A stretch of 64,000 nucleotides of DNA from Micromonospora sp. CP22 (GTDB lineage: Bacteria; Actinomycetota; Actinomycetes; Mycobacteriales; Micromonosporaceae): assembly GCF_009712475.1 (NCBI RefSeq), contig NZ_VCJO01000007.1:62001-126000 (forward strand), given 5' to 3'. Shown here piece by piece: positions 1 to 64,000 of this stretch; position 1 is the stretch's first letter; the number at the start of each line of letters is the position of its first letter. The notes under the pieces were generated by a model. That model did no database searches. It was given only the letters and a program-made list of their open reading frames with translations, and was not told where the DNA came from. Both the position numbers and the translations under genes were made by a program.

Positions 1-169
1 TGACCAGCGCGGCCGGGGCGCAGAGCAGCCAGCCCAGCCGACGCTCGGCCCGCTTGTTCTCACTCAACGGCGCCTTGCCGCGTCGACGCTCCGGCTCGGC
101 CACGGATCGGCCGCTGCGGGTGGCGTCGGTGGCCACGTCCGCACCGGCCGGGGTGCTTCGCTCGCTCAC
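1..169 (-). CDS. sugA: Sugar ABC transporter permease, SugA-like (partial, runs off left edge)
   Basis: Only the first 56 codons are present. They read from a GTG at 169 and give a charged cytoplasmic N-terminus rich in Arg and Ser, followed by the beginning of a membrane segment (LGWLLCAPAALV). That layout is usual for MalF/SugA-type permeases. The GTG overlaps the TGA of the upstream solute-binding protein gene (GTGA at 166-169), so the two are translationally coupled. Since the binding protein resembles LpqY, this is inferred to be the first permease of a trehalose/maltose-type importer. The rest of the gene lies outside the window, so the permease assignment rests mainly on context. Confidence 0.75.
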   Translation of the reverse strand, partial: MSERSTPAGADVATDATRSGRSVAEPERRRGKAPLSENKRAERRLGWLLCAPAALV

Positions 170-1452
170 GGCAGGACTCCCCTCGACTCCAGCGCGGCGG
201 CGACCGCCTCGCGCAGTTCCTCGGCGGTCGACTCCGGGTCGATCGCCGACGGCGGCGACAGGATCGCCGAGGTCACGGTGGAGATGCTCTGGTACGCCGG
301 GGTCAACGGCCGCACCGCCGGATCCCGCAGCTGTTCGAGGATGGTCTCCTTCATCGGGTACGCCTCCTCCATCTCCGGGTCGTCGTAGACGCTCTCGATG
401 GTCGGCGGCACCCCGTCGTTGATCGCGGAGAACTTCTGGTTCTCCGCGTTACGCAGGCAGCGGGCCGCCTCGAAGGACTCCTCCGGGTGCGGCGAGTACC
501 GGCTGACGGCGAGGTTGATCCCGCCGATGGTGACCCGGCCCGGGGTGTCCGCGTCGACGCCGGGCACCCGCGCCCAGGCGACCTTCTCGGCCAGCTCGGG
601 GTTGGCCTCCTGCATCGCCGGATAGACGAAGGGCCAGTTCACCTGGAACGCGCCGCTGCCGTTCTGGAACTCCAACCGCACCGGGTCCTCGGTGGCGTTG
701 CTGAACGACGGTGAGGTCACCCCGGAGGTGGCGAAGTTGCGCAACACCTCCAGCGCCCGCACGGCGCCCTCGTCCACCAACGCCTCGGTGCCGTCGTCGT
801 TGAGGATGTTGCCGCCAGCGCTGGCTACGAGGGTGTTGTAGAGCACCACGAGCCCCTCGTACTGGGCGCCCATGGTGAGCACCTGGTGCGGCTTGCCCTG
901 CTCCCGCAGCTGCTGCGCCGTCGAGATCATCTCGTCCCAGGTGGCCGGTGGCTCGGGCACCAGGTCCTTGCGGTACCACAGCAGCTGGACGTTGGTGTTC
1001 TTCGGCGCGGCGTAGAGCTTGTCCTCGTACCGGGCGGTCTCCAGCGGGCCTTCGAGAGTGCCCTCCTCCACCTCGGCGCGGTCCTGACCGGTCCATTCCC
1101 GGATCCAGTTCGCGCCGGCGAACTCCTGGGTCCAGGTCACGTCGAGACCGAGCACGTCCATGCCGTCGTCGGAGGCGGCGAGCCGGCGCACCAACTGCAC
1201 CCGCTGCTCGTCGGCCTCGCGCGGCAGCACCCGGTTGACGATGCGGTACCGCCCGTCCGCCTCGGTGTTGCACCGGTCGACCACCTGCTGGAGGTTCTGC
1301 TCCGGCGGGTAGTAAAGGTTGATCGTGGGTATCCCGCCGTCGCCGCCGGAGGCACAAGCCGCCATCGGCGCCACCAACGTCAGCGCCGCGGCCGTCGCCG
1401 CCGCGCGGACGCGGCCCCGACGACGGGTCGGGACCTGGTCACGCGTGCTCAT
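166..1452 (-). CDS. lpqY: Trehalose-type ABC transporter substrate-binding lipoprotein, LpqY-like
   Basis: A 428-residue extracellular solute-binding protein. The N-terminus has an Arg-rich n-region, a hydrophobic stretch and a lipobox ending APMAAC, so the mature protein should be lipidated at Cys33 and anchored outside the membrane. The body matches what I recall of mycobacterial LpqY along most of its length, for example LGLDVTWTQEFAGANW, KNTNVQLLWYRKDLV and IDPESTAEELR near the C-terminus. LpqY delivers trehalose to SugABC, and family 1 binding proteins of this type also bind maltose-like sugars. The start at 1452 is chosen because GGAGG stands just upstream; the frame opens earlier at 1533 without a ribosome site. 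It is coupled to the permease downstream. Substrate is inferred. Confidence 0.88.
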   Translation of the reverse strand: MSTRDQVPTRRRGRVRAAATAAALTLVAPMAACASGGDGGIPTINLYYPPEQNLQQVVDRCNTEADGRYRIVNRVLPREADEQRVQLVRRLAASDDGMDVLGLDVTWTQEFAGANWIREWTGQDRAEVEEGTLEGPLETARYEDKLYAAPKNTNVQLLWYRKDLVPEPPATWDEMISTAQQLREQGKPHQVLTMGAQYEGLVVLYNTLVASAGGNILNDDGTEALVDEGAVRALEVLRNFATSGVTSPSFSNATEDPVRLEFQNGSGAFQVNWPFVYPAMQEANPELAEKVAWARVPGVDADTPGRVTIGGINLAVSRYSPHPEESFEAARCLRNAENQKFSAINDGVPPTIESVYDDPEMEEAYPMKETILEQLRDPAVRPLTPAYQSISTVTSAILSPPSAIDPESTAEELREAVAAALESRGVLP

Positions 1453-1583
1453 GTCGACCTCCGCTGCGCCCTGAGGCAGCACGTCGAGCCCGGTGTACTC
1501 CTGGCCATTCGCCCATGACCCTCCCCCTCGCACGTGGGCAACGCCGGGAAGGCTCCGTGCCCCGGCGCACGGCGGAACGCTCA

Positions 1584-1609
1584 GGGCGGTGACCAGCTGG
1601 TCACCGCCC
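1584..1609. promoter_or_regulatory. 26-bp perfect palindrome upstream of lpqY
   Basis: GGGCGGTGACCAG is followed directly by its exact reverse complement CTGGTCACCGCCC. It lies about 130 bp upstream of the lpqY start and far from any plus-strand gene. A perfect palindrome with no spacer suits a dimeric regulator's operator (LacI or GntR type). As RNA it would be a hairpin with a tight CAGC/GCTG loop, so a terminator is the alternative. Confidence 0.45.
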
Positions 1610-2107
1610 CCAACACCGCTGGCTGCATCACTGCCCTAGCTGCGAAGCCGCGAAACCTCACCAGGATGAGACGACTCAAACATCCGGTCGAGTGGTCCGG
1701 ATCACGCTCGCTATCCCCCCTGGCCCTAACCCGGTGGAACTTCGCTGCGTCTCATTTGAATTCCGAGGTCGAGCACTACCGCAACAATTACTGCGAGTAA
1801 TGAAAACCCGCCCGCCAATGCCTTCTTCGTCCGAGTCAGGTTGTCGCATCACGCGCCTCTCGTAAGCAGTTCCCGTGCGCCTTGTCGACGCATCAGATGC
1901 GTTGGAAATCGATATCGAGCCGGGCGAGTCACTGTTCGACCCCGTAGGCGGTACCCGAGCGACCGTCAGGTGCACTAGCGTTTATCGTCGCCAGCGCGTA
2001 CGCCGTCGCCGTCGATACGCCACCGGCCGACCCCGATCCGTCCAATCGGTTGGTTCTCGCGGGAACAGCCCCTCACCGGCTTCCGGTTGGGCAGGATCGT
2101 CCCCAAC
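1610..2107. other. Intergenic stretch without a recognisable gene
   Basis: About 500 bp between the palindrome and the RusA-like gene. It is noticeably poorer in GC than its surroundings, especially 1640-1930 (stretches such as TTTGAATTCC and CAACAATTACTGC). Short open frames occur on both strands but none has a ribosome site, codon bias or recognisable protein. It may hold the lpqY promoter, a degraded gene, or both. Nothing firmer can be said. Confidence 0.5.
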
Positions 2108-2121
2108 GAGGAGGTGCCGCC

Positions 2122-2556
2122 GTGGTGCAGGACACCCGCGCTCTCACCCTCACCTTCGAGGTGAGCGGCCTGCCACCGGTCAAAACCGAAGCATTGTCCA
2201 TCTTCGCCGCCGGACATCGGCAGGCGACGAGGGTACGCGCCCTGCTCCAAGCCGCCTGCGCGGCCGCGCAGGAGACAGGCTGGACGCCGCTGTCCGGCCC
2301 GATCGAGGTCGACCTGACGTTGCGTTGTCCGCCCGGGCACCGTACTTCCGACGCCAGCACCCTGCTGGGCGGGGTGTGCGCGGTGCTCCAGGACAAGAAG
2401 CGGGTCTCCAGCATCGGCCTGGCCCACCTCGGCGTGCTGGTCGACGTCGCCCTCTACGGCGACGACAAGCAGATCCGCCGGTTGTCCTACCTGGAACAAC
2501 CGGCCGAGGAGTTCTCGTACCAGGTACGCGTCGCCGCCGTACCGGACGGGGTTTGA
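2122..2556 (+). CDS. RusA-like small protein (possible Holliday-junction resolvase fold)
   Basis: A 144-residue protein starting at GTG 2122, chosen for the GAGGAGG 7 nt upstream. I do not know an exact named family. The layout resembles RusA resolvases: a beta-rich N-terminus, a central stretch RTSDASTLLGGVCAVLQDKK in the place of the RusA D-x-D-N-L-x-K motif, then YGDDKQIRRL matching the second motif DDAQV, and a final beta strand. One of the paired catalytic aspartates and the usual lysine position look altered (SDAS instead of DLDN), so activity is doubtful. It may instead be an actinobacterial family sharing the fold. It is followed 47 bp later by a small conserved gene on the same strand. 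Confidence 0.45.
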   Translation: MVQDTRALTLTFEVSGLPPVKTEALSIFAAGHRQATRVRALLQAACAAAQETGWTPLSGPIEVDLTLRCPPGHRTSDASTLLGGVCAVLQDKKRVSSIGLAHLGVLVDVALYGDDKQIRRLSYLEQPAEEFSYQVRVAAVPDGV

Positions 2557-2603
2557 CCGACAGCAGCGGTGGGGTACCGCAGCCGCCGACGAAGGGAGCG
2601 CCG

Positions 2604-2873
2604 ATGTCGGAGCCACATGTCACGCTGGAACCCCGTGACCCGGTGCAGGAGAAGCTGCGCGGGCCGCTGGAGGAGCAGCTGACCTCTGCCCTTCAGGCGG
2701 CGGCCGATCGAGTCCGCGACAGTTATTCCGGTGAGCCGGTGGAGCAGGTGTGCCAGCGGCTACTCGACGAGACACGCGCCGGGTTGCACCCCGACATCGC
2801 GGCCGGGTTCGAACCCGACATGGACGAGTTCTGCCGAGTGGCGGTCGCCATCGTGCGCGGCGAGACCACCTGA
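2604..2873 (+). CDS. Small conserved actinobacterial protein of unknown function
   Basis: An 89-residue acidic protein (MSEPHVTLEPRDPVQEK...) that starts at ATG 2604 after GAAGGGAG. It has no signal peptide or membrane segment. The predicted content is mainly helical, with a central QVCQRLLDETRAGLHPDIA stretch and a C-terminal EFCRVAVAIVRGE. I recognise no domain. It shares direction with the RusA-like gene 47 bp upstream and ends just before a strong hairpin at 2901-2937, so the two probably form a short transcription unit. The ribosome site, codon use and terminator argue that it is a real gene. Confidence 0.65.
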   Translation: MSEPHVTLEPRDPVQEKLRGPLEEQLTSALQAAADRVRDSYSGEPVEQVCQRLLDETRAGLHPDIAAGFEPDMDEFCRVAVAIVRGETT

Positions 2874-2900
2874 TCGACGTCGCACCGGGCTGACCAGGCC

Positions 2901-2937
2901 GGGTCAGGGCCGGAGTGTGTGGCTCCGGCCCTGACCC
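2901..2937 (+). terminator. 15-bp stem terminator after the small conserved gene
   Basis: GGGTCAGGGCCGGAG (2901-2915) pairs perfectly with CTCCGGCCCTGACCC (2923-2937) across a 7-nt loop. It sits 27 bp after the stop codon of the upstream gene. No T-run follows, as is common in high-GC actinomycetes. Confidence 0.75.
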
Positions 2938-3064
2938 GACGGGCGACGTCGTCGCCGACGGTGATCAGAAGTGGCGCAGCAGCCCGCACGCGTCCAGCTT
3001 GCGCTGCTGTTCCTCGCGCTCACCCTTGGTCAACAGCAGCGGACCGACGACCGAATAATCCTTT

Positions 3065-3125
3065 GATCGTCTGCATTCCAGTGACTGCCGTATCGGCATG
3101 TCGGGTCACTGGAATGCAGACGATC
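3065..3125. repeat. Long hairpin: 21-bp perfect inverted repeat
   Basis: GATCGTCTGCATTCCAGTGAC (3065-3085) is exactly complementary to 3105-3125. The loop is 19 nt and contains its own small repeat TGCCG/CGGCA. It is AT-richer than the surroundings. It begins with GATC like the inverted-repeat family 60 bp further on, but the rest of the arm is different. It lies between the terminator at 2901 and the 3' end of the TetR gene. Confidence 0.8.
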
Positions 3126-3184
3126 GTCGGGTCAGGTTCTGACCTCCTCTCCACTCGAACGGCGCGTCACCCACCCCAGCCGGT

Positions 3185-3241
3185 TGATCAAGAAGTTTGC
3201 GTCGTCCCGGGTCGCGAAAGCAGACGCAAACTTCTTGATCA
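3185..3241. repeat. GATCAAGAAGTTT inverted repeat, copy 1
   Basis: Arms 3185-3203 and 3223-3241 are perfectly complementary over 19 bp (TGATCAAGAAGTTTGCGTC) with a 19-nt loop. The outer 13 bases are shared with copies at 29198, 33586 and 42753, while the inner bases GCGTC are specific to this copy and matched in both arms. The right arm contains the TGA stop codon of the minus-strand TetR gene, so it can act as that gene's terminator. Confidence 0.9.
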
Positions 3242-3823
3242 CCGGGACGAGGGGTGGGGACGGAAGAGGTCTTTGCTGAGCAGGTGTTCGCGGTGGTCCT
3301 GGGCCTCGGGGCGCAGGCGGCCGCCCCGGGTGAGCATCACCAGGCCGTGCAGCACGCTCCAACCCAGCTCGGCGAGGGTGTCGACGTCACGGCCGGCGGC
3401 CAGGGGTGTCAGCGCGGAGCGTAGTTCCCCGAAGGTGGCCGCCACCGTCTCGGGAACCTGCTCCGCGCCGAGGGTCAGCTCCGGCGTGTGAGAGAACATC
3501 GCGTCATAGACCTCGGGGTTCGCGTACGCGAAATCGAGGTAGGCGGCCATCACCGCCGGCCAGACCTCGGTCGGCCGGTCCACCGACGTCCGTGCGGCGG
3601 TCAGCGTGGCGGCCAGGTCGGCGAAGCCCCGGACCGCGACGGCGGCGACCACCGCCTCCCGGTCGGCGAAGCGCTGGTAGAGGGCACCGAGGTCGACGGC
3701 GGCCCGTTCGGCGAGCCGGCGGGTGGTCACCGCCGCCAGGCCCTCGGCCTCGGCCAGCTGCCAGGCGGTGGCCACGATCGCGTCGCCGTCCCGCCCGGTG
3801 TCTGGTTCGTCTGCTCCGGACAC
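3239..3823 (-). CDS. TetR family transcriptional regulator
   Basis: A 194-residue regulator. Residues 12-58 form the TetR DNA-binding domain (ATAWQLAEAEGLAAVTTRRLAE...LGALYQRFADREAVVAAV). The C-terminal part, with LRSALTPLA and ELGWSVLHGLVMLTRGGRL, resembles the WHG/TetR_C_33 ligand-binding domain. It starts at GTG 3823 with a TAGCAT -10 box 7 nt upstream and no ribosome site, so the message is probably leaderless. The stop codon lies inside the right arm of a long inverted repeat. The neighbouring GH63 enzyme faces the same way, with a 74-bp gap. No target can be assigned, and autoregulation is only a guess. Confidence 0.85.
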   Translation of the reverse strand: MSGADEPDTGRDGDAIVATAWQLAEAEGLAAVTTRRLAERAAVDLGALYQRFADREAVVAAVAVRGFADLAATLTAARTSVDRPTEVWPAVMAAYLDFAYANPEVYDAMFSHTPELTLGAEQVPETVAATFGELRSALTPLAAGRDVDTLAELGWSVLHGLVMLTRGGRLRPEAQDHREHLLSKDLFRPHPSSR

Positions 3824-3830
3824 GTCGCCG

Positions 3831-3836
3831 ATGCTA
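3831..3836 (-). promoter_or_regulatory. -10 box for leaderless TetR gene
   Basis: TAGCAT on the minus strand, 7 nt before the GTG start at 3823. With a start site about 7 nt downstream of the box, transcription would begin at or next to the initiation codon. Confidence 0.55.
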
Positions 3837-3897
3837 GCCCCACCTCACTCAGGGTCATCGCGTCGCGACGGATTGGCGACTGAAGGCGGATACCGGG

Positions 3898-6600
<2,703 letters not shown>

Positions 6601-6641
6601 TGTCGTCGTGTCGTGTTACACCTCGCCGCGATGGAGGAAAG

Positions 6642-8576
6642 TTGATCGAGATTCGCTACGGTTCGCAGGTCTGCGGCGACCTGACCAGCGCCGCCAGCCG
6701 CGAGTGGCTGGTGCCCGACGGCCTCGGCGGGTACGCCATGGGCACCGTCGGCGGCCTGCGCACCCGCCGCTACCACGGGCTGCTGGTGGTCCCCGGGGAA
6801 ACCCCGGCCGCCCGCAAGGTGGGACTGGTCAGCCTCGATCCGGCGGTGCTGCTGCCCTCCGGGGCCCGGGTACGTCTGGGCACGCACGAGTGGGCCTCCG
6901 GTGACGTGGATCCGCGAGGCTTCGAGCTGCTGGAACGCTTCGACCTGACCGACGGGCTGCCCCGCTGGCGGTGGCGCGTCGGCAACGTGGTGATCGAACG
7001 GGAGCTGGCCATGCTGCCCGGCCGCTCCTGCGTGGCGGTGGTGCACCGGCTGATCAGCGGTGGGCCGGTGGAACTGGAGCTGGCCGCCGCCTGCACCTGG
7101 CGGGACGCGCACGCCGAGCGGCGCGGCGACGGGCCACCGCTACGGATGGACCCGGTCGACGGCGGTGCGGTGATCGAGGGGGCGTACCGGCTGTCCGGGC
7201 CCGGCTGGTCGCCGCAGGGCCACTGGTGGCGGGGGGTGTACCACCGGGAGGAGGCCGAGCGTGGCCTGCACCCGCAGGAGGACCTGTGGTACGCGGGCCA
7301 GTTCCGCGACACCCTGCACCGCCGGGGCGACACGCTGTCGGTGCTGGCCTGGGCGCACGATCCGGCACCAGCGCCGCCACCGGCCGTCGAGGTGGTCGCG
7401 GCGGCCCGACGGCGCAACCGGGAGGTGGTGGCGGCGGCGAAGCCCACCGACGACGTGACGGCGACCCTGGCGTTGGCCGCCGACGCGTTCGTGGTGCGGA
7501 CCAGGGGCAACCCGGTGGAGGTGGTGGCCGGTTACCCGTGGTTCGGCGCCTGGTCGCGGGACACGATGATCTCCTACGAGGGGCTGTTCCTGCGTACCGG
7601 CCGGGCTGACCTCGGCCGTGAGCTGCTGCGCGCGTACGCGGCGACGCTGTCGGAGGGGATGCTGGCCAACACCGCCGACACCGGGCGGGTCGAGTACAAC
7701 ACCGTCGACGGCACGTTGTGGTTCCTGCACGCGGTCAGCCGACACGTCACCGTCACCGGTGACACCGACCTCGGCGACGAGTTGCTGCCGGCGCTGCGCG
7801 CGGTGGTCGACGCCCACGTGGCCGGCACCCGGTACGGCATCGCTGTCGACCCGGCCGACGGACTGCTCACCTCCGGTGCCCCCGGTGCCGCGCTGACCTG
7901 GATGGACGCCCGGGTGTACGGGGTGCCGGTCACCGCCCGCCACGGCAAGCCGGTCGAGGTCAACGCGCTCTGGGTCAACGGGGTGGCCGGGGTCGCCGAG
8001 TTGGCCGACCTGGCCGGGCAGGACGCCGACGGGCTGCACCGGCTGCACGAGCGGGCGGTCAGCGCGTTCCGGAGCCGGTTCCCCACCCCGGCGGGCTGGC
8101 TGTACGACGTGGTCGACGCGCCCGCGCCGACGTACCCGCTCGGTGGCGGTGCCCAGCACGACGACGACCTGCTGCGCCCCAACCAGCTGCTGGCCTGGTC
8201 GCTGCCGTTCGCGCCGATGGAACCGGATGCGCGGACGCTGGGCCGCATCGGCGACCGGCTGCTCACTCCGCTCGGCCCGCGCAGCCTCGCCCCCGACTGT
8301 CCCGGCTTCCTGGGTCGGCACCGGGGCGGACCGGCCGAGCGGGACACCGCGTACCACCAGGGCACGGTCTGGCCGTGGCTGATCGGCCCGTACGTCGACG
8401 CCAGCCGCCGGGCCGGGCTGCCGGTGGACGACCTGTTCACCGGTCTGGAGGCGCACCTGGGCGAGTACGGCCTCGGGTCGGTCAGCGAGACCGCCGACGG
8501 CACCGCCCCGCACACCGCCACCGGATGTCCGTTCCAGGCATGGTCGGTCGCGGAGCTGTTGCGCGTACGCCGGTAG
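6642..8576 (+). CDS. Amylo-alpha-1,6-glucosidase / glycogen debranching-type enzyme
   Basis: A 644-residue protein. The N-terminal GDE_N-like domain has REWLVPDGLGGYAMGTVGG and TRRYHGLLV, typical of bacterial debranching enzymes. The C-terminal catalytic (alpha/alpha)6 domain begins near residue 290 with GYPWFGAWSRDTMISYEGL and continues through TADTGRVEYNTVDGTLWF and QGTVWPWLIGPY. It would hydrolyse alpha-1,6 branch points in glycogen-like glucan. I start it at TTG 6642, because GGAGGAAAG precedes it and the protein then begins MIEIRYG. The open frame also reaches a TTG at 6600 with no ribosome site. It is divergent from the GH63 enzyme, and the GT4 gene lies 140 bp downstream. Confidence 0.88.
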   Translation: MIEIRYGSQVCGDLTSAASREWLVPDGLGGYAMGTVGGLRTRRYHGLLVVPGETPAARKVGLVSLDPAVLLPSGARVRLGTHEWASGDVDPRGFELLERFDLTDGLPRWRWRVGNVVIERELAMLPGRSCVAVVHRLISGGPVELELAAACTWRDAHAERRGDGPPLRMDPVDGGAVIEGAYRLSGPGWSPQGHWWRGVYHREEAERGLHPQEDLWYAGQFRDTLHRRGDTLSVLAWAHDPAPAPPPAVEVVAAARRRNREVVAAAKPTDDVTATLALAADAFVVRTRGNPVEVVAGYPWFGAWSRDTMISYEGLFLRTGRADLGRELLRAYAATLSEGMLANTADTGRVEYNTVDGTLWFLHAVSRHVTVTGDTDLGDELLPALRAVVDAHVAGTRYGIAVDPADGLLTSGAPGAALTWMDARVYGVPVTARHGKPVEVNALWVNGVAGVAELADLAGQDADGLHRLHERAVSAFRSRFPTPAGWLYDVVDAPAPTYPLGGGAQHDDDLLRPNQLLAWSLPFAPMEPDARTLGRIGDRLLTPLGPRSLAPDCPGFLGRHRGGPAERDTAYHQGTVWPWLIGPYVDASRRAGLPVDDLFTGLEAHLGEYGLGSVSETADGTAPHTATGCPFQAWSVAELLRVRR

Positions 8577-8716
8577 CGCTTTACACCCCCGCAACGGCTA
8601 CGTCTCCACCGGTTATCCAGCCGCGACCAGGATTGGTCCCGATCCAGCCGCAACGCGAAAGCCGCCTGTCAGGGGCCTGCTGCGGGGTGCGCGGAGACAA
8701 CTCAAAGGGGGCGCGT

Positions 8717-10048
8717 ATGTCACCGAACGCCGTCGTCGTCGACATCAACCCCGCACGGTCGCAGCGGGTGTTGATGTTGTCCTGGGAGTACCCACCCGTC
8801 CTCGTCGGTGGTCTCGGCCGACACGTGCACGCGCTGTCGGTGGCGTTGGCCGCCGCCGGTCACCACGTCACCGTCGTCACCCGGCACGCCGACGGCGCAC
8901 CGCTCGAGGAATACGTCGACGGCGTACGCGTCGTCCGCGCCGCCGAGGACCCGGTCACCTTCCCCCTGGCCACCGGTTCGCTGCTGGCCTGGACGATGGC
9001 GTTCAACCACACCCTCACCCGCGCCGCGCTGCACGCCGCCACCACCGGCGACTACGACGTCATCCACGCCCACGACTGGCTCGTCGCCCACACCGCCATC
9101 ACCCTGCGCGACCACCTCGACCTGCCGCTGGTCACCACCATCCACGCCACCGAGGCCGGTCGGCACCAGGGCTGGCTGCCGGAGGAGATGAACCGCACCA
9201 TCCACGGCGTCGAGCACTGGCTCAGCAACGCCTCGCACCGGGTCATCGCCTGCTCCGGCTACATGCGCGACCAGGTCACCACCCTCTTCGGCACACCGGA
9301 GCACCGCGTCGACGTGGTGCCCAACGGCGTCGACGACCGAGCCTGGCGGGCCCGGCCCCGCGCGGTCGCCTCGGCCCGCGCCCGCTTCGCCGGGGACGGC
9401 CCACTGGTCGGGTACGCCGGCCGTCTGGTCTACGAGAAGGGTGTCCAACACCTGGTCGACGCGGTGCCGACGTTGCGCGCACAGCATCCCGGGCTGCGGG
9501 TGCTGATCGCCGGAGACGGCCCCTTCCGGGGCGAGTTGGAGGACCGGACCCGTCAGCTCGGTCTCGCCGACACCGTGCGCTTCGCCGGTTTCCTCGACAA
9601 CACCCAGTTGCCGGCGGTGCTCGGCGCGACCGACGCGACGGTGGTGCCGAGCCTCTACGAGCCCTTCGGCATGGTGGCGTTGGAGGCCGCAGCGGCCGGA
9701 GCACCCCTCGCCGTGGCCCGCACCGGCGGCCTGGCCGAGATCGTCGAGCCCGGCGTCACCGGCGTCACCTTCCCGCACAGCGACCCGTCGGCGCTGGCCG
9801 GAGCCGTCGGGCACCTCCTCGGTGACGAGGTCTTCGCCCGGCGGGTCGCCCGACAGGCGCGCAGCATGGTCGGTCGACGGTACGGCTGGGCCACCATCGC
9901 CGCCCGTACCGCCGACACCTACGCCACGGCGCGCCGCGACCACGCTGCGCCACCGTCCCGGCGCGCCGCCGCCGAGATGCCCGTGCGCCGACAGACGATA
10001 GACATCCCGGACGGCAACCTCCTCACCGTCGGCGGGGCTGCCTCCTAA
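8717..10048 (+). CDS. GT4 family glycosyltransferase (glycogen/maltosyl synthase-like)
   Basis: A 443-residue GT-B fold enzyme. The N-terminal domain carries LSWEYPPVLVGGLGRHVHAL (about residue 15-35) and the nucleotide-sugar domain has GRLVYEKGVQHLV, VLIAGDGPF and VVPSLYEPFGMVALEAAA (about 310-328) with the E-x7-E pair. This subgroup includes actinobacterial glycogen synthase-like enzymes and GlgM-type maltosyltransferases that use ADP-glucose. The ATG at 8717 follows AAAGGGGGCG. It comes after the debranching enzyme on the same strand. Context supports alpha-glucan synthesis. A role in polysaccharide or glycolipid synthesis cannot be ruled out. Confidence 0.82.
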   Translation: MSPNAVVVDINPARSQRVLMLSWEYPPVLVGGLGRHVHALSVALAAAGHHVTVVTRHADGAPLEEYVDGVRVVRAAEDPVTFPLATGSLLAWTMAFNHTLTRAALHAATTGDYDVIHAHDWLVAHTAITLRDHLDLPLVTTIHATEAGRHQGWLPEEMNRTIHGVEHWLSNASHRVIACSGYMRDQVTTLFGTPEHRVDVVPNGVDDRAWRARPRAVASARARFAGDGPLVGYAGRLVYEKGVQHLVDAVPTLRAQHPGLRVLIAGDGPFRGELEDRTRQLGLADTVRFAGFLDNTQLPAVLGATDATVVPSLYEPFGMVALEAAAAGAPLAVARTGGLAEIVEPGVTGVTFPHSDPSALAGAVGHLLGDEVFARRVARQARSMVGRRYGWATIAARTADTYATARRDHAAPPSRRAAAEMPVRRQTIDIPDGNLLTVGGAAS

Positions 10049-10121
10049 GTGGACCCATGGCATAGGTGGCCCCCGATCCGCTGGCTAGGGTGTACGCCGG
10101 ACGGCGGCGGATAGGGGGAGC

Positions 10122-11903
10122 ATGCGAACGGTGATCGCCGGCCGGTACCGGCTGCTCGATCTGGTCGGGCGCGGCGGGATGGGCACGGTCTGGCGGGCCG
10201 AGGACGAGCTGCTGCACCGCCAGGTGGCGATCAAGCAGGTGGTGTTGCCCACCTGGCTCGGCGGTGACGAGCTGGACCAGCTGCGTGCCCGGACACTGCG
10301 GGAGGCGCGCACGGCGGCGCGCCTCAACCACCCCAACGTGGTCCGGGTCTACGACGTGGTCTCCGAGTCCGACGCGCCGTGGATCGTCATGGAGTACGTC
10401 CCGTCACGCACCCTCCAGGATCTCCTCGACACCGACGGGCCGCTACCTCCGCAGCAGGCCGCCCGGATCGGCCTGGCGCTGCTGGACGCGCTGCGGGCGG
10501 CGCACGACGCCGGGGTGCTGCACCGCGACGTCAAGCCGGCGAACGTCCTCGTCGCCGACGACGGTCGGGTGCTGCTGACCGACTTCGGGCTGGCCGTCTT
10601 CGACGACGCCGACCAGACGATGACCCGGCCCGGCACCATCCTGGGCTCGCCGCAGTACGTCGCGCCGGAACGGGTGGCCGAGGGGGTGTCCAGTGAACGG
10701 GCCGACCTCTGGTCGCTCGGTGCCACGCTGCACGCCGCCGTCGAGGGTCGCGCGCCGTACGCCCGCAGCACCGCCATGGCGACGCTGAGCGCGCTGGCGT
10801 CCGCGCCACCGGACCCGGCACCGCACGCCGGGCCGCTGGCGGCGGTGCTGGCCGGGCTGCTGCGCCGCGACCCCGCGCACCGCATCGACCACCTGGAGAC
10901 CCGCCGTCGGCTGCTGATCGCGGTCGGGCCCGAGCCGACCGAGGTGCCCGAGCGGGCAGGTGAGGACACCGCTCCGCTCCCCCCGACCGGCTCGTCCGCC
11001 GGATCGGTCGGCAGCGAGGCGAGCGGCCACCCGGGCGACCACGAGCGGACCCGGCCGCCCAGCGGGACCGGCCCGCAGCGAGGTGACGGCCCGCCGTCCG
11101 GGACCGGCCCGGTGCGGAGCGACGGACCGCCGTCGCCCGCCGCCGCCCGGGAGGCGACACCGGAGGCCGAGCACCGTCGACGGGCCGGGGCCCGGCCGTG
11201 GGCGTTGGCGGCGGTCGCCGTCCTGGTCGCGATGGCCGCCGGGATCGGCACCGCGCTGACGGTGGTCGGCACCGGCCCGGACCAGCCCGGTTCGGAAGGG
11301 CAGAGCCCACCGGCGTACGACGTGGGCGGGCCGGGGCCCGGCGGCCCTCTCCCCCGCGACGGACGCCGTCCGCCCGGTCGGCACGTCCCCCCGCCGCTGC
11401 CCTGCGTACGCCCGTGGGTGGACGGCGAGGCGCTGCGCACCGCACCGCACCGGCCCGGCGACGAGTTCCGGCCACCCGCCGGATGGGTGTGGCACGCCGA
11501 CACCGGGGGCTTCCGGGTGGCGTTGCCCGCCGACTGGCGGTACTTCCGGGACAACGACGTGGCGTGCTTCCAGGACCCGGCCACCGGTCGCGCGTTCACG
11601 GTCGCGGCCGGCACCGACGCCACCGCCGAGCCGACCGCGCGTCTGGCCGCCGTACGGGACCGGGAGCTGGCACGCGGCACCCTCCCCGGCTACCAGGAGT
11701 TCCGCCTCGGCCGAGTCGGTGACGCCACCGAGTGGGAGTTCGGGTGGCTGACACCGCACGGCGATCGGCTGCACGCCACCCGGATCGTGTCGGACCCGCC
11801 GGGCGGCTCCTGGACGTTGAGCTGGATCACCCACGAGGACGACTGGGCGGTCGCGGCGAGCGAGCTGGCGACGGTACGGCTCAGCTTCCGACCCGGCGGC
11901 TAG
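10122..11903 (+). CDS. Membrane serine/threonine protein kinase
   Basis: A 593-residue Hanks-type kinase. The kinase domain covers about residues 1-270, with Gly-rich loop VGRGGMGTVW, the lysine in VAIKQVV, the catalytic loop HRDVKPANVL (about 134), DFG (about 154) and the GSPQYVAPE activation segment. A Pro/Gly/Arg-rich juxtamembrane linker follows, then one transmembrane helix (about 355-380, WALAAVAVLVAMAAGIG) and an extracellular domain of about 200 residues without PASTA repeats. The C-terminal part (GFRVALPADWRYFRDN, CFQDP) resembles the small sensor domains seen on other Micromonospora kinases. The topology implies cytoplasmic catalysis with extracellular sensing. The ligand is unknown. 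A DUF1707 gene follows 33 bp later. Confidence 0.93.
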   Translation: MRTVIAGRYRLLDLVGRGGMGTVWRAEDELLHRQVAIKQVVLPTWLGGDELDQLRARTLREARTAARLNHPNVVRVYDVVSESDAPWIVMEYVPSRTLQDLLDTDGPLPPQQAARIGLALLDALRAAHDAGVLHRDVKPANVLVADDGRVLLTDFGLAVFDDADQTMTRPGTILGSPQYVAPERVAEGVSSERADLWSLGATLHAAVEGRAPYARSTAMATLSALASAPPDPAPHAGPLAAVLAGLLRRDPAHRIDHLETRRRLLIAVGPEPTEVPERAGEDTAPLPPTGSSAGSVGSEASGHPGDHERTRPPSGTGPQRGDGPPSGTGPVRSDGPPSPAAAREATPEAEHRRRAGARPWALAAVAVLVAMAAGIGTALTVVGTGPDQPGSEGQSPPAYDVGGPGPGGPLPRDGRRPPGRHVPPPLPCVRPWVDGEALRTAPHRPGDEFRPPAGWVWHADTGGFRVALPADWRYFRDNDVACFQDPATGRAFTVAAGTDATAEPTARLAAVRDRELARGTLPGYQEFRLGRVGDATEWEFGWLTPHGDRLHATRIVSDPPGGSWTLSWITHEDDWAVAASELATVRLSFRPGG

Positions 11904-11924
11904 TGAGGTGTCGCGGGACGCCGT

Positions 11925-11930
11925 TAGGCT
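11925..11930 (+). promoter_or_regulatory. -10 box for leaderless DUF1707 gene
   Basis: TAGGCT 6 nt before GTG 11937. No ribosome site lies in between, so the DUF1707 gene can be expressed from its own leaderless transcript besides read-through from the kinase gene. Confidence 0.55.
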
Positions 11931-11936
11931 CCAGGC

Positions 11937-12515
11937 GTGGAACCGGACCGCTACGACGACGCTGACCAGCTGAGAGTCTCCGACCGGGAACGGGAGGAGG
12001 TCGTGGAGTTGCTCGGCAGGGCGACGGCCGAGGGCCGGCTGACCCTGGACGAGTACACCGAGCGGGCCGGTGTCGCCCACGCCGCACAGACCCGGGGCGA
12101 ACTGGCCCGGGTGACCCGGGACCTGCCGGACGCGCCGGCCCGACCGGCAACCGGCGCGCTGGTGCCCGCGCCGGAGAAACTCCTGGCCATCTTCGGCAAC
12201 GAGGTGCGCAAGGGTGCCTGGCCGGCACCGGAGCGCATCGAGGCGCGGGCGGTCTTCGGCGACTGCCGGATCGAGCTGCACGAGGCCCGGCTGCCGGGGC
12301 GGGTGACCCGGATCGACGCGAACGCGATCTTCGGCAACGTGACGATCGTGGTGGCGGAGGGCACGGATGTCCGGCTCACCGGCAGTGCGGTCTTCGGCAG
12401 CAAGCAGTCCAAGCTGAGCGGCCCCGTCGCGCGGGGAGCTCCGGTGGTCGAGGTGCACTGCCGCGCGATCTTCGGCGACGTGACCGTCCGCGCGCCCCGC
12501 AAGCGTCGGTGGTGA
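11937..12515 (+). CDS. DUF1707 and LiaF-like domain protein
   Basis: A 192-residue protein. Residues 10-60 are a DUF1707 domain (LRVSDREREEVVELLGRATAEGRLTLDEYTER), a short helical module often placed at the N-terminus of actinobacterial membrane or regulatory proteins. The C-terminal half has the repeating IFG/VFG beta pattern (LLAIFGNEVRKG, AVFGDCRIEL, AIFGNVTIVV, AVFGSKQSK, AIFGDVTVRA) found in the LiaF / cell-wall-active antibiotics response domain. There is no transmembrane segment, unlike LiaF itself. A role in envelope stress sensing is plausible from the domain and from the kinase next door, but not shown. Confidence 0.82.
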   Translation: MEPDRYDDADQLRVSDREREEVVELLGRATAEGRLTLDEYTERAGVAHAAQTRGELARVTRDLPDAPARPATGALVPAPEKLLAIFGNEVRKGAWPAPERIEARAVFGDCRIELHEARLPGRVTRIDANAIFGNVTIVVAEGTDVRLTGSAVFGSKQSKLSGPVARGAPVVEVHCRAIFGDVTVRAPRKRRW

Positions 12516-12684
12516 CCCGACCCACCGACAGCCTCGGACGTCCAGGGCGTCCCATGGCCGACAGATCGTGCTGGCCGACCGTCACGCGCTGCCATACTCC
12601 CTGGTGATCGGCCCGGCCCGTCGGTCGACGCCGGTCACCGTCTGGAATGGACGCGGCAGGTGGTCCCCCTGCGGCGTCGCCGCG

Positions 12685-12702
12685 AACTACAGTGACGTAG
12701 TT
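12685..12702. promoter_or_regulatory. Operator-like inverted repeat AACTAC-N6-GTAGTT
   Basis: Two 6-bp arms, AACTAC (12685-12690) and GTAGTT (12697-12702), are separated by AGTGAC. They lie 36 bp before the ATG of the DUF457-type gene, in an otherwise plain 220-bp intergenic region. Position and symmetry suit a repressor site. TACAGT within it could also serve as a -10 box. Confidence 0.35.
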
Positions 12703-12737
12703 TTGGCGCTCAAGATCCCTGGGGAGGGCGAGCCGAG

Positions 12738-13547
12738 ATGATGGGACCGTCGCACGCGCTGTCCGGCGCGGCGGTATGGCTGAGTGGGTCTTGGGCGCTA
12801 CAGCAGTTCTACGACTACGAGCAGTCGACGTTGGCGTTGGCCGTGGGCACCGCCGTCTGCGCCGGAGGGGCGCTGCTGCCCGACCTCGACCTGTCCGGCA
12901 AGGTCACCCGCAACAAGGGCGGCGCGACCGTGGCCCGCACCTTCGGCGTCTTCTCGCTGTTCGTCGCCGAGGTGGTGGAGAAGATCTCGCTCGGCGTGTA
13001 CTACGCCACGAAGCTCAGCCGCGACCCGAAGCGCAACAACGGCCACCGGACGCTGACCCACACCATCCCGTTCACCGTGCTGGTGGGTTGGGGCACCACC
13101 TCGCTCTGCGCCCGCTACGGCAAGTGGGCGGTCATCGGCATCCTGTTCTTCATGATCGGGCTGGCCCTGCGTGGCCTGTTCGACGAGTGGGCCGAGCGGG
13201 CGGGCTGGCTCGTCGTCACCCTGGTCTCCGCCGGTGCCGCCGTGTTCACCGCCGCGAACCTGCCGGGCGACCGGGGCTATCCGATGATCGGGTTGGCGGT
13301 CGGCGTGGGCTGCTTCGTGCACATCCTCGGCGACATGATCACCCGAGCCGGCGTACCGATCCTCTGGCCGATCCCGATCAAACGCCGGATGTGGAAACCG
13401 ATCAGCCTGCCCGACAAGATCGCCCTGCGGGCCGGCGGCAAGACCGAGGTCGTCGTGGTCCGCACCGCGTTGACCATCGTGTCGGTGCTGGCCGCGGTCG
13501 GGCTGGTCGCTCCCTCGGTGTTGCAGAAACTTAGTCTCGACCTGTGA
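12738..13547 (+). CDS. DUF457/YdjM-type membrane-bound metal-dependent hydrolase
   Basis: A 269-residue integral membrane protein. It begins MMGPSHALSGAAVW, the usual opening of this family, with a metal-ligand histidine at residue 6. Further family features are PDLDLSGKVTRNKGG (about 52), HRTLTHTIPFTVLVGW (about 102) and FVHILGDMITRAGVPILWPI (about 195). Several hydrophobic helices run through the middle. Family members are predicted metal-dependent phosphatases or hydrolases of lipid or DNA-damage-related substrates; E. coli YdjM is LexA-regulated. ATG 12738 follows GGGGAGGGCGAG. The stop codon overlaps the GTG of the following amidohydrolase (GTGA, 13544-13547), so the two are coupled. Confidence 0.85.
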   Translation: MMGPSHALSGAAVWLSGSWALQQFYDYEQSTLALAVGTAVCAGGALLPDLDLSGKVTRNKGGATVARTFGVFSLFVAEVVEKISLGVYYATKLSRDPKRNNGHRTLTHTIPFTVLVGWGTTSLCARYGKWAVIGILFFMIGLALRGLFDEWAERAGWLVVTLVSAGAAVFTAANLPGDRGYPMIGLAVGVGCFVHILGDMITRAGVPILWPIPIKRRMWKPISLPDKIALRAGGKTEVVVVRTALTIVSVLAAVGLVAPSVLQKLSLDL

Positions 13548-14461
13548 GCGTCGAGGCCGTGCAGCCGGCGGTGGTGGCCGCCGACGCGGGTGTGCCACGG
13601 TTCTGGCAGCACCTCGGACTGCCCGGCCTCGCCGACGTCCACGTGCACTTCCTGCCGCCGAGGATGCGCCGTCGGGTGTGGGAGCACTTCGACTCCGCCG
13701 GCCCGCTGGTCGGGGTGGAGTGGCCGATCCGCTACCGGTGGAGCGACGAGGACCGCGTCGAGCACCTCCGGCGGCTGGGCGTTCGGGCGTTCAGCGCGCT
13801 GGCGTACGCCCACCTGCCCGGCATGGCCGAGCAGCTGAACCAGTGGACGCTGGACTTCGCGCGGCACACCCCCGGATGTCTGCCCTCGGCCACCTTCTTC
13901 CCGGAGCCGCAGGCAGCGCGCTACGTCGCCGCGGCGATCGATGCCGGCGCCCGGGTGTTCAAGGTGCACCTCCAGGTAGGCGGTTTCGCACCCACCGACC
14001 CGGCCCTGGAGCAGGTGTGGGGTCTGCTCACCGAGGCCGACGTACCGGTGGTCGTGCACGCCGGGCACGCGCCGGTGGGTGCCGCGCACACCGGGCCGGA
14101 GCCGTTCGCCGCGCTGCTCGCCCGGCACCCTCGGCTGCCCGCCATCGTCGCCCACATGGGCGCGCCGGACTACGCCGCCTTCCTGGATCTCGCCGAGCGC
14201 CACGAGCGGGTACGGCTGGACACCACCATGGTGTTCACCTCGTTCTTCGAGCACTTCGTGTCGTTCCCGAGCGAGGAGTTGCCCCGGCTGCGTGAGCTGG
14301 GGCTGGCCGGCAAGGTGCTGCTGGGCAGCGACTTCCCGAACATCCCCTACCCGTACGCCGACCAGTTGACCGGTCTGGCCCGCCTCGACCTGGGCGACGA
14401 CTGGCTGCGGACGGTCTGCTGGCAGGCCGCCGCCGACCTGTTCGACCTGCCCGCACACTGA
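13544..14461 (+). CDS. Amidohydrolase family protein (TIM-barrel)
   Basis: A 305-residue amidohydrolase-2 type enzyme. It has the opening metal motif DVHVHF (about residue 31-36), HAGHAP (about 171) and ATG-type C-terminal motif GSDFPN (about 262), giving the ligands for a divalent metal in a TIM barrel. Decarboxylases of the ACMSD type and small-molecule hydrolases share this architecture. The substrate cannot be named. The GTG start overlaps the stop of the DUF457-type gene upstream, implying coupled expression and a possible shared pathway. The gene ends before the strong bidirectional hairpin at 14494-14515. Confidence 0.85.
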   Translation: MSVEAVQPAVVAADAGVPRFWQHLGLPGLADVHVHFLPPRMRRRVWEHFDSAGPLVGVEWPIRYRWSDEDRVEHLRRLGVRAFSALAYAHLPGMAEQLNQWTLDFARHTPGCLPSATFFPEPQAARYVAAAIDAGARVFKVHLQVGGFAPTDPALEQVWGLLTEADVPVVVHAGHAPVGAAHTGPEPFAALLARHPRLPAIVAHMGAPDYAAFLDLAERHERVRLDTTMVFTSFFEHFVSFPSEELPRLRELGLAGKVLLGSDFPNIPYPYADQLTGLARLDLGDDWLRTVCWQAAADLFDLPAH

Positions 14462-14493
14462 CATGCGCCGCCCTGCCGGACCACCCGGCGGCA

Positions 14494-14515
14494 GGCTGCC
14501 CGCCCCCGGGCAGCC
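14494..14515. terminator. Bidirectional terminator between convergent genes
   Basis: GGCTGCCCG (14494-14502), loop CCCC, then CGGGCAGCC (14507-14515): a perfect 9-bp stem. It lies between the convergent amidohydrolase (+) and nucleotidyltransferase (-), 33 bp from one stop and 8 bp from the other, so it can serve both. Confidence 0.7.
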
Positions 14516-14522
14516 GCCGGGG

Positions 14523-15134
14523 TCAGACGCCGACGCGCTGTTCCGGGACGGAGAGGCCGTAGAGGGCCATCAGCTCGGGGGTGTCGACCCGGCTGCCGTC
14601 GGCCACCGCGTCGCAGGCGATGTCGACGATCTGGTCCTTGTGCGCCAGCAGGTAGGGCCGGGCACCCACGTCGGCGCTGGCCAGGGTGGCGATGCCCGGC
14701 CAGTGCCGACGACCGAACAGCATCGGATAGCCGCGCAGCCCGTTGTAGGTGGCGCAGACCAGCACGTCGGGGAAGGGCAGCGCGGCGACCCGCCGCACCG
14801 CCGCTGCGGTGAGCCCCGGCATGTCCACCGGCACCACCACCGCCGCCTCGACCCGGTCGTCGTCGATCCCGGCGAGCCCGGCCCGGATGGACGAGCCGAC
14901 GCCGGTGCCCCAGGCGCGGTTGACCACGACGGTGGCGCGACTCAGGTCAGCGGTCTCGCGGACCTGGTCGGCCGCGGCACCCAGGACGACCACGATCTGC
15001 CCGCAGCCCGCCTCCGTCAGCGTGTCGATCATCTGGTCGACCAGTGGCTTGCCACCCTGGTGCAGCAGGGCCTCCGGCCCGCCGATTCGACGGCCACCCC
15101 CCGCAGCGATGATCATTCCTGCGATCCGGTTCAG
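14523..15134 (-). CDS. MobA-like NTP transferase, probable CTG start
   Basis: A 203-residue nucleotidyltransferase of the MobA-like NTP_transf_3 group. The N-terminal loop AAGGGRRIGG binds nucleotide and GGKPLVDQMIDTLTEAG follows; VVVPVDMPGL carries the metal-binding Asp. Relatives include MocA/MobA-like enzymes making CTP or GTP molybdopterin cofactors and accessory proteins of xanthine dehydrogenase maturation. No molybdenum genes are adjacent. ATG 15116 would begin the protein inside the first beta strand. Six codons upstream a CTG (15134) preceded by GGAGGGAGCGCAGCT gives MNRIAGMIIAAGGG, which fits the family better. I therefore call the CTG. No ATG or GTG in frame lies upstream. Confidence 0.75.
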   Translation of the reverse strand: MNRIAGMIIAAGGGRRIGGPEALLHQGGKPLVDQMIDTLTEAGCGQIVVVLGAAADQVRETADLSRATVVVNRAWGTGVGSSIRAGLAGIDDDRVEAAVVVPVDMPGLTAAAVRRVAALPFPDVLVCATYNGLRGYPMLFGRRHWPGIATLASADVGARPYLLAHKDQIVDIACDAVADGSRVDTPELMALYGLSVPEQRVGV

Positions 15135-15292
15135 AGCTGCGCTCCCTCCAGCGTGGGAGCGGTCGGGGTGACTCCCGACCCTCCCGTCCTACGCACACCG
15201 TTTGCAACGACGGCGGTCGGAGGAGAGTGGCGGGGCAAATGGTCTAAATTGGGTATCTATCAGGCTATCGCCCGGCGACACCCCCCGTCACG

Positions 15293-16465
15293 TCACTCGA
15301 CGGGCTCCTGCGTCGACACCCGCGACTCGCAGGTGATGCCGTGCCGGGCGAGGAAGTCCAGCCACCGTCGTACCGCCTCCCCGTCGGCGGCGGCCTGGTG
15401 CAGACCGGGCCCGATCCGCCCGGCCAACAGGTCCGCGACGCCAGCGGCCAACGTCACCGAGACCGTCCGGGGTGTCGCGTTCTCCCGACCGTCGCCCTGG
15501 ATGTCCAGCCTGTACTCGCCGGACCAGCTGCCCCCGTCGGCGGTCGTCACCTCCAGCAGCACGTACATCACCACCCGGTCGTGATCGTCGCCGGTGGTCG
15601 GATACCGCTCGGCGAGTTCACCGGCCAGCCGGTCGATCTGCGCGTCGCTGCCGGTCTCCAGCGCGGCGAAGACCGTCTCCCAGGCGTCGCTCCACCCGTC
15701 GAGCCGGATCGTGCCCCGGATGAAGGTGTCCACCTTCCACGACGCCGGGAACCGGTACGTCGGGATGAACGGCACGCTGTCCCGGTTCGGGTACACCTCG
15801 AACCGCTCCCCGTCCAGGACCACCTCCCGGAGGTCACGGTAGGGCTGGGCGGCGGTCCGCTCCCGACCCTGCTCGACGTAACGCGCCGGGGCACGCAGCG
15901 CGGTCAGCACCCCGCGCGGGGCCCAGCTGAACCGGTACCGGAAGTCGTTGGGCACCGCCGGGAAACTGCCGCAGTACGAGGCGAAGCGAACGCTGACCGC
16001 ACCGGCGTCGGCGGTCGCCCGTTCCGCCAGCTCCACCAGGTGATGGGCCAGCAGGTGATCGATGCCCGGGTCCAGCCCCGCCTCCGTCAACACGATCAGC
16101 CCGGCCCGCTCCGCCTCCCGGGCCAGCTCGGCCACCTCCGGCGTGACATAGCTCGAACTCGCGAAATGCGCCGCGCGATCCACGCAGACCCGCAGGACCG
16201 CCGGGTGTTCGGTGGCCGGGAGCATCGAGACCACCAGGTCACCCGCACCGACCTCGGCCGCGAGCGCGTCCGGGGTGTACGCCCGGGTGTCGGCGCGCCC
16301 GGCCAGGTCCAGCCGTTCGAGGCAGGCCACCGCCTTCGCCTCCGTACGCCCCCAGACCGTCGTCCGCTCCGCCAGGTCGCAGACGATCCGCAGACCGCTT
16401 CCGGTCGACAGCCCGGTGCCGAGCCAGTGCACCCGCCCCGTCGGCGGAATCGAGGTAGCCGTCAC
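15293..16465 (-). CDS. Saccharopine dehydrogenase-like protein (glutamate-forming type, LYS9-like)
   Basis: A 390-residue protein with an N-terminal Rossmann domain (VHWLGTGLSTGSGLRIV, atypical in the usual GxGxxG) and a long C-terminal domain of the saccharopine dehydrogenase family (VLTEAGLDPGIDHLLAHH is the family signature GLDPGIDH). The family reaction is oxidation of saccharopine to glutamate plus alpha-aminoadipate semialdehyde, or its reverse. GTG 16465 is chosen because GGGAGGACATC precedes it and it overlaps the stop of the LYS1-like gene (GTGA 16462-16465). The frame stays open further upstream only as overlap with that gene. Together the two genes would form a lysine-saccharopine pathway; its direction is inferred to be lysine breakdown. 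Confidence 0.85.
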   Translation of the reverse strand: MTATSIPPTGRVHWLGTGLSTGSGLRIVCDLAERTTVWGRTEAKAVACLERLDLAGRADTRAYTPDALAAEVGAGDLVVSMLPATEHPAVLRVCVDRAAHFASSSYVTPEVAELAREAERAGLIVLTEAGLDPGIDHLLAHHLVELAERATADAGAVSVRFASYCGSFPAVPNDFRYRFSWAPRGVLTALRAPARYVEQGRERTAAQPYRDLREVVLDGERFEVYPNRDSVPFIPTYRFPASWKVDTFIRGTIRLDGWSDAWETVFAALETGSDAQIDRLAGELAERYPTTGDDHDRVVMYVLLEVTTADGGSWSGEYRLDIQGDGRENATPRTVSVTLAAGVADLLAGRIGPGLHQAAADGEAVRRWLDFLARHGITCESRVSTQEPVE

Positions 16466-17613
16466 GATGTCCTCCCAAGTCCCTCGTGCAGCGCCGTCGA
16501 GGCCGCCACGAAACGGTCGTACGCGCGCTGCCAGACCGGTGACCCCTCGGCGAGCGCCAGCAGGTGTGGCAGCAGGTCGGCGGAGAACGCCGTGCTCGCC
16601 TCGCGCGGCAGCATCGACGGCAGATTGTCGATGGCGATCAGGTCCAGCGGCGACGCCGTGCCGCTGAACCGCCGTACCGGCTGCGCCCAGTCGGTGGGTC
16701 GGTCGTAGATCGGCAGCAGGTTGCACTCGGACGTCACGTCGCAGGTGACGTCGCTGATGACGGCCAGCCGACGAGACGGGTCGTCGAGGTCCTCGGGGCG
16801 TACGAACGGCGGTGCCGGCACCTGCGTGAGCACGGTGTTGACCAGGATGTCGTGGTCGAGCAGCGCAGCCCGATCGAGCTGACGGGTCTGCGCGATGTCC
16901 CAGGCGGTCACCGCCATCCCCGCCACCGACAGCGCCGCCACCGCGCCCTGACCACTACGGCCCAGGGCACCGATCACCAACGCCCGTACCGGGTCGCCGG
17001 CGCCCTTGCCCAGGGCCAGGTCCAGGTCGGCCCGGGAGGTCGCCCGCAACGGCGGCGTCAGGTCACCCCGCACGTGCAGGGCCGCCAACGCGGCACCGAC
17101 GTACCCGGCCCAGTACCCGAAGGCCGCCACCCGCCGACCGGTGTCGTCGGTGAGGTACTCCAGGTCGAGCAGCGCCCCGCCGCCCTCGACGAAACGACGC
17201 AGCAGCGCCTCGCCACCCTGCTGTCCCTTGTAGGCGTGACCGAAGAAGACGTGCCGGTGACGCAGCGCCGAGGGCAGCGGGCCGGGCGCCTTCAACCCGA
17301 CCACGATCTCGTCGGTCGGAGCCTCACCCCAGCTGTCCGCCGGTGCGATCCGCGCGCCCGCCGCCGCGTACTCGGCCGTCGGGAAGATCCGCTGCGGCGA
17401 CTCCTCGACGGTGAGGGTGACGCCCGCGTCGACCAGCCGCCGCGCGTCGTCGGGTGTGATCACGGCACGCAGTTCCTGCGGACTGGCCTCGTTGCGCAAC
17501 CGCAGCGCCAAGCCTCCCGGTGAGCCCTCGACCGACCGGAGCACGCGGCGGGGGCCCGCCTCCGCCGACCGCCTGGTCCCGGGGACCGCGCGGCGATGTT
17601 CAGCAGGGTTCAT
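16462..17613 (-). CDS. Saccharopine dehydrogenase (lysine-forming type, LYS1-like)
   Basis: A 383-residue protein of the alanine dehydrogenase/PNT fold that contains lysine-ketoglutarate reductase/LYS1 enzymes. It shows LRNEASPQELRAVITPDDA at the N-terminus, the signature HVFFGHAYKGQ (about residue 120), DLEYLTDDTGRRVAAFGYWAGYVGAA and a nucleotide-binding loop ALGRSGQGA. It would interconvert lysine plus 2-oxoglutarate with saccharopine using NAD(P)H. ATG 17613 is taken as start since GAAGGAGCAACGCCAG precedes it; the frame opens earlier at 17679. Its stop overlaps the start of the LYS9-like gene, so both enzymes are made from one message. Confidence 0.86.
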   Translation of the reverse strand: MNPAEHRRAVPGTRRSAEAGPRRVLRSVEGSPGGLALRLRNEASPQELRAVITPDDARRLVDAGVTLTVEESPQRIFPTAEYAAAGARIAPADSWGEAPTDEIVVGLKAPGPLPSALRHRHVFFGHAYKGQQGGEALLRRFVEGGGALLDLEYLTDDTGRRVAAFGYWAGYVGAALAALHVRGDLTPPLRATSRADLDLALGKGAGDPVRALVIGALGRSGQGAVAALSVAGMAVTAWDIAQTRQLDRAALLDHDILVNTVLTQVPAPPFVRPEDLDDPSRRLAVISDVTCDVTSECNLLPIYDRPTDWAQPVRRFSGTASPLDLIAIDNLPSMLPREASTAFSADLLPHLLALAEGSPVWQRAYDRFVAASTALHEGLGRTS

Positions 17614-17795
17614 CTGGCGTTGCTCCTTCTGGTCGGCACACCGGGTGCGAGCCGTCATCCGCCGGACACCCGCTCGCACCCGCGCGGCGGGTGACAGGTG
17701 CGCGATCTCCCCACAGAGCCGCTACCCGGTCGCCGATGCGTGCTCACAAAATAGCCGGTGCCGGTGCGGCGGACAGTCCCGCACGAGTGGCCGGC

Positions 17796-19475
17796 TCAGG
17801 CCGCGTCGGCATAACACTCCACGATGGACAGATCCAGCGGGAACCGGACCGGGGTGTCCCCGAACAGCAGCGCGGTGGCTCGCCGACCGGCCCGGTCCAC
17901 CGTCTCGGCGACCCACTCGGCCCGCTCCGCCCGACAGTGCACGATCACCTCGTCGTGCTGGAAGAAGACCAGTTCCGCCCCGGTGCCGGCCAACTCGCCA
18001 CGAAGCACCGCGAGCAGCGTGGACGCCCACTCGGCCGCGCTGGCCTGGATGACGAAGTTGCGGGTGAACCGGCCCCGGGAACGCGCCGCCCGGGCCCGGA
18101 GCGACTGACCGTCACCGGCCGCGTCCGGGGCCACCGGGCCCTCCTCGTCGGCACCGAAACCCGCCGTACCCGGCGGGCAGGTCCGCCCGAGCCAGGACCG
18201 CACCAACCCACCCGTCTCGCCGGTACGCGCGGCGGCCTCGACATACCCGAAGGCCGTCGGATAGTTGCGCCGCAGCACCGCCAGGGCGGGCACCGCCGAC
18301 CCGCCGGTCTGCCCGTACATCGCGCCGAGCAGCGCCAGCTTCGCCCGGCCCCGGTCACCGCCGAACGCGTCCCGGGCCAGCGCCGCGTAAAGGTCACCGG
18401 TCGCCCCGGCGGCGGCGAGCCGGGAGTCACCGGAGACGGCCGCCAGCACCCGAGGCTCCAACTGCCCGGCGTCCGCCACCACGAACCGCCACCCCGGGTC
18501 GGCCACCGCCGCCCGACGGATCACCTTCGGGATCTGCAACGCGCCGCCACCCCGGGTGGCCCACCGCCCCGACACCACACCGCCCGGGACGTACTCCGGC
18601 CGGAACCGTCCGTCGCGCACCCAGGCGTCCCGCCACGCCCGGCCGTGCGCCGTCCAGATCCGATACAGCTCCTTGTACTCCAGGACCAGTGGCACCGCCG
18701 GATGGTCGACACCGCGCAGCACCCAGGCCCGCGTGTTCGGCAACTCGATCCCGGCCCGCGCGAACGCCCTCAGCAGTTCGGCCGGGCTGTCCGCGTGCAC
18801 CTGCCGGACCCCGAACGCCTCGGCGATCCGCCCGGCCAACTCCGCCAGCCGACGGGGCGGCCCGCCCACCGGAGACGGCTCACCGAGCAGGTCGGCGAGG
18901 ACCGCGTCGTGCACGTCGGCCCGCCAGGGCAGCCCGGCCGCACCCATCTCGGCAGCGATCAGCGCACCCGCCGACTCGGCCGCCACCAGCAGCCGGAACC
19001 GCCCCGGGTCGGCGGTCGCCGCGATACGGTCGAGCTGGTCGGCGTACACCCGGGTCAGCGCGGTGATGCCGGGGCCCGGCGGACCGGGCACGGCGTCGAA
19101 GAGCGCGACCTGACCGGTGCCGGGCGGAACGGCAGCCCGGGGTGGCGGATCCGGCGGCACCGGCGCACCGGTCAGCCGCGCCCACGCCGCCGCCAGCGCG
19201 CGGGGCTCACCCCACCGGCCGGCGTAGCCGAGCAGCAGCGCCTCGGTCAGCTCCACGTCGTGACACCGCCGCACCTCGACCCCGGCGCGCAACAGCGCCG
19301 GATAGAGCGACGCGCCGGACGCCCAGACCCAGCGCGGCTGGTCGGCGCGCTCCCGAGCCGCCACCGCAGCCGGCAGGTCGGCGACCACCTCGGGCCCGCC
19401 CAGCGGCGCGCCCGCCGGGTCGAGAGGTTGCAGCACTCCCCCGCCCTGCTCGTCGGACACCACCGCCACCAGCAC
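17796..19475 (-). CDS. Family A DNA polymerase-like protein (bifunctional exonuclease/polymerase type)
   Basis: A protein of about 559 residues. The C-terminal half carries the pol A motifs in compact form: motif A RFVVADAGQLEPRVLA (normally ADYSQIELR), motif B region RAKLALLGAMYGQTGG, and motif C FFQHDEVIVH with the catalytic HDE. SGRWATRGGGALQIPK and NFVIQASAAEWAS are also typical. The N-terminal half resembles a degenerate 3'-5' exonuclease-like domain and lacks an obvious DEDD set. Such short proteins are common in actinomycetes in addition to the main PolA. The start is uncertain; GTG 19475 gives the usual length but has no good ribosome site, and the frame opens further upstream. A role in repair or replication of special substrates is likely but unknown. 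Confidence 0.83.
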   Translation of the reverse strand: MLVAVVSDEQGGGVLQPLDPAGAPLGGPEVVADLPAAVAARERADQPRWVWASGASLYPALLRAGVEVRRCHDVELTEALLLGYAGRWGEPRALAAAWARLTGAPVPPDPPPRAAVPPGTGQVALFDAVPGPPGPGITALTRVYADQLDRIAATADPGRFRLLVAAESAGALIAAEMGAAGLPWRADVHDAVLADLLGEPSPVGGPPRRLAELAGRIAEAFGVRQVHADSPAELLRAFARAGIELPNTRAWVLRGVDHPAVPLVLEYKELYRIWTAHGRAWRDAWVRDGRFRPEYVPGGVVSGRWATRGGGALQIPKVIRRAAVADPGWRFVVADAGQLEPRVLAAVSGDSRLAAAGATGDLYAALARDAFGGDRGRAKLALLGAMYGQTGGSAVPALAVLRRNYPTAFGYVEAAARTGETGGLVRSWLGRTCPPGTAGFGADEEGPVAPDAAGDGQSLRARAARSRGRFTRNFVIQASAAEWASTLLAVLRGELAGTGAELVFFQHDEVIVHCRAERAEWVAETVDRAGRRATALLFGDTPVRFPLDLSIVECYADAA

Positions 19476-19539
19476 GAACGCGATTCTGCCCGCGCCGTGC
19501 GACACACCGGCGTCGGCCCTTGCTGTCGTACCCGGGTGG

Positions 19540-19545
19540 CAGGCT
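19540..19545 (+). promoter_or_regulatory. -10-like box in front of the hydrolase remnant
   Basis: CAGGCT 7 nt before GTG 19553. It matches the TAGGCT-type leaderless arrangement seen at several genes here. It suggests that the remnant kept its promoter, which may now drive the downstream GyrI-like gene. Confidence 0.35.
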
Positions 19546-19552
19546 CCGGGGC

Positions 19553-19669
19553 GTGGCGACTTTCGTTCTGATCCACGACGGCGGTGGCCGCGCCTGGGGC
19601 TGGCATCGGCTGGCCCCGGAGCTGACCGACCCGCACGGGGTCGGCTTCGGCGGTGCCCCACTCGAATGA
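19553..19669 (+). pseudogene. Truncated alpha/beta hydrolase, N-terminal remnant
   Basis: A 38-codon frame (VATFVLIHDGGGRAWGWHRL...). Its first 25 residues match the start of RutD/EstC-like alpha/beta hydrolases (usually MATFVLVHGAGGGAWCWH), including the oxyanion-hole turn, here HDGGG instead of HGGGG. After LAPEL the similarity stops, the frame ends at 19667-19669, and the next gene starts 23 bp later, so the nucleophile elbow and catalytic His are gone. It looks like the 5' end of a gene whose remainder was deleted. A newly used short ORF is the alternative, but nothing supports it. Confidence 0.6.
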
Positions 19670-19691
19670 CCAGCCCGGATTCAGGTACCCG

Positions 19692-20342
19692 ATGACAGAC
19701 AAGACCGACTTCAAGAAGACCGTCGACGCCTACCAGGCACCACGGGGACGGTTCCGGATCGTCGACGTGCCCGACATGCGATACCTCATGATCGACGGTC
19801 ACGGCGATCCCAACACCTCACCCGCCTTCACCGCGGCGGTCGAGGCGCTCTATCCGGTGGCGTACAAGCTCAAGTTCGCCAGCAAGCGCGACCTCGGGCG
19901 CGACTACGTCGTCCCGCCCCTGGAGGGCCTGTGGTGGGCCGACGACATGGCTGCCTTCACCACCTCGCGGGACAAGTCGCTGTGGAGTTGGACCCTGCTG
20001 CTCATGGTCCCCGACTGGATCGACCGGGCCATGGTCGACACCGCGGTCGAGCAGGCCGGTGCGAAGAACCGGCCAGCGCGCCTTGATGACATCCGGCTGG
20101 AGACCCTGTCCGAAGGACGGTGTGTGCAGACGCTGCACGTCGGCTCCTTCGACGACGAGGCAGCCGTGCTGGCCCACCTGCACGACGAGTTCATCCCGAA
20201 CCACGGGTTGCGGATGACCGGGAAACACCACGAGATCTATCTGAGTGACTTCCGCCGGGTGGCCCCCGAGAAACGGCGCACCATCCTCAGACAGCCGGTC
20301 GTCGCCGACGCCCGGGTGCCCGACGCCGAGACTGCCGAATAG
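19692..20342 (+). CDS. GyrI-like small-molecule-binding domain protein
   Basis: A 216-residue protein of the GyrI-like/SOUL-type fold. It opens with KKTVDAYQAPRGRFRIVDVPDMRYLMIDGHGDPN, where 'MIDG.GDPN' is the recognisable family signature, and carries EGLWWADD, KSLWSWTLLLMVPDWI and CVQTLHVGSFDDE further on, ending with KHHEIYLSDFRR. Members bind small hydrophobic or cationic compounds and some act as cyclopropane hydrolases or resistance proteins. It has no DNA-binding domain. ATG 19692 is the most likely start; an in-frame ATG at 19653 overlaps the hydrolase remnant. The ribosome site is weak. Confidence 0.82.
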   Translation: MTDKTDFKKTVDAYQAPRGRFRIVDVPDMRYLMIDGHGDPNTSPAFTAAVEALYPVAYKLKFASKRDLGRDYVVPPLEGLWWADDMAAFTTSRDKSLWSWTLLLMVPDWIDRAMVDTAVEQAGAKNRPARLDDIRLETLSEGRCVQTLHVGSFDDEAAVLAHLHDEFIPNHGLRMTGKHHEIYLSDFRRVAPEKRRTILRQPVVADARVPDAETAE

Positions 20343-20394
20343 ACGCCCCCCTCGTCGGCTGACCGACCGTCGCTGAAGTGTCGGGTCCCGGATC

Positions 20395-20400
20395 TACAGT
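20395..20400 (+). promoter_or_regulatory. -10 box for leaderless methyltransferase gene
   Basis: TACAGT 6 nt before GTG 20407, with no ribosome site in between. Confidence 0.55.
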
Positions 20401-20406
20401 GTCGCG

Positions 20407-21015
20407 GTGCGCAGCCAACTGGTCCGTGATGCCTACTCGTCCGTGTTCGCGCGGTACATCGCGCTCTCCGATGGTGGTTGGCAGGACCACCAGGACGACA
20501 CGTCCCTCGTCCGGACCCATCTCGCCGGGTTGGACGGCAGGGTGCTCGACCTCGGCTGCGGCCCCGGCCACTGGAGCGGCTACCTGCATTCCCTCGGCGT
20601 CGACGTGACCGGCGTCGATCTGGTTCCCGAGTTCATCGACCACGCCCGGGCGAACGTCCCCGGGCCGGTCTTCCAACTCGGCTCGATGACCGAGCTCGAC
20701 GTTCCCGATCACACGGTGGCGGGCATCCTCTCCTGGTACTCGACGATTCATCTTCCACCGCAGGAACTGGACGACGTGCTCACCGAGTTCCGCCGGATGC
20801 TGAAACCGTCCGGGCGGCTGGTGATCGGCTTCTTCGACAGCGACGACGAGGTGGCCGCGTTCGACCACAAGGTGCTCACCGCGTACCGCTGGCCGGTCGA
20901 CGTGTTCTCCGCCCACCTGACCCGGGCCGGCTTCACCGAGCTTCAGCGCCTGCGCCACCAGTTCCCGGACACCCCGGACCGCAGGTACGCGGCCGTCGCG
21001 GCACGCGTCACCTGA
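20407..21015 (+). CDS. Class I SAM-dependent methyltransferase
   Basis: A 202-residue methyltransferase_11-type enzyme. Motif I is VLDLGCGPGHWSGYL (about residues 45-59), the acidic loop GVDLVPEFIDHAR follows, and GSMTELDVPDHTVAGILSWYSTIH is motif II/III with LKPSGRLVIGFF as the post-motif strand. It would methylate a small molecule; the substrate is not evident. GTG 20407 is preceded by TACAGT and no ribosome site, so it is probably leaderless. It does not appear to form an operon with the NTF2-like gene downstream, which lies on the other strand. Confidence 0.88.
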   Translation: MRSQLVRDAYSSVFARYIALSDGGWQDHQDDTSLVRTHLAGLDGRVLDLGCGPGHWSGYLHSLGVDVTGVDLVPEFIDHARANVPGPVFQLGSMTELDVPDHTVAGILSWYSTIHLPPQELDDVLTEFRRMLKPSGRLVIGFFDSDDEVAAFDHKVLTAYRWPVDVFSAHLTRAGFTELQRLRHQFPDTPDRRYAAVAARVT

Positions 21016-21056
21016 ACCCTGAACCCCACCGCACAGCGCCCGTGGCCGGGCTCCGA

Positions 21057-21434
21057 TCAACTGCTCGGCTGCTGCCCCGGCCAGAAGGGCCACTCCTCGA
21101 ACGAACGGCACCGTCCGTCGGCGGCGAAGCACATCACCCAGAGATCGCGGAACTCCTGGTCGACCGGGTCGCCGTAGCGGACCTCCTGGCGCGACACCGC
21201 GGTGTCCCCGTCGACCGCGACGATCTCCGTGGTCATCTGGAAGACCTCGTCGGGGCCGTCCCGATGCTCTTCCCACATCCGGGCGATGGCCGGCAGACCG
21301 ACGACCGGCGTCCAGTACGGCCCCTGCTGGTAGCTCGCGTCCTCGGTGAAGAGTTCTGCCAGCGCCTGCGTGCCCGGCGTCCGCCAGGCCCGCTCGTAGC
21401 CGGCGATCCAGTCGGCGACCTGCGTCCTGTCCAT
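21057..21434 (-). CDS. NTF2/SnoaL-like domain protein
   Basis: A 125-residue single-domain protein of the NTF2-like superfamily. It has the helical start VADWIAGYERAWRTPGTQALAELFTEDASYQQGPYWTPVVG (the usual 'YERAW...LFTEDA.Y...P..' signature) and the later beta sheet EIVAVDGDTAVSRQEVRYGD. Relatives include ketosteroid isomerase-like and polyketide cyclase-like proteins and uncharacterised stress proteins. ATG 21434 follows AAGGTGG; the frame is open further upstream, but the protein similarity begins here. No partner enzyme is next to it. The MerR gene upstream is on the same strand, 61 bp away, so co-transcription is possible. Confidence 0.82.
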   Translation of the reverse strand: MDRTQVADWIAGYERAWRTPGTQALAELFTEDASYQQGPYWTPVVGLPAIARMWEEHRDGPDEVFQMTTEIVAVDGDTAVSRQEVRYGDPVDQEFRDLWVMCFAADGRCRSFEEWPFWPGQQPSS

Positions 21435-21495
21435 GGGCACCACCTTGCCATCGGCGCGGCGTTCGATGGGGACGTCGCAGGCCCGCGTGGCGCGG

Positions 21496-22254
21496 TCAGG
21501 GGACGTTGCCCGTGGCGGGCTCGTCGGACCCGACGTCGGCGGCGTCGATGTACTCGGCGAGCCGGGCGGCACCGGTGAGCATGGCTCGGCCACGGGTGGT
21601 GAGTTGTTCCCGCCACTGGCGCAGCGACGCGACGAGCGGTTCGGTGCCACCGGCTTCGCGCAACCGACTCAGCACCCCGGCGATGTGGTCGAGCCGGTAT
21701 CCGCCACGGCGCAGCAGGTGCGCGAGTTCGGCGTCGCGGACGTCGTCCGGTGAGTAGCGGCGGTAGCCGGTCGCCGGCTCCCGCGCCGGCTGCAGGATGC
21801 CAGCCCGTTCCCACTTGCGCAGGGTCGCCGGTCGTACGCCGAGGCGGTGGGCCAGCACGCTGATCGGCACGGCTCGCCGGCTCTGCGGTTGCCGCTGCGA
21901 GCCGGTGAGGACGGCGACCGCCGCCTCGACCGCGTCCAGGGTTTCTCGGTCGCGCTGGAGCAGGACGTGGCTGTCGTCGATCGTGCGCAGGGCGGCGTCG
22001 ATGTCGCCCCGGTTGACGGCACGCATGATCTCGCCGCTGGCCGGGTAGCCGTGGCCCGCGATCAGTGCCAGGTAGGCGCTCAGCGCTCTGGCGTGCACCT
22101 CGGTGAACAGACGGTAGCCGGTGGGGGTGCGCTGGGCCGCCGGCAGGACGCCGTCGCGCTCGTAGTTGCGCACGGCCTGCGCGGAGAGGCCGTGCCGGCG
22201 CGCGAGGTCGACTGGTCGGCGTACCCCCGGGTTGGAGGGTTTGGTGGCTTTCAC
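21496..22254 (-). CDS. MerR-type regulator with two DNA-binding domains
   Basis: A 252-residue protein with two MerR helix-turn-helix domains in tandem. The first is VDLARRHGLSAQAVRNYERDGVLPA...GYRLF (about 14-50), and the second VSVLAHRLGVRPATLRKWERAGIL...GYRRYSPDDV (about 133-172). TioE-like duplicated MerR regulators in actinomycetes have this layout and often sit next to resistance genes. GTG 22254 follows GGAG. The start at 22641 suggested by the open frame overlaps the divergent gene and is rejected. It is divergent from the erythromycin-esterase fusion, 54 bp apart, and so is the obvious candidate to regulate it. Confidence 0.87.
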   Translation of the reverse strand: MKATKPSNPGVRRPVDLARRHGLSAQAVRNYERDGVLPAAQRTPTGYRLFTEVHARALSAYLALIAGHGYPASGEIMRAVNRGDIDAALRTIDDSHVLLQRDRETLDAVEAAVAVLTGSQRQPQSRRAVPISVLAHRLGVRPATLRKWERAGILQPAREPATGYRRYSPDDVRDAELAHLLRRGGYRLDHIAGVLSRLREAGGTEPLVASLRQWREQLTTRGRAMLTGAARLAEYIDAADVGSDEPATGNVP

Positions 22255-22278
22255 CGCGCTCCGTTGCTCGAAAGTCTC

Positions 22279-22301
22279 AACCGGAGGTTCAACGATACGG
22301 T
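22279..22301 (+). promoter_or_regulatory. Divergent MerR/esterase promoter with AACC-GGA-GGTT operator
   Basis: AACC (22279-22282) and GGTT (22286-22289) form a small palindrome seven bases before a TACGGT -10 box (22296-22301), which stands 7 nt before ATG 22309. MerR proteins bind palindromes in the spacer of overlong promoters, so this is the natural operator for the divergent dual MerR protein. The -35 box is unclear. Confidence 0.45.
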
Positions 22302-22308
22302 TAATGGA

Positions 22309-23910
22309 ATGATCTCCCTTCTCGACCTGTTTGCCGTACCACCGGCGCTGCTCGCGCTCGGCGAGCCGACGCACGGCGAGTCCGCCTTCCTCCAGATCCG
22401 CAACGAGACCTTCATGTCGCTGGCCGAGCAGGGCTACCGGTCGATCGCGCTGGAGAGCGACCGGGCGGCGGCGCTGATCGCCAACGAGTTCGTCCAGGGC
22501 GACACCGCCGTCACCCTCGACCGGGCGCTCGCCGAGGGGTTCAGCCACGGGCTCGGTGCCGCCCCGGCCAACCGTGACCTGCTGCTGCGGATGCGCGAAT
22601 GGAACGCGGGGCGACCGGCCGCCGAGCGCCTGACGTTCCACGGCTTCGACGCCCCGCTGGAGATCGAGGGTGCGCCCAGCCCTCGGCGCTACCTCAGGTG
22701 GGTCTGCGACTTCCTCGGCCTCGATCGATCAGCGGAGATCGACGGTCTGGTCGGGGACGAGGCCCGGTGGAGCGACACGGCAGCGATCTGGGAGCCCGGT
22801 AGGTCGATCGGTCGCTCGACCGACGCCCAGCGCCTCCGGGTGATCGCCGACGACCTGCTGACCGAGTTGTACCTGAACGCACCCCGACTGGCCGAGGGCT
22901 GGCCGACAGCGTTCGTGCACGCCATGTCCGCTGTCGCGGTGCTGCGCTACCACGCAGCGGCCGCCGCGCCGCTGCGGCAGGAAGAACGCTTCGCCCGCCT
23001 GGCCGGGGTCCGGGACGCGCTGATGGCCGAGAACCTGCTCGCGATCCGCTCGGCCGAGGCACACCGCGGACCCACGCTGGTCTTCGCGCACAACACTCAC
23101 CTCCAGCGTCAATCGAGCACGATGACGATGGCCGGAACGGACGTCTCGTGGGCCGGTGCGGGCGCCATCGTCGCGTCGTTGCTCACCGACAGGTACGCGG
23201 TGGTCGTCGGCAGCCTCGGCGCATCCCCCGCGCTGGGCATCGAGGCCCCCGCCCGGTCGACCTACGAGGGCAGACTCCAGCAGGACACCACACTTCCGCG
23301 GTACGTCCGGGCAGCCGAGATAGCAGCGGCCGAGCGGAGAACGCACGACTACCGTTACTTCCCACTGGATCAGGCCACCATCGACCACGCCGACGCGGTG
23401 CTGCACATCCCGACCGGCGTCGATGCGGCAGTACTCGCCGACCGGATTCTCGCGCTGCCCGGCGTCGAGCAGGTCGTGGCGAGCGAGGAGAACGGGTCAC
23501 CCGAGGGTGCCTGGGGCGACCGGTTCTTCTACGTCGGCCCCGACCGCCGCCAGCCGTTCGCCACCATCGTCGAGCACGACGTGCCCGGTTTCGACGACGC
23601 CTCCCAGCTCGACCGTCCCGGCGTCTTCCGCCTCAACCTGGACCTGGGCCGAACCGAGTTCGAGAACCTGTTCGGCTTCCCACCGAAGGCTTTCGAGGAC
23701 CACCGGCACGAGTTCGACTTCGCCCGACTGGACACCTTCGTACCGCACCCGGGCTACGCGGTGTACGGCTTCGGCAGCATCGTCATGCCCGGCCCGCACA
23801 TGCTGCCCGAGATCGATCGGCTCCTCACCATCGCCCACGCCCGAGCAGTGGACCGCCACGAACGCGCCGCGCGTCGGACCGCCGACCAGCAGAACCAAGA
23901 CGTGCTCTGA
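22309..23910 (+). CDS. Erythromycin esterase-like protein fused to DUF6194 domain
   Basis: A 533-residue two-domain protein. Residues 1-355 are an erythromycin-esterase-type domain, with LGEPTHGE (Glu19, His22 matching the EreB Glu/His pair) and FAHNTHLQRQ (about 260) supplying the second His motif. From about residue 365 a DUF6194-like domain follows (EENGSPEGAWGDRFFYVGP, QPFATIVEHDVPGFDDAS, DTFVPHPGYAVYGFGSI). The Ere fold hydrolyses macrolide lactones in known resistance enzymes, but many homologues have other substrates. The start is slightly short compared with EreA/B, and ATG 22309 has a TACGGT box 7 nt upstream. The divergent dual-MerR gene suggests drug-inducible expression. I infer a detoxification role. 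Confidence 0.83.
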   Translation: MISLLDLFAVPPALLALGEPTHGESAFLQIRNETFMSLAEQGYRSIALESDRAAALIANEFVQGDTAVTLDRALAEGFSHGLGAAPANRDLLLRMREWNAGRPAAERLTFHGFDAPLEIEGAPSPRRYLRWVCDFLGLDRSAEIDGLVGDEARWSDTAAIWEPGRSIGRSTDAQRLRVIADDLLTELYLNAPRLAEGWPTAFVHAMSAVAVLRYHAAAAAPLRQEERFARLAGVRDALMAENLLAIRSAEAHRGPTLVFAHNTHLQRQSSTMTMAGTDVSWAGAGAIVASLLTDRYAVVVGSLGASPALGIEAPARSTYEGRLQQDTTLPRYVRAAEIAAAERRTHDYRYFPLDQATIDHADAVLHIPTGVDAAVLADRILALPGVEQVVASEENGSPEGAWGDRFFYVGPDRRQPFATIVEHDVPGFDDASQLDRPGVFRLNLDLGRTEFENLFGFPPKAFEDHRHEFDFARLDTFVPHPGYAVYGFGSIVMPGPHMLPEIDRLLTIAHARAVDRHERAARRTADQQNQDVL

Positions 23911-23928
23911 GCCCGCCGAGCGTGGTCA

Positions 23929-23966
23929 CGGCGGCCCGGTGGCGTCCGAGAAGCCACCGGCCGCCG
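23929..23966. terminator. Bidirectional terminator between convergent genes
   Basis: CGGCGGCCCGGTGGC (23929-23943) pairs with GCCACCGGCCGCCG (23953-23966) apart from one bulged C, with a 9-nt loop. It separates the convergent esterase fusion (+) and NgcG-like permease (-). Confidence 0.7.
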
Positions 23967-23983
23967 CTGCGGGCGTACCGGGG

Positions 23984-24946
23984 CTACTTTCCCACCCCGG
24001 CGGTGAGGCCGGACTGCACCTGCCGCTGGAAGACGATGTAGACGATGAGCACCGGCAGCATCGCCATGGTCACCCCGGCGAACAGCCCCGACCAGTCGGA
24101 GCGGTAGCCCTGGTTGACCGACAGCTCGATCAGGCCCTGGGAGATGACCTGGTTCTTCGGTTCACCGGCCACCGACTGCATGAGCAGGGTCGGCAGGTAC
24201 CACTGGTTCCACTGGCCGAGGACGTTGAAGATGCCGATGCTGATCAGGCCGGGTCTCGCCATCGGCAACATCACGCTGAAGAACAACCGGCTGTGCGACG
24301 CGCCGTCGACCATGCCCGCCTCGGCGATCGCGTTGGGCAGGGTACGGAAGAACGAGTGCATGAAGAAGACGGTGAACGACAGCGACCAGGCCACGTAGAC
24401 CAGGATCAGCATGAAGTGGCTGTTCGGGCCGAGGAACGGCAGTACCACGCCGGTGTTGTAGACGCCCTTGAACAGCGGCACCGCAGCCAGGTAGATCGGC
24501 AGGGTCAGCCCGGACAGGAACATGTAGTAGATCAGCCGGTTGCCCCGGAACTCGTAGCGGGCGAGCACGTAGGCGGCCATCGAGCCGAGCAGCATGGTGA
24601 GGAAGACGCTGCCGGTCAGCACCAGGACGGTGTTGAGGAAGAACGACCCGATCTGCCCCTCGGTCCAGGCTCGGGCGAAGTTGTCCCACTGCAACCGCTC
24701 GGGGATCAGCGACAGCGGCTTGCGGATGACCTCGGCGTCGGTCTTGAGCGCCGACATCACCACCCACAGCAACGGGTAGACCACCATGATCGCCCAGACG
24801 GCGAGGAACAGGTGGGAGAAGCCGTTGAAGAACCGTGCCCCGGCGCGGCCTCCGCCGAGGGCGGCGCGCGATGCCGGCGTACGGGTCGGTGGTGGAGTCT
24901 GGTCGGGGCCGGCCAGGCCACCCGGGGTGTGGGTCACCGTGCTCAT
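23984..24946 (-). CDS. ngcG: Amino-sugar ABC transporter permease, NgcG-like
   Basis: A 320-residue MalG-type permease with about six transmembrane helices, starting after a cytoplasmic N-terminus. The inner-membrane coupling loop is EAGMVDGASHSRLFFSVMLPMARPG (EAA motif, residues ~210-234), and the membrane segments include SHLFLAVWAIMVVYPLLWVVM and MLIMVLAVYLVAY-like stretches. ATG 24946 follows AGGAGACCTGGACG; the frame opens further upstream inside the preceding gene. It is the last gene of the RpiR-SIS-NgcE-NgcF-NgcG unit. No ATPase gene is nearby, so the system probably shares an MsiK-type ATPase, as NgcEFG does in Streptomyces. Its substrate, N-acetylglucosamine or chitobiose, is inferred from the binding protein. 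Confidence 0.87.
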   Translation of the reverse strand: MSTVTHTPGGLAGPDQTPPPTRTPASRAALGGGRAGARFFNGFSHLFLAVWAIMVVYPLLWVVMSALKTDAEVIRKPLSLIPERLQWDNFARAWTEGQIGSFFLNTVLVLTGSVFLTMLLGSMAAYVLARYEFRGNRLIYYMFLSGLTLPIYLAAVPLFKGVYNTGVVLPFLGPNSHFMLILVYVAWSLSFTVFFMHSFFRTLPNAIAEAGMVDGASHSRLFFSVMLPMARPGLISIGIFNVLGQWNQWYLPTLLMQSVAGEPKNQVISQGLIELSVNQGYRSDWSGLFAGVTMAMLPVLIVYIVFQRQVQSGLTAGVGK

Positions 24947-24959
24947 CGTCCAGGTCTCC

Positions 24960-25910
24960 TCAGTACTCGATCCGCTCACGACGGGTGATCCTCAGCTGGA
25001 GAGCGGCCAGCAGGATCGTGAAGATCGCCAACGCCACACCCATCGCGCAGGCGTAGCCGAACTGGCCCTTCTGGAAGGCGGTGAAGTTCAGCACCGACGC
25101 GAAGATCTCACTGGCGTGGTTCGGGCCACCCTGGCTCGGCGTCATGACGAACACCAGGGCGTACATGTCCAGGGCGATGAAGCCCAGGTAGACCCAGGCC
25201 ACCGAGACGGTGTCCCGCAGCAGCGGCAGGGTGATCCGGAAGAACGTGTGGAAGCGGCCGGCTCCGTCCAGGATGGCCGCCTCGTAGACGTCCTTCGGGA
25301 TGGACTGCATGGCCGCGGAGAAGAGCACCATGTAGAAGCCCGCACCGCTCCAGACCGCGATCAGCAGCAGCCACCACAGCACCGCCGGTACGCCGAGGAA
25401 GGGCTCCGGGTCGTGCATGAAGGTGATCGGGTCGTCCTCGCCGACCAGCCCGATCTTCATCAGGATGCCGTTGATCAGGCCCTGGCCGTCGGCGCGGTAG
25501 ATCTGTTGCCACATCACCGCGATGACGACCAGGGACAGCACCTGCGGGAAGAAGAAGATCACCTTGTAGAGACCGGAGCCGAACACGCCCCGGATACCGG
25601 CCTTGTCCTCGCGTCCGCCCACGTTGAGCAGGAACGCGAGGAACAGGGCCAGCGCGATGGTGAACAGCGGCACGGTGATCAGGAAGAAGACGTTGTGCCA
25701 GAACGCCTTCCTGATCAGCTCGTCGGAGAAGAGCCGGAGGTAGTTGTCCAGCCCGACGAACTGCTGCTTGTCGGAGTAGCCTCCCCAGTCGGTCAGCGAG
25801 TACCCGGCCGCCTGGAGGAAGGGCCACACCACGTAGAAGAGGTACAGCCCGACCGGCAGGGCCAGGAAACCCGTGACGAAACGTGCAACACCGTGCCGCA
25901 TGGGACTCAC
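24960..25910 (-). CDS. ngcF: Amino-sugar ABC transporter permease, NgcF-like
   Basis: A 316-residue MalF-type permease with about six transmembrane helices (FVTGFLALPVGLYLFYVVW at the start, ALAIFTILLAALQL at the end). The EAA coupling loop is KDVYEAAILDGAGRFHTFFRITLPLLRD (about 205-230). It starts at GTG 25910 or, three codons later, ATG 25901; neither has a strong ribosome site, since the message is already carried in from NgcE 13 bp upstream. With NgcG it forms the membrane channel of the amino-sugar importer. Confidence 0.87.
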   Translation of the reverse strand: MSPMRHGVARFVTGFLALPVGLYLFYVVWPFLQAAGYSLTDWGGYSDKQQFVGLDNYLRLFSDELIRKAFWHNVFFLITVPLFTIALALFLAFLLNVGGREDKAGIRGVFGSGLYKVIFFFPQVLSLVVIAVMWQQIYRADGQGLINGILMKIGLVGEDDPITFMHDPEPFLGVPAVLWWLLLIAVWSGAGFYMVLFSAAMQSIPKDVYEAAILDGAGRFHTFFRITLPLLRDTVSVAWVYLGFIALDMYALVFVMTPSQGGPNHASEIFASVLNFTAFQKGQFGYACAMGVALAIFTILLAALQLRITRRERIEY

Positions 25911-25923
25911 TCTTTCGTTCGGA

Positions 25924-27327
25924 TCAGGCGTCGCGGGTCTGCTTGGTGATCGACGAGTCCTTGGCGACCTTGTCGGCGGCGGCCTGCATCTTGTCGACGA
26001 ACTGCGCGGCGGTCAACCGGCCGGCCATCAACTCGGCGGACAGGTTCTGGCTCTCCTTGTCCAGGTCGGCGTAGAAGTTCCAGAGCTTGATCGAGATCAG
26101 GTCCGAGCCCGCGTTCTTCATCAGCTCGTTGGCGCTGGCGAGGGCGGCGTCCTGGACGTTGTCGCCGGAGCCCTTGGTGGAGGCCAGCGACTTGGTCAGC
26201 TCGGCGAACTTCGCCGACCCGGCCTTGGAGAGCACCGCGCGCAGGAACTCCTTGGCGGCGGCCTTGTTCGGCGCCTTGGCCGGGACCACGATGCCCTCGC
26301 CGGCACCGGCGTAGACGTCGTTGGGCGCCTTGTCGGTGGCGCCCAGGCCCCAGTAGTCGGAGATCTTCATCTCGAAGCCCGGCGGGATGGTCGCCGCCAT
26401 CTCGTTCTTCAGCCAGGTGCCCACCTGGATGAAGGCGGCCTTGCCGTCGAGCCAGGCCTGCTGCGACTGGGTGTGGTCGAGCTTGCCGGGCAGCAGCAGC
26501 TTGTCCTTGACCAGCTTCTCCCACGCCTCCAGCGCCGGCAGGATGCCCTCGGCACGCCAGGCGTTCTCCTTGAGGTTGTCGATGTCGATGACGGCCTGCT
26601 TGCCGGCGGACTTCCAGACCGTCGCCATCAGGGCCCAGCGCGGGTAGTAGCCGTGCACGGCGTCGTACACGTAGGGGGCCATGCCCTTGGCCTTGATCTT
26701 CGGGGCGAGGGCGAAGAAGTCGTCGAAGGTCTTCGGCGGCGTCCAGCCCTCCTTGCTGAACAGGGCGTCGTTGTACCAGTTGCCCCAGACCGTGTAGGCC
26801 ACGTTGACCACGAAGAACTTGCCCTGGTAGGTGCCGTCGCCGACGGTGCCGGGCAACAGGCTGTCGGCGACGGTGCCCTCGCCGTCCCAGGCGGGGGCGG
26901 CGAGCAGGTCGTCCAGCGGCTCGATGGCGCCCTCGTTGACCAGGGTGCTGATGTCCATCATGTCGGCGCCGGAGTTCATGACGACGTCGCTGGGCTGCGT
27001 CGCCATCTTGGGCTGCTCTTCGGTCTTGATCTTCTGGGTGGAGCTCATGTTGACGGTGACGTTCGGGTACTTGGCGTTGAAGATCGCCTGGTCCTCCTTG
27101 GCCCAGGCGTCACCCAGCCCACCGTTGAAGATGACCACCTTCACGGAGCTGCCGTCCTGCACGCCGAAGGGGTTGTCGTCGCTCTTCTCCCCGGCGTTGT
27201 CGTTGTTCTGGCTCGGCGTGCTGCCGGCGCAGGCGCTGAGCAGACCGGCAGCCGGGGTCACCAGGAGGCCCGCGGCCGCCGCGCGGCGCAGCAGGGTCCG
27301 GCGGTCGAGATCGGGGGTAACGGACAT
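25924..27327 (-). CDS. ngcE: N-acetylglucosamine/chitobiose ABC binding lipoprotein, NgcE-like
   Basis: A 467-residue extracellular solute-binding protein. The signal peptide has twin arginines (DRRTLLRRA) and a lipobox ending GLLSAC with Cys33, so it is likely exported by Tat and lipidated. The body matches the NgcE family: PNVTVNMSSTQKIKTEEQPK, YVYDAVHGYYPRWALM, WLDGKAAFIQVGTWLKNEM and GEGIVVPAKAPNKAAA. In Streptomyces NgcE binds N-acetylglucosamine and N,N'-diacetylchitobiose. ATG 27327 follows AAGGAGAG. The gene heads the transport part of an operon with an SIS isomerase and RpiR regulator upstream, which fits phosphorylated amino-sugar metabolism. Confidence 0.9.
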   Translation of the reverse strand: MSVTPDLDRRTLLRRAAAAGLLVTPAAGLLSACAGSTPSQNNDNAGEKSDDNPFGVQDGSSVKVVIFNGGLGDAWAKEDQAIFNAKYPNVTVNMSSTQKIKTEEQPKMATQPSDVVMNSGADMMDISTLVNEGAIEPLDDLLAAPAWDGEGTVADSLLPGTVGDGTYQGKFFVVNVAYTVWGNWYNDALFSKEGWTPPKTFDDFFALAPKIKAKGMAPYVYDAVHGYYPRWALMATVWKSAGKQAVIDIDNLKENAWRAEGILPALEAWEKLVKDKLLLPGKLDHTQSQQAWLDGKAAFIQVGTWLKNEMAATIPPGFEMKISDYWGLGATDKAPNDVYAGAGEGIVVPAKAPNKAAAKEFLRAVLSKAGSAKFAELTKSLASTKGSGDNVQDAALASANELMKNAGSDLISIKLWNFYADLDKESQNLSAELMAGRLTAAQFVDKMQAAADKVAKDSSITKQTRDA

Positions 27328-27354
27328 CGTGTGACTCTCCTTGTGATGTCGGGG

Positions 27355-28104
27355 TCAGGCGGTTCGCCGGAGACGTCCGGCGTACCGCGACTCGAGGGCG
27401 AGGTTGTGCTCGTCCCCACCGGGGACGTTGGCGGAGAGGTAGACAGGGGGTACCTCTCCGGCCAGGTGGAACCGTCGGACGACCTCCGCGGTCAGCAGCT
27501 GCGCCAACAGCGCCGAGGTGACCGAGGAGACCGCACAGACCGCGCCGCCGCCCTCGAGCGGCAGCAGTGCGTCGCCGTACGGCGCGCCGTTGTCCAGCAC
27601 GACGTCGGCGAGATCGACGAGCCGCCGACCGGAGGGGTGCCGGGGCGCCACCCGTCCGGTGTGCTCGACCGAGGTGACCGCGATCAACGGGTGACCGCGC
27701 TCGATGGCCAGCAGGGCCAGTTCGACCACCGATCCGTTGATCCCGGACTGGGACGCCACCACGAAGACGTCCTGCGGCTGGGGAGCGGCGATCGCGTAGA
27801 GCTGATGCGCGACGGCCGGGTCGCGTTCCAGCTTGGGGTCGGCGAGCACCTGACGCGATGCCCCGCCGTGCAACACCAGGTCGGATAGGGAGATCCGGTT
27901 GGTGGGCACCAGCCCACCGGCGCGGGCGACCAACTCGGCGGCGAAGACCTCCGAGTGCCCGGCACCGAACGCCTGGAGCACCCCGCCGTCACGCAGGCTG
28001 GCGGCGATCAGGTCGGCGGCCCGCCCCAGCGGTTCGGTTCCCCGCTCGACCAGTCGGTCGAGCAGTGGCCGGACCGCGTCCGCGTACCCCTGGGCGCTGA
28101 TCAT
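27355..28104 (-). CDS. SIS-domain sugar isomerase (UPF0309-like)
   Basis: A 249-residue single SIS domain protein. The phosphosugar-binding loops are GVLQAFGAGHSEVFAAEL (about 39-56) and FVVASQSGINGSVVELALLA (about 111-130), followed by PLIAVTSVEHT. This subgroup (UPF0309) is found with NgcEFG in several actinomycetes and is assumed to act on phosphorylated amino sugars, though the reaction is not established. Its ATG overlaps the TGA of the RpiR gene (28101-28104), and NgcE follows after 27 bp, so all five genes are one operon. Confidence 0.86.
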   Translation of the reverse strand: MISAQGYADAVRPLLDRLVERGTEPLGRAADLIAASLRDGGVLQAFGAGHSEVFAAELVARAGGLVPTNRISLSDLVLHGGASRQVLADPKLERDPAVAHQLYAIAAPQPQDVFVVASQSGINGSVVELALLAIERGHPLIAVTSVEHTGRVAPRHPSGRRLVDLADVVLDNGAPYGDALLPLEGGGAVCAVSSVTSALLAQLLTAEVVRRFHLAGEVPPVYLSANVPGGDEHNLALESRYAGRLRRTA

Positions 28105-29063
28105 GCGTTGGCCTCCCGCGCGGCCTTGTGCCCGTCGACGGCCTGGGCGGTACGCCGGAAGGCCGCGTGGGCGCGGTCGTGGGTGCGTTGGGCGACGGCG
28201 ATGTAGAGCAGGTCGAGGACGACCAGCTGGGGGTGCCGGGCGGACAGCGCGTCCGGCCGGAAGGTGGTGGCCTGGCTGGCGGTGAGCAGCACGATGTCGG
28301 CCAGTTCGGCCAACGGGGAGCGGCGGAACCCGGTCAGCGCGATGGTGGTGGCGCCCCGGCTACCGCCCTCGGCGAGCATCTCGATGGCCTCGCGGGTCTG
28401 CCCGCTGTGCGAGATGCCCAAGGCCACGTCGCCGGGGTGCAGCAGCGCGGCGGCGGCCAGTCCTGAGTGCACGTCGTTCCAGGCCCACGCGGCCACGCCG
28501 ATGCGATGCAGGCTGAACTGCATCTCCTCGCCGACCAGCGCGCTTCCGCTGGCACCGAAGATGTTCACCCGTTCGGCCCCGGCGATCGCCACCGCGGCCC
28601 GCTCCACCTCGGCCAGGTCGAGCAGCGCGGCGGTGTCGTGCATGGCCCGGGTGTCGGCCGCGATGATCTGCTCCAGGACTCGTTCCAGCGGATCGTTGGG
28701 CTGGATCTCGCGTCCGATGTCGACCGTCCAACCGGCCGATCGGGCCCGGCCGGTCTCGGCGGCGATGCCCAGTCGCAGGTCGGCGTAGCCGTCGAAGCCC
28801 ATCGCCCGGCAGAACCGGGTGACCGTGGCCGGCGAGGTGCCGCTGCGCTCGGCCAGTTCCACGATGGTGGCACGGGCCGCCGCCTCCGGATCGCTGAGCA
28901 CATGCTCGGCGACCCGGCGCAGCGCGCCGGTCAGTTCGGCGGCACCGGTGCGGACCCGGGCCAGTGTCCCGTCGGAGGCGACGCCGAGGGCACCTCGCCG
29001 GTCGATCCCGTCGGCGTCGGTCGCCGCGGCGACCGCGGCGATGTCCGACTGGTGATCAACCAT
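28101..29063 (-). CDS. MurR/RpiR family transcriptional regulator
   Basis: A 320-residue regulator. The N-terminal HTH_6 domain covers about residues 35-110 (RVAEHVLSDPEAAARATIVELAERSGTSPATVTRFCRAMGF). The C-terminal SIS domain, with NIFGASGSALVGEEMQFSL and GISHSGQTREAIEMLAEGGSRG, binds a phosphosugar effector. RpiR regulators control adjacent sugar operons and dissociate on binding phosphosugar; here it is the first gene of the amino-sugar operon, so self-regulation of the whole unit is likely. ATG 29063 follows AAAGG. An AT-rich inverted repeat 31-53 bp upstream of the start is a candidate operator. Confidence 0.9.
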   Translation of the reverse strand: MVDHQSDIAAVAAATDADGIDRRGALGVASDGTLARVRTGAAELTGALRRVAEHVLSDPEAAARATIVELAERSGTSPATVTRFCRAMGFDGYADLRLGIAAETGRARSAGWTVDIGREIQPNDPLERVLEQIIAADTRAMHDTAALLDLAEVERAAVAIAGAERVNIFGASGSALVGEEMQFSLHRIGVAAWAWNDVHSGLAAAALLHPGDVALGISHSGQTREAIEMLAEGGSRGATTIALTGFRRSPLAELADIVLLTASQATTFRPDALSARHPQLVVLDLLYIAVAQRTHDRAHAAFRRTAQAVDGHKAAREANA

Positions 29064-29093
29064 GAGATGCCTTTCCGAAAAGACTGTTAACTG

Positions 29094-29116
29094 TTAGTGG
29101 TAAAAGTTCTTACTAA
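29094..29116. promoter_or_regulatory. Candidate RpiR operator TTAGT-N13-ACTAA
   Basis: Arms TTAGT (29094-29098) and ACTAA (29112-29116) frame an AT-rich centre, 31-53 bp before the RpiR ATG. It is the only symmetric AT-rich block in the promoter region of the amino-sugar operon. RpiR sites are typically about 20 bp and AT-rich, which fits. It may overlap the promoter and act by repression. Confidence 0.5.
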
Positions 29117-29197
29117 AGCCCCCTCGATGTCAAGACCGTGGGCGAAGTTTTCAAACTGTTACCTGGCACACAACCCCACCCCGCCCCGTCAGACCCG

Positions 29198-29259
29198 GGT
29201 TGATCAAGAAGTTTTCGTCGTAGTTGATCTCCCTGACGACGAAAACTTCTTGATCAACC
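29198..29259. repeat. GATCAAGAAGTTT inverted repeat, copy 2
   Basis: A perfect 24-bp stem: 29198-29221 against 29236-29259 with a 14-nt loop. Outer arms carry GGTTGATCAAGAAGTTTT, the inner arms CGTCGT/ACGACG. The loop contains TTGATCTCCCTG, which copy 3 nearly repeats. Unlike the other copies it lies between divergent genes (RpiR and acyltransferase), so it cannot be the terminator of either. Confidence 0.92.
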
Positions 29260-29295
29260 ATCCGTGCCTCGGTCCGACCCGCTGCGGTCCTGGCC

Positions 29296-29301
29296 TACGC
29301 T
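29296..29301 (+). promoter_or_regulatory. -10 box for leaderless acyltransferase gene
   Basis: TACGCT 6 nt before ATG 29308. The CGGAGG in between stands too close to the ATG (no spacing) to act as a normal ribosome site, supporting leaderless initiation. Confidence 0.5.
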
Positions 29302-29307
29302 CGGAGG

Positions 29308-30762
29308 ATGCGCCGCCTGGCCCGCCTCGCCGCCCGGACGCCGCCGGATCGGGAGCGCTACCTCGACCTACTCCGGGCGCTGGCCATCATCCTGGTGGTC
29401 CTCGGGCACTGGGCGATAGCGGCAGTCGAGTACGACGACAACGGCCGACCCGACGGGCACTCGGCACTGACCACCATCCCCTGGGCCTACCCGCTGACCT
29501 GGGCGGTCCAGGTCATGCCCGTCTTCTTCCTGGTCGGCGGGTACGCCAACGCCGCCTCGCTGGCCGCCCACCGACGCCGGGGCGGTGACGCGATCGGATG
29601 GCTGCTCGGCCGCAGCGCTCGCCTGCTGCGCCCGACCAGTGCCCTGGTGCTGGTGCTCGCCGGAGGCGCGCTGGTCGCCCGGCTGGCCGGCGCGCAGCCG
29701 GACGAGGTCCGCCCGATCGTCTGGTTCGCCACCATCCCGCTGTGGTTCCTCGCCGCCTACCTCGCCGTCCTGCCGCTGACCCCGGTCATGTACGCGCTGC
29801 ACCGCCGCCTCGGGCTGCTGGTGCCACTGGCGTTGACCCTGCTGGTCGCCGCCGGAGACCTGGGCCGCGCGCTCGGGCCCGCCGGGTTGGCCCTGCCCAA
29901 CTACCTGCTGGGTTGGCTCGCCGTCCACCAGGTCGGCTTCGCCTGGTACGACGCCCACCGGGGCCACTGCCACCCGGCCGGCCGACCCGCCACCGAGGTG
30001 TCGCGCACCGACGACGGCCACGCAGCCGTCGACGGCGATCCAGCACCGAACGACACCGGCCCGGCAACCGGCGTACGCACCCGGTGCCTGCCGATGTCCC
30101 GTCGTGCCGCGAGCCTCATGCTCCTCGGCGGTCTCGCCGTGGCGGCGCTGCTCACCGGCCCCGGCCCGTACCCGGTGAGCATGATCAATCTCCCTGGTCA
30201 GCGGCTGGCGAACGCCGCCCCGCCCAGCGTGGCCCTGCTCGCGGTCGCCACCGCCCAGCTCGGGCTCATCCTGCTGCTGCGGGAACCGGCACACCGGTGG
30301 CTACGCCGCTCCCGCCCCTGGCAGCTGGTGATCGGCGTCAACTCGGTCGTGCTGACGGTCTTCCTGTGGCACCTGAGCGCGGCCGTACTGCTGGTCGGCG
30401 CGTTGCACGGGCTCGGTCTGCTCCCCACCCCACAGGCCGGTACGGCCGCCTGGCTGGCCTGGCGCCTGCCCTGGGTGCTGATGTTGGCGGTGGTGCTGGC
30501 CGTGCTGGTCGCCATCTTCGGTCCGATCGAGGCGTCCACCAGCCGTCCCCGGCACCTCAGGTCACCGACCGGACGGGCGGGTGTTCGCGCCGTGCTCACC
30601 GTCGCCGGGTTCGCCGCCGTCGGGTACGCCCTGGTGGTCAACGCCACGACGGCCAAGACCGCACCCGAGCCGCTCGGCTGGCCGGTGCCCGCGCTGGTGG
30701 CGTACCTGGCCGGGGCGGGCACGCTACGCCTGCTCAGAGCCGGGTGGGGCAGCCGAGGGTGA
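29308..30762 (+). CDS. Membrane acyltransferase, acyltransferase-3 family
   Basis: A 484-residue polytopic protein with about ten transmembrane helices. The family start is RYLDLLRALAIILVVLGHWAI (residues 17-37), which contains the His essential in acyltransferase-3 enzymes (here H35), and GGYANAASLAAHR follows. A variable cytoplasmic loop around 225-260 (DGHAAVDGDPAPNDTG) separates two helix bundles. Members transfer acetyl or succinyl groups to sugars, peptidoglycan, exopolysaccharide or antibiotics. No partner glycan genes are adjacent. The substrate is unknown. The gene ends 27 bp before the convergent MurD2 gene. Confidence 0.87.
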   Translation: MRRLARLAARTPPDRERYLDLLRALAIILVVLGHWAIAAVEYDDNGRPDGHSALTTIPWAYPLTWAVQVMPVFFLVGGYANAASLAAHRRRGGDAIGWLLGRSARLLRPTSALVLVLAGGALVARLAGAQPDEVRPIVWFATIPLWFLAAYLAVLPLTPVMYALHRRLGLLVPLALTLLVAAGDLGRALGPAGLALPNYLLGWLAVHQVGFAWYDAHRGHCHPAGRPATEVSRTDDGHAAVDGDPAPNDTGPATGVRTRCLPMSRRAASLMLLGGLAVAALLTGPGPYPVSMINLPGQRLANAAPPSVALLAVATAQLGLILLLREPAHRWLRRSRPWQLVIGVNSVVLTVFLWHLSAAVLLVGALHGLGLLPTPQAGTAAWLAWRLPWVLMLAVVLAVLVAIFGPIEASTSRPRHLRSPTGRAGVRAVLTVAGFAAVGYALVVNATTAKTAPEPLGWPVPALVAYLAGAGTLRLLRAGWGSRG

Positions 30763-30789
30763 CCCCTCCGTGACCGTCGGGGCGGGTGG

Positions 30790-32139
30790 TCAGGCGGGGA
30801 CGGTGCTGCGGATCGCCTCGGCGAAGACCTCGGAGCGGTGTTCGAAGTTGCGGAAGCGGCCGTAGCTGGGGGCGGCCGGGGAAAGGAGGACCACGCCACC
30901 GGCGGGAGTGACCTGGCGGGCCAACCGGACGGCGTCGACCAGATCGTCGACCAGATCGGTGCGTACCTTCGGCAGCCCGTCGAGCGTTTCGATGATCCGC
31001 GCACCACTGTCCGGGATGCCGATCACGTTGAGTTCCCGCTCGGCCAGGTGCTCCCGCATGGGCGTGTAGTCGACGCCCCGGTCGTTGCCGCCGACGATCA
31101 CGGTCAACGGTCGCCCCTCGTACGCGTCGATGGCGTGAATGGCCGCGTACGGGCTGGTCGCCAGGGTGTCGTCGACGAAGGTCAGGCCGGACGGGTCGGT
31201 GATCTCGGTCAGCCGGTGGGCCAGTCCCTGGAACCCGGCGACCGCCACGGCCAGAGCGTCCTTGCGCTCGACCAGGTCGATGCCCAACGCGTTGAGCACC
31301 GCCAGGGCCACGCAGAGGTTGCCCTCGTTGTGTCGACCGACCAGCGGCAGCACCGCCCGGGGGAAGAGCGGCTGGTCGACCAGGTGGAACCAGGGCGTAC
31401 CGTCCGCACCGGCGGCCACGTGCACCGACTCGGGGGTGCCGGCGCGCACCGCCGCGCGGTCACCCAGCTCGAACGCCAACCGTGGGTCCGTGCCGTTGAC
31501 CACCACCGTGCGTGGCCCGTTCGCCAGCAGGTTGAGCTTGTCCCGGTAGTACTCCCGTTCGCCGCCGTGCGCGTCGAGGTGCTCGGGGAACAGGGCGGTG
31601 ACCACCGCCACCCGAGGCGAGTCGGTCAGGTCGCTGCACTGGTAGCTGGACAGCTCCAGCACGTACAGCTCGGCATCCGGCAGGTCCAGCGTCGGTACGC
31701 CGATGTTGCCGCCGAAGACGTTCGGCCGGTCCACCGCGGTCAGCAGGTGGCTGATCAGGCTGGACGTGGTGCTCTTGCCCTTGCTGCCGGTCACCCCGAT
31801 GGTGCGTTCGCCGTGGTCGGCCATCCAGAGCGAGGTGCCCTGGGTGACCGTCACGCCCCGGCCGCGCAGCTCGATCAGCCAGGGATGCGTCTGCGGCACA
31901 CCGGGCGAGCGGACCACCACGTCGGCGGCGGCCAGCCGGGCGAAGCCTTCGTCGCCGGTGACCAGCGGGGCGGCCTCGGCCAGTGGCCCGTCCCAGGGCA
32001 GGGAGAGGAAGTTCGCGCTGTCGTCGACGGCGACGAGGTCGGCCGGGCCGTGAGCGGCGATGGCGGTCACCGCGGCCCGACCCTCCCGGCCGGCCCCCCA
32101 GACGGCGACTTTACGTCCGCGCAGGTCAGACAGGCGCAC
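30790..32139 (-). CDS. murD2: UDP-MurNAc-L-alanine:L-glutamate ligase, MurD2-like
   Basis: A 449-residue Mur ligase with an N-terminal Rossmann domain (KVAVWGAGREGRAAV), an ATP-binding centre with GVTGSKGKST (about residues 115-124) and ELSSYQCSDL, and a C-terminal domain containing LTVIVGGNDRGVDYTPMREH. MurD2 enzymes are paralogues of MurD that add L-glutamate, not D-glutamate, to UDP-MurNAc-L-Ala, which the epimerase MurL then inverts. This was described for Xanthomonas and proposed for actinomycetes. The divergent neighbour is a MurL homologue. GTG 32139 follows GAGGAGTGCCT. I cannot tell MurD2 from an ordinary MurD by sequence alone, so the assignment leans on MurL next door. Confidence 0.83.
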   Translation of the reverse strand: MRLSDLRGRKVAVWGAGREGRAAVTAIAAHGPADLVAVDDSANFLSLPWDGPLAEAAPLVTGDEGFARLAAADVVVRSPGVPQTHPWLIELRGRGVTVTQGTSLWMADHGERTIGVTGSKGKSTTSSLISHLLTAVDRPNVFGGNIGVPTLDLPDAELYVLELSSYQCSDLTDSPRVAVVTALFPEHLDAHGGEREYYRDKLNLLANGPRTVVVNGTDPRLAFELGDRAAVRAGTPESVHVAAGADGTPWFHLVDQPLFPRAVLPLVGRHNEGNLCVALAVLNALGIDLVERKDALAVAVAGFQGLAHRLTEITDPSGLTFVDDTLATSPYAAIHAIDAYEGRPLTVIVGGNDRGVDYTPMREHLAERELNVIGIPDSGARIIETLDGLPKVRTDLVDDLVDAVRLARQVTPAGGVVLLSPAAPSYGRFRNFEHRSEVFAEAIRSTVPA

Positions 32140-32211
32140 AGGCACTCCTCGGATACGACGGCGACAGGTCACGGTCCAGCCGAGCCGGGCACGGCCGGAC
32201 GAACCAGGGCC

Positions 32212-32217
32212 TAGTAT
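32212..32217 (+). promoter_or_regulatory. -10 box for leaderless murL
   Basis: TAGTAT 5 nt before GTG 32223. No ribosome site is present between box and start. It lies in the 83-bp gap between divergent murD2 and murL. Confidence 0.55.
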
Positions 32218-32222
32218 GGCGT

Positions 32223-33590
32223 GTGCTCAACACGCAGCTGGCGCGGATGGACGCCTTCACCTTCTCGTCCTACTCGATCGACCTGTCCACCGGCGAGGCG
32301 CTGTTCGACTACGCCCTGACCGGGCCCGACGGCGAGCAGCGGTTCACCGAGGTGGTCACGTTCCCGGTGCCGGAGGAGTCCCCGTCGGACGCCGCCGTGG
32401 CGGCGCTGGGCCGGGTGTTGGAGCTGCTGCACGTGGTGGCCGGGGTCAGTTACTACAAGACGGCCGCGCCGGGTCAGCTGCTCCTGCCGGCACCGCTCGG
32501 CCCGGCCGCCGTCGAGTTCGTCACGGCCGTCTACACCAAGGGCCTCGCCGAGTACGCGTACCGCAACCGGCTGCCGTATGTGCTGGAGCTGGCCCCGCGC
32601 GTGCCCGAGGGACGGGTGAAGCCGGCCGCCGAGTACGACAACTCCGACCGACGCCCGCTGTCGGCGGTGGGGGGCGGCAAGGACTCGATCGTCAGTCTGG
32701 AGGCGCTGCGCCGGGCCGGTCTGGATCCGGTGCCCTTCTCGGTCAACCCGAACCACGTGATCAACGCGGTGAACGCGGCCTCCGGGCTCACTCCGCTGGC
32801 GGCCCGGCGGCGTATCGACCCGGTGCTGTTCGAGCTGAACGCGGCCGGCGCGCGCAACGGGCACATCCCGGTCACCGCGATCAACTCGCTGATCGCGGTC
32901 GCCACCGCCGTCCTGCACGGCCTGGGTCCGGTGGTGATGTCCAACGAACGCTCCGCCTCGGACCCGAACCTGATCTGGAACGGTCACGAGATCAACCACC
33001 AGTGGTCCAAGGGGGTGGCTGCCGAGGGGCTGCTGCGGGCGGCCCTTGCCGAGCACGCCGGGCTGGTCGAGCCGTACTTCTCGCTGCTGCGCCCGCTGTC
33101 GGAGCTGCACATCGCCCGACTGTTCGCCACCATCGACCGCTACGACGACGTGGTCACCAGCTGCAACGCCGCGTTCAAGCTCCGCGACGCCAGCGAGCGG
33201 TGGTGCCGCGACTGCCCCAAGTGCCGGTTCGTCTTCCTGGCGATGGCCCCGTTCATGCCCCGCGAGCGGATCAGCCGGATCTTCGGCGGCGACCTGCTCG
33301 CCGACGCGACGCAGATTCCGGGCTACCGCGAGTTGCTCGGCATCGACGGGCACAAGCCGTTCGAGTGCGTCGGCGAGGTGGAGGAGTCGGTGGTCGCGTT
33401 GAGCCTGCTCGCCCAGCAGCCGGAGTGGCGCGGCACCCCGGTGGTGACCGCCCTGGTCGCCGCCGTACCCGAGCAGGCGTGGTCGACCGCCGCAGCCTCC
33501 GACACCTTCACCCCCGCCGCCGCCAACCACCACATCCCCCCCGCCTACCAGAAGACCCTCCAAACCCTCACCCACCCCCAAGCGGGTTGA
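32223..33590 (+). CDS. murL: UDP-MurNAc-L-Ala-L-Glu epimerase, MurL-like
   Basis: A 455-residue protein with the features of MurL: SAVGGGKDSIVSLEALRRAGL (about residue 147-167) is the PP-loop-type ATP site, SVNPNHVINAVNAASGL follows, and WCRDCPKCRFVFLAMAPF (about 326-343) supplies a Cys cluster. MurL epimerises the terminal L-Glu of UDP-MurNAc-L-Ala-L-Glu in an ATP-dependent reaction, so D-Glu need not come from racemase MurI. The gene is divergent from murD2 and shares its promoter region. GTG 32223 lies 5 nt after TAGTAT. The stop codon TGA is inside the left arm of inverted repeat copy 3. Confidence 0.86.
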   Translation: MLNTQLARMDAFTFSSYSIDLSTGEALFDYALTGPDGEQRFTEVVTFPVPEESPSDAAVAALGRVLELLHVVAGVSYYKTAAPGQLLLPAPLGPAAVEFVTAVYTKGLAEYAYRNRLPYVLELAPRVPEGRVKPAAEYDNSDRRPLSAVGGGKDSIVSLEALRRAGLDPVPFSVNPNHVINAVNAASGLTPLAARRRIDPVLFELNAAGARNGHIPVTAINSLIAVATAVLHGLGPVVMSNERSASDPNLIWNGHEINHQWSKGVAAEGLLRAALAEHAGLVEPYFSLLRPLSELHIARLFATIDRYDDVVTSCNAAFKLRDASERWCRDCPKCRFVFLAMAPFMPRERISRIFGGDLLADATQIPGYRELLGIDGHKPFECVGEVEESVVALSLLAQQPEWRGTPVVTALVAAVPEQAWSTAAASDTFTPAAANHHIPPAYQKTLQTLTHPQAG

Positions 33591-33645
33591 TCAAGAAGTT
33601 TTGGTCATTTTCGATCTCCCTGATGACCAAAACTTCTTGATCAAC
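33586..33645. repeat. GATCAAGAAGTTT inverted repeat, copy 3
   Basis: A perfect 23-bp stem: 33586-33608 with 33623-33645, loop 14 nt. The outer arm is GTTGATCAAGAAGTTTT, the inner part GGTCAT/ATGACC. The loop TTTCGATCTCCCTG is close to that of copy 2. It lies between convergent murL and the PucR gene and supplies the murL stop codon (TGA 33588-33590), so it can terminate both. Confidence 0.92.
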
Positions 33646-33653
33646 ACGGCGGG

Positions 33654-35501
33654 TCAGGAGGTGCGGATGGCGTCTAGGGCTAGGAGGGCTACGTGGAGGG
33701 AGAGGCAGGCGTCGACCGAGTCGAGGTCGACGTTCAGGATCCGGCCGATGCGGGCCAACCGCTCGTAGAACGCCGGGCGGGACAGGTGCGCGGCGGATGC
33801 CGCGGCGGACTTGTTCCGGCCCTGCTCCAGGTAGGCCCGTAGGGTGCCGAGCAGTTGCTCCCGGGGGTGCTGCGCGTCGTACGTCAGCAGCGCCCCGAGT
33901 TGCCGCTCGACGAAGGTCTGCACCCGGGGCTCATCGCGCAACAGGTGCAGCAGTCCGGCCAGGCCGACGTGCGGCAGCCGGAAGATCGGCAGGTCACGCC
34001 GGTCCCGGCGGGCCGCGTCGGCGACCTGACGCGCCTCGATCAGCGACCGGCGGGCCTCCCGCAGACCGCCCACCCCGGATCCGGCGGCGATCAGCAGCCC
34101 GGGGCCGGGACGCCGACCCGGCGCGTCCTCGGTACGCCCCGACACCTCAGCGCGTCCGGCCAGTTCCGGGCGGGCGCGGCGCAGCGCGGCGGCGAAGGCG
34201 GACAACGCCCGTTCCTCGGTCGCGGCGTCGGGCAGGGCGAGCAGCACACCCACCGTCTGGTCGTCCAGGGCGCTGGTGAGCCCGGTCAGCCCGGCCTCGC
34301 GCAGCGCCTGTCCGACGGCCTCGGCGAGGTCGCGCAGCCAGGTGGGCCCGGCGTCCGGTACGTGGTCGGCCGCGTCGCCCGGATGCCCCGGCTCCCCTCC
34401 GGCCGCGTCCACCCGGTGGCGGACCACCAGCCCGACGAGATGACGGCGCTCCAGCGCCACCCCGAGCGCCCGCGCCCGCAGGGCCACCTCGTCCACCGGC
34501 CAGGAGTGGTCGAGCAGGGCGGTGAGCAGGGTCCGGTGGAGTTGGCGTTCCAACCCCTCGGCGTCCCGACGGATCAGCCGACCGAGGGCCAGCGTGGACG
34601 CCGCCCGCTCCACCAGGATGGTCAGCCTGGTCGGCGGTGCCGAGGGCGAGCCGCCACGCCCGGCCGGGGTCGACACGTCCCGCCGGGTGGCCGGCACCGG
34701 GGCGGGCCGCCCGCTGTCCGGCACCGGCGGGGGCCCACCGGCCAGGTGACCGCCGGGCGGCCAGCGCAACAGCAGCCGACCCCAGTCCTGTCCCCGCGCA
34801 CCCACCATGGTGACCAGCCACCCTCGGTCCGCGTCGTACGCCGTACGCCCGTCGGCCCGGATTCGCCGTGAGTGCTGCTCCCAGCCGTCGAGCAGCAACT
34901 CGGCGTTCTCCCCCACCGGGTCGTAGGCGAGCACCTGGCGGGACAGGTTCTCCAACACCACCGGGCAGCCGGACAGCTCGGCCGCCTGCCGGACCACCTC
35001 GCCGGGTTCGGCTCCCTCCACCGACAGCTCGGTGAACCGCTGGTGGATCTCCTCGGTGGCCCGCAGCTCGGTGAGCTGGGCGTCCACGATCAGGGCGTGC
35101 ACCGCCTCGGTGACCCGCACGAACGGGGTGGCCCGGCGCAGCTCCACCAACGGCAGGCCGTGGCGTTCGGCGGCGGCCACCATCACCCGGGGTACGCCGT
35201 CGAGATAGCGCCGACCCAACTCGACCACCAGCCCGGAGACGCCGACGCCGGCCAGGTCCCCGATGAAGGCCCGCAGCCCGGCGTCGTCGCCGGGCAGCCC
35301 GATACCGGTGGTGAGCACCAACTCGCCGCCGCCGAGCAGGGTGGCGATGTCCGGCACCTCGGCGACGTGCACCCACCGCACCCGACGGTCCAGCCCGACC
35401 TCCCCGGCGACCAGGCGCGGCGCGCCGTGGCGGACCGGGTCCAGGGCGAGGACCTCACGCACGGTAGGGAACACTCGCGACACGCTACCGCCCGTGACCA
35501 C
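33654..35501 (-). CDS. PucR family transcriptional regulator
   Basis: A 615-residue regulator. Residues 10-135 are a PucR N-terminal domain (FPTVREVLALDPVRHGAPRLVAGEVGLDRRVRWVHVAEVPDIATLL and GGELVLTTGIGLPGD). The middle part is a GGDEF-like/CdaR region with a Pro-rich insertion around 235-270. The C-terminus carries HTH_30 (about 548-608: LLGTLRAYLEQGRNKSAAASAAHLSRPAFYERLARIGRIL). PucR relatives regulate purine or amino-acid catabolism. No such genes stand next to it here. GTG 35501 is the first start; another GTG five codons on is possible. Neither has a good ribosome site. Confidence 0.88.
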   Translation of the reverse strand: MVTGGSVSRVFPTVREVLALDPVRHGAPRLVAGEVGLDRRVRWVHVAEVPDIATLLGGGELVLTTGIGLPGDDAGLRAFIGDLAGVGVSGLVVELGRRYLDGVPRVMVAAAERHGLPLVELRRATPFVRVTEAVHALIVDAQLTELRATEEIHQRFTELSVEGAEPGEVVRQAAELSGCPVVLENLSRQVLAYDPVGENAELLLDGWEQHSRRIRADGRTAYDADRGWLVTMVGARGQDWGRLLLRWPPGGHLAGGPPPVPDSGRPAPVPATRRDVSTPAGRGGSPSAPPTRLTILVERAASTLALGRLIRRDAEGLERQLHRTLLTALLDHSWPVDEVALRARALGVALERRHLVGLVVRHRVDAAGGEPGHPGDAADHVPDAGPTWLRDLAEAVGQALREAGLTGLTSALDDQTVGVLLALPDAATEERALSAFAAALRRARPELAGRAEVSGRTEDAPGRRPGPGLLIAAGSGVGGLREARRSLIEARQVADAARRDRRDLPIFRLPHVGLAGLLHLLRDEPRVQTFVERQLGALLTYDAQHPREQLLGTLRAYLEQGRNKSAAASAAHLSRPAFYERLARIGRILNVDLDSVDACLSLHVALLALDAIRTS

Positions 35502-35591
35502 GGATGCCTGCCGGTGCCTCGGCGCGGGTGTGCGGCGGCTCGCTCGTAGCGGTGGCGGGCACAGCAGGGCACGGCCTCCGCACCGACGCGC

Positions 35592-36401
35592 TCAGAGCGG
35601 GTCGTCGCGGCCCAGCTCCCAGCAGGCCACGGCGGTGGCGGCGGCGACGTTCAGCGAGTCGACGCCACGGCGCATCGGGATCACCACCCGTGCGTCGCTG
35701 GCCGCCATCGCCGCGCCGGTCAGCCCGGCGCCCTCGGCGCCGAGCAGCAGCGCGGCGCGGGACCGCTGGGCCGGGCCCAACCGCTGGAGGGGCACCGCGT
35801 CGGGTGCCGGCGTCATCGCCAGTACGGTGAACCCGGCGGCCCGGACGTCCGCCAGCGCCGCCGGCCACGGTTCCAGCTTCGCGTACGGCACGGCGAAGAC
35901 CTCACCCATGCTGACCCGTACGCTGCGCCGGTAGAGCGGGTCGGCGCAGGTCGGTGAGAGCAGTACGGCGTCCACCCCCAGCCCCGCCACCGCCCGGAAG
36001 ATCGCGCCCAGGTTCGTGTGGTTGTTGACGTCTTCGAGGATCACCACACGCCCGGCGGTGGCGAGCACCTCGGCGGCGCTCGGCAGCGGCTTGCGCCGGA
36101 ACGAGGCGAGCACGCCCCGGTGCACGTGGAACCCGGTCGCCTCGCGCAGCACGTCGGGGGTGGCCGCGTACACCGGGGCCTCGCCGGTGTCGAGGTCGGC
36201 CAGTTGGTCGACCCGCTTGGCGTCGACGAGGAAGGACCGGGCCGGGTAGCCGGCCCGCAGCGCCCGCCGCAGCACCAGCTCGCCCTCGGCGATGAACAGG
36301 CCGTGCGGCGGCTCCCAGCGGGTACGCAGCTCGACGTCGGTCAGCGCCCGATAGTCGGCGATCCGCTCGTCGTCGGGCTCGGTGATCAGGTGGACGGGCA
36401 C
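35592..36401 (-). CDS. TrmH/SpoU family RNA 2'-O-methyltransferase
   Basis: A 269-residue SPOUT methyltransferase. An N-terminal RNA-binding L30e-like part (HGLFIAEGELVLRRALRAGYPARSFLV) precedes the knotted domain with NHTNLGAIFRAVAGLGVDAVLL, ALLLGAEGAGL and VIPMRRGVDSLNVAAATAVA, the three SPOUT motifs. It methylates ribose 2'-OH in rRNA or tRNA; the target nucleotide is unknown. GTG 36401 is preceded by CAGAAT 6 nt upstream and no ribosome site, so it is probably leaderless. Confidence 0.88.
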   Translation of the reverse strand: MPVHLITEPDDERIADYRALTDVELRTRWEPPHGLFIAEGELVLRRALRAGYPARSFLVDAKRVDQLADLDTGEAPVYAATPDVLREATGFHVHRGVLASFRRKPLPSAAEVLATAGRVVILEDVNNHTNLGAIFRAVAGLGVDAVLLSPTCADPLYRRSVRVSMGEVFAVPYAKLEPWPAALADVRAAGFTVLAMTPAPDAVPLQRLGPAQRSRAALLLGAEGAGLTGAAMAASDARVVIPMRRGVDSLNVAAATAVACWELGRDDPL

Positions 36402-36407
36402 CCGCCG

Positions 36408-36413
36408 ATTCTG
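36408..36413 (-). promoter_or_regulatory. -10 box for leaderless SpoU gene
   Basis: CAGAAT on the minus strand, 6 nt before GTG 36401, matching all but one of the TANNNT positions. Confidence 0.4.
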
Positions 36414-36539
36414 CCGGACCCCGCCACGCCGGACGCCGCAGGTGCCCCGGTACGCCGACCGGCACGGAACCAGCAGGCCGACCGGCAGCGGGGCCAGCAG
36501 GTCGGCGGGCCAGCGACGCGCGGCGGGTTCGCCGGGCGG

Positions 36540-36929
36540 CTACTTCATGGCGGCGAGTTGGATCAGGTTGCCGCAGGTGTCGTCGAGGACGGCGGTGACC
36601 ACCGGTCCCAGGTCCAACGCCTCCTGGGTGAACTGGACACCCAGTCCCTTGAGTCGCTCGACCTCGGCGTACACGTCGTCGACGGCGAACTGGGTGACCG
36701 GGATGCCGTCGGCGACCAGGGCCCTCTTGAACGGTCCCGCCGCCGGGTGACCGTCCGGTTCCAGCAGCAGTTCGACCCCGTCGGGGTCGGCCGGCGACAC
36801 GACGGTGAGCCAGCGGGCGTCACCGGCGGGGATGTCGGTCTTCTTGATGAACCCCAGTTTCTCGGTGTAGAAGGCGAGCGCCTTGGCCTGGTCGTCGACG
36901 AGAACGCTGGTGAGATGGATGCGGATCAT
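36540..36929 (-). CDS. VOC family (glyoxalase/bleomycin-resistance fold) protein
   Basis: A 129-residue single-domain VOC protein with two beta-alpha-beta-beta-beta repeats: RIHLTSVLVDDQAKALAFYTEKLGF, then VTQFAVDDVYAEVERLKGLGVQF...DTCGNLIQL. The two halves provide the usual metal positions (His5 and Glu55 region, and the C-terminal NLIQL strand). Its ATG overlaps the TGA of the ArsR gene (ATGA 36926-36929), so the pair is translationally coupled. ArsR-VOC pairs are common in actinomycetes and mostly uncharacterised, with ligands possibly small metabolites or antibiotics. Confidence 0.87.
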   Translation of the reverse strand: MIRIHLTSVLVDDQAKALAFYTEKLGFIKKTDIPAGDARWLTVVSPADPDGVELLLEPDGHPAAGPFKRALVADGIPVTQFAVDDVYAEVERLKGLGVQFTQEALDLGPVVTAVLDDTCGNLIQLAAMK

Positions 36930-37240
36930 GAGCCTGGTGCCTCTCGGTCGATGTCCCACCGCTCGATGATCGAACGCAGCGGGCTGGTGTCGAGGTAGTG
37001 GAACTTGCAGCGACCCTGTCGGCGGGTGTGCACCAGGCCGGCCTGTTCGAGCACCGCGAGGTGTTGCGAGATGGCCTGGCGTGACGAGGTCAGGTTGTGC
37101 TTCATGGTGAGTCGGCCGCAGATCTCGAAGAGCGTCTGACCGTCCCTGTCGGTCAACTCGTCCAGGATCGCGCGTCGCGTCGCGTCGCCGATGGCCTTGA
37201 ACAGGTCGGCGTCCGAGTCCACAGACAGAGTTATAGGCAA
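36926..37240 (-). CDS. ArsR family regulator
   Basis: A 104-residue winged-helix regulator: ADLFKAIGDATRRAILDELTDRDGQTLFEICGRL, then NLTSSRQAISQHLAVLEQAGLVHTRRQGR (recognition helix) and a C-terminal KFHYLDTSPLRSIIERW. It lacks the CxC metal motif of classical ArsR/SmtB proteins, so its signal is probably not a metal. It lies upstream of and coupled to the VOC protein and probably controls the pair. Confidence 0.88.
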   Translation of the reverse strand: MPITLSVDSDADLFKAIGDATRRAILDELTDRDGQTLFEICGRLTMKHNLTSSRQAISQHLAVLEQAGLVHTRRQGRCKFHYLDTSPLRSIIERWDIDREAPGS

Positions 37241-37255
37241 GTAGTGACTTGCATG

Positions 37256-37546
37256 TCAAGCCGACTCACCGAAGGTGATCCAGCGCGGCGGGACGTGGTC
37301 GATGAGCCAGACACCGTTGACGGCCCGGTAGAAGACGAACCCGTGCCGGTGCATGCCCGTCGCGTCCACGGTCAGCACCACCGGGTCACCCCGGCGCGCG
37401 CCGACCGTGGCGGCGGTCTCCCGGTCCACCGACAGGTGGACGTGGACACGACCGCGTGGCCGCAGCCCGTCGGCACGGATGCCAGGCAGGTTGCGGGCCA
37501 CCGTGCCGTGGTAGAGCAGCGACGGCGGCACGACATCGAACGCCAT
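37256..37546 (-). CDS. kptA: RNA 2'-phosphotransferase (KptA-like), ART domain only
   Basis: A 96-residue protein matching the C-terminal ADP-ribosyltransferase-like lobe of Tpt1/KptA: LLYHGTVARNLPGIRADGL, RGRVHVHLSVDRETA, TVGARRGDPVVLTVDATGM. Full KptA is about 180 residues, with an N-terminal winged-helix lobe containing the catalytic Arg-His pair. That lobe is absent, and the same frame upstream reads a stretch of unrelated Ala/Arg-rich sequence. Known KptA removes a 2'-phosphate from RNA onto NAD+. This may be a truncated gene, or a stand-alone ART-fold protein with another job, such as NAD-dependent modification. ATG 37546 has no clear ribosome site. Confidence 0.65.
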   Translation of the reverse strand: MAFDVVPPSLLYHGTVARNLPGIRADGLRPRGRVHVHLSVDRETAATVGARRGDPVVLTVDATGMHRHGFVFYRAVNGVWLIDHVPPRWITFGESA

Positions 37547-37623
37547 GTCGTCGCCACGCTGCGCGCCGGGAGCCCGACCAGCCGCGCACCGCAGCGCTGA
37601 CGCACCGGGCCGCGCGGGCGCCG

Positions 37624-37657
37624 CCGTGGCGGTGCCACCCGCGTGGCACCGCCACGG
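37624..37657 (-). terminator. 15-bp terminator after the NB-ARC gene
   Basis: CCGTGGCGGTGCCAC (37624-37638) pairs perfectly with GTGGCACCGCCACGG (37643-37657) over a 4-nt loop. It lies just after the stop codon of the minus-strand XRE/NB-ARC/TPR gene and separates it from the KptA fragment. Confidence 0.75.
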
Positions 37658-37660
37658 TGC

Positions 37661-39922
37661 TCAGGGCGGCGACAGCCGCGCCACCGCTTGGTGGGCGTGC
37701 TCGGCGGCCGGGTCACCGAGATCGTCCAGGAGTTGCGCGGCCCGTTGCCACGCGTCGACGGCGCGGGTGATGTCGCTCATCGCCTCCCGTACCTCACCGA
37801 GCCGCTGAAGGGTCTCGGCCTCGTGGTACCGGTCCGCGGACTCCCGGAACAGCGCGATGGCCTCCTCGTAGCACTCGGCCGCCCGATCGTGCTCGCCCAG
37901 GCGGCCGTGGGCGAAGCCCAGGCTGTCCAGCGTCGCCGCCTGGCCGTTGCGGTCACCGCTGGCACGCTGGCGGGCCAGCGCCGCCGAGCAGCTCTCGATA
38001 GCCCGTGGATAGTCGCCCGTGGCGGCGTAGAGCCAGCCGACCGCGTTCATCGCCCGAGCCTCTCCGGCGCTGTTGCCGGCCGACCGGTACAACCGCAACG
38101 CCTCCTGCACGTGCCGGAGCCCCTCCTCGGGCCGCCCCCGCATGTAGCAGACCTCGGCGTAGTTGTGCAGCGTCAGCGCCTGGCCGGTCGGGTCGTCCAG
38201 TCGCCGGTGCAGGTCCAGGGCGCGCAGCAGTCGTCTCTCGGCCACGTCGAGGTCACCGAGGCGGGTCTCCGCGCGGGACAGCAACCGGTTGGCCACAGCC
38301 TGTCCGGCCAGGTCGTCGATGCGTTCCGCCGCGGCGAGCGCGACCTGCTGGACGGCGAGCTGATCCCGCCAGAGGCCGTGCGGCGCGAAGAAGGTGGTCA
38401 ACGCCCAGGCCAGCTGCCAGGCGTACGCCTCGAAGCCGGTCTCCGCGGCCTGGCGCACCGCCCGCAGCAGCACCTGACCCTCCGCCGCGAACCAGCTCAG
38501 CGCCGCGTCGTGGTTCTCCGCCGGGGACCTGACGTTCGACGGCAGCGCGGGAATCGGGTCGATCGCCGGCCACTGCGGCTGGAGCAGCAGCGCCGCCGGG
38601 TAGGAGCTGTGCAGGTAGTAGTCGAACAGCCGGCGGCGCGCCTCCCGCGACTCCTCGGCCTCCCCGGCGGTGCGGGTCAGTTCGGCCGCGTACGCGCGCA
38701 GCAGGTCGTGGAAGGCGTACCGGCCGGGCAGGTGTTCGGTGAGCAGGTGCAGCCGGGTCAGCTCCCGCAACGGCGCGGTGATGGTCGCCGGGGTCTCCCC
38801 CGCCAGCGCCGCCGCGACCTCGGCGGTCAGGTCGGGCCCGGGGTGCAACCCCAACAGCCGGAACAGCCGCGCCGCCGGTCGACTCAACGCCAGGTAGGAC
38901 CAGGAGAAGACGGCGCGGACGTCGCCGTCGGCCAACGCGTCCAGCATCGCCTCGTCGGGGCGCAGGCTGGCGGCGAAGGCGTCGAGCGGGAAGCTGGGAT
39001 GCAGCGCCATCCGTGCCGCCACGATCGACAGCGCCAGCGGCAGCCGCCCCGTCGAGTCGATGATGTCCGCCGTGGCGGCCGGTTCGGCGGCCAGCCGACA
39101 GGCACCGAGCCGACTGGCGAGCAGACTCATCGACTCGTCGCTGGTGAGCACGTTGAGCCGGATCGGGTGCGCTCCCTCCGCGGCGATCAGCCCGGACAGC
39201 TCGTCCCGGCTGGTCACCACGACCATGCAACCGCCGGCACCGGGCAGCAGCGGTCGCACCTGCGCCGAGTCGCGCGCGTTGTCGAGCACCAGCAGCATCC
39301 GACGACCGGCCAGGAGGCTGCGGTGCAGCCCGATGCGGGCCTCCAGACCGGCCGGTATCCCGGCGGCCGGCACGCCGAGCGCCTCCAGGAAGCCCCGGAG
39401 GGCGTCGCTGGGATCGACGACGTCGGCCTCGTCGTAGCCGCGGAGGTTGACGTAGAGCTGGCCCTCGGGAAACCAGCCGGACGCCCGGTGCGCCCAGTGC
39501 AGGGCGAGGGCGGTCTTACCGACCCCGGCCATGCCGGAGATGGTGAAGATCGCGACCGTCGGCTGTGTCGACGCCTCCGTCGGCCGTCCGGCGTCGAGGG
39601 TCGCCAGCTCGGCGCAGCGGCCGACGAAGCCGGGCGCGGCCAGCGGCAGTTGCTGGGGCCGCTCTCCCTCCGGCCCGGCCAGGTCGGGGTCGGCGGCGTG
39701 GATGAAGTGGACCCGGTCGGCGGCGGACAGGTTGAACGCCTCGGCGAGCAACCGGACCGTCGACTTGCGCGGCCGGGCCACGCGTCCGTTCTCCACGTCC
39801 CGGATGCTGCGTACGGCGAGGCCGGTGGCGGCCGCGACGTCCTCCTGGGTCAACCCGAGCCGCCGCCGGTGGGCGGTCACCATCTGACTAAACCGGGCCA
39901 TACCCATCCACTCATGGCCCAC
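37661..39922 (-). CDS. XRE-HTH / NB-ARC / TPR regulator (STAND ATPase)
   Basis: A 753-residue multidomain regulator. Residues 8-65 are an XRE helix-turn-helix (MVTAHRRRLGLTQEDVAAATGLAVRSIRDVENGR). An NB-ARC ATPase follows with Walker A GMAGVGKT (130-137), Walker B MLLVLDNA (about 213) and the GLPL-like GRLPLALSIVA. The C-terminal half carries tetratricopeptide repeats. STAND proteins act as ATP-dependent switches; this actinobacterial layout resembles the SARP-linked regulators without the SARP domain. No target is evident. GTG 39922 has TACTCA six nt upstream. Other ATGs at 39907 and 39901 are possible starts. Confidence 0.88.
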   Translation of the reverse strand: MGHEWMGMARFSQMVTAHRRRLGLTQEDVAAATGLAVRSIRDVENGRVARPRKSTVRLLAEAFNLSAADRVHFIHAADPDLAGPEGERPQQLPLAAPGFVGRCAELATLDAGRPTEASTQPTVAIFTISGMAGVGKTALALHWAHRASGWFPEGQLYVNLRGYDEADVVDPSDALRGFLEALGVPAAGIPAGLEARIGLHRSLLAGRRMLLVLDNARDSAQVRPLLPGAGGCMVVVTSRDELSGLIAAEGAHPIRLNVLTSDESMSLLASRLGACRLAAEPAATADIIDSTGRLPLALSIVAARMALHPSFPLDAFAASLRPDEAMLDALADGDVRAVFSWSYLALSRPAARLFRLLGLHPGPDLTAEVAAALAGETPATITAPLRELTRLHLLTEHLPGRYAFHDLLRAYAAELTRTAGEAEESREARRRLFDYYLHSSYPAALLLQPQWPAIDPIPALPSNVRSPAENHDAALSWFAAEGQVLLRAVRQAAETGFEAYAWQLAWALTTFFAPHGLWRDQLAVQQVALAAAERIDDLAGQAVANRLLSRAETRLGDLDVAERRLLRALDLHRRLDDPTGQALTLHNYAEVCYMRGRPEEGLRHVQEALRLYRSAGNSAGEARAMNAVGWLYAATGDYPRAIESCSAALARQRASGDRNGQAATLDSLGFAHGRLGEHDRAAECYEEAIALFRESADRYHEAETLQRLGEVREAMSDITRAVDAWQRAAQLLDDLGDPAAEHAHQAVARLSPP

Positions 39923-39929
39923 CGGGTCT

Positions 39930-40070
39930 GAGTAGACCGGCCAGCCCCTCGACGGGAAAAGGATGTCCGGTGATGTTTTCTACTGGATGGAGATCCCCTT
40001 GTCGAGCGGAGGCCCGACGGCCGGGACTGCGGTCGGCCGGGCCAGTGGCGGTGGGTGTCCCGGTCTACTC
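39930..40070. promoter_or_regulatory. Spaced 11-bp inverted repeat between the NB-ARC and GRDP-like genes
   Basis: GAGTAGACCGG (39930-39940) and its exact complement CCGGTCTACTC (40060-40070) are 119 bp apart. The left arm lies over the presumed -10 region of the NB-ARC gene, the right arm over the 3' end of the GRDP-like gene (its TAG stop is inside). A looped operator is possible, as is chance. Confidence 0.3.
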
Positions 40071-40541
40071 CATAAAGTCGTAGATGTACTCACCGAATTC
40101 GGCGTGGTACCGATCCTGGGTCTGCTGCCAAGCGTTCGACAGATTCGTACGGTCGACCGGCCCACCCGTACCGACATAGGGAAGGTGGTGCAGGTAGTAG
40201 CCGAAAATCCGGTCACAGTGGGCGAAGTACGCGTACGTGTCGAGGATGTGGCCGTGCCAGAACTCGTCGATGTCGATGTGCGGCGGCAGCAGCTCCCCTT
40301 CGTACCTGCGTCGCAGGTACAGCCAGTTCTTGTAGAGCCGTTCGTAGTAGTCCGCCCGGGCCGGGCTCCACGCACCGCCCAGCATGTCGCGTCCCTGGGT
40401 GAGTCGGTGCTTGAGCGGTCCGAAGTCGATGGCGTCGATGTAGCGCCGCACCTCGGCGAGGTCGGTGATCCGGTTGGTCGAGGTGTTGGGGGGAACGTCC
40501 CAGCGGAGTTCCTCAGCGGGCCTGACGACGGTTTCGGTCAT
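40065..40541 (-). CDS. GRDP-like (glycine-rich domain-containing protein-like) protein
   Basis: A 158-residue protein. The N-terminal half (DLAEVRRYIDAIDFGPLKHRLTQG) is helical. The centre carries DIDEFWHGHILDTYAYFAHCDRIFGYYLHHLPYVG, written here as the motif WHGHILDTYAYFAHC followed by FGYYLHHLPY. This is the hallmark of the GRDP/PF07173-type family, in which conserved His, Asp and Cys could bind a metal. The biochemical role is unknown. It is preceded on the same strand by a 13-bp hairpin and, beyond that, by a possible 15-residue Cys-rich peptide, which is the layout of a small-peptide/modifying-protein pair. ATG 40541 has only a weak ribosome site. Confidence 0.7.
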   Translation of the reverse strand: MTETVVRPAEELRWDVPPNTSTNRITDLAEVRRYIDAIDFGPLKHRLTQGRDMLGGAWSPARADYYERLYKNWLYLRRRYEGELLPPHIDIDEFWHGHILDTYAYFAHCDRIFGYYLHHLPYVGTGGPVDRTNLSNAWQQTQDRYHAEFGEYIYDFME

Positions 40542-40580
40542 ATCGCGTCCAATCTCGCTCGGTCGACTGGAGTTCGCGGT

Positions 40581-40613
40581 GGTGGTCCGGGCGGGATCGC
40601 CGCCCGGACCACC
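40581..40613. terminator. 13-bp hairpin upstream of the GRDP-like gene
   Basis: GGTGGTCCGGGCG (40581-40593) pairs perfectly with CGCCCGGACCACC (40601-40613) around a 7-nt loop. On the minus strand it lies between the small peptide frame (stop at 40682) and the GRDP-like start at 40541, so it could act as a partial terminator or attenuator or stabilise an upstream transcript. Confidence 0.6.
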
Positions 40614-40681
40614 GGGTTCACGTCAGGCGGCCTGATCGCCGCGCATCACCCCGCTGCGGGAGGGTCCCGTTGACAAAATCG

Positions 40682-40729
40682 TCACCCGCAGCACTTGCCC
40701 AGAACGCTATTTCCACGCTGAAGGGTCAT
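40682..40729 (-). CDS. Possible 15-residue Cys-rich peptide
   Basis: The minus strand from ATG 40729 reads MTLQRGNSVLGKCCG and stops at 40682. It is short, ends in Cys-Cys-Gly, lies in a patch of lower GC, and is followed by a hairpin and then the GRDP-like gene, which is the arrangement of a RiPP precursor gene and its partner. There is no good Shine-Dalgarno, and the sequence matches nothing I know. It may well be noise. Confidence 0.2.
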   Translation of the reverse strand: MTLQRGNSVLGKCCG

Positions 40730-40737
40730 CCAGGAGA

Positions 40738-40759
40738 TTGACCGGCAGTTGACCGGCAG
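40738..40759. promoter_or_regulatory. Tandem 11-bp direct repeat TTGACCGGCAG
   Basis: TTGACCGGCAG occurs twice end to end (40738-40748, 40749-40759), one helical turn apart. It lies between the divergent GRDP/peptide unit and the TPP enzyme, in the position of an activator or repressor site serving either direction. Confidence 0.45.
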
Positions 40760-40811
40760 GAAGCTGCCGCCGGCACCGTGCGCGGCGCGTTTCGCCGGGT
40801 GGAGACGGGGA

Positions 40812-40877
40812 ATGTCGCGGCACTCTCGTCCGAGAGCGGTGTTTGAGGAGGCCCGGCCGGAAAGGCGATCCAGGTGA
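40812..40877 (+). CDS. 21-codon upstream ORF coupled to the TPP enzyme
   Basis: ATG 40812, preceded by GGAGACGGGGA, reads MSRHSRPRAVFEEARPERRSR and ends at TGA 40875-40877, which overlaps the GTG of the TPP enzyme (GTGA 40874-40877). Arg makes up a third of it. It is either a regulatory leader coupling translation into the enzyme gene or simply an open frame over the leader. Its good ribosome site and exact stop/start overlap favour the first. Confidence 0.4.
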   Translation: MSRHSRPRAVFEEARPERRSR

Positions 40878-42730
40878 GCACAGAGCACATCGGCACCTTC
40901 GTGCCGGAGGACCCGTGGCCGCTGCCCCGTGACGCCACCGTCGCGGACCACATGGTGCAACGTCTCGCCTGCTGGGGCGTACGCCGCTACTTCGGCTTCC
41001 CCGGCGACGGCATCAACGGGATGACCTCGGCCTTGCAACGCACCGCCGAGAAGGTGCAGTTCGTCCAGGTACGCCACGAGGAGACCGCCGGGTTCGCCGC
41101 CTCGGCACACGTCAAGTACGGCGGCGGACCACTCGGCGCGGTGCTGGTCACCAGCGGCCCGGGTGCCATCCACGCGCTCAACGGTCTCTACGACGCGAAG
41201 CTGGATCACCAACCGGTGGTCGCCCTGGTCGGGCACACCGCGCTCACCGCCGAGGGCGGCGGCTACTACCAGGAGGTGGACCTGCTCGCCCTCTACAAGG
41301 ACGTGGCGGCGGCGTTCCTGGCCCAGCTCGACCACCCGTCCCAGGTACGCCACCTGGTGGATCGGGCGTGCCGGACCGCGTTGGCCCGGCGTACCGTCAC
41401 CGCCCTGGTGTTGCCGCTCGACGTGCAGGACCTGCCGGCGGTGCCCAACCCGCCGCACGCGCACGGCTTCTTCCACACCAGCAGCGTGCCGAGCAGCGGC
41501 CCGACGGTGCCGCCGGAGGCGGACATCCGGCACGCCGCCGAGGTGCTCGGCAGCGGCGAGCGGGTGGCCATGCTGGTCGGGCAGGGTGCGCTCGGCGCGG
41601 AGAACGAGGTACACGAGATCGCCCACCGCCTCGGCGCGGGCGTGGCGACCGCACTGCTCGGCTTCACCGCCGTGGACCACCGGGAGCCGTGGGTGACCGG
41701 TGCCATCGGTCTGCTCGGCACCCGCCCCAGCTGGCAGCTGATGAACGAGTGCGACCGGCTGCTCATCGTCGGCAGCAACATGCCGTACTCGGAGTTCTAC
41801 CCGCCGCCCGGGCAGGCGCGGGCGGTGCAGATCGACCACGACGGCACCCAACTGGGACTGCGCTACCCGACCGAGGTGAACCTGACCGGTGACGCCGCGC
41901 CCACCCTGCGGGCGCTGCTGGCCGCGCTCGGCCCCGGCCCGGGACCGACCCGGTGGCGACAGACCATCGCCGGGGCCACCGCCGCGTGGCGGCAGTCGCA
42001 GCGGGAACTGGCCGAGCAGAACGCCGACCCGGTCAACCCGCAGCTGCTCTTCGCCCGCCTCAGCGACCGCCTGCCCGACGACGTGATGCTCGCCGTCGAC
42101 TGCGGCACCACCACCGCCTGGTACGCCCGGCACCTCAAGGTCCGCCCGGGGATGCTGGCCAGTCTGTCCGGCACCCTGCTGTCCATGGGCGGCGCGATGC
42201 CGTACGCCCTGGCGGCCAAGTTCGCCCACCCGCAGCGCCCGCTGGTGGCCCTGATCGGCGACGGTGCGATGCAGATGAACGGGGTCAACGAGCTGATCAC
42301 CGTGGCGAAGTACTGGCAGAGCTGGGCCGACCCACGGTTCGTGGTGCTGGTGCTCAACAACCGCGATCTGGCGTTCGTCAGCTGGGAGCAACGCTCCACC
42401 GAGGGCACCCCGATGTTCCCGGACAGCCAGCAGTTGCCCGACATCGCGTACCACCGGTGGGGTGAGGTGCTGGGGATGCGCGGCGAGCTGGTCGACCACC
42501 CGGACCAGGTGGCCGACGTGTGGGACCGGGCGCTGAACGCCGACCGCCCCACGGTGATCAACGCGCTGGTCGACCCCGCCGAGCTGATGATGCCGCCACA
42601 CTTCACCGCCGAGCAGGCCCGCAAGACGGCCGCCGCCGTGCTGCGCGGTGACACCGACTGGGCCGGCATCATCCGCCGCGGCATTCCCACCGTCATGACC
42701 ACCTACCGCCCCCGCCCCTCCTCCCGCTGA
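40874..42730 (+). CDS. TPP-dependent enzyme, pyruvate oxidase/acetolactate synthase-like
   Basis: A 618-residue ThDP enzyme with three domains. The N-terminal PYR domain carries VRHEETAGFAA with the catalytic Glu (about residue 67). The central domain is a Rossmann-like fold. The C-terminal PP domain has the ThDP motif GDGAMQMNGVNELITVAKYW (about 460-480) ending in VLNNRDLAF. Overall it is closest to PoxB-like pyruvate dehydrogenase (quinone) and related decarboxylases. Neither a FAD- nor a quinone-specific feature can be confirmed. The substrate is presumably a 2-oxo acid. GTG 40874 overlaps the stop of a 21-codon upstream ORF, suggesting translational coupling. The gene ends before inverted repeat copy 4. 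Confidence 0.87.
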   Translation: MSTEHIGTFVPEDPWPLPRDATVADHMVQRLACWGVRRYFGFPGDGINGMTSALQRTAEKVQFVQVRHEETAGFAASAHVKYGGGPLGAVLVTSGPGAIHALNGLYDAKLDHQPVVALVGHTALTAEGGGYYQEVDLLALYKDVAAAFLAQLDHPSQVRHLVDRACRTALARRTVTALVLPLDVQDLPAVPNPPHAHGFFHTSSVPSSGPTVPPEADIRHAAEVLGSGERVAMLVGQGALGAENEVHEIAHRLGAGVATALLGFTAVDHREPWVTGAIGLLGTRPSWQLMNECDRLLIVGSNMPYSEFYPPPGQARAVQIDHDGTQLGLRYPTEVNLTGDAAPTLRALLAALGPGPGPTRWRQTIAGATAAWRQSQRELAEQNADPVNPQLLFARLSDRLPDDVMLAVDCGTTTAWYARHLKVRPGMLASLSGTLLSMGGAMPYALAAKFAHPQRPLVALIGDGAMQMNGVNELITVAKYWQSWADPRFVVLVLNNRDLAFVSWEQRSTEGTPMFPDSQQLPDIAYHRWGEVLGMRGELVDHPDQVADVWDRALNADRPTVINALVDPAELMMPPHFTAEQARKTAAAVLRGDTDWAGIIRRGIPTVMTTYRPRPSSR

Positions 42731-42752
42731 CCGCCGCCCACCATCCCTTCGT

Positions 42753-42812
42753 GTTGATCAAGAAGTTTTGGTCGGCTGAGGCCCCATTCATGACCAAAAC
42801 TTCTTGATCAAC
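42753..42812. repeat. GATCAAGAAGTTT inverted repeat, copy 4
   Basis: A perfect 21-bp stem: 42753-42773 against 42792-42812, loop 18 nt. The arm GTTGATCAAGAAGTTTTGGTC shares its inner GGTC with copy 3, but the loop (GGCTGAGGCCCCATTC...) is unrelated. It lies 22 bp after the TPP enzyme stop and 38 bp before the end of the convergent PBP gene, in a position to terminate both. Confidence 0.92.
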
Positions 42813-42850
42813 GGTGCGCAGGGTTGGGTGGGGGGGTTGGGGGGTGGGGG

Positions 42851-45046
42851 TTAGCGGCGGTTTTGGAGCCAGGGGAGGAAGTCGGAGAGGGGGTTGTCGG
42901 GGGCCCGGCGGGGCGGGGTGCGAGGGTCGGGTTCGACGGGGCGGCGCGGGGTGCCGACCACCTCCCGGCTGGGCGGGGTGAACGCCTGCTCCGGCTGACC
43001 GTCGACCGCCGTGGCGATGATCCGGGCGACCGCGTCGATCACCCGGGCCTGCACGGCGGCGCCGACCGAGTCGGTGGGGTCGTCCGGATTGGCCGCGATA
43101 CCGGCGACCGCCACCTGCGGGGTGTACCCGACGAAGCTCTCCGTGGCGGCCCGGTCCGAGCTACCGGTCTTGCCGGCCACCGGGCGCCCGTCGAGGATCC
43201 GGTTCACGGCGGTGGCGGTACCGCCGTTGCACTGCCCGAAGGCGGACTGCTGCCCCACCGGGCAGCGGGCCGCGTCGGTGGCGGCGCGGGCCACGTCGGC
43301 GTCGAGCACCCGTCGGCAGGACGGGTCACCGAGGGCCAGCCGCTGGCCGTCCGGCCCGGTCACCGACACCACCGGCAGCGGCGCGCAGTACGTCCCCTCC
43401 GCCGCCACGGTCGCGTACGCGTTGGCCAGGTCGAGCGGGGTGGTGGCGGCCACGCCCAGGGTGAACGCACCCCAGTCGGCCGCGTTGTCGGCGGCGAAGC
43501 GGGCGTCGGCCTCGGCGCGGAAGGTGATGCCCAGCCGCTGCGCCATCTCGACCACCTTCTCCGGCCCCACCTGCTCGGCCAGCCACACGAAGTAGGTGTT
43601 CACCGAGCGGCCGAAGCCGTCCCACATCATCCGGTAGCCGTCCATCCACTCCGGGTTGGCGTTGGCCGGGCACCAGCGGCCACCGCAGCTGCTCTCCCCC
43701 TCGGCCGCGTATCGGGTGGGCAGCCGACTGGGCGCGTGGAAGCCGGTGGACAGGGTACGACCGGACTCCAGCGCGGCGAGCATGGTGAACAGCTTGAACG
43801 TGGAACCGGCCTGGTAGCCGGCCACCCCGGCACCGCCGGAGATCAACGGGTTGACGGTGTTCGGGTAGTTCGCCTGCCCGTCGGGGTTGGCGTCGAGGCT
43901 GTAGTGGCGGTTGACCGCCATCGCGAGGACCCGACCGGTGCCGGGCTCCACGGCGGCGATCGGCACCGCGCGCGGGTTGTCGTACCCGTAGATGCCGATC
44001 GCCTGGCGCTGCGCGGTGGCCTGGAGCTGCGGGTCCAGCGTCGTCACCACGTGGTAGCCGCCGCGTCGCAGCGCCTGCTCCCGCTCCTGCACGGTGTCAC
44101 CGAACTCCGGCTGGGCGACCCACCAGCGACGCAGGTAATCGCAGAAGAAGCCCCATCCGTCGCGTCCACCGGCGGTGGCGGCGCAGCCGTTGGGCTGCTC
44201 ACTCGGCTTCAGGGTCAGCTTCTCGGCGCGGGCCTCGGCGGCCTGCTCGGCGGTGATCGCCCCGGTGGCGACCATCGAGTCCAGCACGTACGCCCGACGG
44301 GCCAGCGCCGCGTCGGCGTCACCGTCGAGCGGGCTGTACGCCTCCGGCGACTGCACCAGTCCGGCCAGCAGGGCCGCCTCGGCGAGGGTCAGGTCGGCCG
44401 GCGCCTTGGAGAAGTAGCGCTGGCTCGCGGCGGCGACCCCGTACGCCCCGGAGCCGAAGTAGGCGATGTTGAGGTAGCGGCTGAGGATCTCGTCCTTGCC
44501 GAGCCGCTGCTCCAACGCGTTGGCGTACCGGATCTCCTGGATCTTGCGCCCGATGGTCGGTTCGGTGGCCGCCGCCCGCTCCTCCGCCGTACGGCTCGGG
44601 TCGGTCTTCAGCACGTTGCGCACGTACTGCATGGTCAGCGTCGAGCCGCCCTGCCCGGTGCCCTCGGTGACGTTGCTGACCAGGGCGCGCGCCATGCCGC
44701 GCAGGTCGACCCCGCCGTGGTCGTAGAAGCGGCGGTCCTCGGCCGCCACGATCGCCTGACGCATCACCGGCGCGATCTCCGCCAGCGCCACGTCGGTGCG
44801 GTTGACGTCGTAGAACGTGGTGATCAACGTCTTGCCGTCGTTGGCGTAGAGGAACGACCGCTGCGGGGTGACCGGGGTCCGCAGCGCGTCCGGCAGCGCG
44901 GCGTAGTTCCCGAGCGCCGCCTGCGCGGCGAACCCGAGCAGCAGGTTTCCCGGCAGTGCGGCGACCGCCAGGACCAGGCCGGCGAGTACGCCGGCCAGTA
45001 CGACGGTGAACAGCCGCGACAGCGGCGTAGGGGTGGCCATGGTCAC
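42851..45046 (-). CDS. Bifunctional penicillin-binding protein (class A)
   Basis: A protein of about 731 residues. After a short N-terminus and one signal-anchor helix (TVVLAGVLAGLVLAVAAL) comes a GT51 glycosyltransferase domain with AAEDRRFYDHGGVD (the catalytic Glu) and GGSTLTMQYVRN. The transpeptidase domain has AGSTFK (nucleophile Ser), SVN and KTGSSD. It polymerises and crosslinks peptidoglycan outside the membrane. The C-terminal tail is Pro/Arg-rich. The start is GTG 45046 or ATG 45040; the frame opens at 45091, but the earlier part has no ribosome site. Confidence 0.92.
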   Translation of the reverse strand: MTMATPTPLSRLFTVVLAGVLAGLVLAVAALPGNLLLGFAAQAALGNYAALPDALRTPVTPQRSFLYANDGKTLITTFYDVNRTDVALAEIAPVMRQAIVAAEDRRFYDHGGVDLRGMARALVSNVTEGTGQGGSTLTMQYVRNVLKTDPSRTAEERAAATEPTIGRKIQEIRYANALEQRLGKDEILSRYLNIAYFGSGAYGVAAASQRYFSKAPADLTLAEAALLAGLVQSPEAYSPLDGDADAALARRAYVLDSMVATGAITAEQAAEARAEKLTLKPSEQPNGCAATAGGRDGWGFFCDYLRRWWVAQPEFGDTVQEREQALRRGGYHVVTTLDPQLQATAQRQAIGIYGYDNPRAVPIAAVEPGTGRVLAMAVNRHYSLDANPDGQANYPNTVNPLISGGAGVAGYQAGSTFKLFTMLAALESGRTLSTGFHAPSRLPTRYAAEGESSCGGRWCPANANPEWMDGYRMMWDGFGRSVNTYFVWLAEQVGPEKVVEMAQRLGITFRAEADARFAADNAADWGAFTLGVAATTPLDLANAYATVAAEGTYCAPLPVVSVTGPDGQRLALGDPSCRRVLDADVARAATDAARCPVGQQSAFGQCNGGTATAVNRILDGRPVAGKTGSSDRAATESFVGYTPQVAVAGIAANPDDPTDSVGAAVQARVIDAVARIIATAVDGQPEQAFTPPSREVVGTPRRPVEPDPRTPPRRAPDNPLSDFLPWLQNRR

Positions 45047-45197
45047 CAGGATTGCCGCGAAAGCCGCGTTCCGGCCACCACATTTGGCCATTTGTCAGGC
45101 AATTCACCGCTAGTTGCCAGCCACCTGCGCCCTCGTCGGCCTGACCACCGGATTGTCATTCGGACAGCCGACGCAGCCGGTCGCAGAGCCGACATGG

Positions 45198-46007
45198 TCA
45201 GGCCGCTCCCAGCGGCCCCGCGCCGCCCGGCCCCATCGGCGCGCTCGGACCGGCGGTCGCCACGCTGGCGCTGGTGGCGTCCCGGAGGATCTCCCGGGGC
45301 AGCAGGCGGCCCGAGCGGTAGCAGATGCCGATACCGGAGATCAGCACGAAGATCGCGCCGAAGGTCTGCAATGATCCGATCAACGCACCGCCGAGGCCGA
45401 GCAGCGGACTGGCGATCATCAGCATCACCCCGTCGCCGATGCTGAACATCCCCGAGCGGGCCACCGCCCACCCGGTGAGCAGCCAGCCGGCGCTGTAGCA
45501 GGTGGCGCCGACCAGCACCAGCGACCGGGCGGTGGTGCCGAAGACCGGGGTCTGCTCGGACAGCCCGGCGAAGGGCAGCATGAGCACCGTGCCGGCGATG
45601 CTGACCAGCAGGCCGGACACCGCAGCGTGCCGACTGCGGGTGGCGGCGAGCAGCCCGGTCAGCCCGAGCAGGGCCAGCAGGCCGAGCCAGACCGCGGCCA
45701 CCCAGCCGATCAGGTACAACGCCCGCCCGTCGGCGGGATACGGGTCGTTGCCCACCCCGCCGTCGCTGGCCATCGCCACCGCGCCGTAGAGGATCGCGTA
45801 CGCCGGCAGCAGCCAGACCGCAGCACGGGCCAGCCGCCGCAGCGACCAGGCCCAACTGGCGTTGGTGGCGGGTCCGGGCGGCGGCGGTTCGTCGACGAAG
45901 GGGAGCACGCCGAATCCCCCACCGGTACGCCGGGTGCCGATCGGGCCCTTCGGGTCGTGGGCTCCGGGCACCTCCGGCGTGGACCACAACCGCCGCACCG
46001 GCTCCAT
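45198..46007 (-). CDS. Multi-pass membrane protein of unknown function
   Basis: A 269-residue protein with a Pro-rich cytoplasmic N-terminus (WSTPEVPGAHDPKGPIGT) and about six hydrophobic segments (AAVWLLPAYAILYGAVAM, ALYLIGWVAAVWLGLLALLGLTGLLAA, SGLLVSIAGTVLMLPFAGL, SLVLVGATCYSAGWLLTGW, GVMLMIASPLLGLGGALIG, TFGAIFVLISGIGICY). I recognise no family. ATG 46007 has only a modest upstream sequence. It stands alone between the PBP gene and the SPFH/NfeD pair. Confidence 0.7.
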   Translation of the reverse strand: MEPVRRLWSTPEVPGAHDPKGPIGTRRTGGGFGVLPFVDEPPPPGPATNASWAWSLRRLARAAVWLLPAYAILYGAVAMASDGGVGNDPYPADGRALYLIGWVAAVWLGLLALLGLTGLLAATRSRHAAVSGLLVSIAGTVLMLPFAGLSEQTPVFGTTARSLVLVGATCYSAGWLLTGWAVARSGMFSIGDGVMLMIASPLLGLGGALIGSLQTFGAIFVLISGIGICYRSGRLLPREILRDATSASVATAGPSAPMGPGGAGPLGAA

Positions 46008-46191
46008 GCGTCACCTCGCTCATCCACGAGCGGCGCCGGGACCCGCCGAGGCGCCCCGATGCCTGGTCACCACCCGTACTAGGACTGATGGTGGCAGGCA
46101 CCGGAGCGCCTCGTGAGTCATTCTCGCGTTTGTCCGGATCCACCCGCTCGACCGAAGCCGACCGGACGGAGCAGGGCAGCGCAAATCGAAC

Positions 46192-46221
46192 GGGGCGGGC
46201 CGGGTCAGGACGGCCCGCCCC
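46192..46221 (-). terminator. 11-bp terminator after the SPFH gene
   Basis: GGGGCGGGCCG (46192-46202) pairs with CGGCCCGCCCC (46211-46221) over an 8-nt loop, six bases after the SPFH stop codon at 46228-46230 on the minus strand. Confidence 0.7.
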
Positions 46222-46227
46222 GCGATC

Positions 46228-47337
46228 TCAGCCGCGCTCGCGCTGGTCCGGTGCGTTGTCGAGCAGGCTCGCCGGGGAGACCGGCTCCGGCGCGGGCAGC
46301 CCCTGCGGGCCCTTACCGCCGGTGGCCTGCGCCTCGGCGACGCGTACCTCGTCGTGGATCTCCTGGGCCGCGAGCGCGGCGGCCTGCGCGGCCTCTGCGG
46401 CCTCCCGCTCCACGGCGCTGGCGTCGTCGGAGGCCTCCTTGGTCGGCGCGTCGCCGACCATCTGGCTCAGCCCACCGAGAGCGCCACCCATGCCCTCCAG
46501 CGCCTTGGTCAGCTCGGCCGGCACGATCCACACCTTGTTGGCCGTGCCGTTGGCGATCTGCGGCAGGGCCTGGAGGTACTGGTACGCGAGCACCTTCTGG
46601 CTCGGGTTGGCCTGGTGGATGGCGTCGAACACGGTCCGGATCGCCTTCGCCTGACCCTCGGCCTGGAGGATGCGGGCCTGCCGGTCACCGTCGGCGCGCA
46701 GCACCGCCGCCTGCTTCTCACCCTCGGCCGAGAGGATCTGCGACTGCTTGTGCCCCTCGGCGTTGAGGATCGCCGCCCGGCGGTCCCGCTCGGCGCGCAT
46801 CTGCTTCTCCATCGAGTCGCGGATGCTCGGCGGCGGCTCGATCGCCTTGATCTCCACCCGGGTCACCTTGATGCCCCAGCGGCCGGTGGTCTCGTCGAGC
46901 ACTCCGGAGAGGTGACGGTTGATCTCCTCGCGGCTGGTCAGCGCCCGCTCCAGGTCCAGCGAGCCGATCACGTTACGCAGCGTCGTGACGGTCAGCTGCT
47001 CGATCGCCTGGAGGAAGTTGGAGATCTCGTAGGTGGCCCGGACCGAGTCGACCACCTTGAAGTAGAGGACGGTGTCGATCGACACGACCAGGTTGTCAGA
47101 GGTGATCACCGGCTGCGGCGGGAAGCTGACCACCTGCTCGCGCATGTCGACCTTGGTACGCACCGCGTCGATGAAGGGCACGAGGATGTTCAGGCCAGGA
47201 TTCAACGTGCGCTTGTACCGGCCGAGCCGCTCAACCACGTCCTGCCGCTGCTGCGGCACGATCCGCACCGACTTGGCCAGGGTGACCACCGCGATCAGCG
47301 CCACCGCTATCAATAGGGCGGGAACTACGAGTTCCAT
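46228..47337 (-). CDS. SPFH-domain (stomatin/QmcA-like) membrane protein
   Basis: A 369-residue protein. One N-terminal membrane helix (VVPALLIAVALIAVVTLAKSV) is followed by the SPFH domain (RIVPQQRQDVVERLGRYKRTLNPGLNILVPFID..., TLRNVIGSLDLERALTSREEIN). A long coiled-coil (KQMRAERDRRAAILNAEGHKQSQILSAEGEK...) comes next, ending in an acidic tail. Stomatin-like proteins form membrane scaffolds and are usually encoded next to an NfeD protein, as here. The pair corresponds to mycobacterial Rv1488/Rv1487. ATG 47337 follows AAAGGTGAACG three bases after the NfeD stop. Confidence 0.9.
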   Translation of the reverse strand: MELVVPALLIAVALIAVVTLAKSVRIVPQQRQDVVERLGRYKRTLNPGLNILVPFIDAVRTKVDMREQVVSFPPQPVITSDNLVVSIDTVLYFKVVDSVRATYEISNFLQAIEQLTVTTLRNVIGSLDLERALTSREEINRHLSGVLDETTGRWGIKVTRVEIKAIEPPPSIRDSMEKQMRAERDRRAAILNAEGHKQSQILSAEGEKQAAVLRADGDRQARILQAEGQAKAIRTVFDAIHQANPSQKVLAYQYLQALPQIANGTANKVWIVPAELTKALEGMGGALGGLSQMVGDAPTKEASDDASAVEREAAEAAQAAALAAQEIHDEVRVAEAQATGGKGPQGLPAPEPVSPASLLDNAPDQRERG

Positions 47338-47340
47338 CGT

Positions 47341-47814
47341 TCACCTTTCACCTTCGGGTAGCTCACCGGGAGTAGTGACGTCCCGCCAGACCAGGGCTAC
47401 CGCTCCCTTGACCTGGATAACCTGCACCCGTTCGCCGGGTGCCAAAACCTGAGTGGCGTCGTAGGCGCGAGCAGTCCACACCTCGCCGTCGATCTTCACC
47501 ATGCCCTGATCGGCGTCCACCTGCTCCAGAACCAGGGCGGTCGAGCCCTCGATCGCCTCGATCCCGAAGGTGGTGTTGTCCTCACTGTCGGAGCTGGTCT
47601 GCCGGTGTCGTTGTACCACCGGCCGCGCGGCGAAGACGGTCAGCGCGGAGACGACCGCGAAGACCACCGCCTGCACGGCCACCGGTGCGCCGAGCGCGGC
47701 GGCACCCGCGGCGGCGAACGCGCCGACCGCGAACATGATCAGAAACAGGGTCGCCGTGAAGACCTCAGCGACCGCCAGCACCACACCCAGAACGATCCAC
47801 AGCACGGCATCCAC
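47341..47814 (-). CDS. nfeD: NfeD-like membrane protein
   Basis: A 157-residue short NfeD protein. Two or three transmembrane helices (VLWIVLGVVLAVAEVF, FLIMFAVGAFAAAGAAALGAPVAVQAVVFAVVSALTVF) are followed by a soluble OB-fold domain (GSTALVLEQVDADQGMVKIDGEVWTARA...VQVIQVKGAVALV). Without the protease domain of long NfeD, its usual role is to act with the SPFH protein encoded next. GTG 47814 is the likely start; the frame also opens further upstream at 47847. A TGACA...TGTCA inverted repeat precedes it. Confidence 0.87.
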   Translation of the reverse strand: MDAVLWIVLGVVLAVAEVFTATLFLIMFAVGAFAAAGAAALGAPVAVQAVVFAVVSALTVFAARPVVQRHRQTSSDSEDNTTFGIEAIEGSTALVLEQVDADQGMVKIDGEVWTARAYDATQVLAPGERVQVIQVKGAVALVWRDVTTPGELPEGER

Positions 47815-47824
47815 GTAACGATCG

Positions 47825-47846
47825 TGACATGTCCGTGCACGTGTCA
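47825..47846. promoter_or_regulatory. Imperfect palindrome between NfeD and the beta-lactamase gene
   Basis: TGACATGTCCG/TGCACGTGTCA spans 22 bp with arms TGACA and TGTCA and 8 of 11 positions symmetric. It lies in the divergent region, 10 bp before the NfeD GTG and 51 bp before the hydrolase GTG. Confidence 0.35.
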
Positions 47847-47897
47847 TCGAACTGTCATGATCTCAGAGCGATCATCGCCGACACCGAGGGAGACTTC

Positions 47898-49217
47898 GTG
47901 CCGCTGAGTCCCGAAACGGCCCGACAGGTCGACGCCATGGTGACCGACGCGCAGTCCGCCGGCCACGTCCCGTCGCTGATCATCGGCGTGGTCCGTGACG
48001 GTGCGCTGGTGCACCTGTCCACCGCCGGCACGCAGCCGTGCCCCGACGCCGACCTGCAGTACCGCATCGGCTCGATCACCAAGACGATGACCGCCGTGCT
48101 GGTCATGCGGGAACGCGACGCCGGCCGGCTGACCCTGGACGACCCGCTGCGCAAGCACCTGCCGGAGATCGGCGCGGCCGGCGCGGTCACCCTGCGGCAA
48201 CTACTCGGGCACGCCGGTGGGCTGCAACGCGAACCCGACGGTCCGTGGTGGGAACGCAGCGAGGGCGTCGACCTGGACACCCTGCTGGCCGGGTTCACCG
48301 CCGCGAAGATCGCGCACCCGCCGCACCGCGTCTGGCACTACTCCAACCTGGCGTACGGGCTGCTCGGCGGGGCGCTGGAACGGATCACCGGTACGCCCTG
48401 GGCGCAGCTGGTGCGGGAGCGCATCCTCGATCCGCTCGACCTGCGCCGCACCACGTACGCGGCGACCGAGCCGTTCGCCCGGGGCTACGTGGTGCACCCG
48501 TGGTACGACACGCTGCGGGAGGAGCCGCGTACCGACACCCGGTCGATGGCACCGGCCGGTCAGCTCTGGTCCACCGTCACGGACCTCGCCCGCTGGGCGG
48601 CCTTCCTCGCCGAACCGGACCCGGCGGTGCTCGACCCCGCCACCCTCGACGAGATGTGTGTACCGGTGATCCTCAGCGACGTGGACTCCTGGCGCGGCGG
48701 GTACGGCCTCGGCATCCAGCTCACCCGCGAGGGCGACCGGGTCCACGTCGGGCACGGCGGTTCGATGCCCGGCTACCTCGCCACGGTGGCGGTGCACCGC
48801 CCCAGCCGCACCGGCGTCGTCGGCTTCGCCAACGCCTACGGCTTCCGCACCGGGGGGATCGGGCCACTCGGCCACCGGATCCTCACCCAGGTGCTCGACG
48901 CCGAGCCGGTGCCGGCCCGGCCGTGGTCACCGGCCGGGACGCCGCCCCCGGCCGACCTGGCCGAGCTGACCGGCCGCTGGTGGTGGATGGGTATCCCGCT
49001 CGACGTCAGCTGGGACGCGGCGACCGGCGAGCTGGTCGGCGCCCTGCGCGGCGACCGGATCAGCCGCTACGCCCCGGACGGCCTCGACCGCTGGCGCGGT
49101 GTCGGCGGCGTCGAGAACGGCGAGGTGCTGGCCGTGCGGCGTGACGAGACCGGCAGCCCGGTCGCCCTCGACATCGCCACCTTCGTATTCACCCGCACCC
49201 CCGACGACGAACCCTGA
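47898..49217 (+). CDS. Beta-lactamase family serine hydrolase
   Basis: A 439-residue class C beta-lactamase/PBP4-like protein without signal peptide. The active-site motifs are SITK (about residue 59-62), YSN (about 150) and HGG (within GHGGSMPG). Such proteins act as esterases, D-aminopeptidases or PBP-like hydrolases; most are not true beta-lactamases. A C-terminal DUF-like tail (ADLAELTGRWWWMGIPLDV) is typical of cytoplasmic relatives. GTG 47898 follows GAGGGAGAC; the frame opens at 47829 but without a ribosome site. Confidence 0.86.
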   Translation: MPLSPETARQVDAMVTDAQSAGHVPSLIIGVVRDGALVHLSTAGTQPCPDADLQYRIGSITKTMTAVLVMRERDAGRLTLDDPLRKHLPEIGAAGAVTLRQLLGHAGGLQREPDGPWWERSEGVDLDTLLAGFTAAKIAHPPHRVWHYSNLAYGLLGGALERITGTPWAQLVRERILDPLDLRRTTYAATEPFARGYVVHPWYDTLREEPRTDTRSMAPAGQLWSTVTDLARWAAFLAEPDPAVLDPATLDEMCVPVILSDVDSWRGGYGLGIQLTREGDRVHVGHGGSMPGYLATVAVHRPSRTGVVGFANAYGFRTGGIGPLGHRILTQVLDAEPVPARPWSPAGTPPPADLAELTGRWWWMGIPLDVSWDAATGELVGALRGDRISRYAPDGLDRWRGVGGVENGEVLAVRRDETGSPVALDIATFVFTRTPDDEP

Positions 49218-49221
49218 CCGG

Positions 49222-49245
49222 CCCGCCCTGACCCGTCAGGGCGGG
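49222..49245. terminator. Bidirectional 10-bp terminator containing a stop codon
   Basis: CCCGCCCTGA (49222-49231), loop CCCG, TCAGGGCGGG (49236-49245). It separates the convergent serine hydrolase (+, ends 49217) from the AI-2E gene (-). The AI-2E stop (TGA, from TCA at 49236-49238) begins the right arm, so the stop codon is part of the terminator. Confidence 0.75.
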
Positions 49246-50519
49246 GTGGACCGGACCACCACGGCCTCCGGCACCGGTGGCGGTGGTGGTGACGACGGCC
49301 GCTGCCGGGCCAGGCGGCGCACCGCGGTGTTGATCACCGCGATCAACGGTACGGCGACCAGCGCACCGACGATGCCCTCCAGGACCACTCCGGCGGTCAC
49401 CGCCAGCACCACCGGCAACGGGTGCAGCGCCACCGCCCGACCCATGATCCACGGTTGCAGGACGTTGCCCTCCACCTGCTGCACCACGACCACGGCCCCG
49501 AGGATGATCAACGCGGTGACCCAGCCGCCGTCGACGAGGGCCACCAGGACCGCGACCGCGCCGGACAGCGTGGCACCGACGATCGGAATGAACGCGCCGA
49601 GGAAGACCAACGCCGTCAGCGGGAAGGCGAACGGCACGTCGAACAGCACGAGCGCGATGCCGATGCCCACCGCGTCGATGAACGCCACCAGCACCGTGGC
49701 ACGTACGTAGGCGACCAGGGTCTGCCAGGAGGCGCGCCCGGCGTCGTCGACCCGCCAGCGCGCGGCGACCGGGAACAGCCCGACCAGGAAGCGCCACAGC
49801 CGGTCCCCGTCCCGCAGGAAGAAGAAGGTGGCGAACAGCACCAGCAGCGCGCCGGTGAACACCTCGACCACGGTGCCGGCCGTCGATATCGCGTTGCTGG
49901 TCAACGCCTGCGAGTTCTCGTTGATCCAGTTCTGTCCAGCCTCGATGTACCGGTCGAGTTGCCCGTCGGAGAGATTCAGCGGGCCGTCGCGCAGCCAGTC
50001 CTGGATCTGCCCGATGCCGGCCGCGGCGCTGGAACTCAGCTCGGGCAGGCCCGCGATGAACTCGTTGACCACCAGGGTCAACGTGCCGACCACCGCGGCC
50101 AACCCGCCGATGAGCACCACGGCGGTGGCCAGCGTACGCGGGAAGCGGGCCCGCAACAGCCAACCGACGGCCGGCGCCAACAGGGCGGCGAGCAGCAACG
50201 CCACCAGCAACGGGACGATGACGACCCGGACCGCGCCGAAGACCCGCAGCAACGCCCAGCCGAGAAGCCCGATGACGATGATCCGCCACGACCAGGCGGC
50301 GGCGATCCGCAGGCCCCTCGGCACGTCCGCGTCGTCGCGGCTCGTGGTGGACACGGCCGGTTCGCCCGTCGGCGACACCGGTTCCAGGATCGGCCGATCG
50401 CGTTCGGCGGCCTCCTCGGCGCGCCGCGCGCTCTCCCGCTCCCGAGCCGTACGCACCGACTCGCGTCCCTTCGCGTACGCCTGACGCAACCGCTGCCGCA
50501 GTTGCCCGAACCGGCTCAC
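49236..50519 (-). CDS. AI-2E family transporter
   Basis: A 427-residue polytopic membrane protein of the AI-2E/UPF0118 family, with about eight helices (IIVIGLLGWALLRVFGAVRVVIVPLLVALLLAALLAPAVGWLL at the front). The family signature FLGAFIPIVGATLSGA lies near residue 315, followed by VVVVQQVEGNVLQPWIMGRAV. Members include autoinducer or ion transporters; this one carries a charged cytoplasmic N-terminus (GRESVRTARERESARRAEEAAERDR). GTG 50519 follows GGGGGTG; the frame opens at 50576 without a ribosome site. The gene ends within a bidirectional terminator. Confidence 0.87.
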   Translation of the reverse strand: MSRFGQLRQRLRQAYAKGRESVRTARERESARRAEEAAERDRPILEPVSPTGEPAVSTTSRDDADVPRGLRIAAAWSWRIIVIGLLGWALLRVFGAVRVVIVPLLVALLLAALLAPAVGWLLRARFPRTLATAVVLIGGLAAVVGTLTLVVNEFIAGLPELSSSAAAGIGQIQDWLRDGPLNLSDGQLDRYIEAGQNWINENSQALTSNAISTAGTVVEVFTGALLVLFATFFFLRDGDRLWRFLVGLFPVAARWRVDDAGRASWQTLVAYVRATVLVAFIDAVGIGIALVLFDVPFAFPLTALVFLGAFIPIVGATLSGAVAVLVALVDGGWVTALIILGAVVVVQQVEGNVLQPWIMGRAVALHPLPVVLAVTAGVVLEGIVGALVAVPLIAVINTAVRRLARQRPSSPPPPPVPEAVVVRSTPP

Positions 50520-50594
50520 GTGTGCACCCCCGGGGTGGTAGGGATCAGGTCGTTCACGGTAACGGTCGCCGACCATGTCGGCCGCGCGAGTGGG

Positions 50595-51407
50595 TCAGTC
50601 CGGCTCGGTCACGAAGTCGATCAGCCGTTCCATCGCGTTGATCAATGGCGTCTCCACGTCGGCGAAGCTGTTGACCCGGGACAGGATGTGCCGCCACATG
50701 TCGGCCGGCTCGGCCACACCGAGCGCGGCGCAGACGCCCTCCTTCCACGGCTGCCCGGGGGGCACCACCGGCCACTCCGCGATGCCCACCGCAGCGGGCC
50801 GCACCGACTGCCACACGTCGATGTAGGGGTGACCGGTGACCAGGACATGCGGCGAGTTGACCTGGGCCACGATGCGGCTCTCCTTGGAGCCCGGTACGAG
50901 GTGGTCGACCAGCACGCCGAGCCGGCGACCCGGCCCAGGGCCGAAGTCGCGTACCTCGGCGGCGAGGGCGTCGATGCCGGACAGCGGCTCCACCACCACA
51001 CCCTCGATGCGCAGGTCGTCGCCCCAGATCCGCTCGACGAGGGCGGCGTCGTGCACACCCTCGACCCAGATCCGGCTGGCCCGCGCCACCCGCGCGCGGA
51101 CCCCGTCGACCGCGATCGAGCCCGACGCGGTACGCCGCCGGGCCGCCGGCACCGACGGCCGAGTGGGCCGACGCAGGGTGACCGGACGGCCGTCGAGCAG
51201 GAACGCCGCCGGTAGCAGTGGGAAGTTGCGCCGTCGGCCGTGCCGGTCCTCCAGCACCACGGCGCCGGACTCGAAGCCGACGACCGCCCCGCAGAAACCC
51301 GACTCGGCGTCCTCGACCACGAGGTCGATCTCGGCGTCGACCTCCGGGGTCACCGTCCGCCGCCGCCAGTTGCCCGCCAACACGTCCTCGCCGTACCGCC
51401 GCCCCAT
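50595..51407 (-). CDS. DUF3097 family protein
   Basis: A 270-residue cytoplasmic protein of the actinobacterial DUF3097 family, recognisable from the start RRYGEDVLAGNWRRRTVTPEV and from RIWVEGVHDAALVERIWGDDLRIEGVVVEPLSGID, which resembles a Toprim-like core, and from HVLVTGHPYIDVWQSVRPAAVG. Its function is unknown. ATG 51407 is preceded by TAGCGT six nt upstream and no ribosome site, so it is probably leaderless. Confidence 0.87.
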   Translation of the reverse strand: MGRRYGEDVLAGNWRRRTVTPEVDAEIDLVVEDAESGFCGAVVGFESGAVVLEDRHGRRRNFPLLPAAFLLDGRPVTLRRPTRPSVPAARRRTASGSIAVDGVRARVARASRIWVEGVHDAALVERIWGDDLRIEGVVVEPLSGIDALAAEVRDFGPGPGRRLGVLVDHLVPGSKESRIVAQVNSPHVLVTGHPYIDVWQSVRPAAVGIAEWPVVPPGQPWKEGVCAALGVAEPADMWRHILSRVNSFADVETPLINAMERLIDFVTEPD

Positions 51408-51413
51408 CCCGTC

Positions 51414-51419
51414 ACGCTA
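51414..51419 (-). promoter_or_regulatory. -10 box for leaderless DUF3097 gene
   Basis: TAGCGT on the minus strand, 6 nt before ATG 51407. Confidence 0.5.
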
Positions 51420-51598
51420 ATCCCCCTCCCCGACACCCCCCAACCGCGACACACCCCGCCCTCCCTCCCAGTCGCGATCATGCGGTTGTGGTATGTCACA
51501 AACGGCGTGAACATCGACGTACCGCCCAGACCACTGCCTGATCGGCGCGGCGGGGAGGTGGGGGCGCGGCAGTCGAGACAGGGGCGGTGGTCACCACG

Positions 51599-51604
51599 TA
51601 CTCT
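51599..51604 (+). promoter_or_regulatory. -10 box for leaderless conserved gene
   Basis: TACTCT 6 nt before ATG 51611. No ribosome site in between. Confidence 0.55.
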
Positions 51605-51610
51605 TTCCGC

Positions 51611-52405
51611 ATGTCCACCCCCGCTGCGGGTGCGGCCATCCTCGCGCCGCGCCGGTCGAGCCGGTTCGTTGCCTGGGTGCGCGCGTGGCGCGCCGGGCTG
51701 GTGCCCTTCGACGAGGTCGCCGAGGCGGTCGCCGGCACCGAGGAGCACCTGGTCGCCGACGCGCCCGGCACCTGGACGGACGTGCCGCTGCGGGAAGCGC
51801 TCCCCGCCCTGGCCAAACTCTCACCGGACGAGATCCGTCTGGTGCTGCCGGCACCGGGCGACCCGCGCGGCCTGCCCGGCCCGGGTGACTTCGCCGGTGC
51901 CGCGCTGCTCGCCGGTGAGGCCGTGATCGCCGGTCCACTGGGGCTGATCCCCGAGGTACGCGTACACACCTCCGGCTCCGGCGACACCTTCGAGACGGTG
52001 CTGTGGCGGGTCCACCCGCTGCCGGCCGACGCTCCCGCCGCCTGCCGTACCCTGCCCGGGGCCGCCGAGGCGGAGGCGGAGCTGGCCGCCGCGTTGGCCG
52101 ACACCACCGCCGCGCTCACCCGGCTCGACGTGGCCCAGTGGCGGCCGGAGCTGGCCGGTGCGCTGGAGGCGTTGCGTCGCCCGGACGGCACCACCGATCT
52201 GCCCCCCGGCTTCGACCCCCGGTCGCGTCGGCTGTTCGCCCGCGCCGCCGTGCTCGACCGGGTCCTCGCCCTGGCCGGGCACGCCGCGCCCGGAGGCGCG
52301 ATCAACAACTACGAGGCCCAGCAGCGCGACGCCGCCCTGCGCCCGCTCACCGCCGCCTGCCGCCAGGCGCTCGTCGCCGCCTGCAACGCACCCCTGCGCC
52401 CCTGA
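51611..52405 (+). CDS. Conserved actinobacterial protein of unknown function
   Basis: A 264-residue soluble protein. The N-terminus reads STPAAGAAILAPRRSSRF, the centre has repeated beta/alpha elements (EIRLVLPAPGDPRGLPGPGDFAGAALLAGEAVIAGPLGLIPEV) and the C-terminus NNYEAQQRDAALRPLTAACRQAL. No cofactor site or known domain stands out. It is probably monocistronic from a leaderless promoter. A 16-bp tandem repeat array starts four bases after its stop codon. Confidence 0.7.
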   Translation: MSTPAAGAAILAPRRSSRFVAWVRAWRAGLVPFDEVAEAVAGTEEHLVADAPGTWTDVPLREALPALAKLSPDEIRLVLPAPGDPRGLPGPGDFAGAALLAGEAVIAGPLGLIPEVRVHTSGSGDTFETVLWRVHPLPADAPAACRTLPGAAEAEAELAAALADTTAALTRLDVAQWRPELAGALEALRRPDGTTDLPPGFDPRSRRLFARAAVLDRVLALAGHAAPGGAINNYEAQQRDAALRPLTAACRQALVAACNAPLRP

Positions 52406-52408
52406 CAT

Positions 52409-52481
52409 CCCGCCACGCCCTCGACCCGCCACGCCCTCGACCCGCCACGCCCTCGGCCCGCCACGCCCTCGACCCGCCACG
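52409..52481. repeat. 16-bp tandem repeat array (4.5 copies)
   Basis: CCCGCCACGCCCTCGA repeats at 52409, 52425, 52441 (one G for A), 52457 and partially at 52473. The unit is not a multiple of three and lies outside genes, directly after the conserved gene's stop. Confidence 0.9.
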
Positions 52482-52514
52482 GCGCGGCGGCGCTGCCGGG
52501 TGGCCGTCGACCGC

Positions 52515-52600
52515 GCTGCGGGGTCGCGGCGGCGGCGCTGCGGGGTCGCGGCGGCGGCGCTGCGGGGTCGCGGCGGCGGCGCTGCGGGGTCGCGGCGGCT
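52515..52600. repeat. 22-bp tandem repeat array (four copies)
   Basis: GCTGCGGGGTCGCGGCGGCG plus GC repeats from 52515, 52537, 52559 and 52581. It ends at the stop codon of the HAD gene. Slipped-strand changes in copy number are likely. Confidence 0.88.
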
Positions 52601-53385
52601 CAGATCTCGTCGATCAGGTCGGCGACGGAGTTGACGATCCGGGAGGGCCGGTACGGGTAGCGTTCCGCCTCCACACGGGAGCTGATCCCGGTCAGCACCA
52701 GGATGGTCTCCAGCCCGGCCTCCAGACCGCAGAGGATGTCGGTGTCCATCCGGTCCCCGATCATCGCGGTGCTCTCCGAGTGCGCGTTGATGGTGTTCAG
52801 CGCCGAGCGCATCATCATCGGATTGGGCTTGCCGACGAAGTACGGCTCCACCCCGGTCGCCTTGGAGATCATCGCGGCCACCGAGCCGGCGGCCGGCAGG
52901 GCACCCTCCACCGAGGGGCCGGTGGCATCGGGGTTGGTGCAGATGAACCGGGCCCCGTCGTTGATCAGCCGGACCGCCTTGGTGATCGCCTCGAAGCTGT
53001 AGGTGCGGGTCTCCCCCAACACCACGTAGTCGGGAGCGAAGTCGCTGAGCACGTAGCCCACCGCGTGCAGCGCGGTGGTCAGCCCGGCCTCCCCGATGAC
53101 GTACGCCGTGCCACCCGGCCGCTGGTCGGCCAGGAACTGGGCGGTGGCCAGGGCGGACGACCAGATCGCCTGCTCCGGCACGTCGAGGCCCATCCGGGCC
53201 AACCGGGCCTGGAGGTCACGCGGCGTGTAGATGGAGTTGTTGGTCAGCACCAGGAAGGGCTTGCCGGAGGTGCGCAGCCGCTTGATGAACTCCGGCGCGC
53301 CCGGCACCGGCTGGCCCTCGTGCACCAGGACCCCGTCCATGTCGGTGAGCCAACTCTCGACGGGCTTACGGTCCTTCATGATCAT
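52600..53385 (-). CDS. HAD-IIA family phosphatase, NagD-like
   Basis: A 261-residue HAD phosphatase with a C2-type cap. The nucleophile motif is TDMDGV (Asp15, Asp17), followed by LVLTNNSIY, the Lys in KPNPMMM and GDRMDTDI as the last acidic motif. Family members dephosphorylate nucleotides and sugar phosphates (NagD, GPP-type) or repair 2-phosphoglycolate. ATG 53385 is at the usual place. The 3' end abuts a 22-bp repeat array, which could affect termination. It is followed by the ferrochelatase gene on the same strand, 31 bp away. Confidence 0.87.
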   Translation of the reverse strand: MIMKDRKPVESWLTDMDGVLVHEGQPVPGAPEFIKRLRTSGKPFLVLTNNSIYTPRDLQARLARMGLDVPEQAIWSSALATAQFLADQRPGGTAYVIGEAGLTTALHAVGYVLSDFAPDYVVLGETRTYSFEAITKAVRLINDGARFICTNPDATGPSVEGALPAAGSVAAMISKATGVEPYFVGKPNPMMMRSALNTINAHSESTAMIGDRMDTDILCGLEAGLETILVLTGISSRVEAERYPYRPSRIVNSVADLIDEI

Positions 53386-53416
53386 CCCCAGGGTGTGGTC
53401 GGGTCCGCCGCAACGG

Positions 53417-54448
53417 TCAGGAGGGGCGACGGGGCGGGACGCAGCAGACCGTGGGACAGGTGTCCCACATCGGTAGCTGGCCCAGACGACGGCGCAGCCG
53501 CGCCCCGTCCGGCTCGATGCGCTCCCGCACCAACTCCCGCACCATCGTCACGTAGCGGGGGTCGACGCCGGGGGTGGCGGCACGGACGAAGTCGATGCCG
53601 AGCCGTTTGGCCGTCTCCGACGCCTCGGTGTCCAGGTCCCACACCACCTCCAGGTGGTCGGAGACGAACCCGATCGGGCTGACCACCACGCCGGTCACGC
53701 CCTGCTCGGCGAGCGCCGCCAGGTGGTCGTTGATGTCCGGCTCCAACCACGGCACGTGGGGCGGGCCGGACCGGCTCTGCCAGACCAGGTCGTACGCCAG
53801 GTCCGGAGCCGCCGCCGCGTGCACCAGCCGGGCCGTCTCGGCGAGCTGGGCGGTGTACCGGCCACCGTGCGGGCCGGCGCTGTCGGCCGCCGAGATCGGC
53901 ACCGAGTGCGCGGTGAAGACGAGCCGGGTGCTGTCCCGCCGGGCCGGGTCGAGCTGGGTCAACGCGGCACGCACCGCGTCGACGTGCGGCTCGACGAAGC
54001 CGGGATGATCCCAGAACTGGCGCAGCTTATCGATCACCGGCGCGTCCGGGCCGACCGCCGCCCGGGCGGCGGTGATGTCCTCCTGGTACTGCCGGCACGA
54101 GGAGTACCCGCCGAAGGCGCTGGTGACGAAGGCCAACGCCGACCGCACGCCGTCGTCACGCATCCGGGCCACCGTGTCGGCGAGCATCGGCTCCCAGTTC
54201 CGGTTGCCCCAGTACACCGGCAGGTCGAGCCCGTTGGCGGCGAAGTCGGCGCGGAGGGCCGCCAGCAGTTCCCGGCACTGCTGGTTGATCGGGGAGACTC
54301 CGCCGAAGTGCTGGTAGTGCTCGGCGACCTCGGCCAGCCGCTCCGGCGGGACTCCCCGTCCCCGGGTCACGTTCTGCAGGAACGGCATCACGTCGTCGGG
54401 CCCCTCCGGGCCGCCGAAGGACACCAGCACCACCGCGTCGTACGCCAT
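53417..54448 (-). CDS. hemH: Ferrochelatase (coproporphyrin ferrochelatase type)
   Basis: A 343-residue enzyme. Family motifs include VLVSFGGPEGPDDVMPFLQNV at the start, LVFTAHSVPIS with the catalytic His (about residue 182), SRSGPPHVPWLEPDI and ISPIGFVSDHLEVVWDLD-type C-terminal stretch with the conserved Glu. An internal Cys in SSCRQYQED and the C-terminal Cys cluster DTCPTVCC match the [2Fe-2S] ligands reported for actinobacterial ferrochelatases. It inserts iron into coproporphyrin III. Gene order (fabG-fabI-hemH) matches mycobacteria. ATG 54448 has a GACAAT box 6 nt upstream. Confidence 0.93.
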   Translation of the reverse strand: MAYDAVVLVSFGGPEGPDDVMPFLQNVTRGRGVPPERLAEVAEHYQHFGGVSPINQQCRELLAALRADFAANGLDLPVYWGNRNWEPMLADTVARMRDDGVRSALAFVTSAFGGYSSCRQYQEDITAARAAVGPDAPVIDKLRQFWDHPGFVEPHVDAVRAALTQLDPARRDSTRLVFTAHSVPISAADSAGPHGGRYTAQLAETARLVHAAAAPDLAYDLVWQSRSGPPHVPWLEPDINDHLAALAEQGVTGVVVSPIGFVSDHLEVVWDLDTEASETAKRLGIDFVRAATPGVDPRYVTMVRELVRERIEPDGARLRRRLGQLPMWDTCPTVCCVPPRRPS

Positions 54449-54542
54449 GGGCCCATTGTCGCCGGTGACCGGCGCCACCTCCGCAACGCCCCCCGTTCCG
54501 GCCACTACCGGCGCTCCGGCGGCTACCAGCGTTCCGGCGGTT

Positions 54543-54595
54543 AGTAAGGGGCCCCTGCTATACCGCAGGCGTTAACAGGGGGCCCTTCCTTACCC
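54543..54595. repeat. GGGCCC-type palindromic repeat
   Basis: GTAAGGGGCCCCTG pairs imperfectly with CAGGGGGCCCTTCCTTAC, and an inner CCTGC/GCAGG forms a second stem. It lies between fabI and hemH. Motifs of this kind with GGGCCC arms and CTTCCTTA tails are, as I recall, abundant between genes in Micromonospora and Salinispora genomes. Confidence 0.75.
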
Positions 54596-54596
54596 G

Positions 54597-55364
54597 CTAG
54601 GCGCCGATGGCGTGGTAGCCGCCGTCGACGTGCACGATCTCGCCGGTGGTCGCCGGGAACCAGTCCGACAGCAGGGCGAGACAGGCCCGCGCCGCCGGTT
54701 CCTGGTCGGTCAGGTCCCACCCGAGCGGGGCACGTCCGGCCCAGGCGTCCTCGAACTGCTCGAAGCCGGGGATGGACTTCGCGGCCATGGTCCGCAGCGG
54801 CCCGGCGGCCACCAGGTTGCTGCGGATACCCTGCTTGCCCAGGTGCAGCGCGAGGTAGCGGGAGGCCGACTCCAGCCCGGCCTTGGCCACGCCCATCCAG
54901 TCGTACACCGGCCATGCCTGGGTGGCGTCGAAGGTCAGGCCGACCACCGAGCCGCCCGGCGACATCAACGGCAGCGCCGCGACGGCCAGGGACTTGTAGG
55001 AGTACGTCGAGACGTGCAGCGCCGTCGCCACGTCCTCCCAGGAGGCGTCGAGGAACCCGCCACCGAGGCAGCTCTGCGGGGCGAACCCGATCGAGTGCAC
55101 CACCCCGTCGAGACCGTCGACGTGCTCGCGGACCTTGTCGGCCAGCCCGGCGAGGTGCTCGGGGTTGGTCACGTCCAGCTCGATCACGGGTGCCGGCTCG
55201 GGCAGCCGCTTGGCGATCCGCTCCACCAGTGACAGTCGGCCGTAGCCGGTGAGCACGACCTGGGCACCGTTCTCCTGGGCCAGCTTGGCCACCGAGAAGG
55301 CGATCGAGGCGTCGGTGATGACGCCGGTGACGAGCAGCCGCTTACCGGCCAGCAGTCCGGACAT
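54597..55364 (-). CDS. fabI: Enoyl-ACP reductase, InhA-type FabI
   Basis: A 255-residue SDR enzyme. The cofactor motif is VTGVITDASIAF, and the active-site set Tyr154, Met157 and Lys161 (VYDWMGVAKAG) corresponds to InhA Tyr158 and Lys165. It reduces enoyl-ACP with NADH in the FAS II cycle. The gene follows fabG on the same strand with a 27-bp gap and precedes hemH, matching mycobacterial mabA-inhA-hemZ. ATG 55364 follows the AGGAATGAGC region. Confidence 0.94.
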   Translation of the reverse strand: MSGLLAGKRLLVTGVITDASIAFSVAKLAQENGAQVVLTGYGRLSLVERIAKRLPEPAPVIELDVTNPEHLAGLADKVREHVDGLDGVVHSIGFAPQSCLGGGFLDASWEDVATALHVSTYSYKSLAVAALPLMSPGGSVVGLTFDATQAWPVYDWMGVAKAGLESASRYLALHLGKQGIRSNLVAAGPLRTMAAKSIPGFEQFEDAWAGRAPLGWDLTDQEPAARACLALLSDWFPATTGEIVHVDGGYHAIGA

Positions 55365-55391
55365 TTATGCTCATTCCTCCGTGCTCGATAT

Positions 55392-56141
<750 letters not shown>

Positions 56142-56264
56142 TTACCGAGCGGTAACCACTAACCACCGCAGGTCATCTCGCGTGCCGACCAGTCCACGGC
56201 ACACCCGCGCCCACCACCGCCGCCCGGACGATCGACCGAGTGCGTCGAGCGCGCACCTCGGGTG

Positions 56265-56270
56265 TACGAT
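56265..56270 (+). promoter_or_regulatory. Possible -10 box for the small-ORF transcript
   Basis: TACGAT about 70 bp before the 17-codon ORF at 56337. A start near 56277 would make a transcript carrying the SD-hiding hairpin and the 28-residue protein. The -35 region is weak. Confidence 0.35.
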
Positions 56271-56282
56271 GATCCGCGTTCG

Positions 56283-56301
56283 CGGGCCGCTCGGCGGCCC
56301 G
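56283..56301 (+). promoter_or_regulatory. Small hairpin in the leader
   Basis: CGGGCCG (56283-56289), 5-nt loop, CGGCCCG (56295-56301). It lies between the candidate -10 box and the 17-codon ORF and could be part of a structured leader. Confidence 0.4.
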
Positions 56302-56323
56302 TGCCGCCCGGAACCCGACCTCA

Positions 56324-56356
56324 GGAGGTGATCGCTGTGCCAGATAGCGATCCTCC
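56324..56356 (+). promoter_or_regulatory. Hairpin that can hide the Shine-Dalgarno and start codon
   Basis: GGAGG-TG-ATCGCT (56324-56336) can pair with AGCGAT-CCTCC (56346-56356): 11 base pairs with a 2-nt bulge and a 9-nt loop holding the GTG start. The sequestered site AGGAGGTGATC is almost the full complement of the 16S rRNA 3' end. Folded, it would block translation of the 17-codon ORF. Confidence 0.6.
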
Positions 56357-56390
56357 CAGTCGTGGCCGGGCCGACCGCCAGCCACGCTGA
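56337..56390 (+). CDS. 17-residue small ORF with near-perfect ribosome site
   Basis: GTG 56337 reads VPDSDPPSRGRADRQPR and stops at 56390. AGGAGGTGATCGCT stands 7-14 nt upstream, the strongest ribosome site in the window, yet it is able to pair with codons 4-7. The peptide has four Arg codons and no run of a single amino acid, so classical attenuation is unlikely. Its conservation cannot be judged here. Confidence 0.45.
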   Translation: MPDSDPPSRGRADRQPR

Positions 56391-56576
56391 GCCCCACTCC
56401 GCCTGAGCTGGCCCGCTCCCGCGCGTATCCGTTCCACCGCCCGGCAATCGCTTCCCGGCGGACGATCGCACGGATACCTCCGGACAGCAGCCCGGCCACG
56501 ACTTCGCGTGCGCGTCCTGATCCACCCCTTTCGCGGTCCGCCGCCCGGACCGCCGAGCCGCCACGTCGGAGCTGTC

Positions 56577-56663
56577 ATGAGCCGCTACGTCGCCCCGCTG
56601 GGCTTCACCCTCGCCGCCGTCTGGGTGGCCGTCCTGTTCGTCCTGGCCAGCGGAAACCACTGA
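56577..56663 (+). CDS. 28-residue single-helix membrane protein
   Basis: ATG 56577, preceded by GGAG, reads MSRYVAPLGFTLAAVWVAVLFVLASGNH. Residues 6-25 form one hydrophobic helix with an Arg before it and a short polar C-terminus, so a membrane-inserted small protein is plausible. It lies between the divergent FabG operon and the convergent VWA gene, in the place where mycobacteria have Rv1482c. I recognise no named family. It may associate with a larger membrane protein. Confidence 0.55.
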   Translation: MSRYVAPLGFTLAAVWVAVLFVLASGNH

Positions 56664-56730
56664 GCCGGCACCGCCCCACGCCGTCGACGTGGGGCGGTCG
56701 CGTCGACCGGTCGGCAGCTCGCCGACTCGG

Positions 56731-57681
56731 TCAGATCATGCGGGAGGACCAGAGCAGGCTGAACGCACCCGCGCAGAGAGCCAGCAGCAGGGCGATGCCC
56801 GCGTACCACTGGGTGATCTCCCTCGGCTCGGTACGGAACCCGATCGAGCTGCCCATGTCCTGGTACACCTGCTTCAGCTCGTTGACCGTCGCCGCCTCGT
56901 AGAAGAAGCCTTCGGTGGTCTCGGCCAGCTCGGCCAACGCGAACCGGTCCACCGGCACCCGCTGCAACTGACCGCCGATGTCGACGTGACCCGCGTCGGT
57001 GCCGAAGGCGATGGTGGAGACCGGCACGTTCGCCGCCTGCGCGGCGGCAGCCGCCTCCTCCACCGAGCGTCCGGCCGTGCGGAAGCCGTCGGAGAGCAGC
57101 ACGATCCGGGCCGGCGGGATACCGGCCGCCCCGTCGGCCGGCACCGTCCGGATCGCCTCCAGGCAGGTGAAGACCGCCTCGCCGGTCGCCGTCGCCTCGG
57201 CCAGCACCAGCCCGTCGATGGCACTGGTCACCGCGGGACGGTCCTTGGTCGGCGGCACCAGCACGTTGGCCGACTTGGCGAAGGAGACCAGCCCCACGTT
57301 GTACGTCTCCGGCAGCTCGGCGACGAACTGTTTGGCCGCCTCCTGGGCGGCCTCCAGCCGGTTCGGCGGAACGTCGTCGGCCTGCATCGACAGCGACACG
57401 TCGATGGCCAGCATGATGGTGGCCCGCTCCAGCGGCTCCCGGGTGTCCACCGCCGGTCGGGCCAGCGCCCCGGCCAGCACCAGCAGGGCCAGCAGGAACG
57501 CGGTGGCCGGCAGGTGCCGACGCCAGCCGAGCCCTTTCGGCGCCACGGTACGCAGCAGGTCCACGTTGGTGAACCGCAGCGCGTAGTCCCGTCGGCGCAG
57601 CTGCCGCCAGACGTACAGTGCGGCGAGGGCGAGCACCGGCAGCACGGCCAGCAGCCACCACGGTTGCAGCAAGCGAATCAT
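56731..57681 (-). CDS. VWA-domain membrane protein (BatA-like)
   Basis: A 316-residue protein with an N-terminal BatA-like membrane segment (LLAVLPVLALAALYVW), a second helix (ATAFLLALLVLAGAL), a von Willebrand A domain with the MIDAS motif DVSLS (Asp94, Ser96, Ser98) and a last helix (WYAGIALLLALCAGAFSLLW). It corresponds to mycobacterial Rv1481 and acts with MoxR and DUF58 in a cation- and ATP-dependent assembly or chaperone pathway. Its ATG overlaps the DUF58 stop (57678-57681). Confidence 0.9.
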   Translation of the reverse strand: MIRLLQPWWLLAVLPVLALAALYVWRQLRRRDYALRFTNVDLLRTVAPKGLGWRRHLPATAFLLALLVLAGALARPAVDTREPLERATIMLAIDVSLSMQADDVPPNRLEAAQEAAKQFVAELPETYNVGLVSFAKSANVLVPPTKDRPAVTSAIDGLVLAEATATGEAVFTCLEAIRTVPADGAAGIPPARIVLLSDGFRTAGRSVEEAAAAAQAANVPVSTIAFGTDAGHVDIGGQLQRVPVDRFALAELAETTEGFFYEAATVNELKQVYQDMGSSIGFRTEPREITQWYAGIALLLALCAGAFSLLWSSRMI

Positions 57682-58670
57682 CGTGTCGTCCCCCGGGTGC
57701 GGGCGTGCCGCGCAGCGGCCACGAAGCGCACCATGTCCAGCAGCCAGTCTCGGTCGGTACGCAGTCGCAGGTGGGCGGCGCCGGCCGCCCGCAACGCCGC
57801 GGAGATCTCCGCACGTTGGGCGGCGGCCGCCGCCGCGTAACGGTGCCGCAGGCGCGGATCGGCGGTCTGCACCTCGTGCAGTTCGCCGGTCTCCGGGTCG
57901 ATCACCGGAAGCACGCCGACGTCGGGCAGCTCCAGCTCTCGCGGATCGACCACCTCGATCGCCAGCACGTCGTGTCGTACCCGCAGCTTGCGCAGCGGGC
58001 GCGCCCACTGGGCGGGCGGGGCGAGGAAGTCGGAGATCACCACGGCGACGCCCCGCCGCCGAGGTGGACGGTTGAGCATGTCCACCAGCGCGCCGAGGTC
58101 TCCCCGGCCCGGCCGGCTCTCGGTGCCGGCGATGGCCCGCAGCATCCCCTGGGCCTCCTTGCGCCCGGAGCGGGCCGGCAACCGGACCAGGCGACCCGGT
58201 CCCGCCGGTACGGCGGGTCGACCCCGCCGAGGCGCCGGGGTGTCCGCTCCGCTGCCCACGACGGCTCCGATGCGGTTGCCGCCCCGCACGGTCAGGTGCG
58301 TGATCGCGGCAGCCGCCGCGATCACCACGTCCCGCTTGAGCCACCGGCCGGTGCCGAAGTCCAGGCTCGCCGAGAGGTCCACCGCCAGCCAGGTCTCCAA
58401 CTCGCGGTCGGCCACCGTACGCCGCACGTGCGCGGTGGTGGTGCGGGCGGTCACCGGCCAGTCCATCCGGCGTACGTCGTCGCCGGGACGGTACTCGCGC
58501 GACTCGCCGGCCTCGCTGCCCGGTCCGGGCAACAGGCCCGCGTAGTCACCCTGTAGAAGCCCGTCGAGCTTGCGGGTCACCATCAGTTGCAGCCGGGACA
58601 GCACGGCACCGGAACGGTTGGCGACCGCCAGGTGGTCCGGCTCGCCGGGTCGAGGGGTGGTCGATGTCAC
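57678..58670 (-). CDS. DUF58 protein
   Basis: A 330-residue cytoplasmic protein of the DUF58 family: DYAGLLPGPGSEAGESREYRPGDDVRRMDWPVTARTTTAHVRRTVADRELETWLAVDLSAS covers the core, where REYRPGDDVRRMDW and VDLSASLDFG are family marks. It is homologous to mycobacterial Rv1480 and works with MoxR and VWA proteins. GTG 58670 overlaps the MoxR stop (GTGA 58667-58670); an upstream GTG at 58688 is less likely. Confidence 0.9.
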   Translation of the reverse strand: MTSTTPRPGEPDHLAVANRSGAVLSRLQLMVTRKLDGLLQGDYAGLLPGPGSEAGESREYRPGDDVRRMDWPVTARTTTAHVRRTVADRELETWLAVDLSASLDFGTGRWLKRDVVIAAAAAITHLTVRGGNRIGAVVGSGADTPAPRRGRPAVPAGPGRLVRLPARSGRKEAQGMLRAIAGTESRPGRGDLGALVDMLNRPPRRRGVAVVISDFLAPPAQWARPLRKLRVRHDVLAIEVVDPRELELPDVGVLPVIDPETGELHEVQTADPRLRHRYAAAAAAQRAEISAALRAAGAAHLRLRTDRDWLLDMVRFVAAARHARTRGTTR

Positions 58671-59773
58671 GGCCGCTGCCCGGGCCACCCCGAGGTAGGA
58701 GCCACCGCCCCGGCGGGCGGGGTGGCCTGCTGCCGGGGTGCCACCGACGGCAGCGGGATGGTCGACATCACCCGGTGCACCACGTGGTCGGCGGGGACGT
58801 CGTCGGCGAGCGCGTCGTAGCTGAGCACCAGCCGGTGCCGCAGGATGTCCGGCGCGATGTCCTGCACGTCCTGCGGCAGGGCGTAGTCCCGCCCGCGCAG
58901 CAGGGCCAGCGCCCGGGTGGCCCGCACCAGCCCGAGCGAGGCCCGGGGGCTGGCACCGTACTGGATCAGTTGCGCCACGTCGGGCATGCCGTGTTCCGCC
59001 GGCGCACGCGTGGCCAGCACCAGCCGGACCGCGTAGTCGACCAGGGCGTTGTGCACGAAGACCTGGTCGGCCTTGTGTTGCAGGGCGACCAGGTCGTCGG
59101 TGTCGAACACGGCGACGGGCTCGGGCGGGGCCACCCCCATCCGGTAGACGATCTCCCGCTCCTCGGCATCGGTCGGATACCCCACGACGATCTTCATGAG
59201 GAAGCGGTCCCGCTGCGCCTCCGGCAGCGGATAGACCCCTTCCTGCTCGATCGGGTTCTGCGTCGCCATCACCAGGAACGGGTTCGGCACCCGGTGGCTC
59301 TCGCCGCCGATCGACACCTGCCGCTCGCTCATCACCTCCAGCAACGCCGACTGCACCTTGGCCGGGGCCCGGTTGATCTCGTCGGCGAGCAGGAAGTTGA
59401 CGAAGACCGGCCCCAGCTCGACGTCGAACTTCTCACTGGACTGCCGGTAGATCCTGGTGCCCATGATGTCGGCCGGCACCAGGTCCGGGGTGAACTGCAC
59501 CCGGGCGAACGACCCGCCGACCACCTTGGCGAGCGTCTCCACGGCGAGGGTCTTGGCCACTCCCGGTACGCCCTCCAGCAGACAGTGCCCACGGGCGAGC
59601 AGCGCGACGAACATTCGCTCGACCATCCGGTCCTGCCCGACGATCACCCGCTTGATCTCGAACAGCGCCCGCTCCAGCAGGGTGGCGTCCTGCGCCGGGG
59701 TGGTCGGCGGCGCGGACGCCTGCGGTTGTGCCCCGTTCGGCGGCGGGGCGTCGGGCGTGGTCGGCTGGGCCAC
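58667..59773 (-). CDS. moxR: MoxR-family AAA ATPase
   Basis: A 368-residue AAA+ ATPase. A Pro-rich N-terminus of about 30 residues precedes Walker A GVPGVAKT (68-75), Walker B LLADEINRA (about 116), VMATQNPIEQEG (sensor 1) and the GVYPLPEAQRDRFLMK arginine finger region. MoxR proteins act as chaperones for VWA-containing complexes. The three-gene set moxR-DUF58-VWA is the mycobacterial arrangement. GTG 59773 follows GGAGGACCA. Confidence 0.92.
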   Translation of the reverse strand: MAQPTTPDAPPPNGAQPQASAPPTTPAQDATLLERALFEIKRVIVGQDRMVERMFVALLARGHCLLEGVPGVAKTLAVETLAKVVGGSFARVQFTPDLVPADIMGTRIYRQSSEKFDVELGPVFVNFLLADEINRAPAKVQSALLEVMSERQVSIGGESHRVPNPFLVMATQNPIEQEGVYPLPEAQRDRFLMKIVVGYPTDAEEREIVYRMGVAPPEPVAVFDTDDLVALQHKADQVFVHNALVDYAVRLVLATRAPAEHGMPDVAQLIQYGASPRASLGLVRATRALALLRGRDYALPQDVQDIAPDILRHRLVLSYDALADDVPADHVVHRVMSTIPLPSVAPRQQATPPAGAVAPTSGWPGQRP

Positions 59774-59996
59774 TGGTCCTCCACAGCGTGATCGGTCGTC
59801 GCGGCGTGTGCGGTAACAAGCCTCGCATGCCCGCCTGAGTACCGACGGAGGGAGCGACCGATTTTCGCCCCACCGTTCCGACACGGAGGAATCGCCGATC
59901 ACCAGTGGACAAAAGCCACCCCGGCGTGTGTACCATTCTTCCGTCGCCGGGCGGCTTCCCCCGTGGCCGCCCGGCGCTCACTCTTCCCCGCCGACC

Positions 59997-60002
59997 TAGA
60001 CT
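59997..60002 (+). promoter_or_regulatory. -10 box for leaderless small Zn-type gene
   Basis: TAGACT 7 nt before ATG 60010. The GAGCGGG in between is a weak ribosome site at best. Confidence 0.5.
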
Positions 60003-60009
60003 GAGCGGG

Positions 60010-60276
60010 ATGACCCACCCCGACATCCCCACCGAGGCACTGCCCTGTTCGGCGCGTGGGTGTCAGGCCCGCGCCCGCTGGGCGCTGCGCTGGAACAATC
60101 CTCGGCTGCACCCGCCCGAGCGGCGCAAGACCTGGCTCGCCTGCGAGGCGCACCGGTCGTCGCTCGGTGACTTCCTCGACGCACGAGGCTTTCTGCGTGA
60201 GGTCGCCCCGCTGCCGGGATCGCCTACGCTCGAAGAGTGGACGCGTACAACGAAAAGTCAGCCCGGTGAGCGATGA
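60010..60276 (+). CDS. Small conserved actinobacterial protein with Cys/His cluster
   Basis: An 88-residue protein. Cys at residues 13 and 18 (LPCSARGCQARARW) and Cys-x2-His later (TWLACEAHRSS) could bind one zinc ion, with RWNNPRLHPPERRKTWLAC as the conserved heart. It is common in actinomycetes next to PH-domain membrane proteins, and its function is unknown. The stop overlaps the GTG of the next gene by 11 nt (60266-60276), so all three genes to 62280 are likely coupled. Confidence 0.78.
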   Translation: MTHPDIPTEALPCSARGCQARARWALRWNNPRLHPPERRKTWLACEAHRSSLGDFLDARGFLREVAPLPGSPTLEEWTRTTKSQPGER

Positions 60277-60796
60277 CGCGGCTCCGGCCCCGAACTCGGC
60301 CGGGCCGATCAGCCCGCTCGAACCGTGGCCGGACACCGTCCAGTGGCAGTCGATCTCGACCGACCTGATCTGGGTGGAGTTGCTGCGGCTGGCGATCGGG
60401 GTCGCCTTCGTCTCGGCCGTGCTCGGGGTCAGTTGGGTGCTGACCGACTCCTGGACGGTCCCCGCGGCGCTCGGCGCGGTCGGGCTGTTCGCGCTCTGGC
60501 GCGCGGTGACCATCGTTCGGGCGGTACGCGCCTGGGGCTACGCCGAACGTGAGGACGATCTGCTGGTCCGGCACGGCCTGCTGGTGCGTCGGCTCTCCAT
60601 CGTCCCGTACTCGCGGATGCAGTTCGTCGACGTCAGCGCCGGCCCGCTGGAGCGGGCGTTCGACCTGGCGACCGTGCAGTTGCACACCGCCGCCGCGGCC
60701 AGCGACGCCCGGGTGCCGGGGCTGCGTCCCGCCGAGGCGTCCCGGCTGCGGGACCGCCTGACCGCACTCGGCGAGGACCGGGCGGAAGGACTGTGA
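60266..60796 (+). CDS. PH-domain membrane protein (bPH2/YdbS-like)
   Basis: A 176-residue protein with two transmembrane helices (WVELLRLAIGVAFVSAVLGVSWVLT, WTVPAALGAVGLFALWRAVTIV) and a C-terminal bacterial PH-like domain (DLLVRHGLLVRRLSIVPYSRMQFVDVSAGPLERAFDLATVQLHTA). Its GTG lies inside the previous gene. The family is paired with a larger, multi-PH protein, as here, and is thought to help resist membrane stress or peptide antibiotics. Confidence 0.87.
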   Translation: MSDDAAPAPNSAGPISPLEPWPDTVQWQSISTDLIWVELLRLAIGVAFVSAVLGVSWVLTDSWTVPAALGAVGLFALWRAVTIVRAVRAWGYAEREDDLLVRHGLLVRRLSIVPYSRMQFVDVSAGPLERAFDLATVQLHTAAAASDARVPGLRPAEASRLRDRLTALGEDRAEGL

Positions 60797-62280
60797 GCGG
60801 GTCGGCCGGTCCGGATCCGGACCGGGCTCCAGCCACCACCGACGATCGGGATCAGGTCGGGGCCGCTCACGACCCACCGGACGCGGGTCAGCCGTCCGAC
60901 GACACCGCGTCGGCCGGGCCTGCACCGGCCGGATCGGGGCCTCCGCCCGTCGGATCGGCCGGGCCGACGCAGGAGCAGCCGGCCCGGCAACGGCTCCATC
61001 CGTTGAGCCCTGCGTTGCACGGTGCCAAGTCGCTGGCCGTGGTCATCGCCGGGCTCTCCTGGTCGACCCTGTCCCGGGTCGGGTTCGGCTGGTTCGTCGC
61101 GATGGTGATCGTGCTCGCGCTCGGCGCGAGCGTGCTGGCCGTGATCAGCTGGTACAACACCGGCTACCAGGTGGTCGGGCGGGAGTTGCGCATCCACGAG
61201 GGGTTGCTCTGGCGGCGTACCCGAGCGATTCCGCTGGAACGACTCCAGGCCGTCGAGGTGGTCCGGCCGTTGCTCGCGCAGCTCACCGGGCTGGCGGAGC
61301 TACGGCTGGAGGTGGTCGGCGGCGGTAAGACCGAGGCGCCGCTGGCGTACCTCGGTGTCGCCGAGGCGGCCGTGTTGCGGCAGCGCCTGCTGGCTTTGGC
61401 GGGTCACCCCTCGACCGCGGTGGCGACGGGCGGGTCGCAGCCGGCCGGCACCGAGCCGGCACCGCCGTCCGGCCGGCCGCTGCACGCGGTGCGCAACCGG
61501 GACCTGCTGATCAGTCAGTTGCTGACCCCGCAGGCGTTCCTGCTGCCCTTCGGGGTGGCCTTCGTGGCGGCGCAGTTCCTGTCGGAGGGCTCCTGGTCCT
61601 TCATCGCGGTGGCCAGCACGCTCACCGCGATGGCCGGTGTCCTGCTGCAACCCATCCGCCGGGTCCTCGACGACTGGCGGTTCCAACTGGCCCGTGACGA
61701 GGACCGGCTGCGGATCCGCAACGGTCTGCTGGAGACCAGGTCGCAGACGGTCCCGTTGCACCGGGTGCAGACCGTACGGGTGGCCTGGCCGCTGCTGTGG
61801 CGGATGAAGGGCTGGCTCCGGCTCCGCCTGGAGGTGGCCGGTTACGCCGCCGGTGAGGCCGACGAGCGCGACCGGCCGGACCGGCTGCTGCCCGTCGGCG
61901 ACCAACCGACCGGCGAGATGATCGTCGCCGAGGTGCTGCCGGGGGTGGCGCTGTCGTCGTTGCCGCTGCGGCCACCGCCGCCCCGGGCCCGCTGGGTCAA
62001 CCCGTTGAGCCGCCACGTCCTCGGCGCCGGTCTGACCGAGCAGGTCTTCGCGGTCCGCTCCGGCCTGCTCACCCGCCGACTGACGATCGTGCCGTACGCC
62101 CGGTTGCAGAGCGTACGGGTGGTGCAGGGCCCGGTGCAGCGACTGCTCGGGTTGGCCACCGTGTACGCCGACACCGCCGGTGGGGCGGGTGCCGCGGCGG
62201 TGGACCGGGACCTCGCCGACGCCTGGGCGTTGGCGGCGGAGCTGACCGCGCGAGGCCGCGACGCCCGCCGCGTCGGCTGA
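60793..62280 (+). CDS. Multi-PH-domain membrane protein (YdbT-like)
   Basis: A 495-residue protein. The first 70 residues are a Pro/Gly/Ala-rich cytoplasmic tail. Three PH-like domains follow, each opening with (R)LRIH/(R)LRIRNG/FAVRSGLLTRRL..VPYARLQSVRVVQGP, separated by pairs of transmembrane helices (WFVAMVIVLALGASVLAVISWY, LTPQAFLLPFGVAFVAAQFL). The GTG overlaps the YdbS-like stop (60793-60796). The two form a YdbS/YdbT pair. Confidence 0.87.
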   Translation: MSGSAGPDPDRAPATTDDRDQVGAAHDPPDAGQPSDDTASAGPAPAGSGPPPVGSAGPTQEQPARQRLHPLSPALHGAKSLAVVIAGLSWSTLSRVGFGWFVAMVIVLALGASVLAVISWYNTGYQVVGRELRIHEGLLWRRTRAIPLERLQAVEVVRPLLAQLTGLAELRLEVVGGGKTEAPLAYLGVAEAAVLRQRLLALAGHPSTAVATGGSQPAGTEPAPPSGRPLHAVRNRDLLISQLLTPQAFLLPFGVAFVAAQFLSEGSWSFIAVASTLTAMAGVLLQPIRRVLDDWRFQLARDEDRLRIRNGLLETRSQTVPLHRVQTVRVAWPLLWRMKGWLRLRLEVAGYAAGEADERDRPDRLLPVGDQPTGEMIVAEVLPGVALSSLPLRPPPPRARWVNPLSRHVLGAGLTEQVFAVRSGLLTRRLTIVPYARLQSVRVVQGPVQRLLGLATVYADTAGGAGAAAVDRDLADAWALAAELTARGRDARRVG

Positions 62281-62318
62281 CCGGTCCGACGGTCAGAGCG
62301 TGGTTGAGGAGGCGCTGT

Positions 62319-63344
62319 TCAGCGTGGGGTGGGAATGGCGGGCGGCGACGCGGGCACCTCGTCAACGGCGGGTGGGTCGGTCGCGGTGCGGCGGGCCTTC
62401 CGGCGGGCCCACCAACGTTCGGCCCAACCGACCACCAGGAAGGTCATCCCGACGTACGCCCAGCCCACCAGCACGTCGATCACGTAGTGCTCGCCGCTGT
62501 AGACCAGGGTGAAGGTCATCGCCAGCGGATAGGCCAGCAGCAGCGGCCACCAGCGCAGCCGGACGCTACGCAGGAAGAACAGCACGACGAACAGGGCGAA
62601 GGCGGTGTGCAGCGACGGCATCGCGGCCACCGGGTTCGAGGCCAGTTGACCGGCGTTGAGCAGGTTGCCCGCCCCGTGCATGCCGAACGCCTTCCAGCCC
62701 CGGGTGGAGATCCGGGCGACCTCCTCGATCAGCCCGTTCTGCGCCGCCCACCAGGGCGGTGCGGCCGGGTAGAGGAAATAGGTGATCAGGCCGGTGGCGC
62801 AGAGGAAGAACCAGCGGCGCATGAACGCCGCCCACCGGCTGCGCTCGCGCATCCAGAGCACCGCAGCGGCGGCCAGCGCCGCCACGAAGTGTGAGAAGTA
62901 CACCCAGCTGACCAGGACGTCCCACCAGCGCACCTGCGGGTGGTAGAGGTGCTGCTGCAACCAGACGGTCGGCACCTGGCCGTCCATGGCCCAGCCGAAC
63001 ATCAGGCGGTCCGCCAGGATCAACTCGTAGGCGTGCGGCACGGTCCCGTCGTGGTAGGCGAACCCCCGGGACAGGTTGTAGGCCACCAGCAGCAGCACCA
63101 CCGGCACCCAGTCCCGGGCGAAGCGCAGGTGGCTGCGCCACGGACGATTGGAGTGCCAGGCGATGGTGCCGGCCCAGATCCAGAAGAACGCGTACACCGG
63201 ATCGGTGGGCAGGCCGATGACGAGCCAGCCCACCACGAAGGCGACGCCCCAGACCGACATGGCGATCACGCGGCGACGCCCGCCGTCGCGCGGGGCGGGC
63301 GGCTCGGCCGAGGCAGAGGGCTGGGGGTCGGTCATGGCAGACAT
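62319..63344 (-). CDS. PAP2-type phosphatase (membrane)
   Basis: A 341-residue membrane protein with about six helices. Phosphatase motifs are AMPSLHTAFAL (about 248) and GEHYVIDVLVGW (about 298), as in PAP2/AUR1-type enzymes acting on lipid phosphates or inositol phosphoceramide-like substrates. A long first loop precedes them (HDGTVPHAYELILADRLMFG). Start ATG 63344 is preceded by TAACCT 8 nt upstream; ATG 63335 is the other option. The divergent gene is a thioesterase. Confidence 0.85.
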   Translation of the reverse strand: MSAMTDPQPSASAEPPAPRDGGRRRVIAMSVWGVAFVVGWLVIGLPTDPVYAFFWIWAGTIAWHSNRPWRSHLRFARDWVPVVLLLVAYNLSRGFAYHDGTVPHAYELILADRLMFGWAMDGQVPTVWLQQHLYHPQVRWWDVLVSWVYFSHFVAALAAAAVLWMRERSRWAAFMRRWFFLCATGLITYFLYPAAPPWWAAQNGLIEEVARISTRGWKAFGMHGAGNLLNAGQLASNPVAAMPSLHTAFALFVVLFFLRSVRLRWWPLLLAYPLAMTFTLVYSGEHYVIDVLVGWAYVGMTFLVVGWAERWWARRKARRTATDPPAVDEVPASPPAIPTPR

Positions 63345-63447
63345 CGCGGACAAGGTTAGCGGCGACCTGCGTACGACCCGACGCAGGAGCACCTGCGGCG
63401 TCGTGGCGCATCTGCCCGGCCGCGTGGTCCGGGTCTCCGCGAGCACC

Positions 63448-63453
63448 TACGCT
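63448..63453 (+). promoter_or_regulatory. -10 box for leaderless thioesterase gene
   Basis: TACGCT 6 nt before ATG 63460, the same box and spacing as at the acyltransferase gene (29296-29301). Confidence 0.55.
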
Positions 63454-63459
63454 GTGCCC

Positions 63460-63864
63460 ATGCGGGAGCAACCGGATCAAGCCCTGGCCCCGGGTCTGAC
63501 CGCCCGGGTCGAGTTGACCGTCACCGACGCCGACACCGCTCAGGCGCTCGGCTCGGGTGACGTCCCGGTGCTCGGCACACCACGGGTGCTGGCCCTGGCC
63601 GAAGCGGCGACCGTGGCCGCGACCGCCCGTGACCTGCCGAGCGGTGCCACCACCGTGGGCACCCGGGTGGCGTTGGCGCACCTGGCCGCCACCCCGGTGG
63701 GCCGTACGGTCGTGGCGCAGGCCCGGCTGACCGAGGTCGACCGTCGCCGGTTGGTCTTCGAGGTCGACGTCACCGAGGGCGGGCAGACGGTCGCCGAGGG
63801 GCAGGTGGAGCGGGTCCTGGTGGACCGCGCCCGGTTCGTACAACGCGCCGGTGCCGCGACATGA
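63460..63864 (+). CDS. FlK-like acyl-CoA thioesterase
   Basis: A 134-residue hotdog-fold protein: LAPGLTARVELTVTDADTAQALGSGDVPVLGTPRVLALAEAATVAATA, then TVGTRVALAHLAATPVGRTVVAQARL and RRRLVFEVDVTEGGQTVAEGQVERVLV. This is the fluoroacetyl-CoA-specific thioesterase/FlK-like family, whose members hydrolyse small acyl-CoAs. ATG 63460 is preceded by a TACGCT box and no ribosome site. The stop overlaps the ATG of the next gene (63861-63864). Confidence 0.84.
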   Translation: MREQPDQALAPGLTARVELTVTDADTAQALGSGDVPVLGTPRVLALAEAATVAATARDLPSGATTVGTRVALAHLAATPVGRTVVAQARLTEVDRRRLVFEVDVTEGGQTVAEGQVERVLVDRARFVQRAGAAT

Positions 63865-64000
63865 CCACGGTGGGCCGGTTCGTCGAGGTCGCCGACCGGG
63901 TGTTCGTGCTCCGTGAGCCGGTGCTCGCGGTCAACGTCACGCTGGTGCTGGGCGACGGCGCGGCGCTGCTGGTCGACACCCTGTCCACCACCGGTCAGGC
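63861..64000 (+). CDS. MBL-fold metallo-hydrolase (partial, runs off right edge)
   Basis: The first 46 codons are present: MTTVGRFVEVADRVFVLREPVLAVNVTLVLGDGAALLVDTLSTTGQ. The N-terminal beta strands and VADRVFVLREPVLAVNVTLVLGDGAALLVDTLS are the opening of the metallo-beta-lactamase fold; the HxHxDH motif lies beyond the window. Its ATG overlaps the thioesterase stop, so the two are translationally coupled. Confidence 0.8.
   Translation, partial: MTTVGRFVEVADRVFVLREPVLAVNVTLVLGDGAALLVDTLSTTGQ

Follow-up and report, generated by a model that had tools for sequence, protein, structure and literature searches.

The palindromic repeat present in four copies in the window (the whole stretch of 64,000 nucleotides of Micromonospora sp. 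CP22 analysed here) belongs to a large and apparently undescribed palindrome family of Micromonospora and related bacteria, whose members probably mark gene ends on both strands and whose units seem to be swapped whole while their places stay unchanged. From sequence comparison, and with moderate confidence, we interpret it as a palindromic element dispersed over gene ends in the Micromonosporaceae, a putative bidirectional transcription boundary or terminator that would spread by copying and be replaced in place. The original prediction of a four-copy family of long inverted repeats is confirmed as an observation, and its interpretation is partly supported.

Architecture of the unit

All four copies lie where they had been placed, with small offsets (Table 1). 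The outer arm said to be common to them, TTGATCAAGAAGTTT, is found at 3184, 29200, 33587 and 42754, with its reverse complement adjoining in three copies; in copy 1 the right arm reads GTGATCA, one base off. The inner arms are as described, and the loop word GATCTCCCTG occurs in two copies (at 29226 and 33613). The statement that the inner arms of a copy always match holds for these four and fails for the family: of 100 copies, 63 have the same three inner letters behind TTGATCAAGAAGTT on either arm (35 expected from shuffling; highest of 2000 shuffles, 50).

Table 1. Copies of the element in the window and the genes beside them (gene coordinates and settings from our own simple gene caller)
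Feature	Positions	Strand	Description
Copy 1	3183..3243	no strand	61 bp; arms: left GTTGATCAAGAAGTTTGCGTC, right read inward GGTGATCAAGAAGTTTGCGTC
TetR-type regulator gene	3239..3823	-	stop codon is the TGA in the right arm of copy 1
RpiR-type SIS-domain regulator gene	28101..29063	-	left neighbour of copy 2
Copy 2	29199..29258	no strand	60 bp; inner arm TTTTCGTCGT; divergent genes on either side, an unusual place
Acyltransferase-family protein gene	29308..30762	+	right neighbour of copy 2
455-aa protein gene	32223..33590	+	no Pfam match at E 0.001; stop codon is the TGA of copy 3
Copy 3	33586..33645	no strand	60 bp; inner arm TTTTGGTCAT; convergent genes on either side
PucR-type regulator gene	33654..35474	-	convergent neighbour of copy 3
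TPP-dependent enzyme gene	40874..42730	+	upstream neighbour of copy 4
Copy 4 left flanking tract	42731..42752	+	C-rich, as the left flanks of the family
Copy 4	42753..42812	no strand	60 bp; inner arm TTTTGGTC; between convergent TPP-dependent enzyme and transglycosylase/transpeptidase genes
Copy 4 right flanking tract	42813..42850	+	G-rich, as the right flanks of the family
Transglycosylase/transpeptidase (penicillin-binding protein) gene	42851..45091	-	convergent neighbour of copy 4

The unit consists of a 21-bp arm, a variable loop of 18–19 nt and a second 21-bp arm, begins with GTTGATC and is 60 or 61 bp long in 231 of 239 copies. The arm consensus is GTTGATCA[A/T]GAAGTTNNNGTC, and base-specific conservation across stems follows the pattern GATCA-G--GTT---G. 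As RNA, the four window copies have folding energies between −31.9 and −35.2 kcal/mol, with z-scores from −7.1 to −10.4, and for each of them none of 200 shuffles folds as well. The window holds no Rfam match above gathering score; a terminator scan missed copies 2–4, which carries little weight since its loops were limited to 3–8.

Tracts rich in C and G accompany the unit. Left flanks, for which copies had to lie 20 bp or more behind a gene, have C 0.60–0.61 and G 0.17–0.20, and right flanks have G 0.59–0.60 and C 0.16–0.18, whether the genes are convergent or tandem; where a tandem copy is far from the next start, the values are 0.60/0.20 (left) and 0.58/0.17 (right). The corresponding values in element-free gaps (119 tandem, 14 convergent; bins of at least 320 letters) are C 0.30–0.43 and G 0.33–0.41. 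In-register pairing of the two tracts is not above shuffling (362/876 versus 357; 571/1368 versus 561), and the G-rich 3' flank, with T 0.12–0.16, holds no U-tract.

Abundance and distribution

Had there been only these four copies, the original prediction would have been refuted, but the genome has about 51. A half-site search of the whole genome allowing at most one mismatch gives 42 + 39 matches, versus 0 + 0 for the reversed control, and just 1 of these 81 half-sites is unpaired, inside a gene (lists compared by eye, 13 doubtful matches by script). A covariance model was built from alignment A1, whose diverse-arm copies were gathered with a consensus-based finder, so that A1 leans towards pairing, and was run on Micromonospora genomes and a sample of the Micromonosporaceae. 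Of the 160 genus genomes it matches 158, as the expectation of a genus-wide repeat required, and it also reaches 21 of the 44 genera in the family sample, some with a single palindrome; at most 34–36 candidates were scored per genome, counting both strands, and 139 of the 160 genus genomes reach that number. Since 8 of the 11 genus genomes of 5.1–5.9 Mb have only 0–5 model matches, and two larger ones have 6 and 8, the element is dispensable. Carriage by phages or plasmids was rejected, with no exact-pattern match in viral contigs and no match to copy 3 in plasmids.

Arm sequences fall into dialects, and 23 of the 37 genomes with at least 10 exact half-sites use one dialect for at least 90% of them (hand count). 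One dialect is over-represented among loci L031–L130, which were collected by the exact outer-arm pattern (at least 100 loci).

Position at gene ends

A set of 101 sequences holds 118 copies, of which 60 have convergent, 41 tandem and 3 divergent genes on either side, with 4 inside gene calls and 10 at sequence ends; the intergenic length available in the same sequences (gaps of at least 40 bp) amounts to 16.4 kb between convergent, 49.3 kb between tandem and 37.3 kb between divergent genes. The distance from stop codon to element is 4–57 bp in 115 of 161 cases. A further 16 of the 161 distances (14 of 101 copies) are −5, where the element's own TGA is the stop, and in CP22 itself this TGA ends the gene at 14 of 48 copies. 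At the copy 3 site, where the TGA ends the 455-aa gene, nearly all relatives that were read carry their own stop codon ahead of the element's place. The element is thus placed as a terminator would be, just behind stop codons and enriched between convergent genes, and it occupies only part of all gene ends.

Covariation and dialect switching at the purA site

The element occupies the site behind purA at 47 of 52 loci scored, or in 45 of 50 genomes, which were not drawn at random: the sample of 54 loci, from 52 of the 160 matched genomes, comprised the best 30 matches, 20 hand-picked loci and 4 that had been noticed before. Two loci, L159 and L161, were left out of the scoring for want of a purA end, and the element is nevertheless present at L159. 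Alignment A2 of the stems (44 genomes) omits three of the 47 elements, two from duplicate genomes and one of 52 bp. In it 95.7% of cells are paired, with 116 two-sided changes versus 41.5 after shuffling and a covariation of 0.341 versus 0.124 shuffled and at most 0.091 slid; the A2 finder accepted arms with 12 or more matches out of 21, and A2, like A1, leans towards pairing. Two-sided stem changes thus go beyond the controls, as expected of a structured RNA family, in alignments that both have this leaning.

Variable stem positions (9, 11, 12, 16–18 and 20) mostly keep their complementarity between species and, as judged by eye, between genera. On a short tree of 550 columns, whose resolution is weak (of 46 inner branches, 6 are starred and 19 open), dialects switch repeatedly at this one orthologous site. 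The two-sided change within a single site bears out the original prediction that the repeat is selected or copied as a palindrome, and answers the objection that inner arms might not covary across many copies.

A putative two-way transcription boundary

In the proposed mechanism, RNA polymerase arriving from either side would first transcribe a stretch rich in C and poor in G, on which Rho could load, followed by the 21-bp hairpin and then G-rich RNA, and would end or pause at the element, leaving the message with the hairpin as its protected 3' end. Since the element would serve both strands alike, antisense reading from the neighbour would be blocked as well. New copies would come from copying of whole units, and residents would be replaced in place by other dialects. 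By eye, species lacking the element at the copy 4 orthologous site often have another inverted repeat there, which fits a need for a hairpin at that place. In support, sections of PMC8269248 report many hairpin ends lacking U in Streptomyces and cite a protective hairpin at Rho-dependent ends.

Several observations count against a terminator. The loop of 18/19 nt is oddly constant and lies above the usual 4–8 nt given in the same sections of PMC8269248, copy 2 sits between divergent genes, and the hairpin is not followed by the T run of an intrinsic terminator. The element's dispensability and its occurrence at only part of the gene ends count against it too. The suggested family of RNA hairpins did not gain from wobble pairing: on the sense strand of 141 tandem copies G-U is no commoner than A-C (67 to 74), in a comparison of power not established and with too few control hairpins (9 to 5). 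The ratio is 28 to 19 at the purA site (p 0.24) and 31 to 45 and 21 to 16 in other sets, so that there is no direct sign of selection at the RNA level.

Copying, mobility and alternative explanations

Six copies of the CP22 genome have similar loops and unrelated flanks, and therefore whole units have been copied; among the loops of 48 copies, 11 pairs agree at 14 or more letters, where about 0.1 would be expected from shuffled loops. At the orthologous sites of copy 3, copy 4 and purA the element is present in some relatives and absent in others. The loop of copy 3 is inverted relative to that of its relatives (against G152, 16 of 18 letters match as reverse complement, 6 directly), and loop inversion is a possible product of hairpin-mediated copying. 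These observations, together with the lack of an RNA wobble bias, would also suit a selfish, REP- or MITE-like palindrome moved by a transposase in trans, tolerated behind genes since promoters and coding regions exclude it, with its stem kept by arm-to-arm copying (template switching in the hairpin) and no selection on folding.

Such a selfish palindrome is a real but minor possibility. In the one transposase family tested, Y1 (RAYT-type, PF01797), the CP22 genome has no match, while the same search was positive in 5 of 14 control genomes; the associated RAYT-like transposase that was to be looked for was thus not found, and membership of the RAYT-mobilised REPs was rejected for this genome. 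Directly outside the 60-bp unit, identities in 96 copies number 13 of two bases (11.0 shuffled), none of three (1.6), one of four (0.7), one of five (0.1) and none longer; with the register one base further in, only four-base identities are in excess (10 versus 5.4). The terminal inverted repeats thus lack the clear target-site duplication of a MITE of a DDE transposon, and no longer autonomous relative was seen. A tolerated insert should moreover decay, whereas 45 of the 50 genomes scored have the element at the purA site, and the flanking tracts accompany the unit.

An insertion sequence ending in these arms was considered for half-sites about 1.1 kb apart and rejected: in five genomes two elements enclose an AbiEi-like gene, in the order purA, element, AbiEi-like gene, element, purD; a sixth region inspected (G000:C53) is a separate pair of elements flanking a gene. 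A general tie between the repeat and the AbiEi-like gene was likewise dropped, as the proteins called in 101 sequences include just two relatives, which apparently represent the same purA locus.

Alternatively, the place at the gene end may be what is selected, with the resident unit exchanged whole for other dialects or other palindrome families through a palindrome-homing process acting on the hairpin as DNA. This is rather unlikely; if true, the element would be a mobile one whose sites stay fixed while its sequence changes.

It is unlikely that the element is a double-stranded DNA site, where a protein dimer or tetramer on two 21-bp half-sites would form a roadblock, loop anchor or chromosome boundary at gene ends. 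The near-constant length with a free loop, the base-specific conservation, the symmetry on both strands and the dialects, as a co-evolving protein would give, are consistent with such a site; against it, free positions mostly remain complementary, which half-sites read independently would not need, and lone half-sites are practically unseen. A role in marking DNA for uptake or transfer, as the DNA uptake sequence does in Neisseriaceae, would account for species dialects, inverted pairs at gene ends and a TGA in one frame (as in all uptake dialects but one in the account of PMC3630211), but is very improbable given that half-sites in CP22 are practically never single or intragenic, whereas that account describes intragenic uptake sequences as common.

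Relation to known systems

REPs and REPINs with RAYT (Y1) transposases, as treated in parts of PMC2817692 and PMC3733652 (see also PMC3116915), are likewise short, multi-copy extragenic palindromes with subfamilies and compensated stems. The likeness to the REP type, which had been suggested, stops there: REPs are described in PMC3733652, in the sections concerned, with stems of 5–13 bp, mostly short loops and an unpaired GTAG/CGTC end tag, whereas our element has 21-bp stems without such a tag, an 18/19-nt loop of near-constant length, orthologous sites across the genus and a genome lacking the Y1 transposase. Actinobacterial high-GC gene ends, U-lacking (I-shaped) or Rho-type, share the strong transcript-end hairpin and the missing U-tract, but in those sections of PMC8269248 they have loops of 4–8 nt and are not presented as a repeated sequence family. 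Neisseriaceae DNA uptake sequences, according to the relevant part of PMC3630211, form stem-loops as inverted pairs associated with terminators, vary in dialect by species and contain a TGA. The element differs from them in that singles are practically absent from the CP22 genome, loop length is near-constant and the arms are 21 bp, and it is not known to act in uptake. Arms of the Neisseriaceae sequences are 10–12 bp.

Other palindromes occupy the same gene-end place at the copy 3 site (L258, L262–265, L267, L271, L277 and L286, with L267 a hybrid); their half-site GATC[A/T]TGCA resembles GATC--G-A-TT, but they are longer, with a longer loop (about 74 bp by eye). In a literature search with subscription journals mostly outside its scope, we found no description of the element or of the words TTGATCATGAAGTT and GATCAAGAAGTTT, and nothing on how Micromonosporaceae genes end.

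Significance

The Micromonosporaceae make many antibiotics, and gene-end palindromes found across the family would offer candidates for two-way terminators. They would also improve gene models where the stop codon is supplied by the repeat. An orthologous site with different, internally matched stems in close relatives is a natural experiment on concerted evolution, and thus the old question of whether extragenic palindromes are parasites or parts becomes directly testable.

The palindromic unit

The four palindromes of the original prediction are real and lie where it placed them, with unit lengths of 60 or 61 bp (see table). Folded as single-stranded RNA, they reach −31.9 to −35.2 kcal/mol (z −7.1 to −10.4). 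In the organism's own genome (5.85 Mb, 56 contigs), a 15-base half-site with at most one mismatch gave 81 matches, against 0 for the reversed control. Comparison of the half-site and model lists by eye, with 13 doubtful matches checked by script, left only one of the 81 unpaired, within a gene; the unit is therefore the pair. A covariance model built on 50 varied copies returned 102 matches at E 0.01; as each palindrome is matched on both strands, these amount to ∼51, of which the last few are weak. Length was 60 or 61 bp in 231 of 239 distinct copies from the fetched loci, although the finder permitted 52–72. Within the arm, GATCA, G at position 10, GTT at 13–15 and G at 19 are invariant or almost invariant, while positions 9, 11, 12, 16–18 and 20 vary; the loop of 18 or 19 nt differs in sequence from place to place.

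Palindromes of the window and features with coordinates in the fetched loci
Feature	Location	Setting	Description
Copy 1	3183–3243	convergent gap
Copy 2	29199–29258	divergent genes
Copy 3	33586–33645	convergent genes
Copy 4	42753–42812	convergent genes
Second palindrome	3065–3125	same gap, directly before copy 1	21-bp arms, 19-nt loop, GATCGTCTGCATTCCAGTGAC; built as copy 1, different sequence
AbiEi_4-domain gene	L133, 1139–2248	purA–purD interval	also in L131, L132, L134 and L135
Longer palindrome family	L073, from 5737

Position at gene ends

With genes called by our own gene caller, 118 copies (loci L031–L130 and the window) comprised 60 in convergent, 41 in tandem and 3 in divergent gaps, 4 inside genes and 10 at sequence ends, where the same sequences hold 16.4, 49.3 and 37.3 kb of convergent, tandem and divergent intergenic DNA, respectively. 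Of the 48 script-found copies of the own genome, 23 lie between tandem genes, 20 between convergent and 3 between divergent ones; 1 is inside a gene and 1 at a sequence end. Among 161 distances behind a stop codon, 115 were 4–57 bp, 28 were longer and 16 were exactly −5, the distance at which the element's own TGA is the gene's stop codon (14 of 101 copies; 14 of 48 in the own genome). One orthologue of copy 3 (locus L269) likewise has its gene stopping at the element's TGA, and by eye at least 27 of 29 relatives carry an own stop codon before this site. The AbiEi_4-domain gene between purA and purD, whose match to a restriction-endonuclease family is weak and falls below the cut-off, is bordered by palindromes on both sides, the TGA of the second being its stop in four of five loci.

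The element is preceded by a C-rich and followed by a G-rich tract, alike in convergent and tandem settings (left flank C 0.60–0.61, G 0.17–0.20; right flank G 0.59–0.60, C 0.16–0.18), with left flanks restricted to copies separated by 20 bp or more from the preceding gene (61 of 95 convergent, 95 of 154 tandem). The 87 tandem copies with the next start more than 60 bp away gave 0.60/0.20 (left C/G) and 0.58/0.17 (right G/C), and the flanks of five divergent copies follow the same pattern. The C-to-G flip was absent from element-free gaps (119 tandem, 14 convergent), and in-register pairing of the two tracts did not exceed chance.

Maintained pairing and the proposed function

The element lies behind purA in 47 of 52 scored loci and 45 of 50 genomes, a set that was not randomly drawn and leaves two further loci unscored. 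One purA site without it (L238, genome G246) carries an extra open frame of ∼1.2 kb on the opposite strand. In an alignment of 44 purA elements, picked by a finder that accepted a pair of arms only if 12 or more of the 21 positions matched, 95.7% of stem cells are paired, and 116 cells changed on both sides compared with 41.5 after shuffling. Covariation scored 0.341; shuffling gave 0.124, and sliding the partners no more than 0.091. The number of column pairs with two-sided change is less clear (10 versus 8.2 shuffled; 41 of 500 shuffles as high). Pairing is maintained at this one orthologous site.

Under selection on a sense RNA hairpin, tandem copies should carry more G-U pairs than A-C mismatches in the strand that is transcribed. 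No such excess was found in 141 tandem copies (67 versus 74; by set, purA 28 versus 19, p 0.24; mostly the gene after purA 31 versus 45; the rest 21 versus 16), with effective numbers smaller because the same mismatch recurs in related species. Convergent copies, the symmetric control, gave 14 versus 20, and ordinary imperfect hairpins behind tandem genes 9 versus 5, numbers too small to establish how powerful the test is. Within that limit, pairing is kept alike on both strands, and either the element acts in both directions, tandem settings included, or the arms are equalised by DNA-level copying.

We favour a two-way gene-end element, in which transcription from either side would yield C-rich RNA, then the hairpin, then G-rich RNA. 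Transcription would be ended at the element, probably with Rho, and the hairpin would be left as protection at the RNA 3′ end. Excerpts of PMC8269248 describe hairpin ends lacking U as common in Streptomyces clavuligerus and cite a protective stem-loop at Rho-dependent ends. The evidence directly establishes where the element lies, its symmetry, its occurrence at orthologous sites, its pairing and its copying, whereas termination, Rho and the copying enzyme are inferred. Rival explanations are a selfish palindrome that is merely tolerated and a protein site on double-stranded DNA.

Copying, inversion and replacement in place

Six own copies (29199, 33586 and those of loci L003, L014, L016 and L018) have similar loops, mostly with 13–16 letters in common, and unrelated flanks, and 11 loop pairs among the 48 own copies agree at 14 letters or more, against ∼0.1 for shuffled loops; whole units have therefore been copied, presumably by a copying enzyme. 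A further likely copy pair is formed by own copies L012 and L177, whose loops, in the orientation listed, are reverse complements of each other at 17 of 18 letters. Read as its reverse complement, the loop of copy 3 shares 16 of 18 letters with its G152 orthologue (L260), against 6 in direct reading; L261 gives 13/19 against 8, L268 14/18 against 7 and L259 11/17 against 6. Either the loop or the whole unit has thus been inverted at this site.

In a phylogeny of the purA DNA that flanks the element, the A and T dialects (the base at arm position 9) require 13 changes, scarcely below the value for shuffled labels (mean 14.7; 125 of 500 as low), and well supported branches force 3 of them. Resolution of the tree is weak, making 13 a soft number and 3 a firm one. 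Loci L138 and L242, a close pair on a starred branch, differ in dialect. These changes imply that stems were replaced in place several times. Read by eye, 30 loci at the copy 3 site, including our own, hold 6 A-dialect, 8 T-dialect, 1 hybrid and 9 longer relatives, the rest being 5 without hairpin and 1 cut by a contig end. The longer family, with half-sites GATCATGCAGTTGTGGC or GATCTTGCACTTTCGGTC, occupies this site in other species (L258, L262–265, L267, L271, L277 and L286); the palindrome of L267 has one arm of each type. Also by eye, 25 of 29 copy 4 orthologues were readable: a T-dialect-like unit is present in 8, 3 span at most 50 bp without a hairpin, and most others contain an inverted repeat of different sequence. 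A third family (GTAAGGAAGGGTCCCCTGCTAT and variants) is present there in three species (L217, L227, L230).

Given ∼51 copies in 5.85 Mb, it does not seem credible that the element was inserted independently, again and again, after one and the same gene in most species. We infer that the position is inherited and its occupant exchanged. Exact A-type half-sites occur in 76 and T-type in 81 of 160 genomes; by hand count, 23 of the 37 genomes with at least 10 are ≥90% one dialect and 14 are mixed. Where such a genome has a readable purA element, this carries the genome's commoner dialect in 17 of 20 cases (hand count), the purA site itself being counted among each genome's half-sites.

Known kinds and distribution

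The searched literature yielded no description of this palindrome family. REP elements are the closest likeness but, judging from excerpts of PMC2817692 and PMC3733652, their end tags and stem length are absent here, as is a Y1 (RAYT-type) transposase in the own genome. The nearest parallel in behaviour, in an excerpt of PMC3630211, is inverted uptake sequences with dialects, and an uptake signal is a further rival to the gene-end element. We file the family as a new variety of dispersed extragenic palindromes.

No copy was found in viral contigs with the exact pattern, or in plasmids searched with copy 3, and all 80 named loci among the matches listed are Micromonospora or Verrucosispora. In a family sample of 150 genomes, 62 matched at E 1e-4; they represent 21 of the 44 genera, Micromonospora among them, and some hold a single palindrome. 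From these, twelve genomes belonging to 11 other genera were chosen; at E 1e-7 each gave 6–142 matches, counted over both strands, in dialects including GATCATGAACCTATGGTC and GATCATGGACTTAGGGTC, with arms again complementary in those copies.

Within the genus, the model matched 158 of 160 genomes at E 1e-3. Eight of the 11 genomes of 5.1–5.9 Mb have 0–5 matches (G155, G169, G184, G206, G210, G214, G284 and G289), two of these none, and two larger genomes have 6 and 8. Set against the 139 of 160 with at least 34 matches, these eight constitute a natural experiment for the search for a trans factor.
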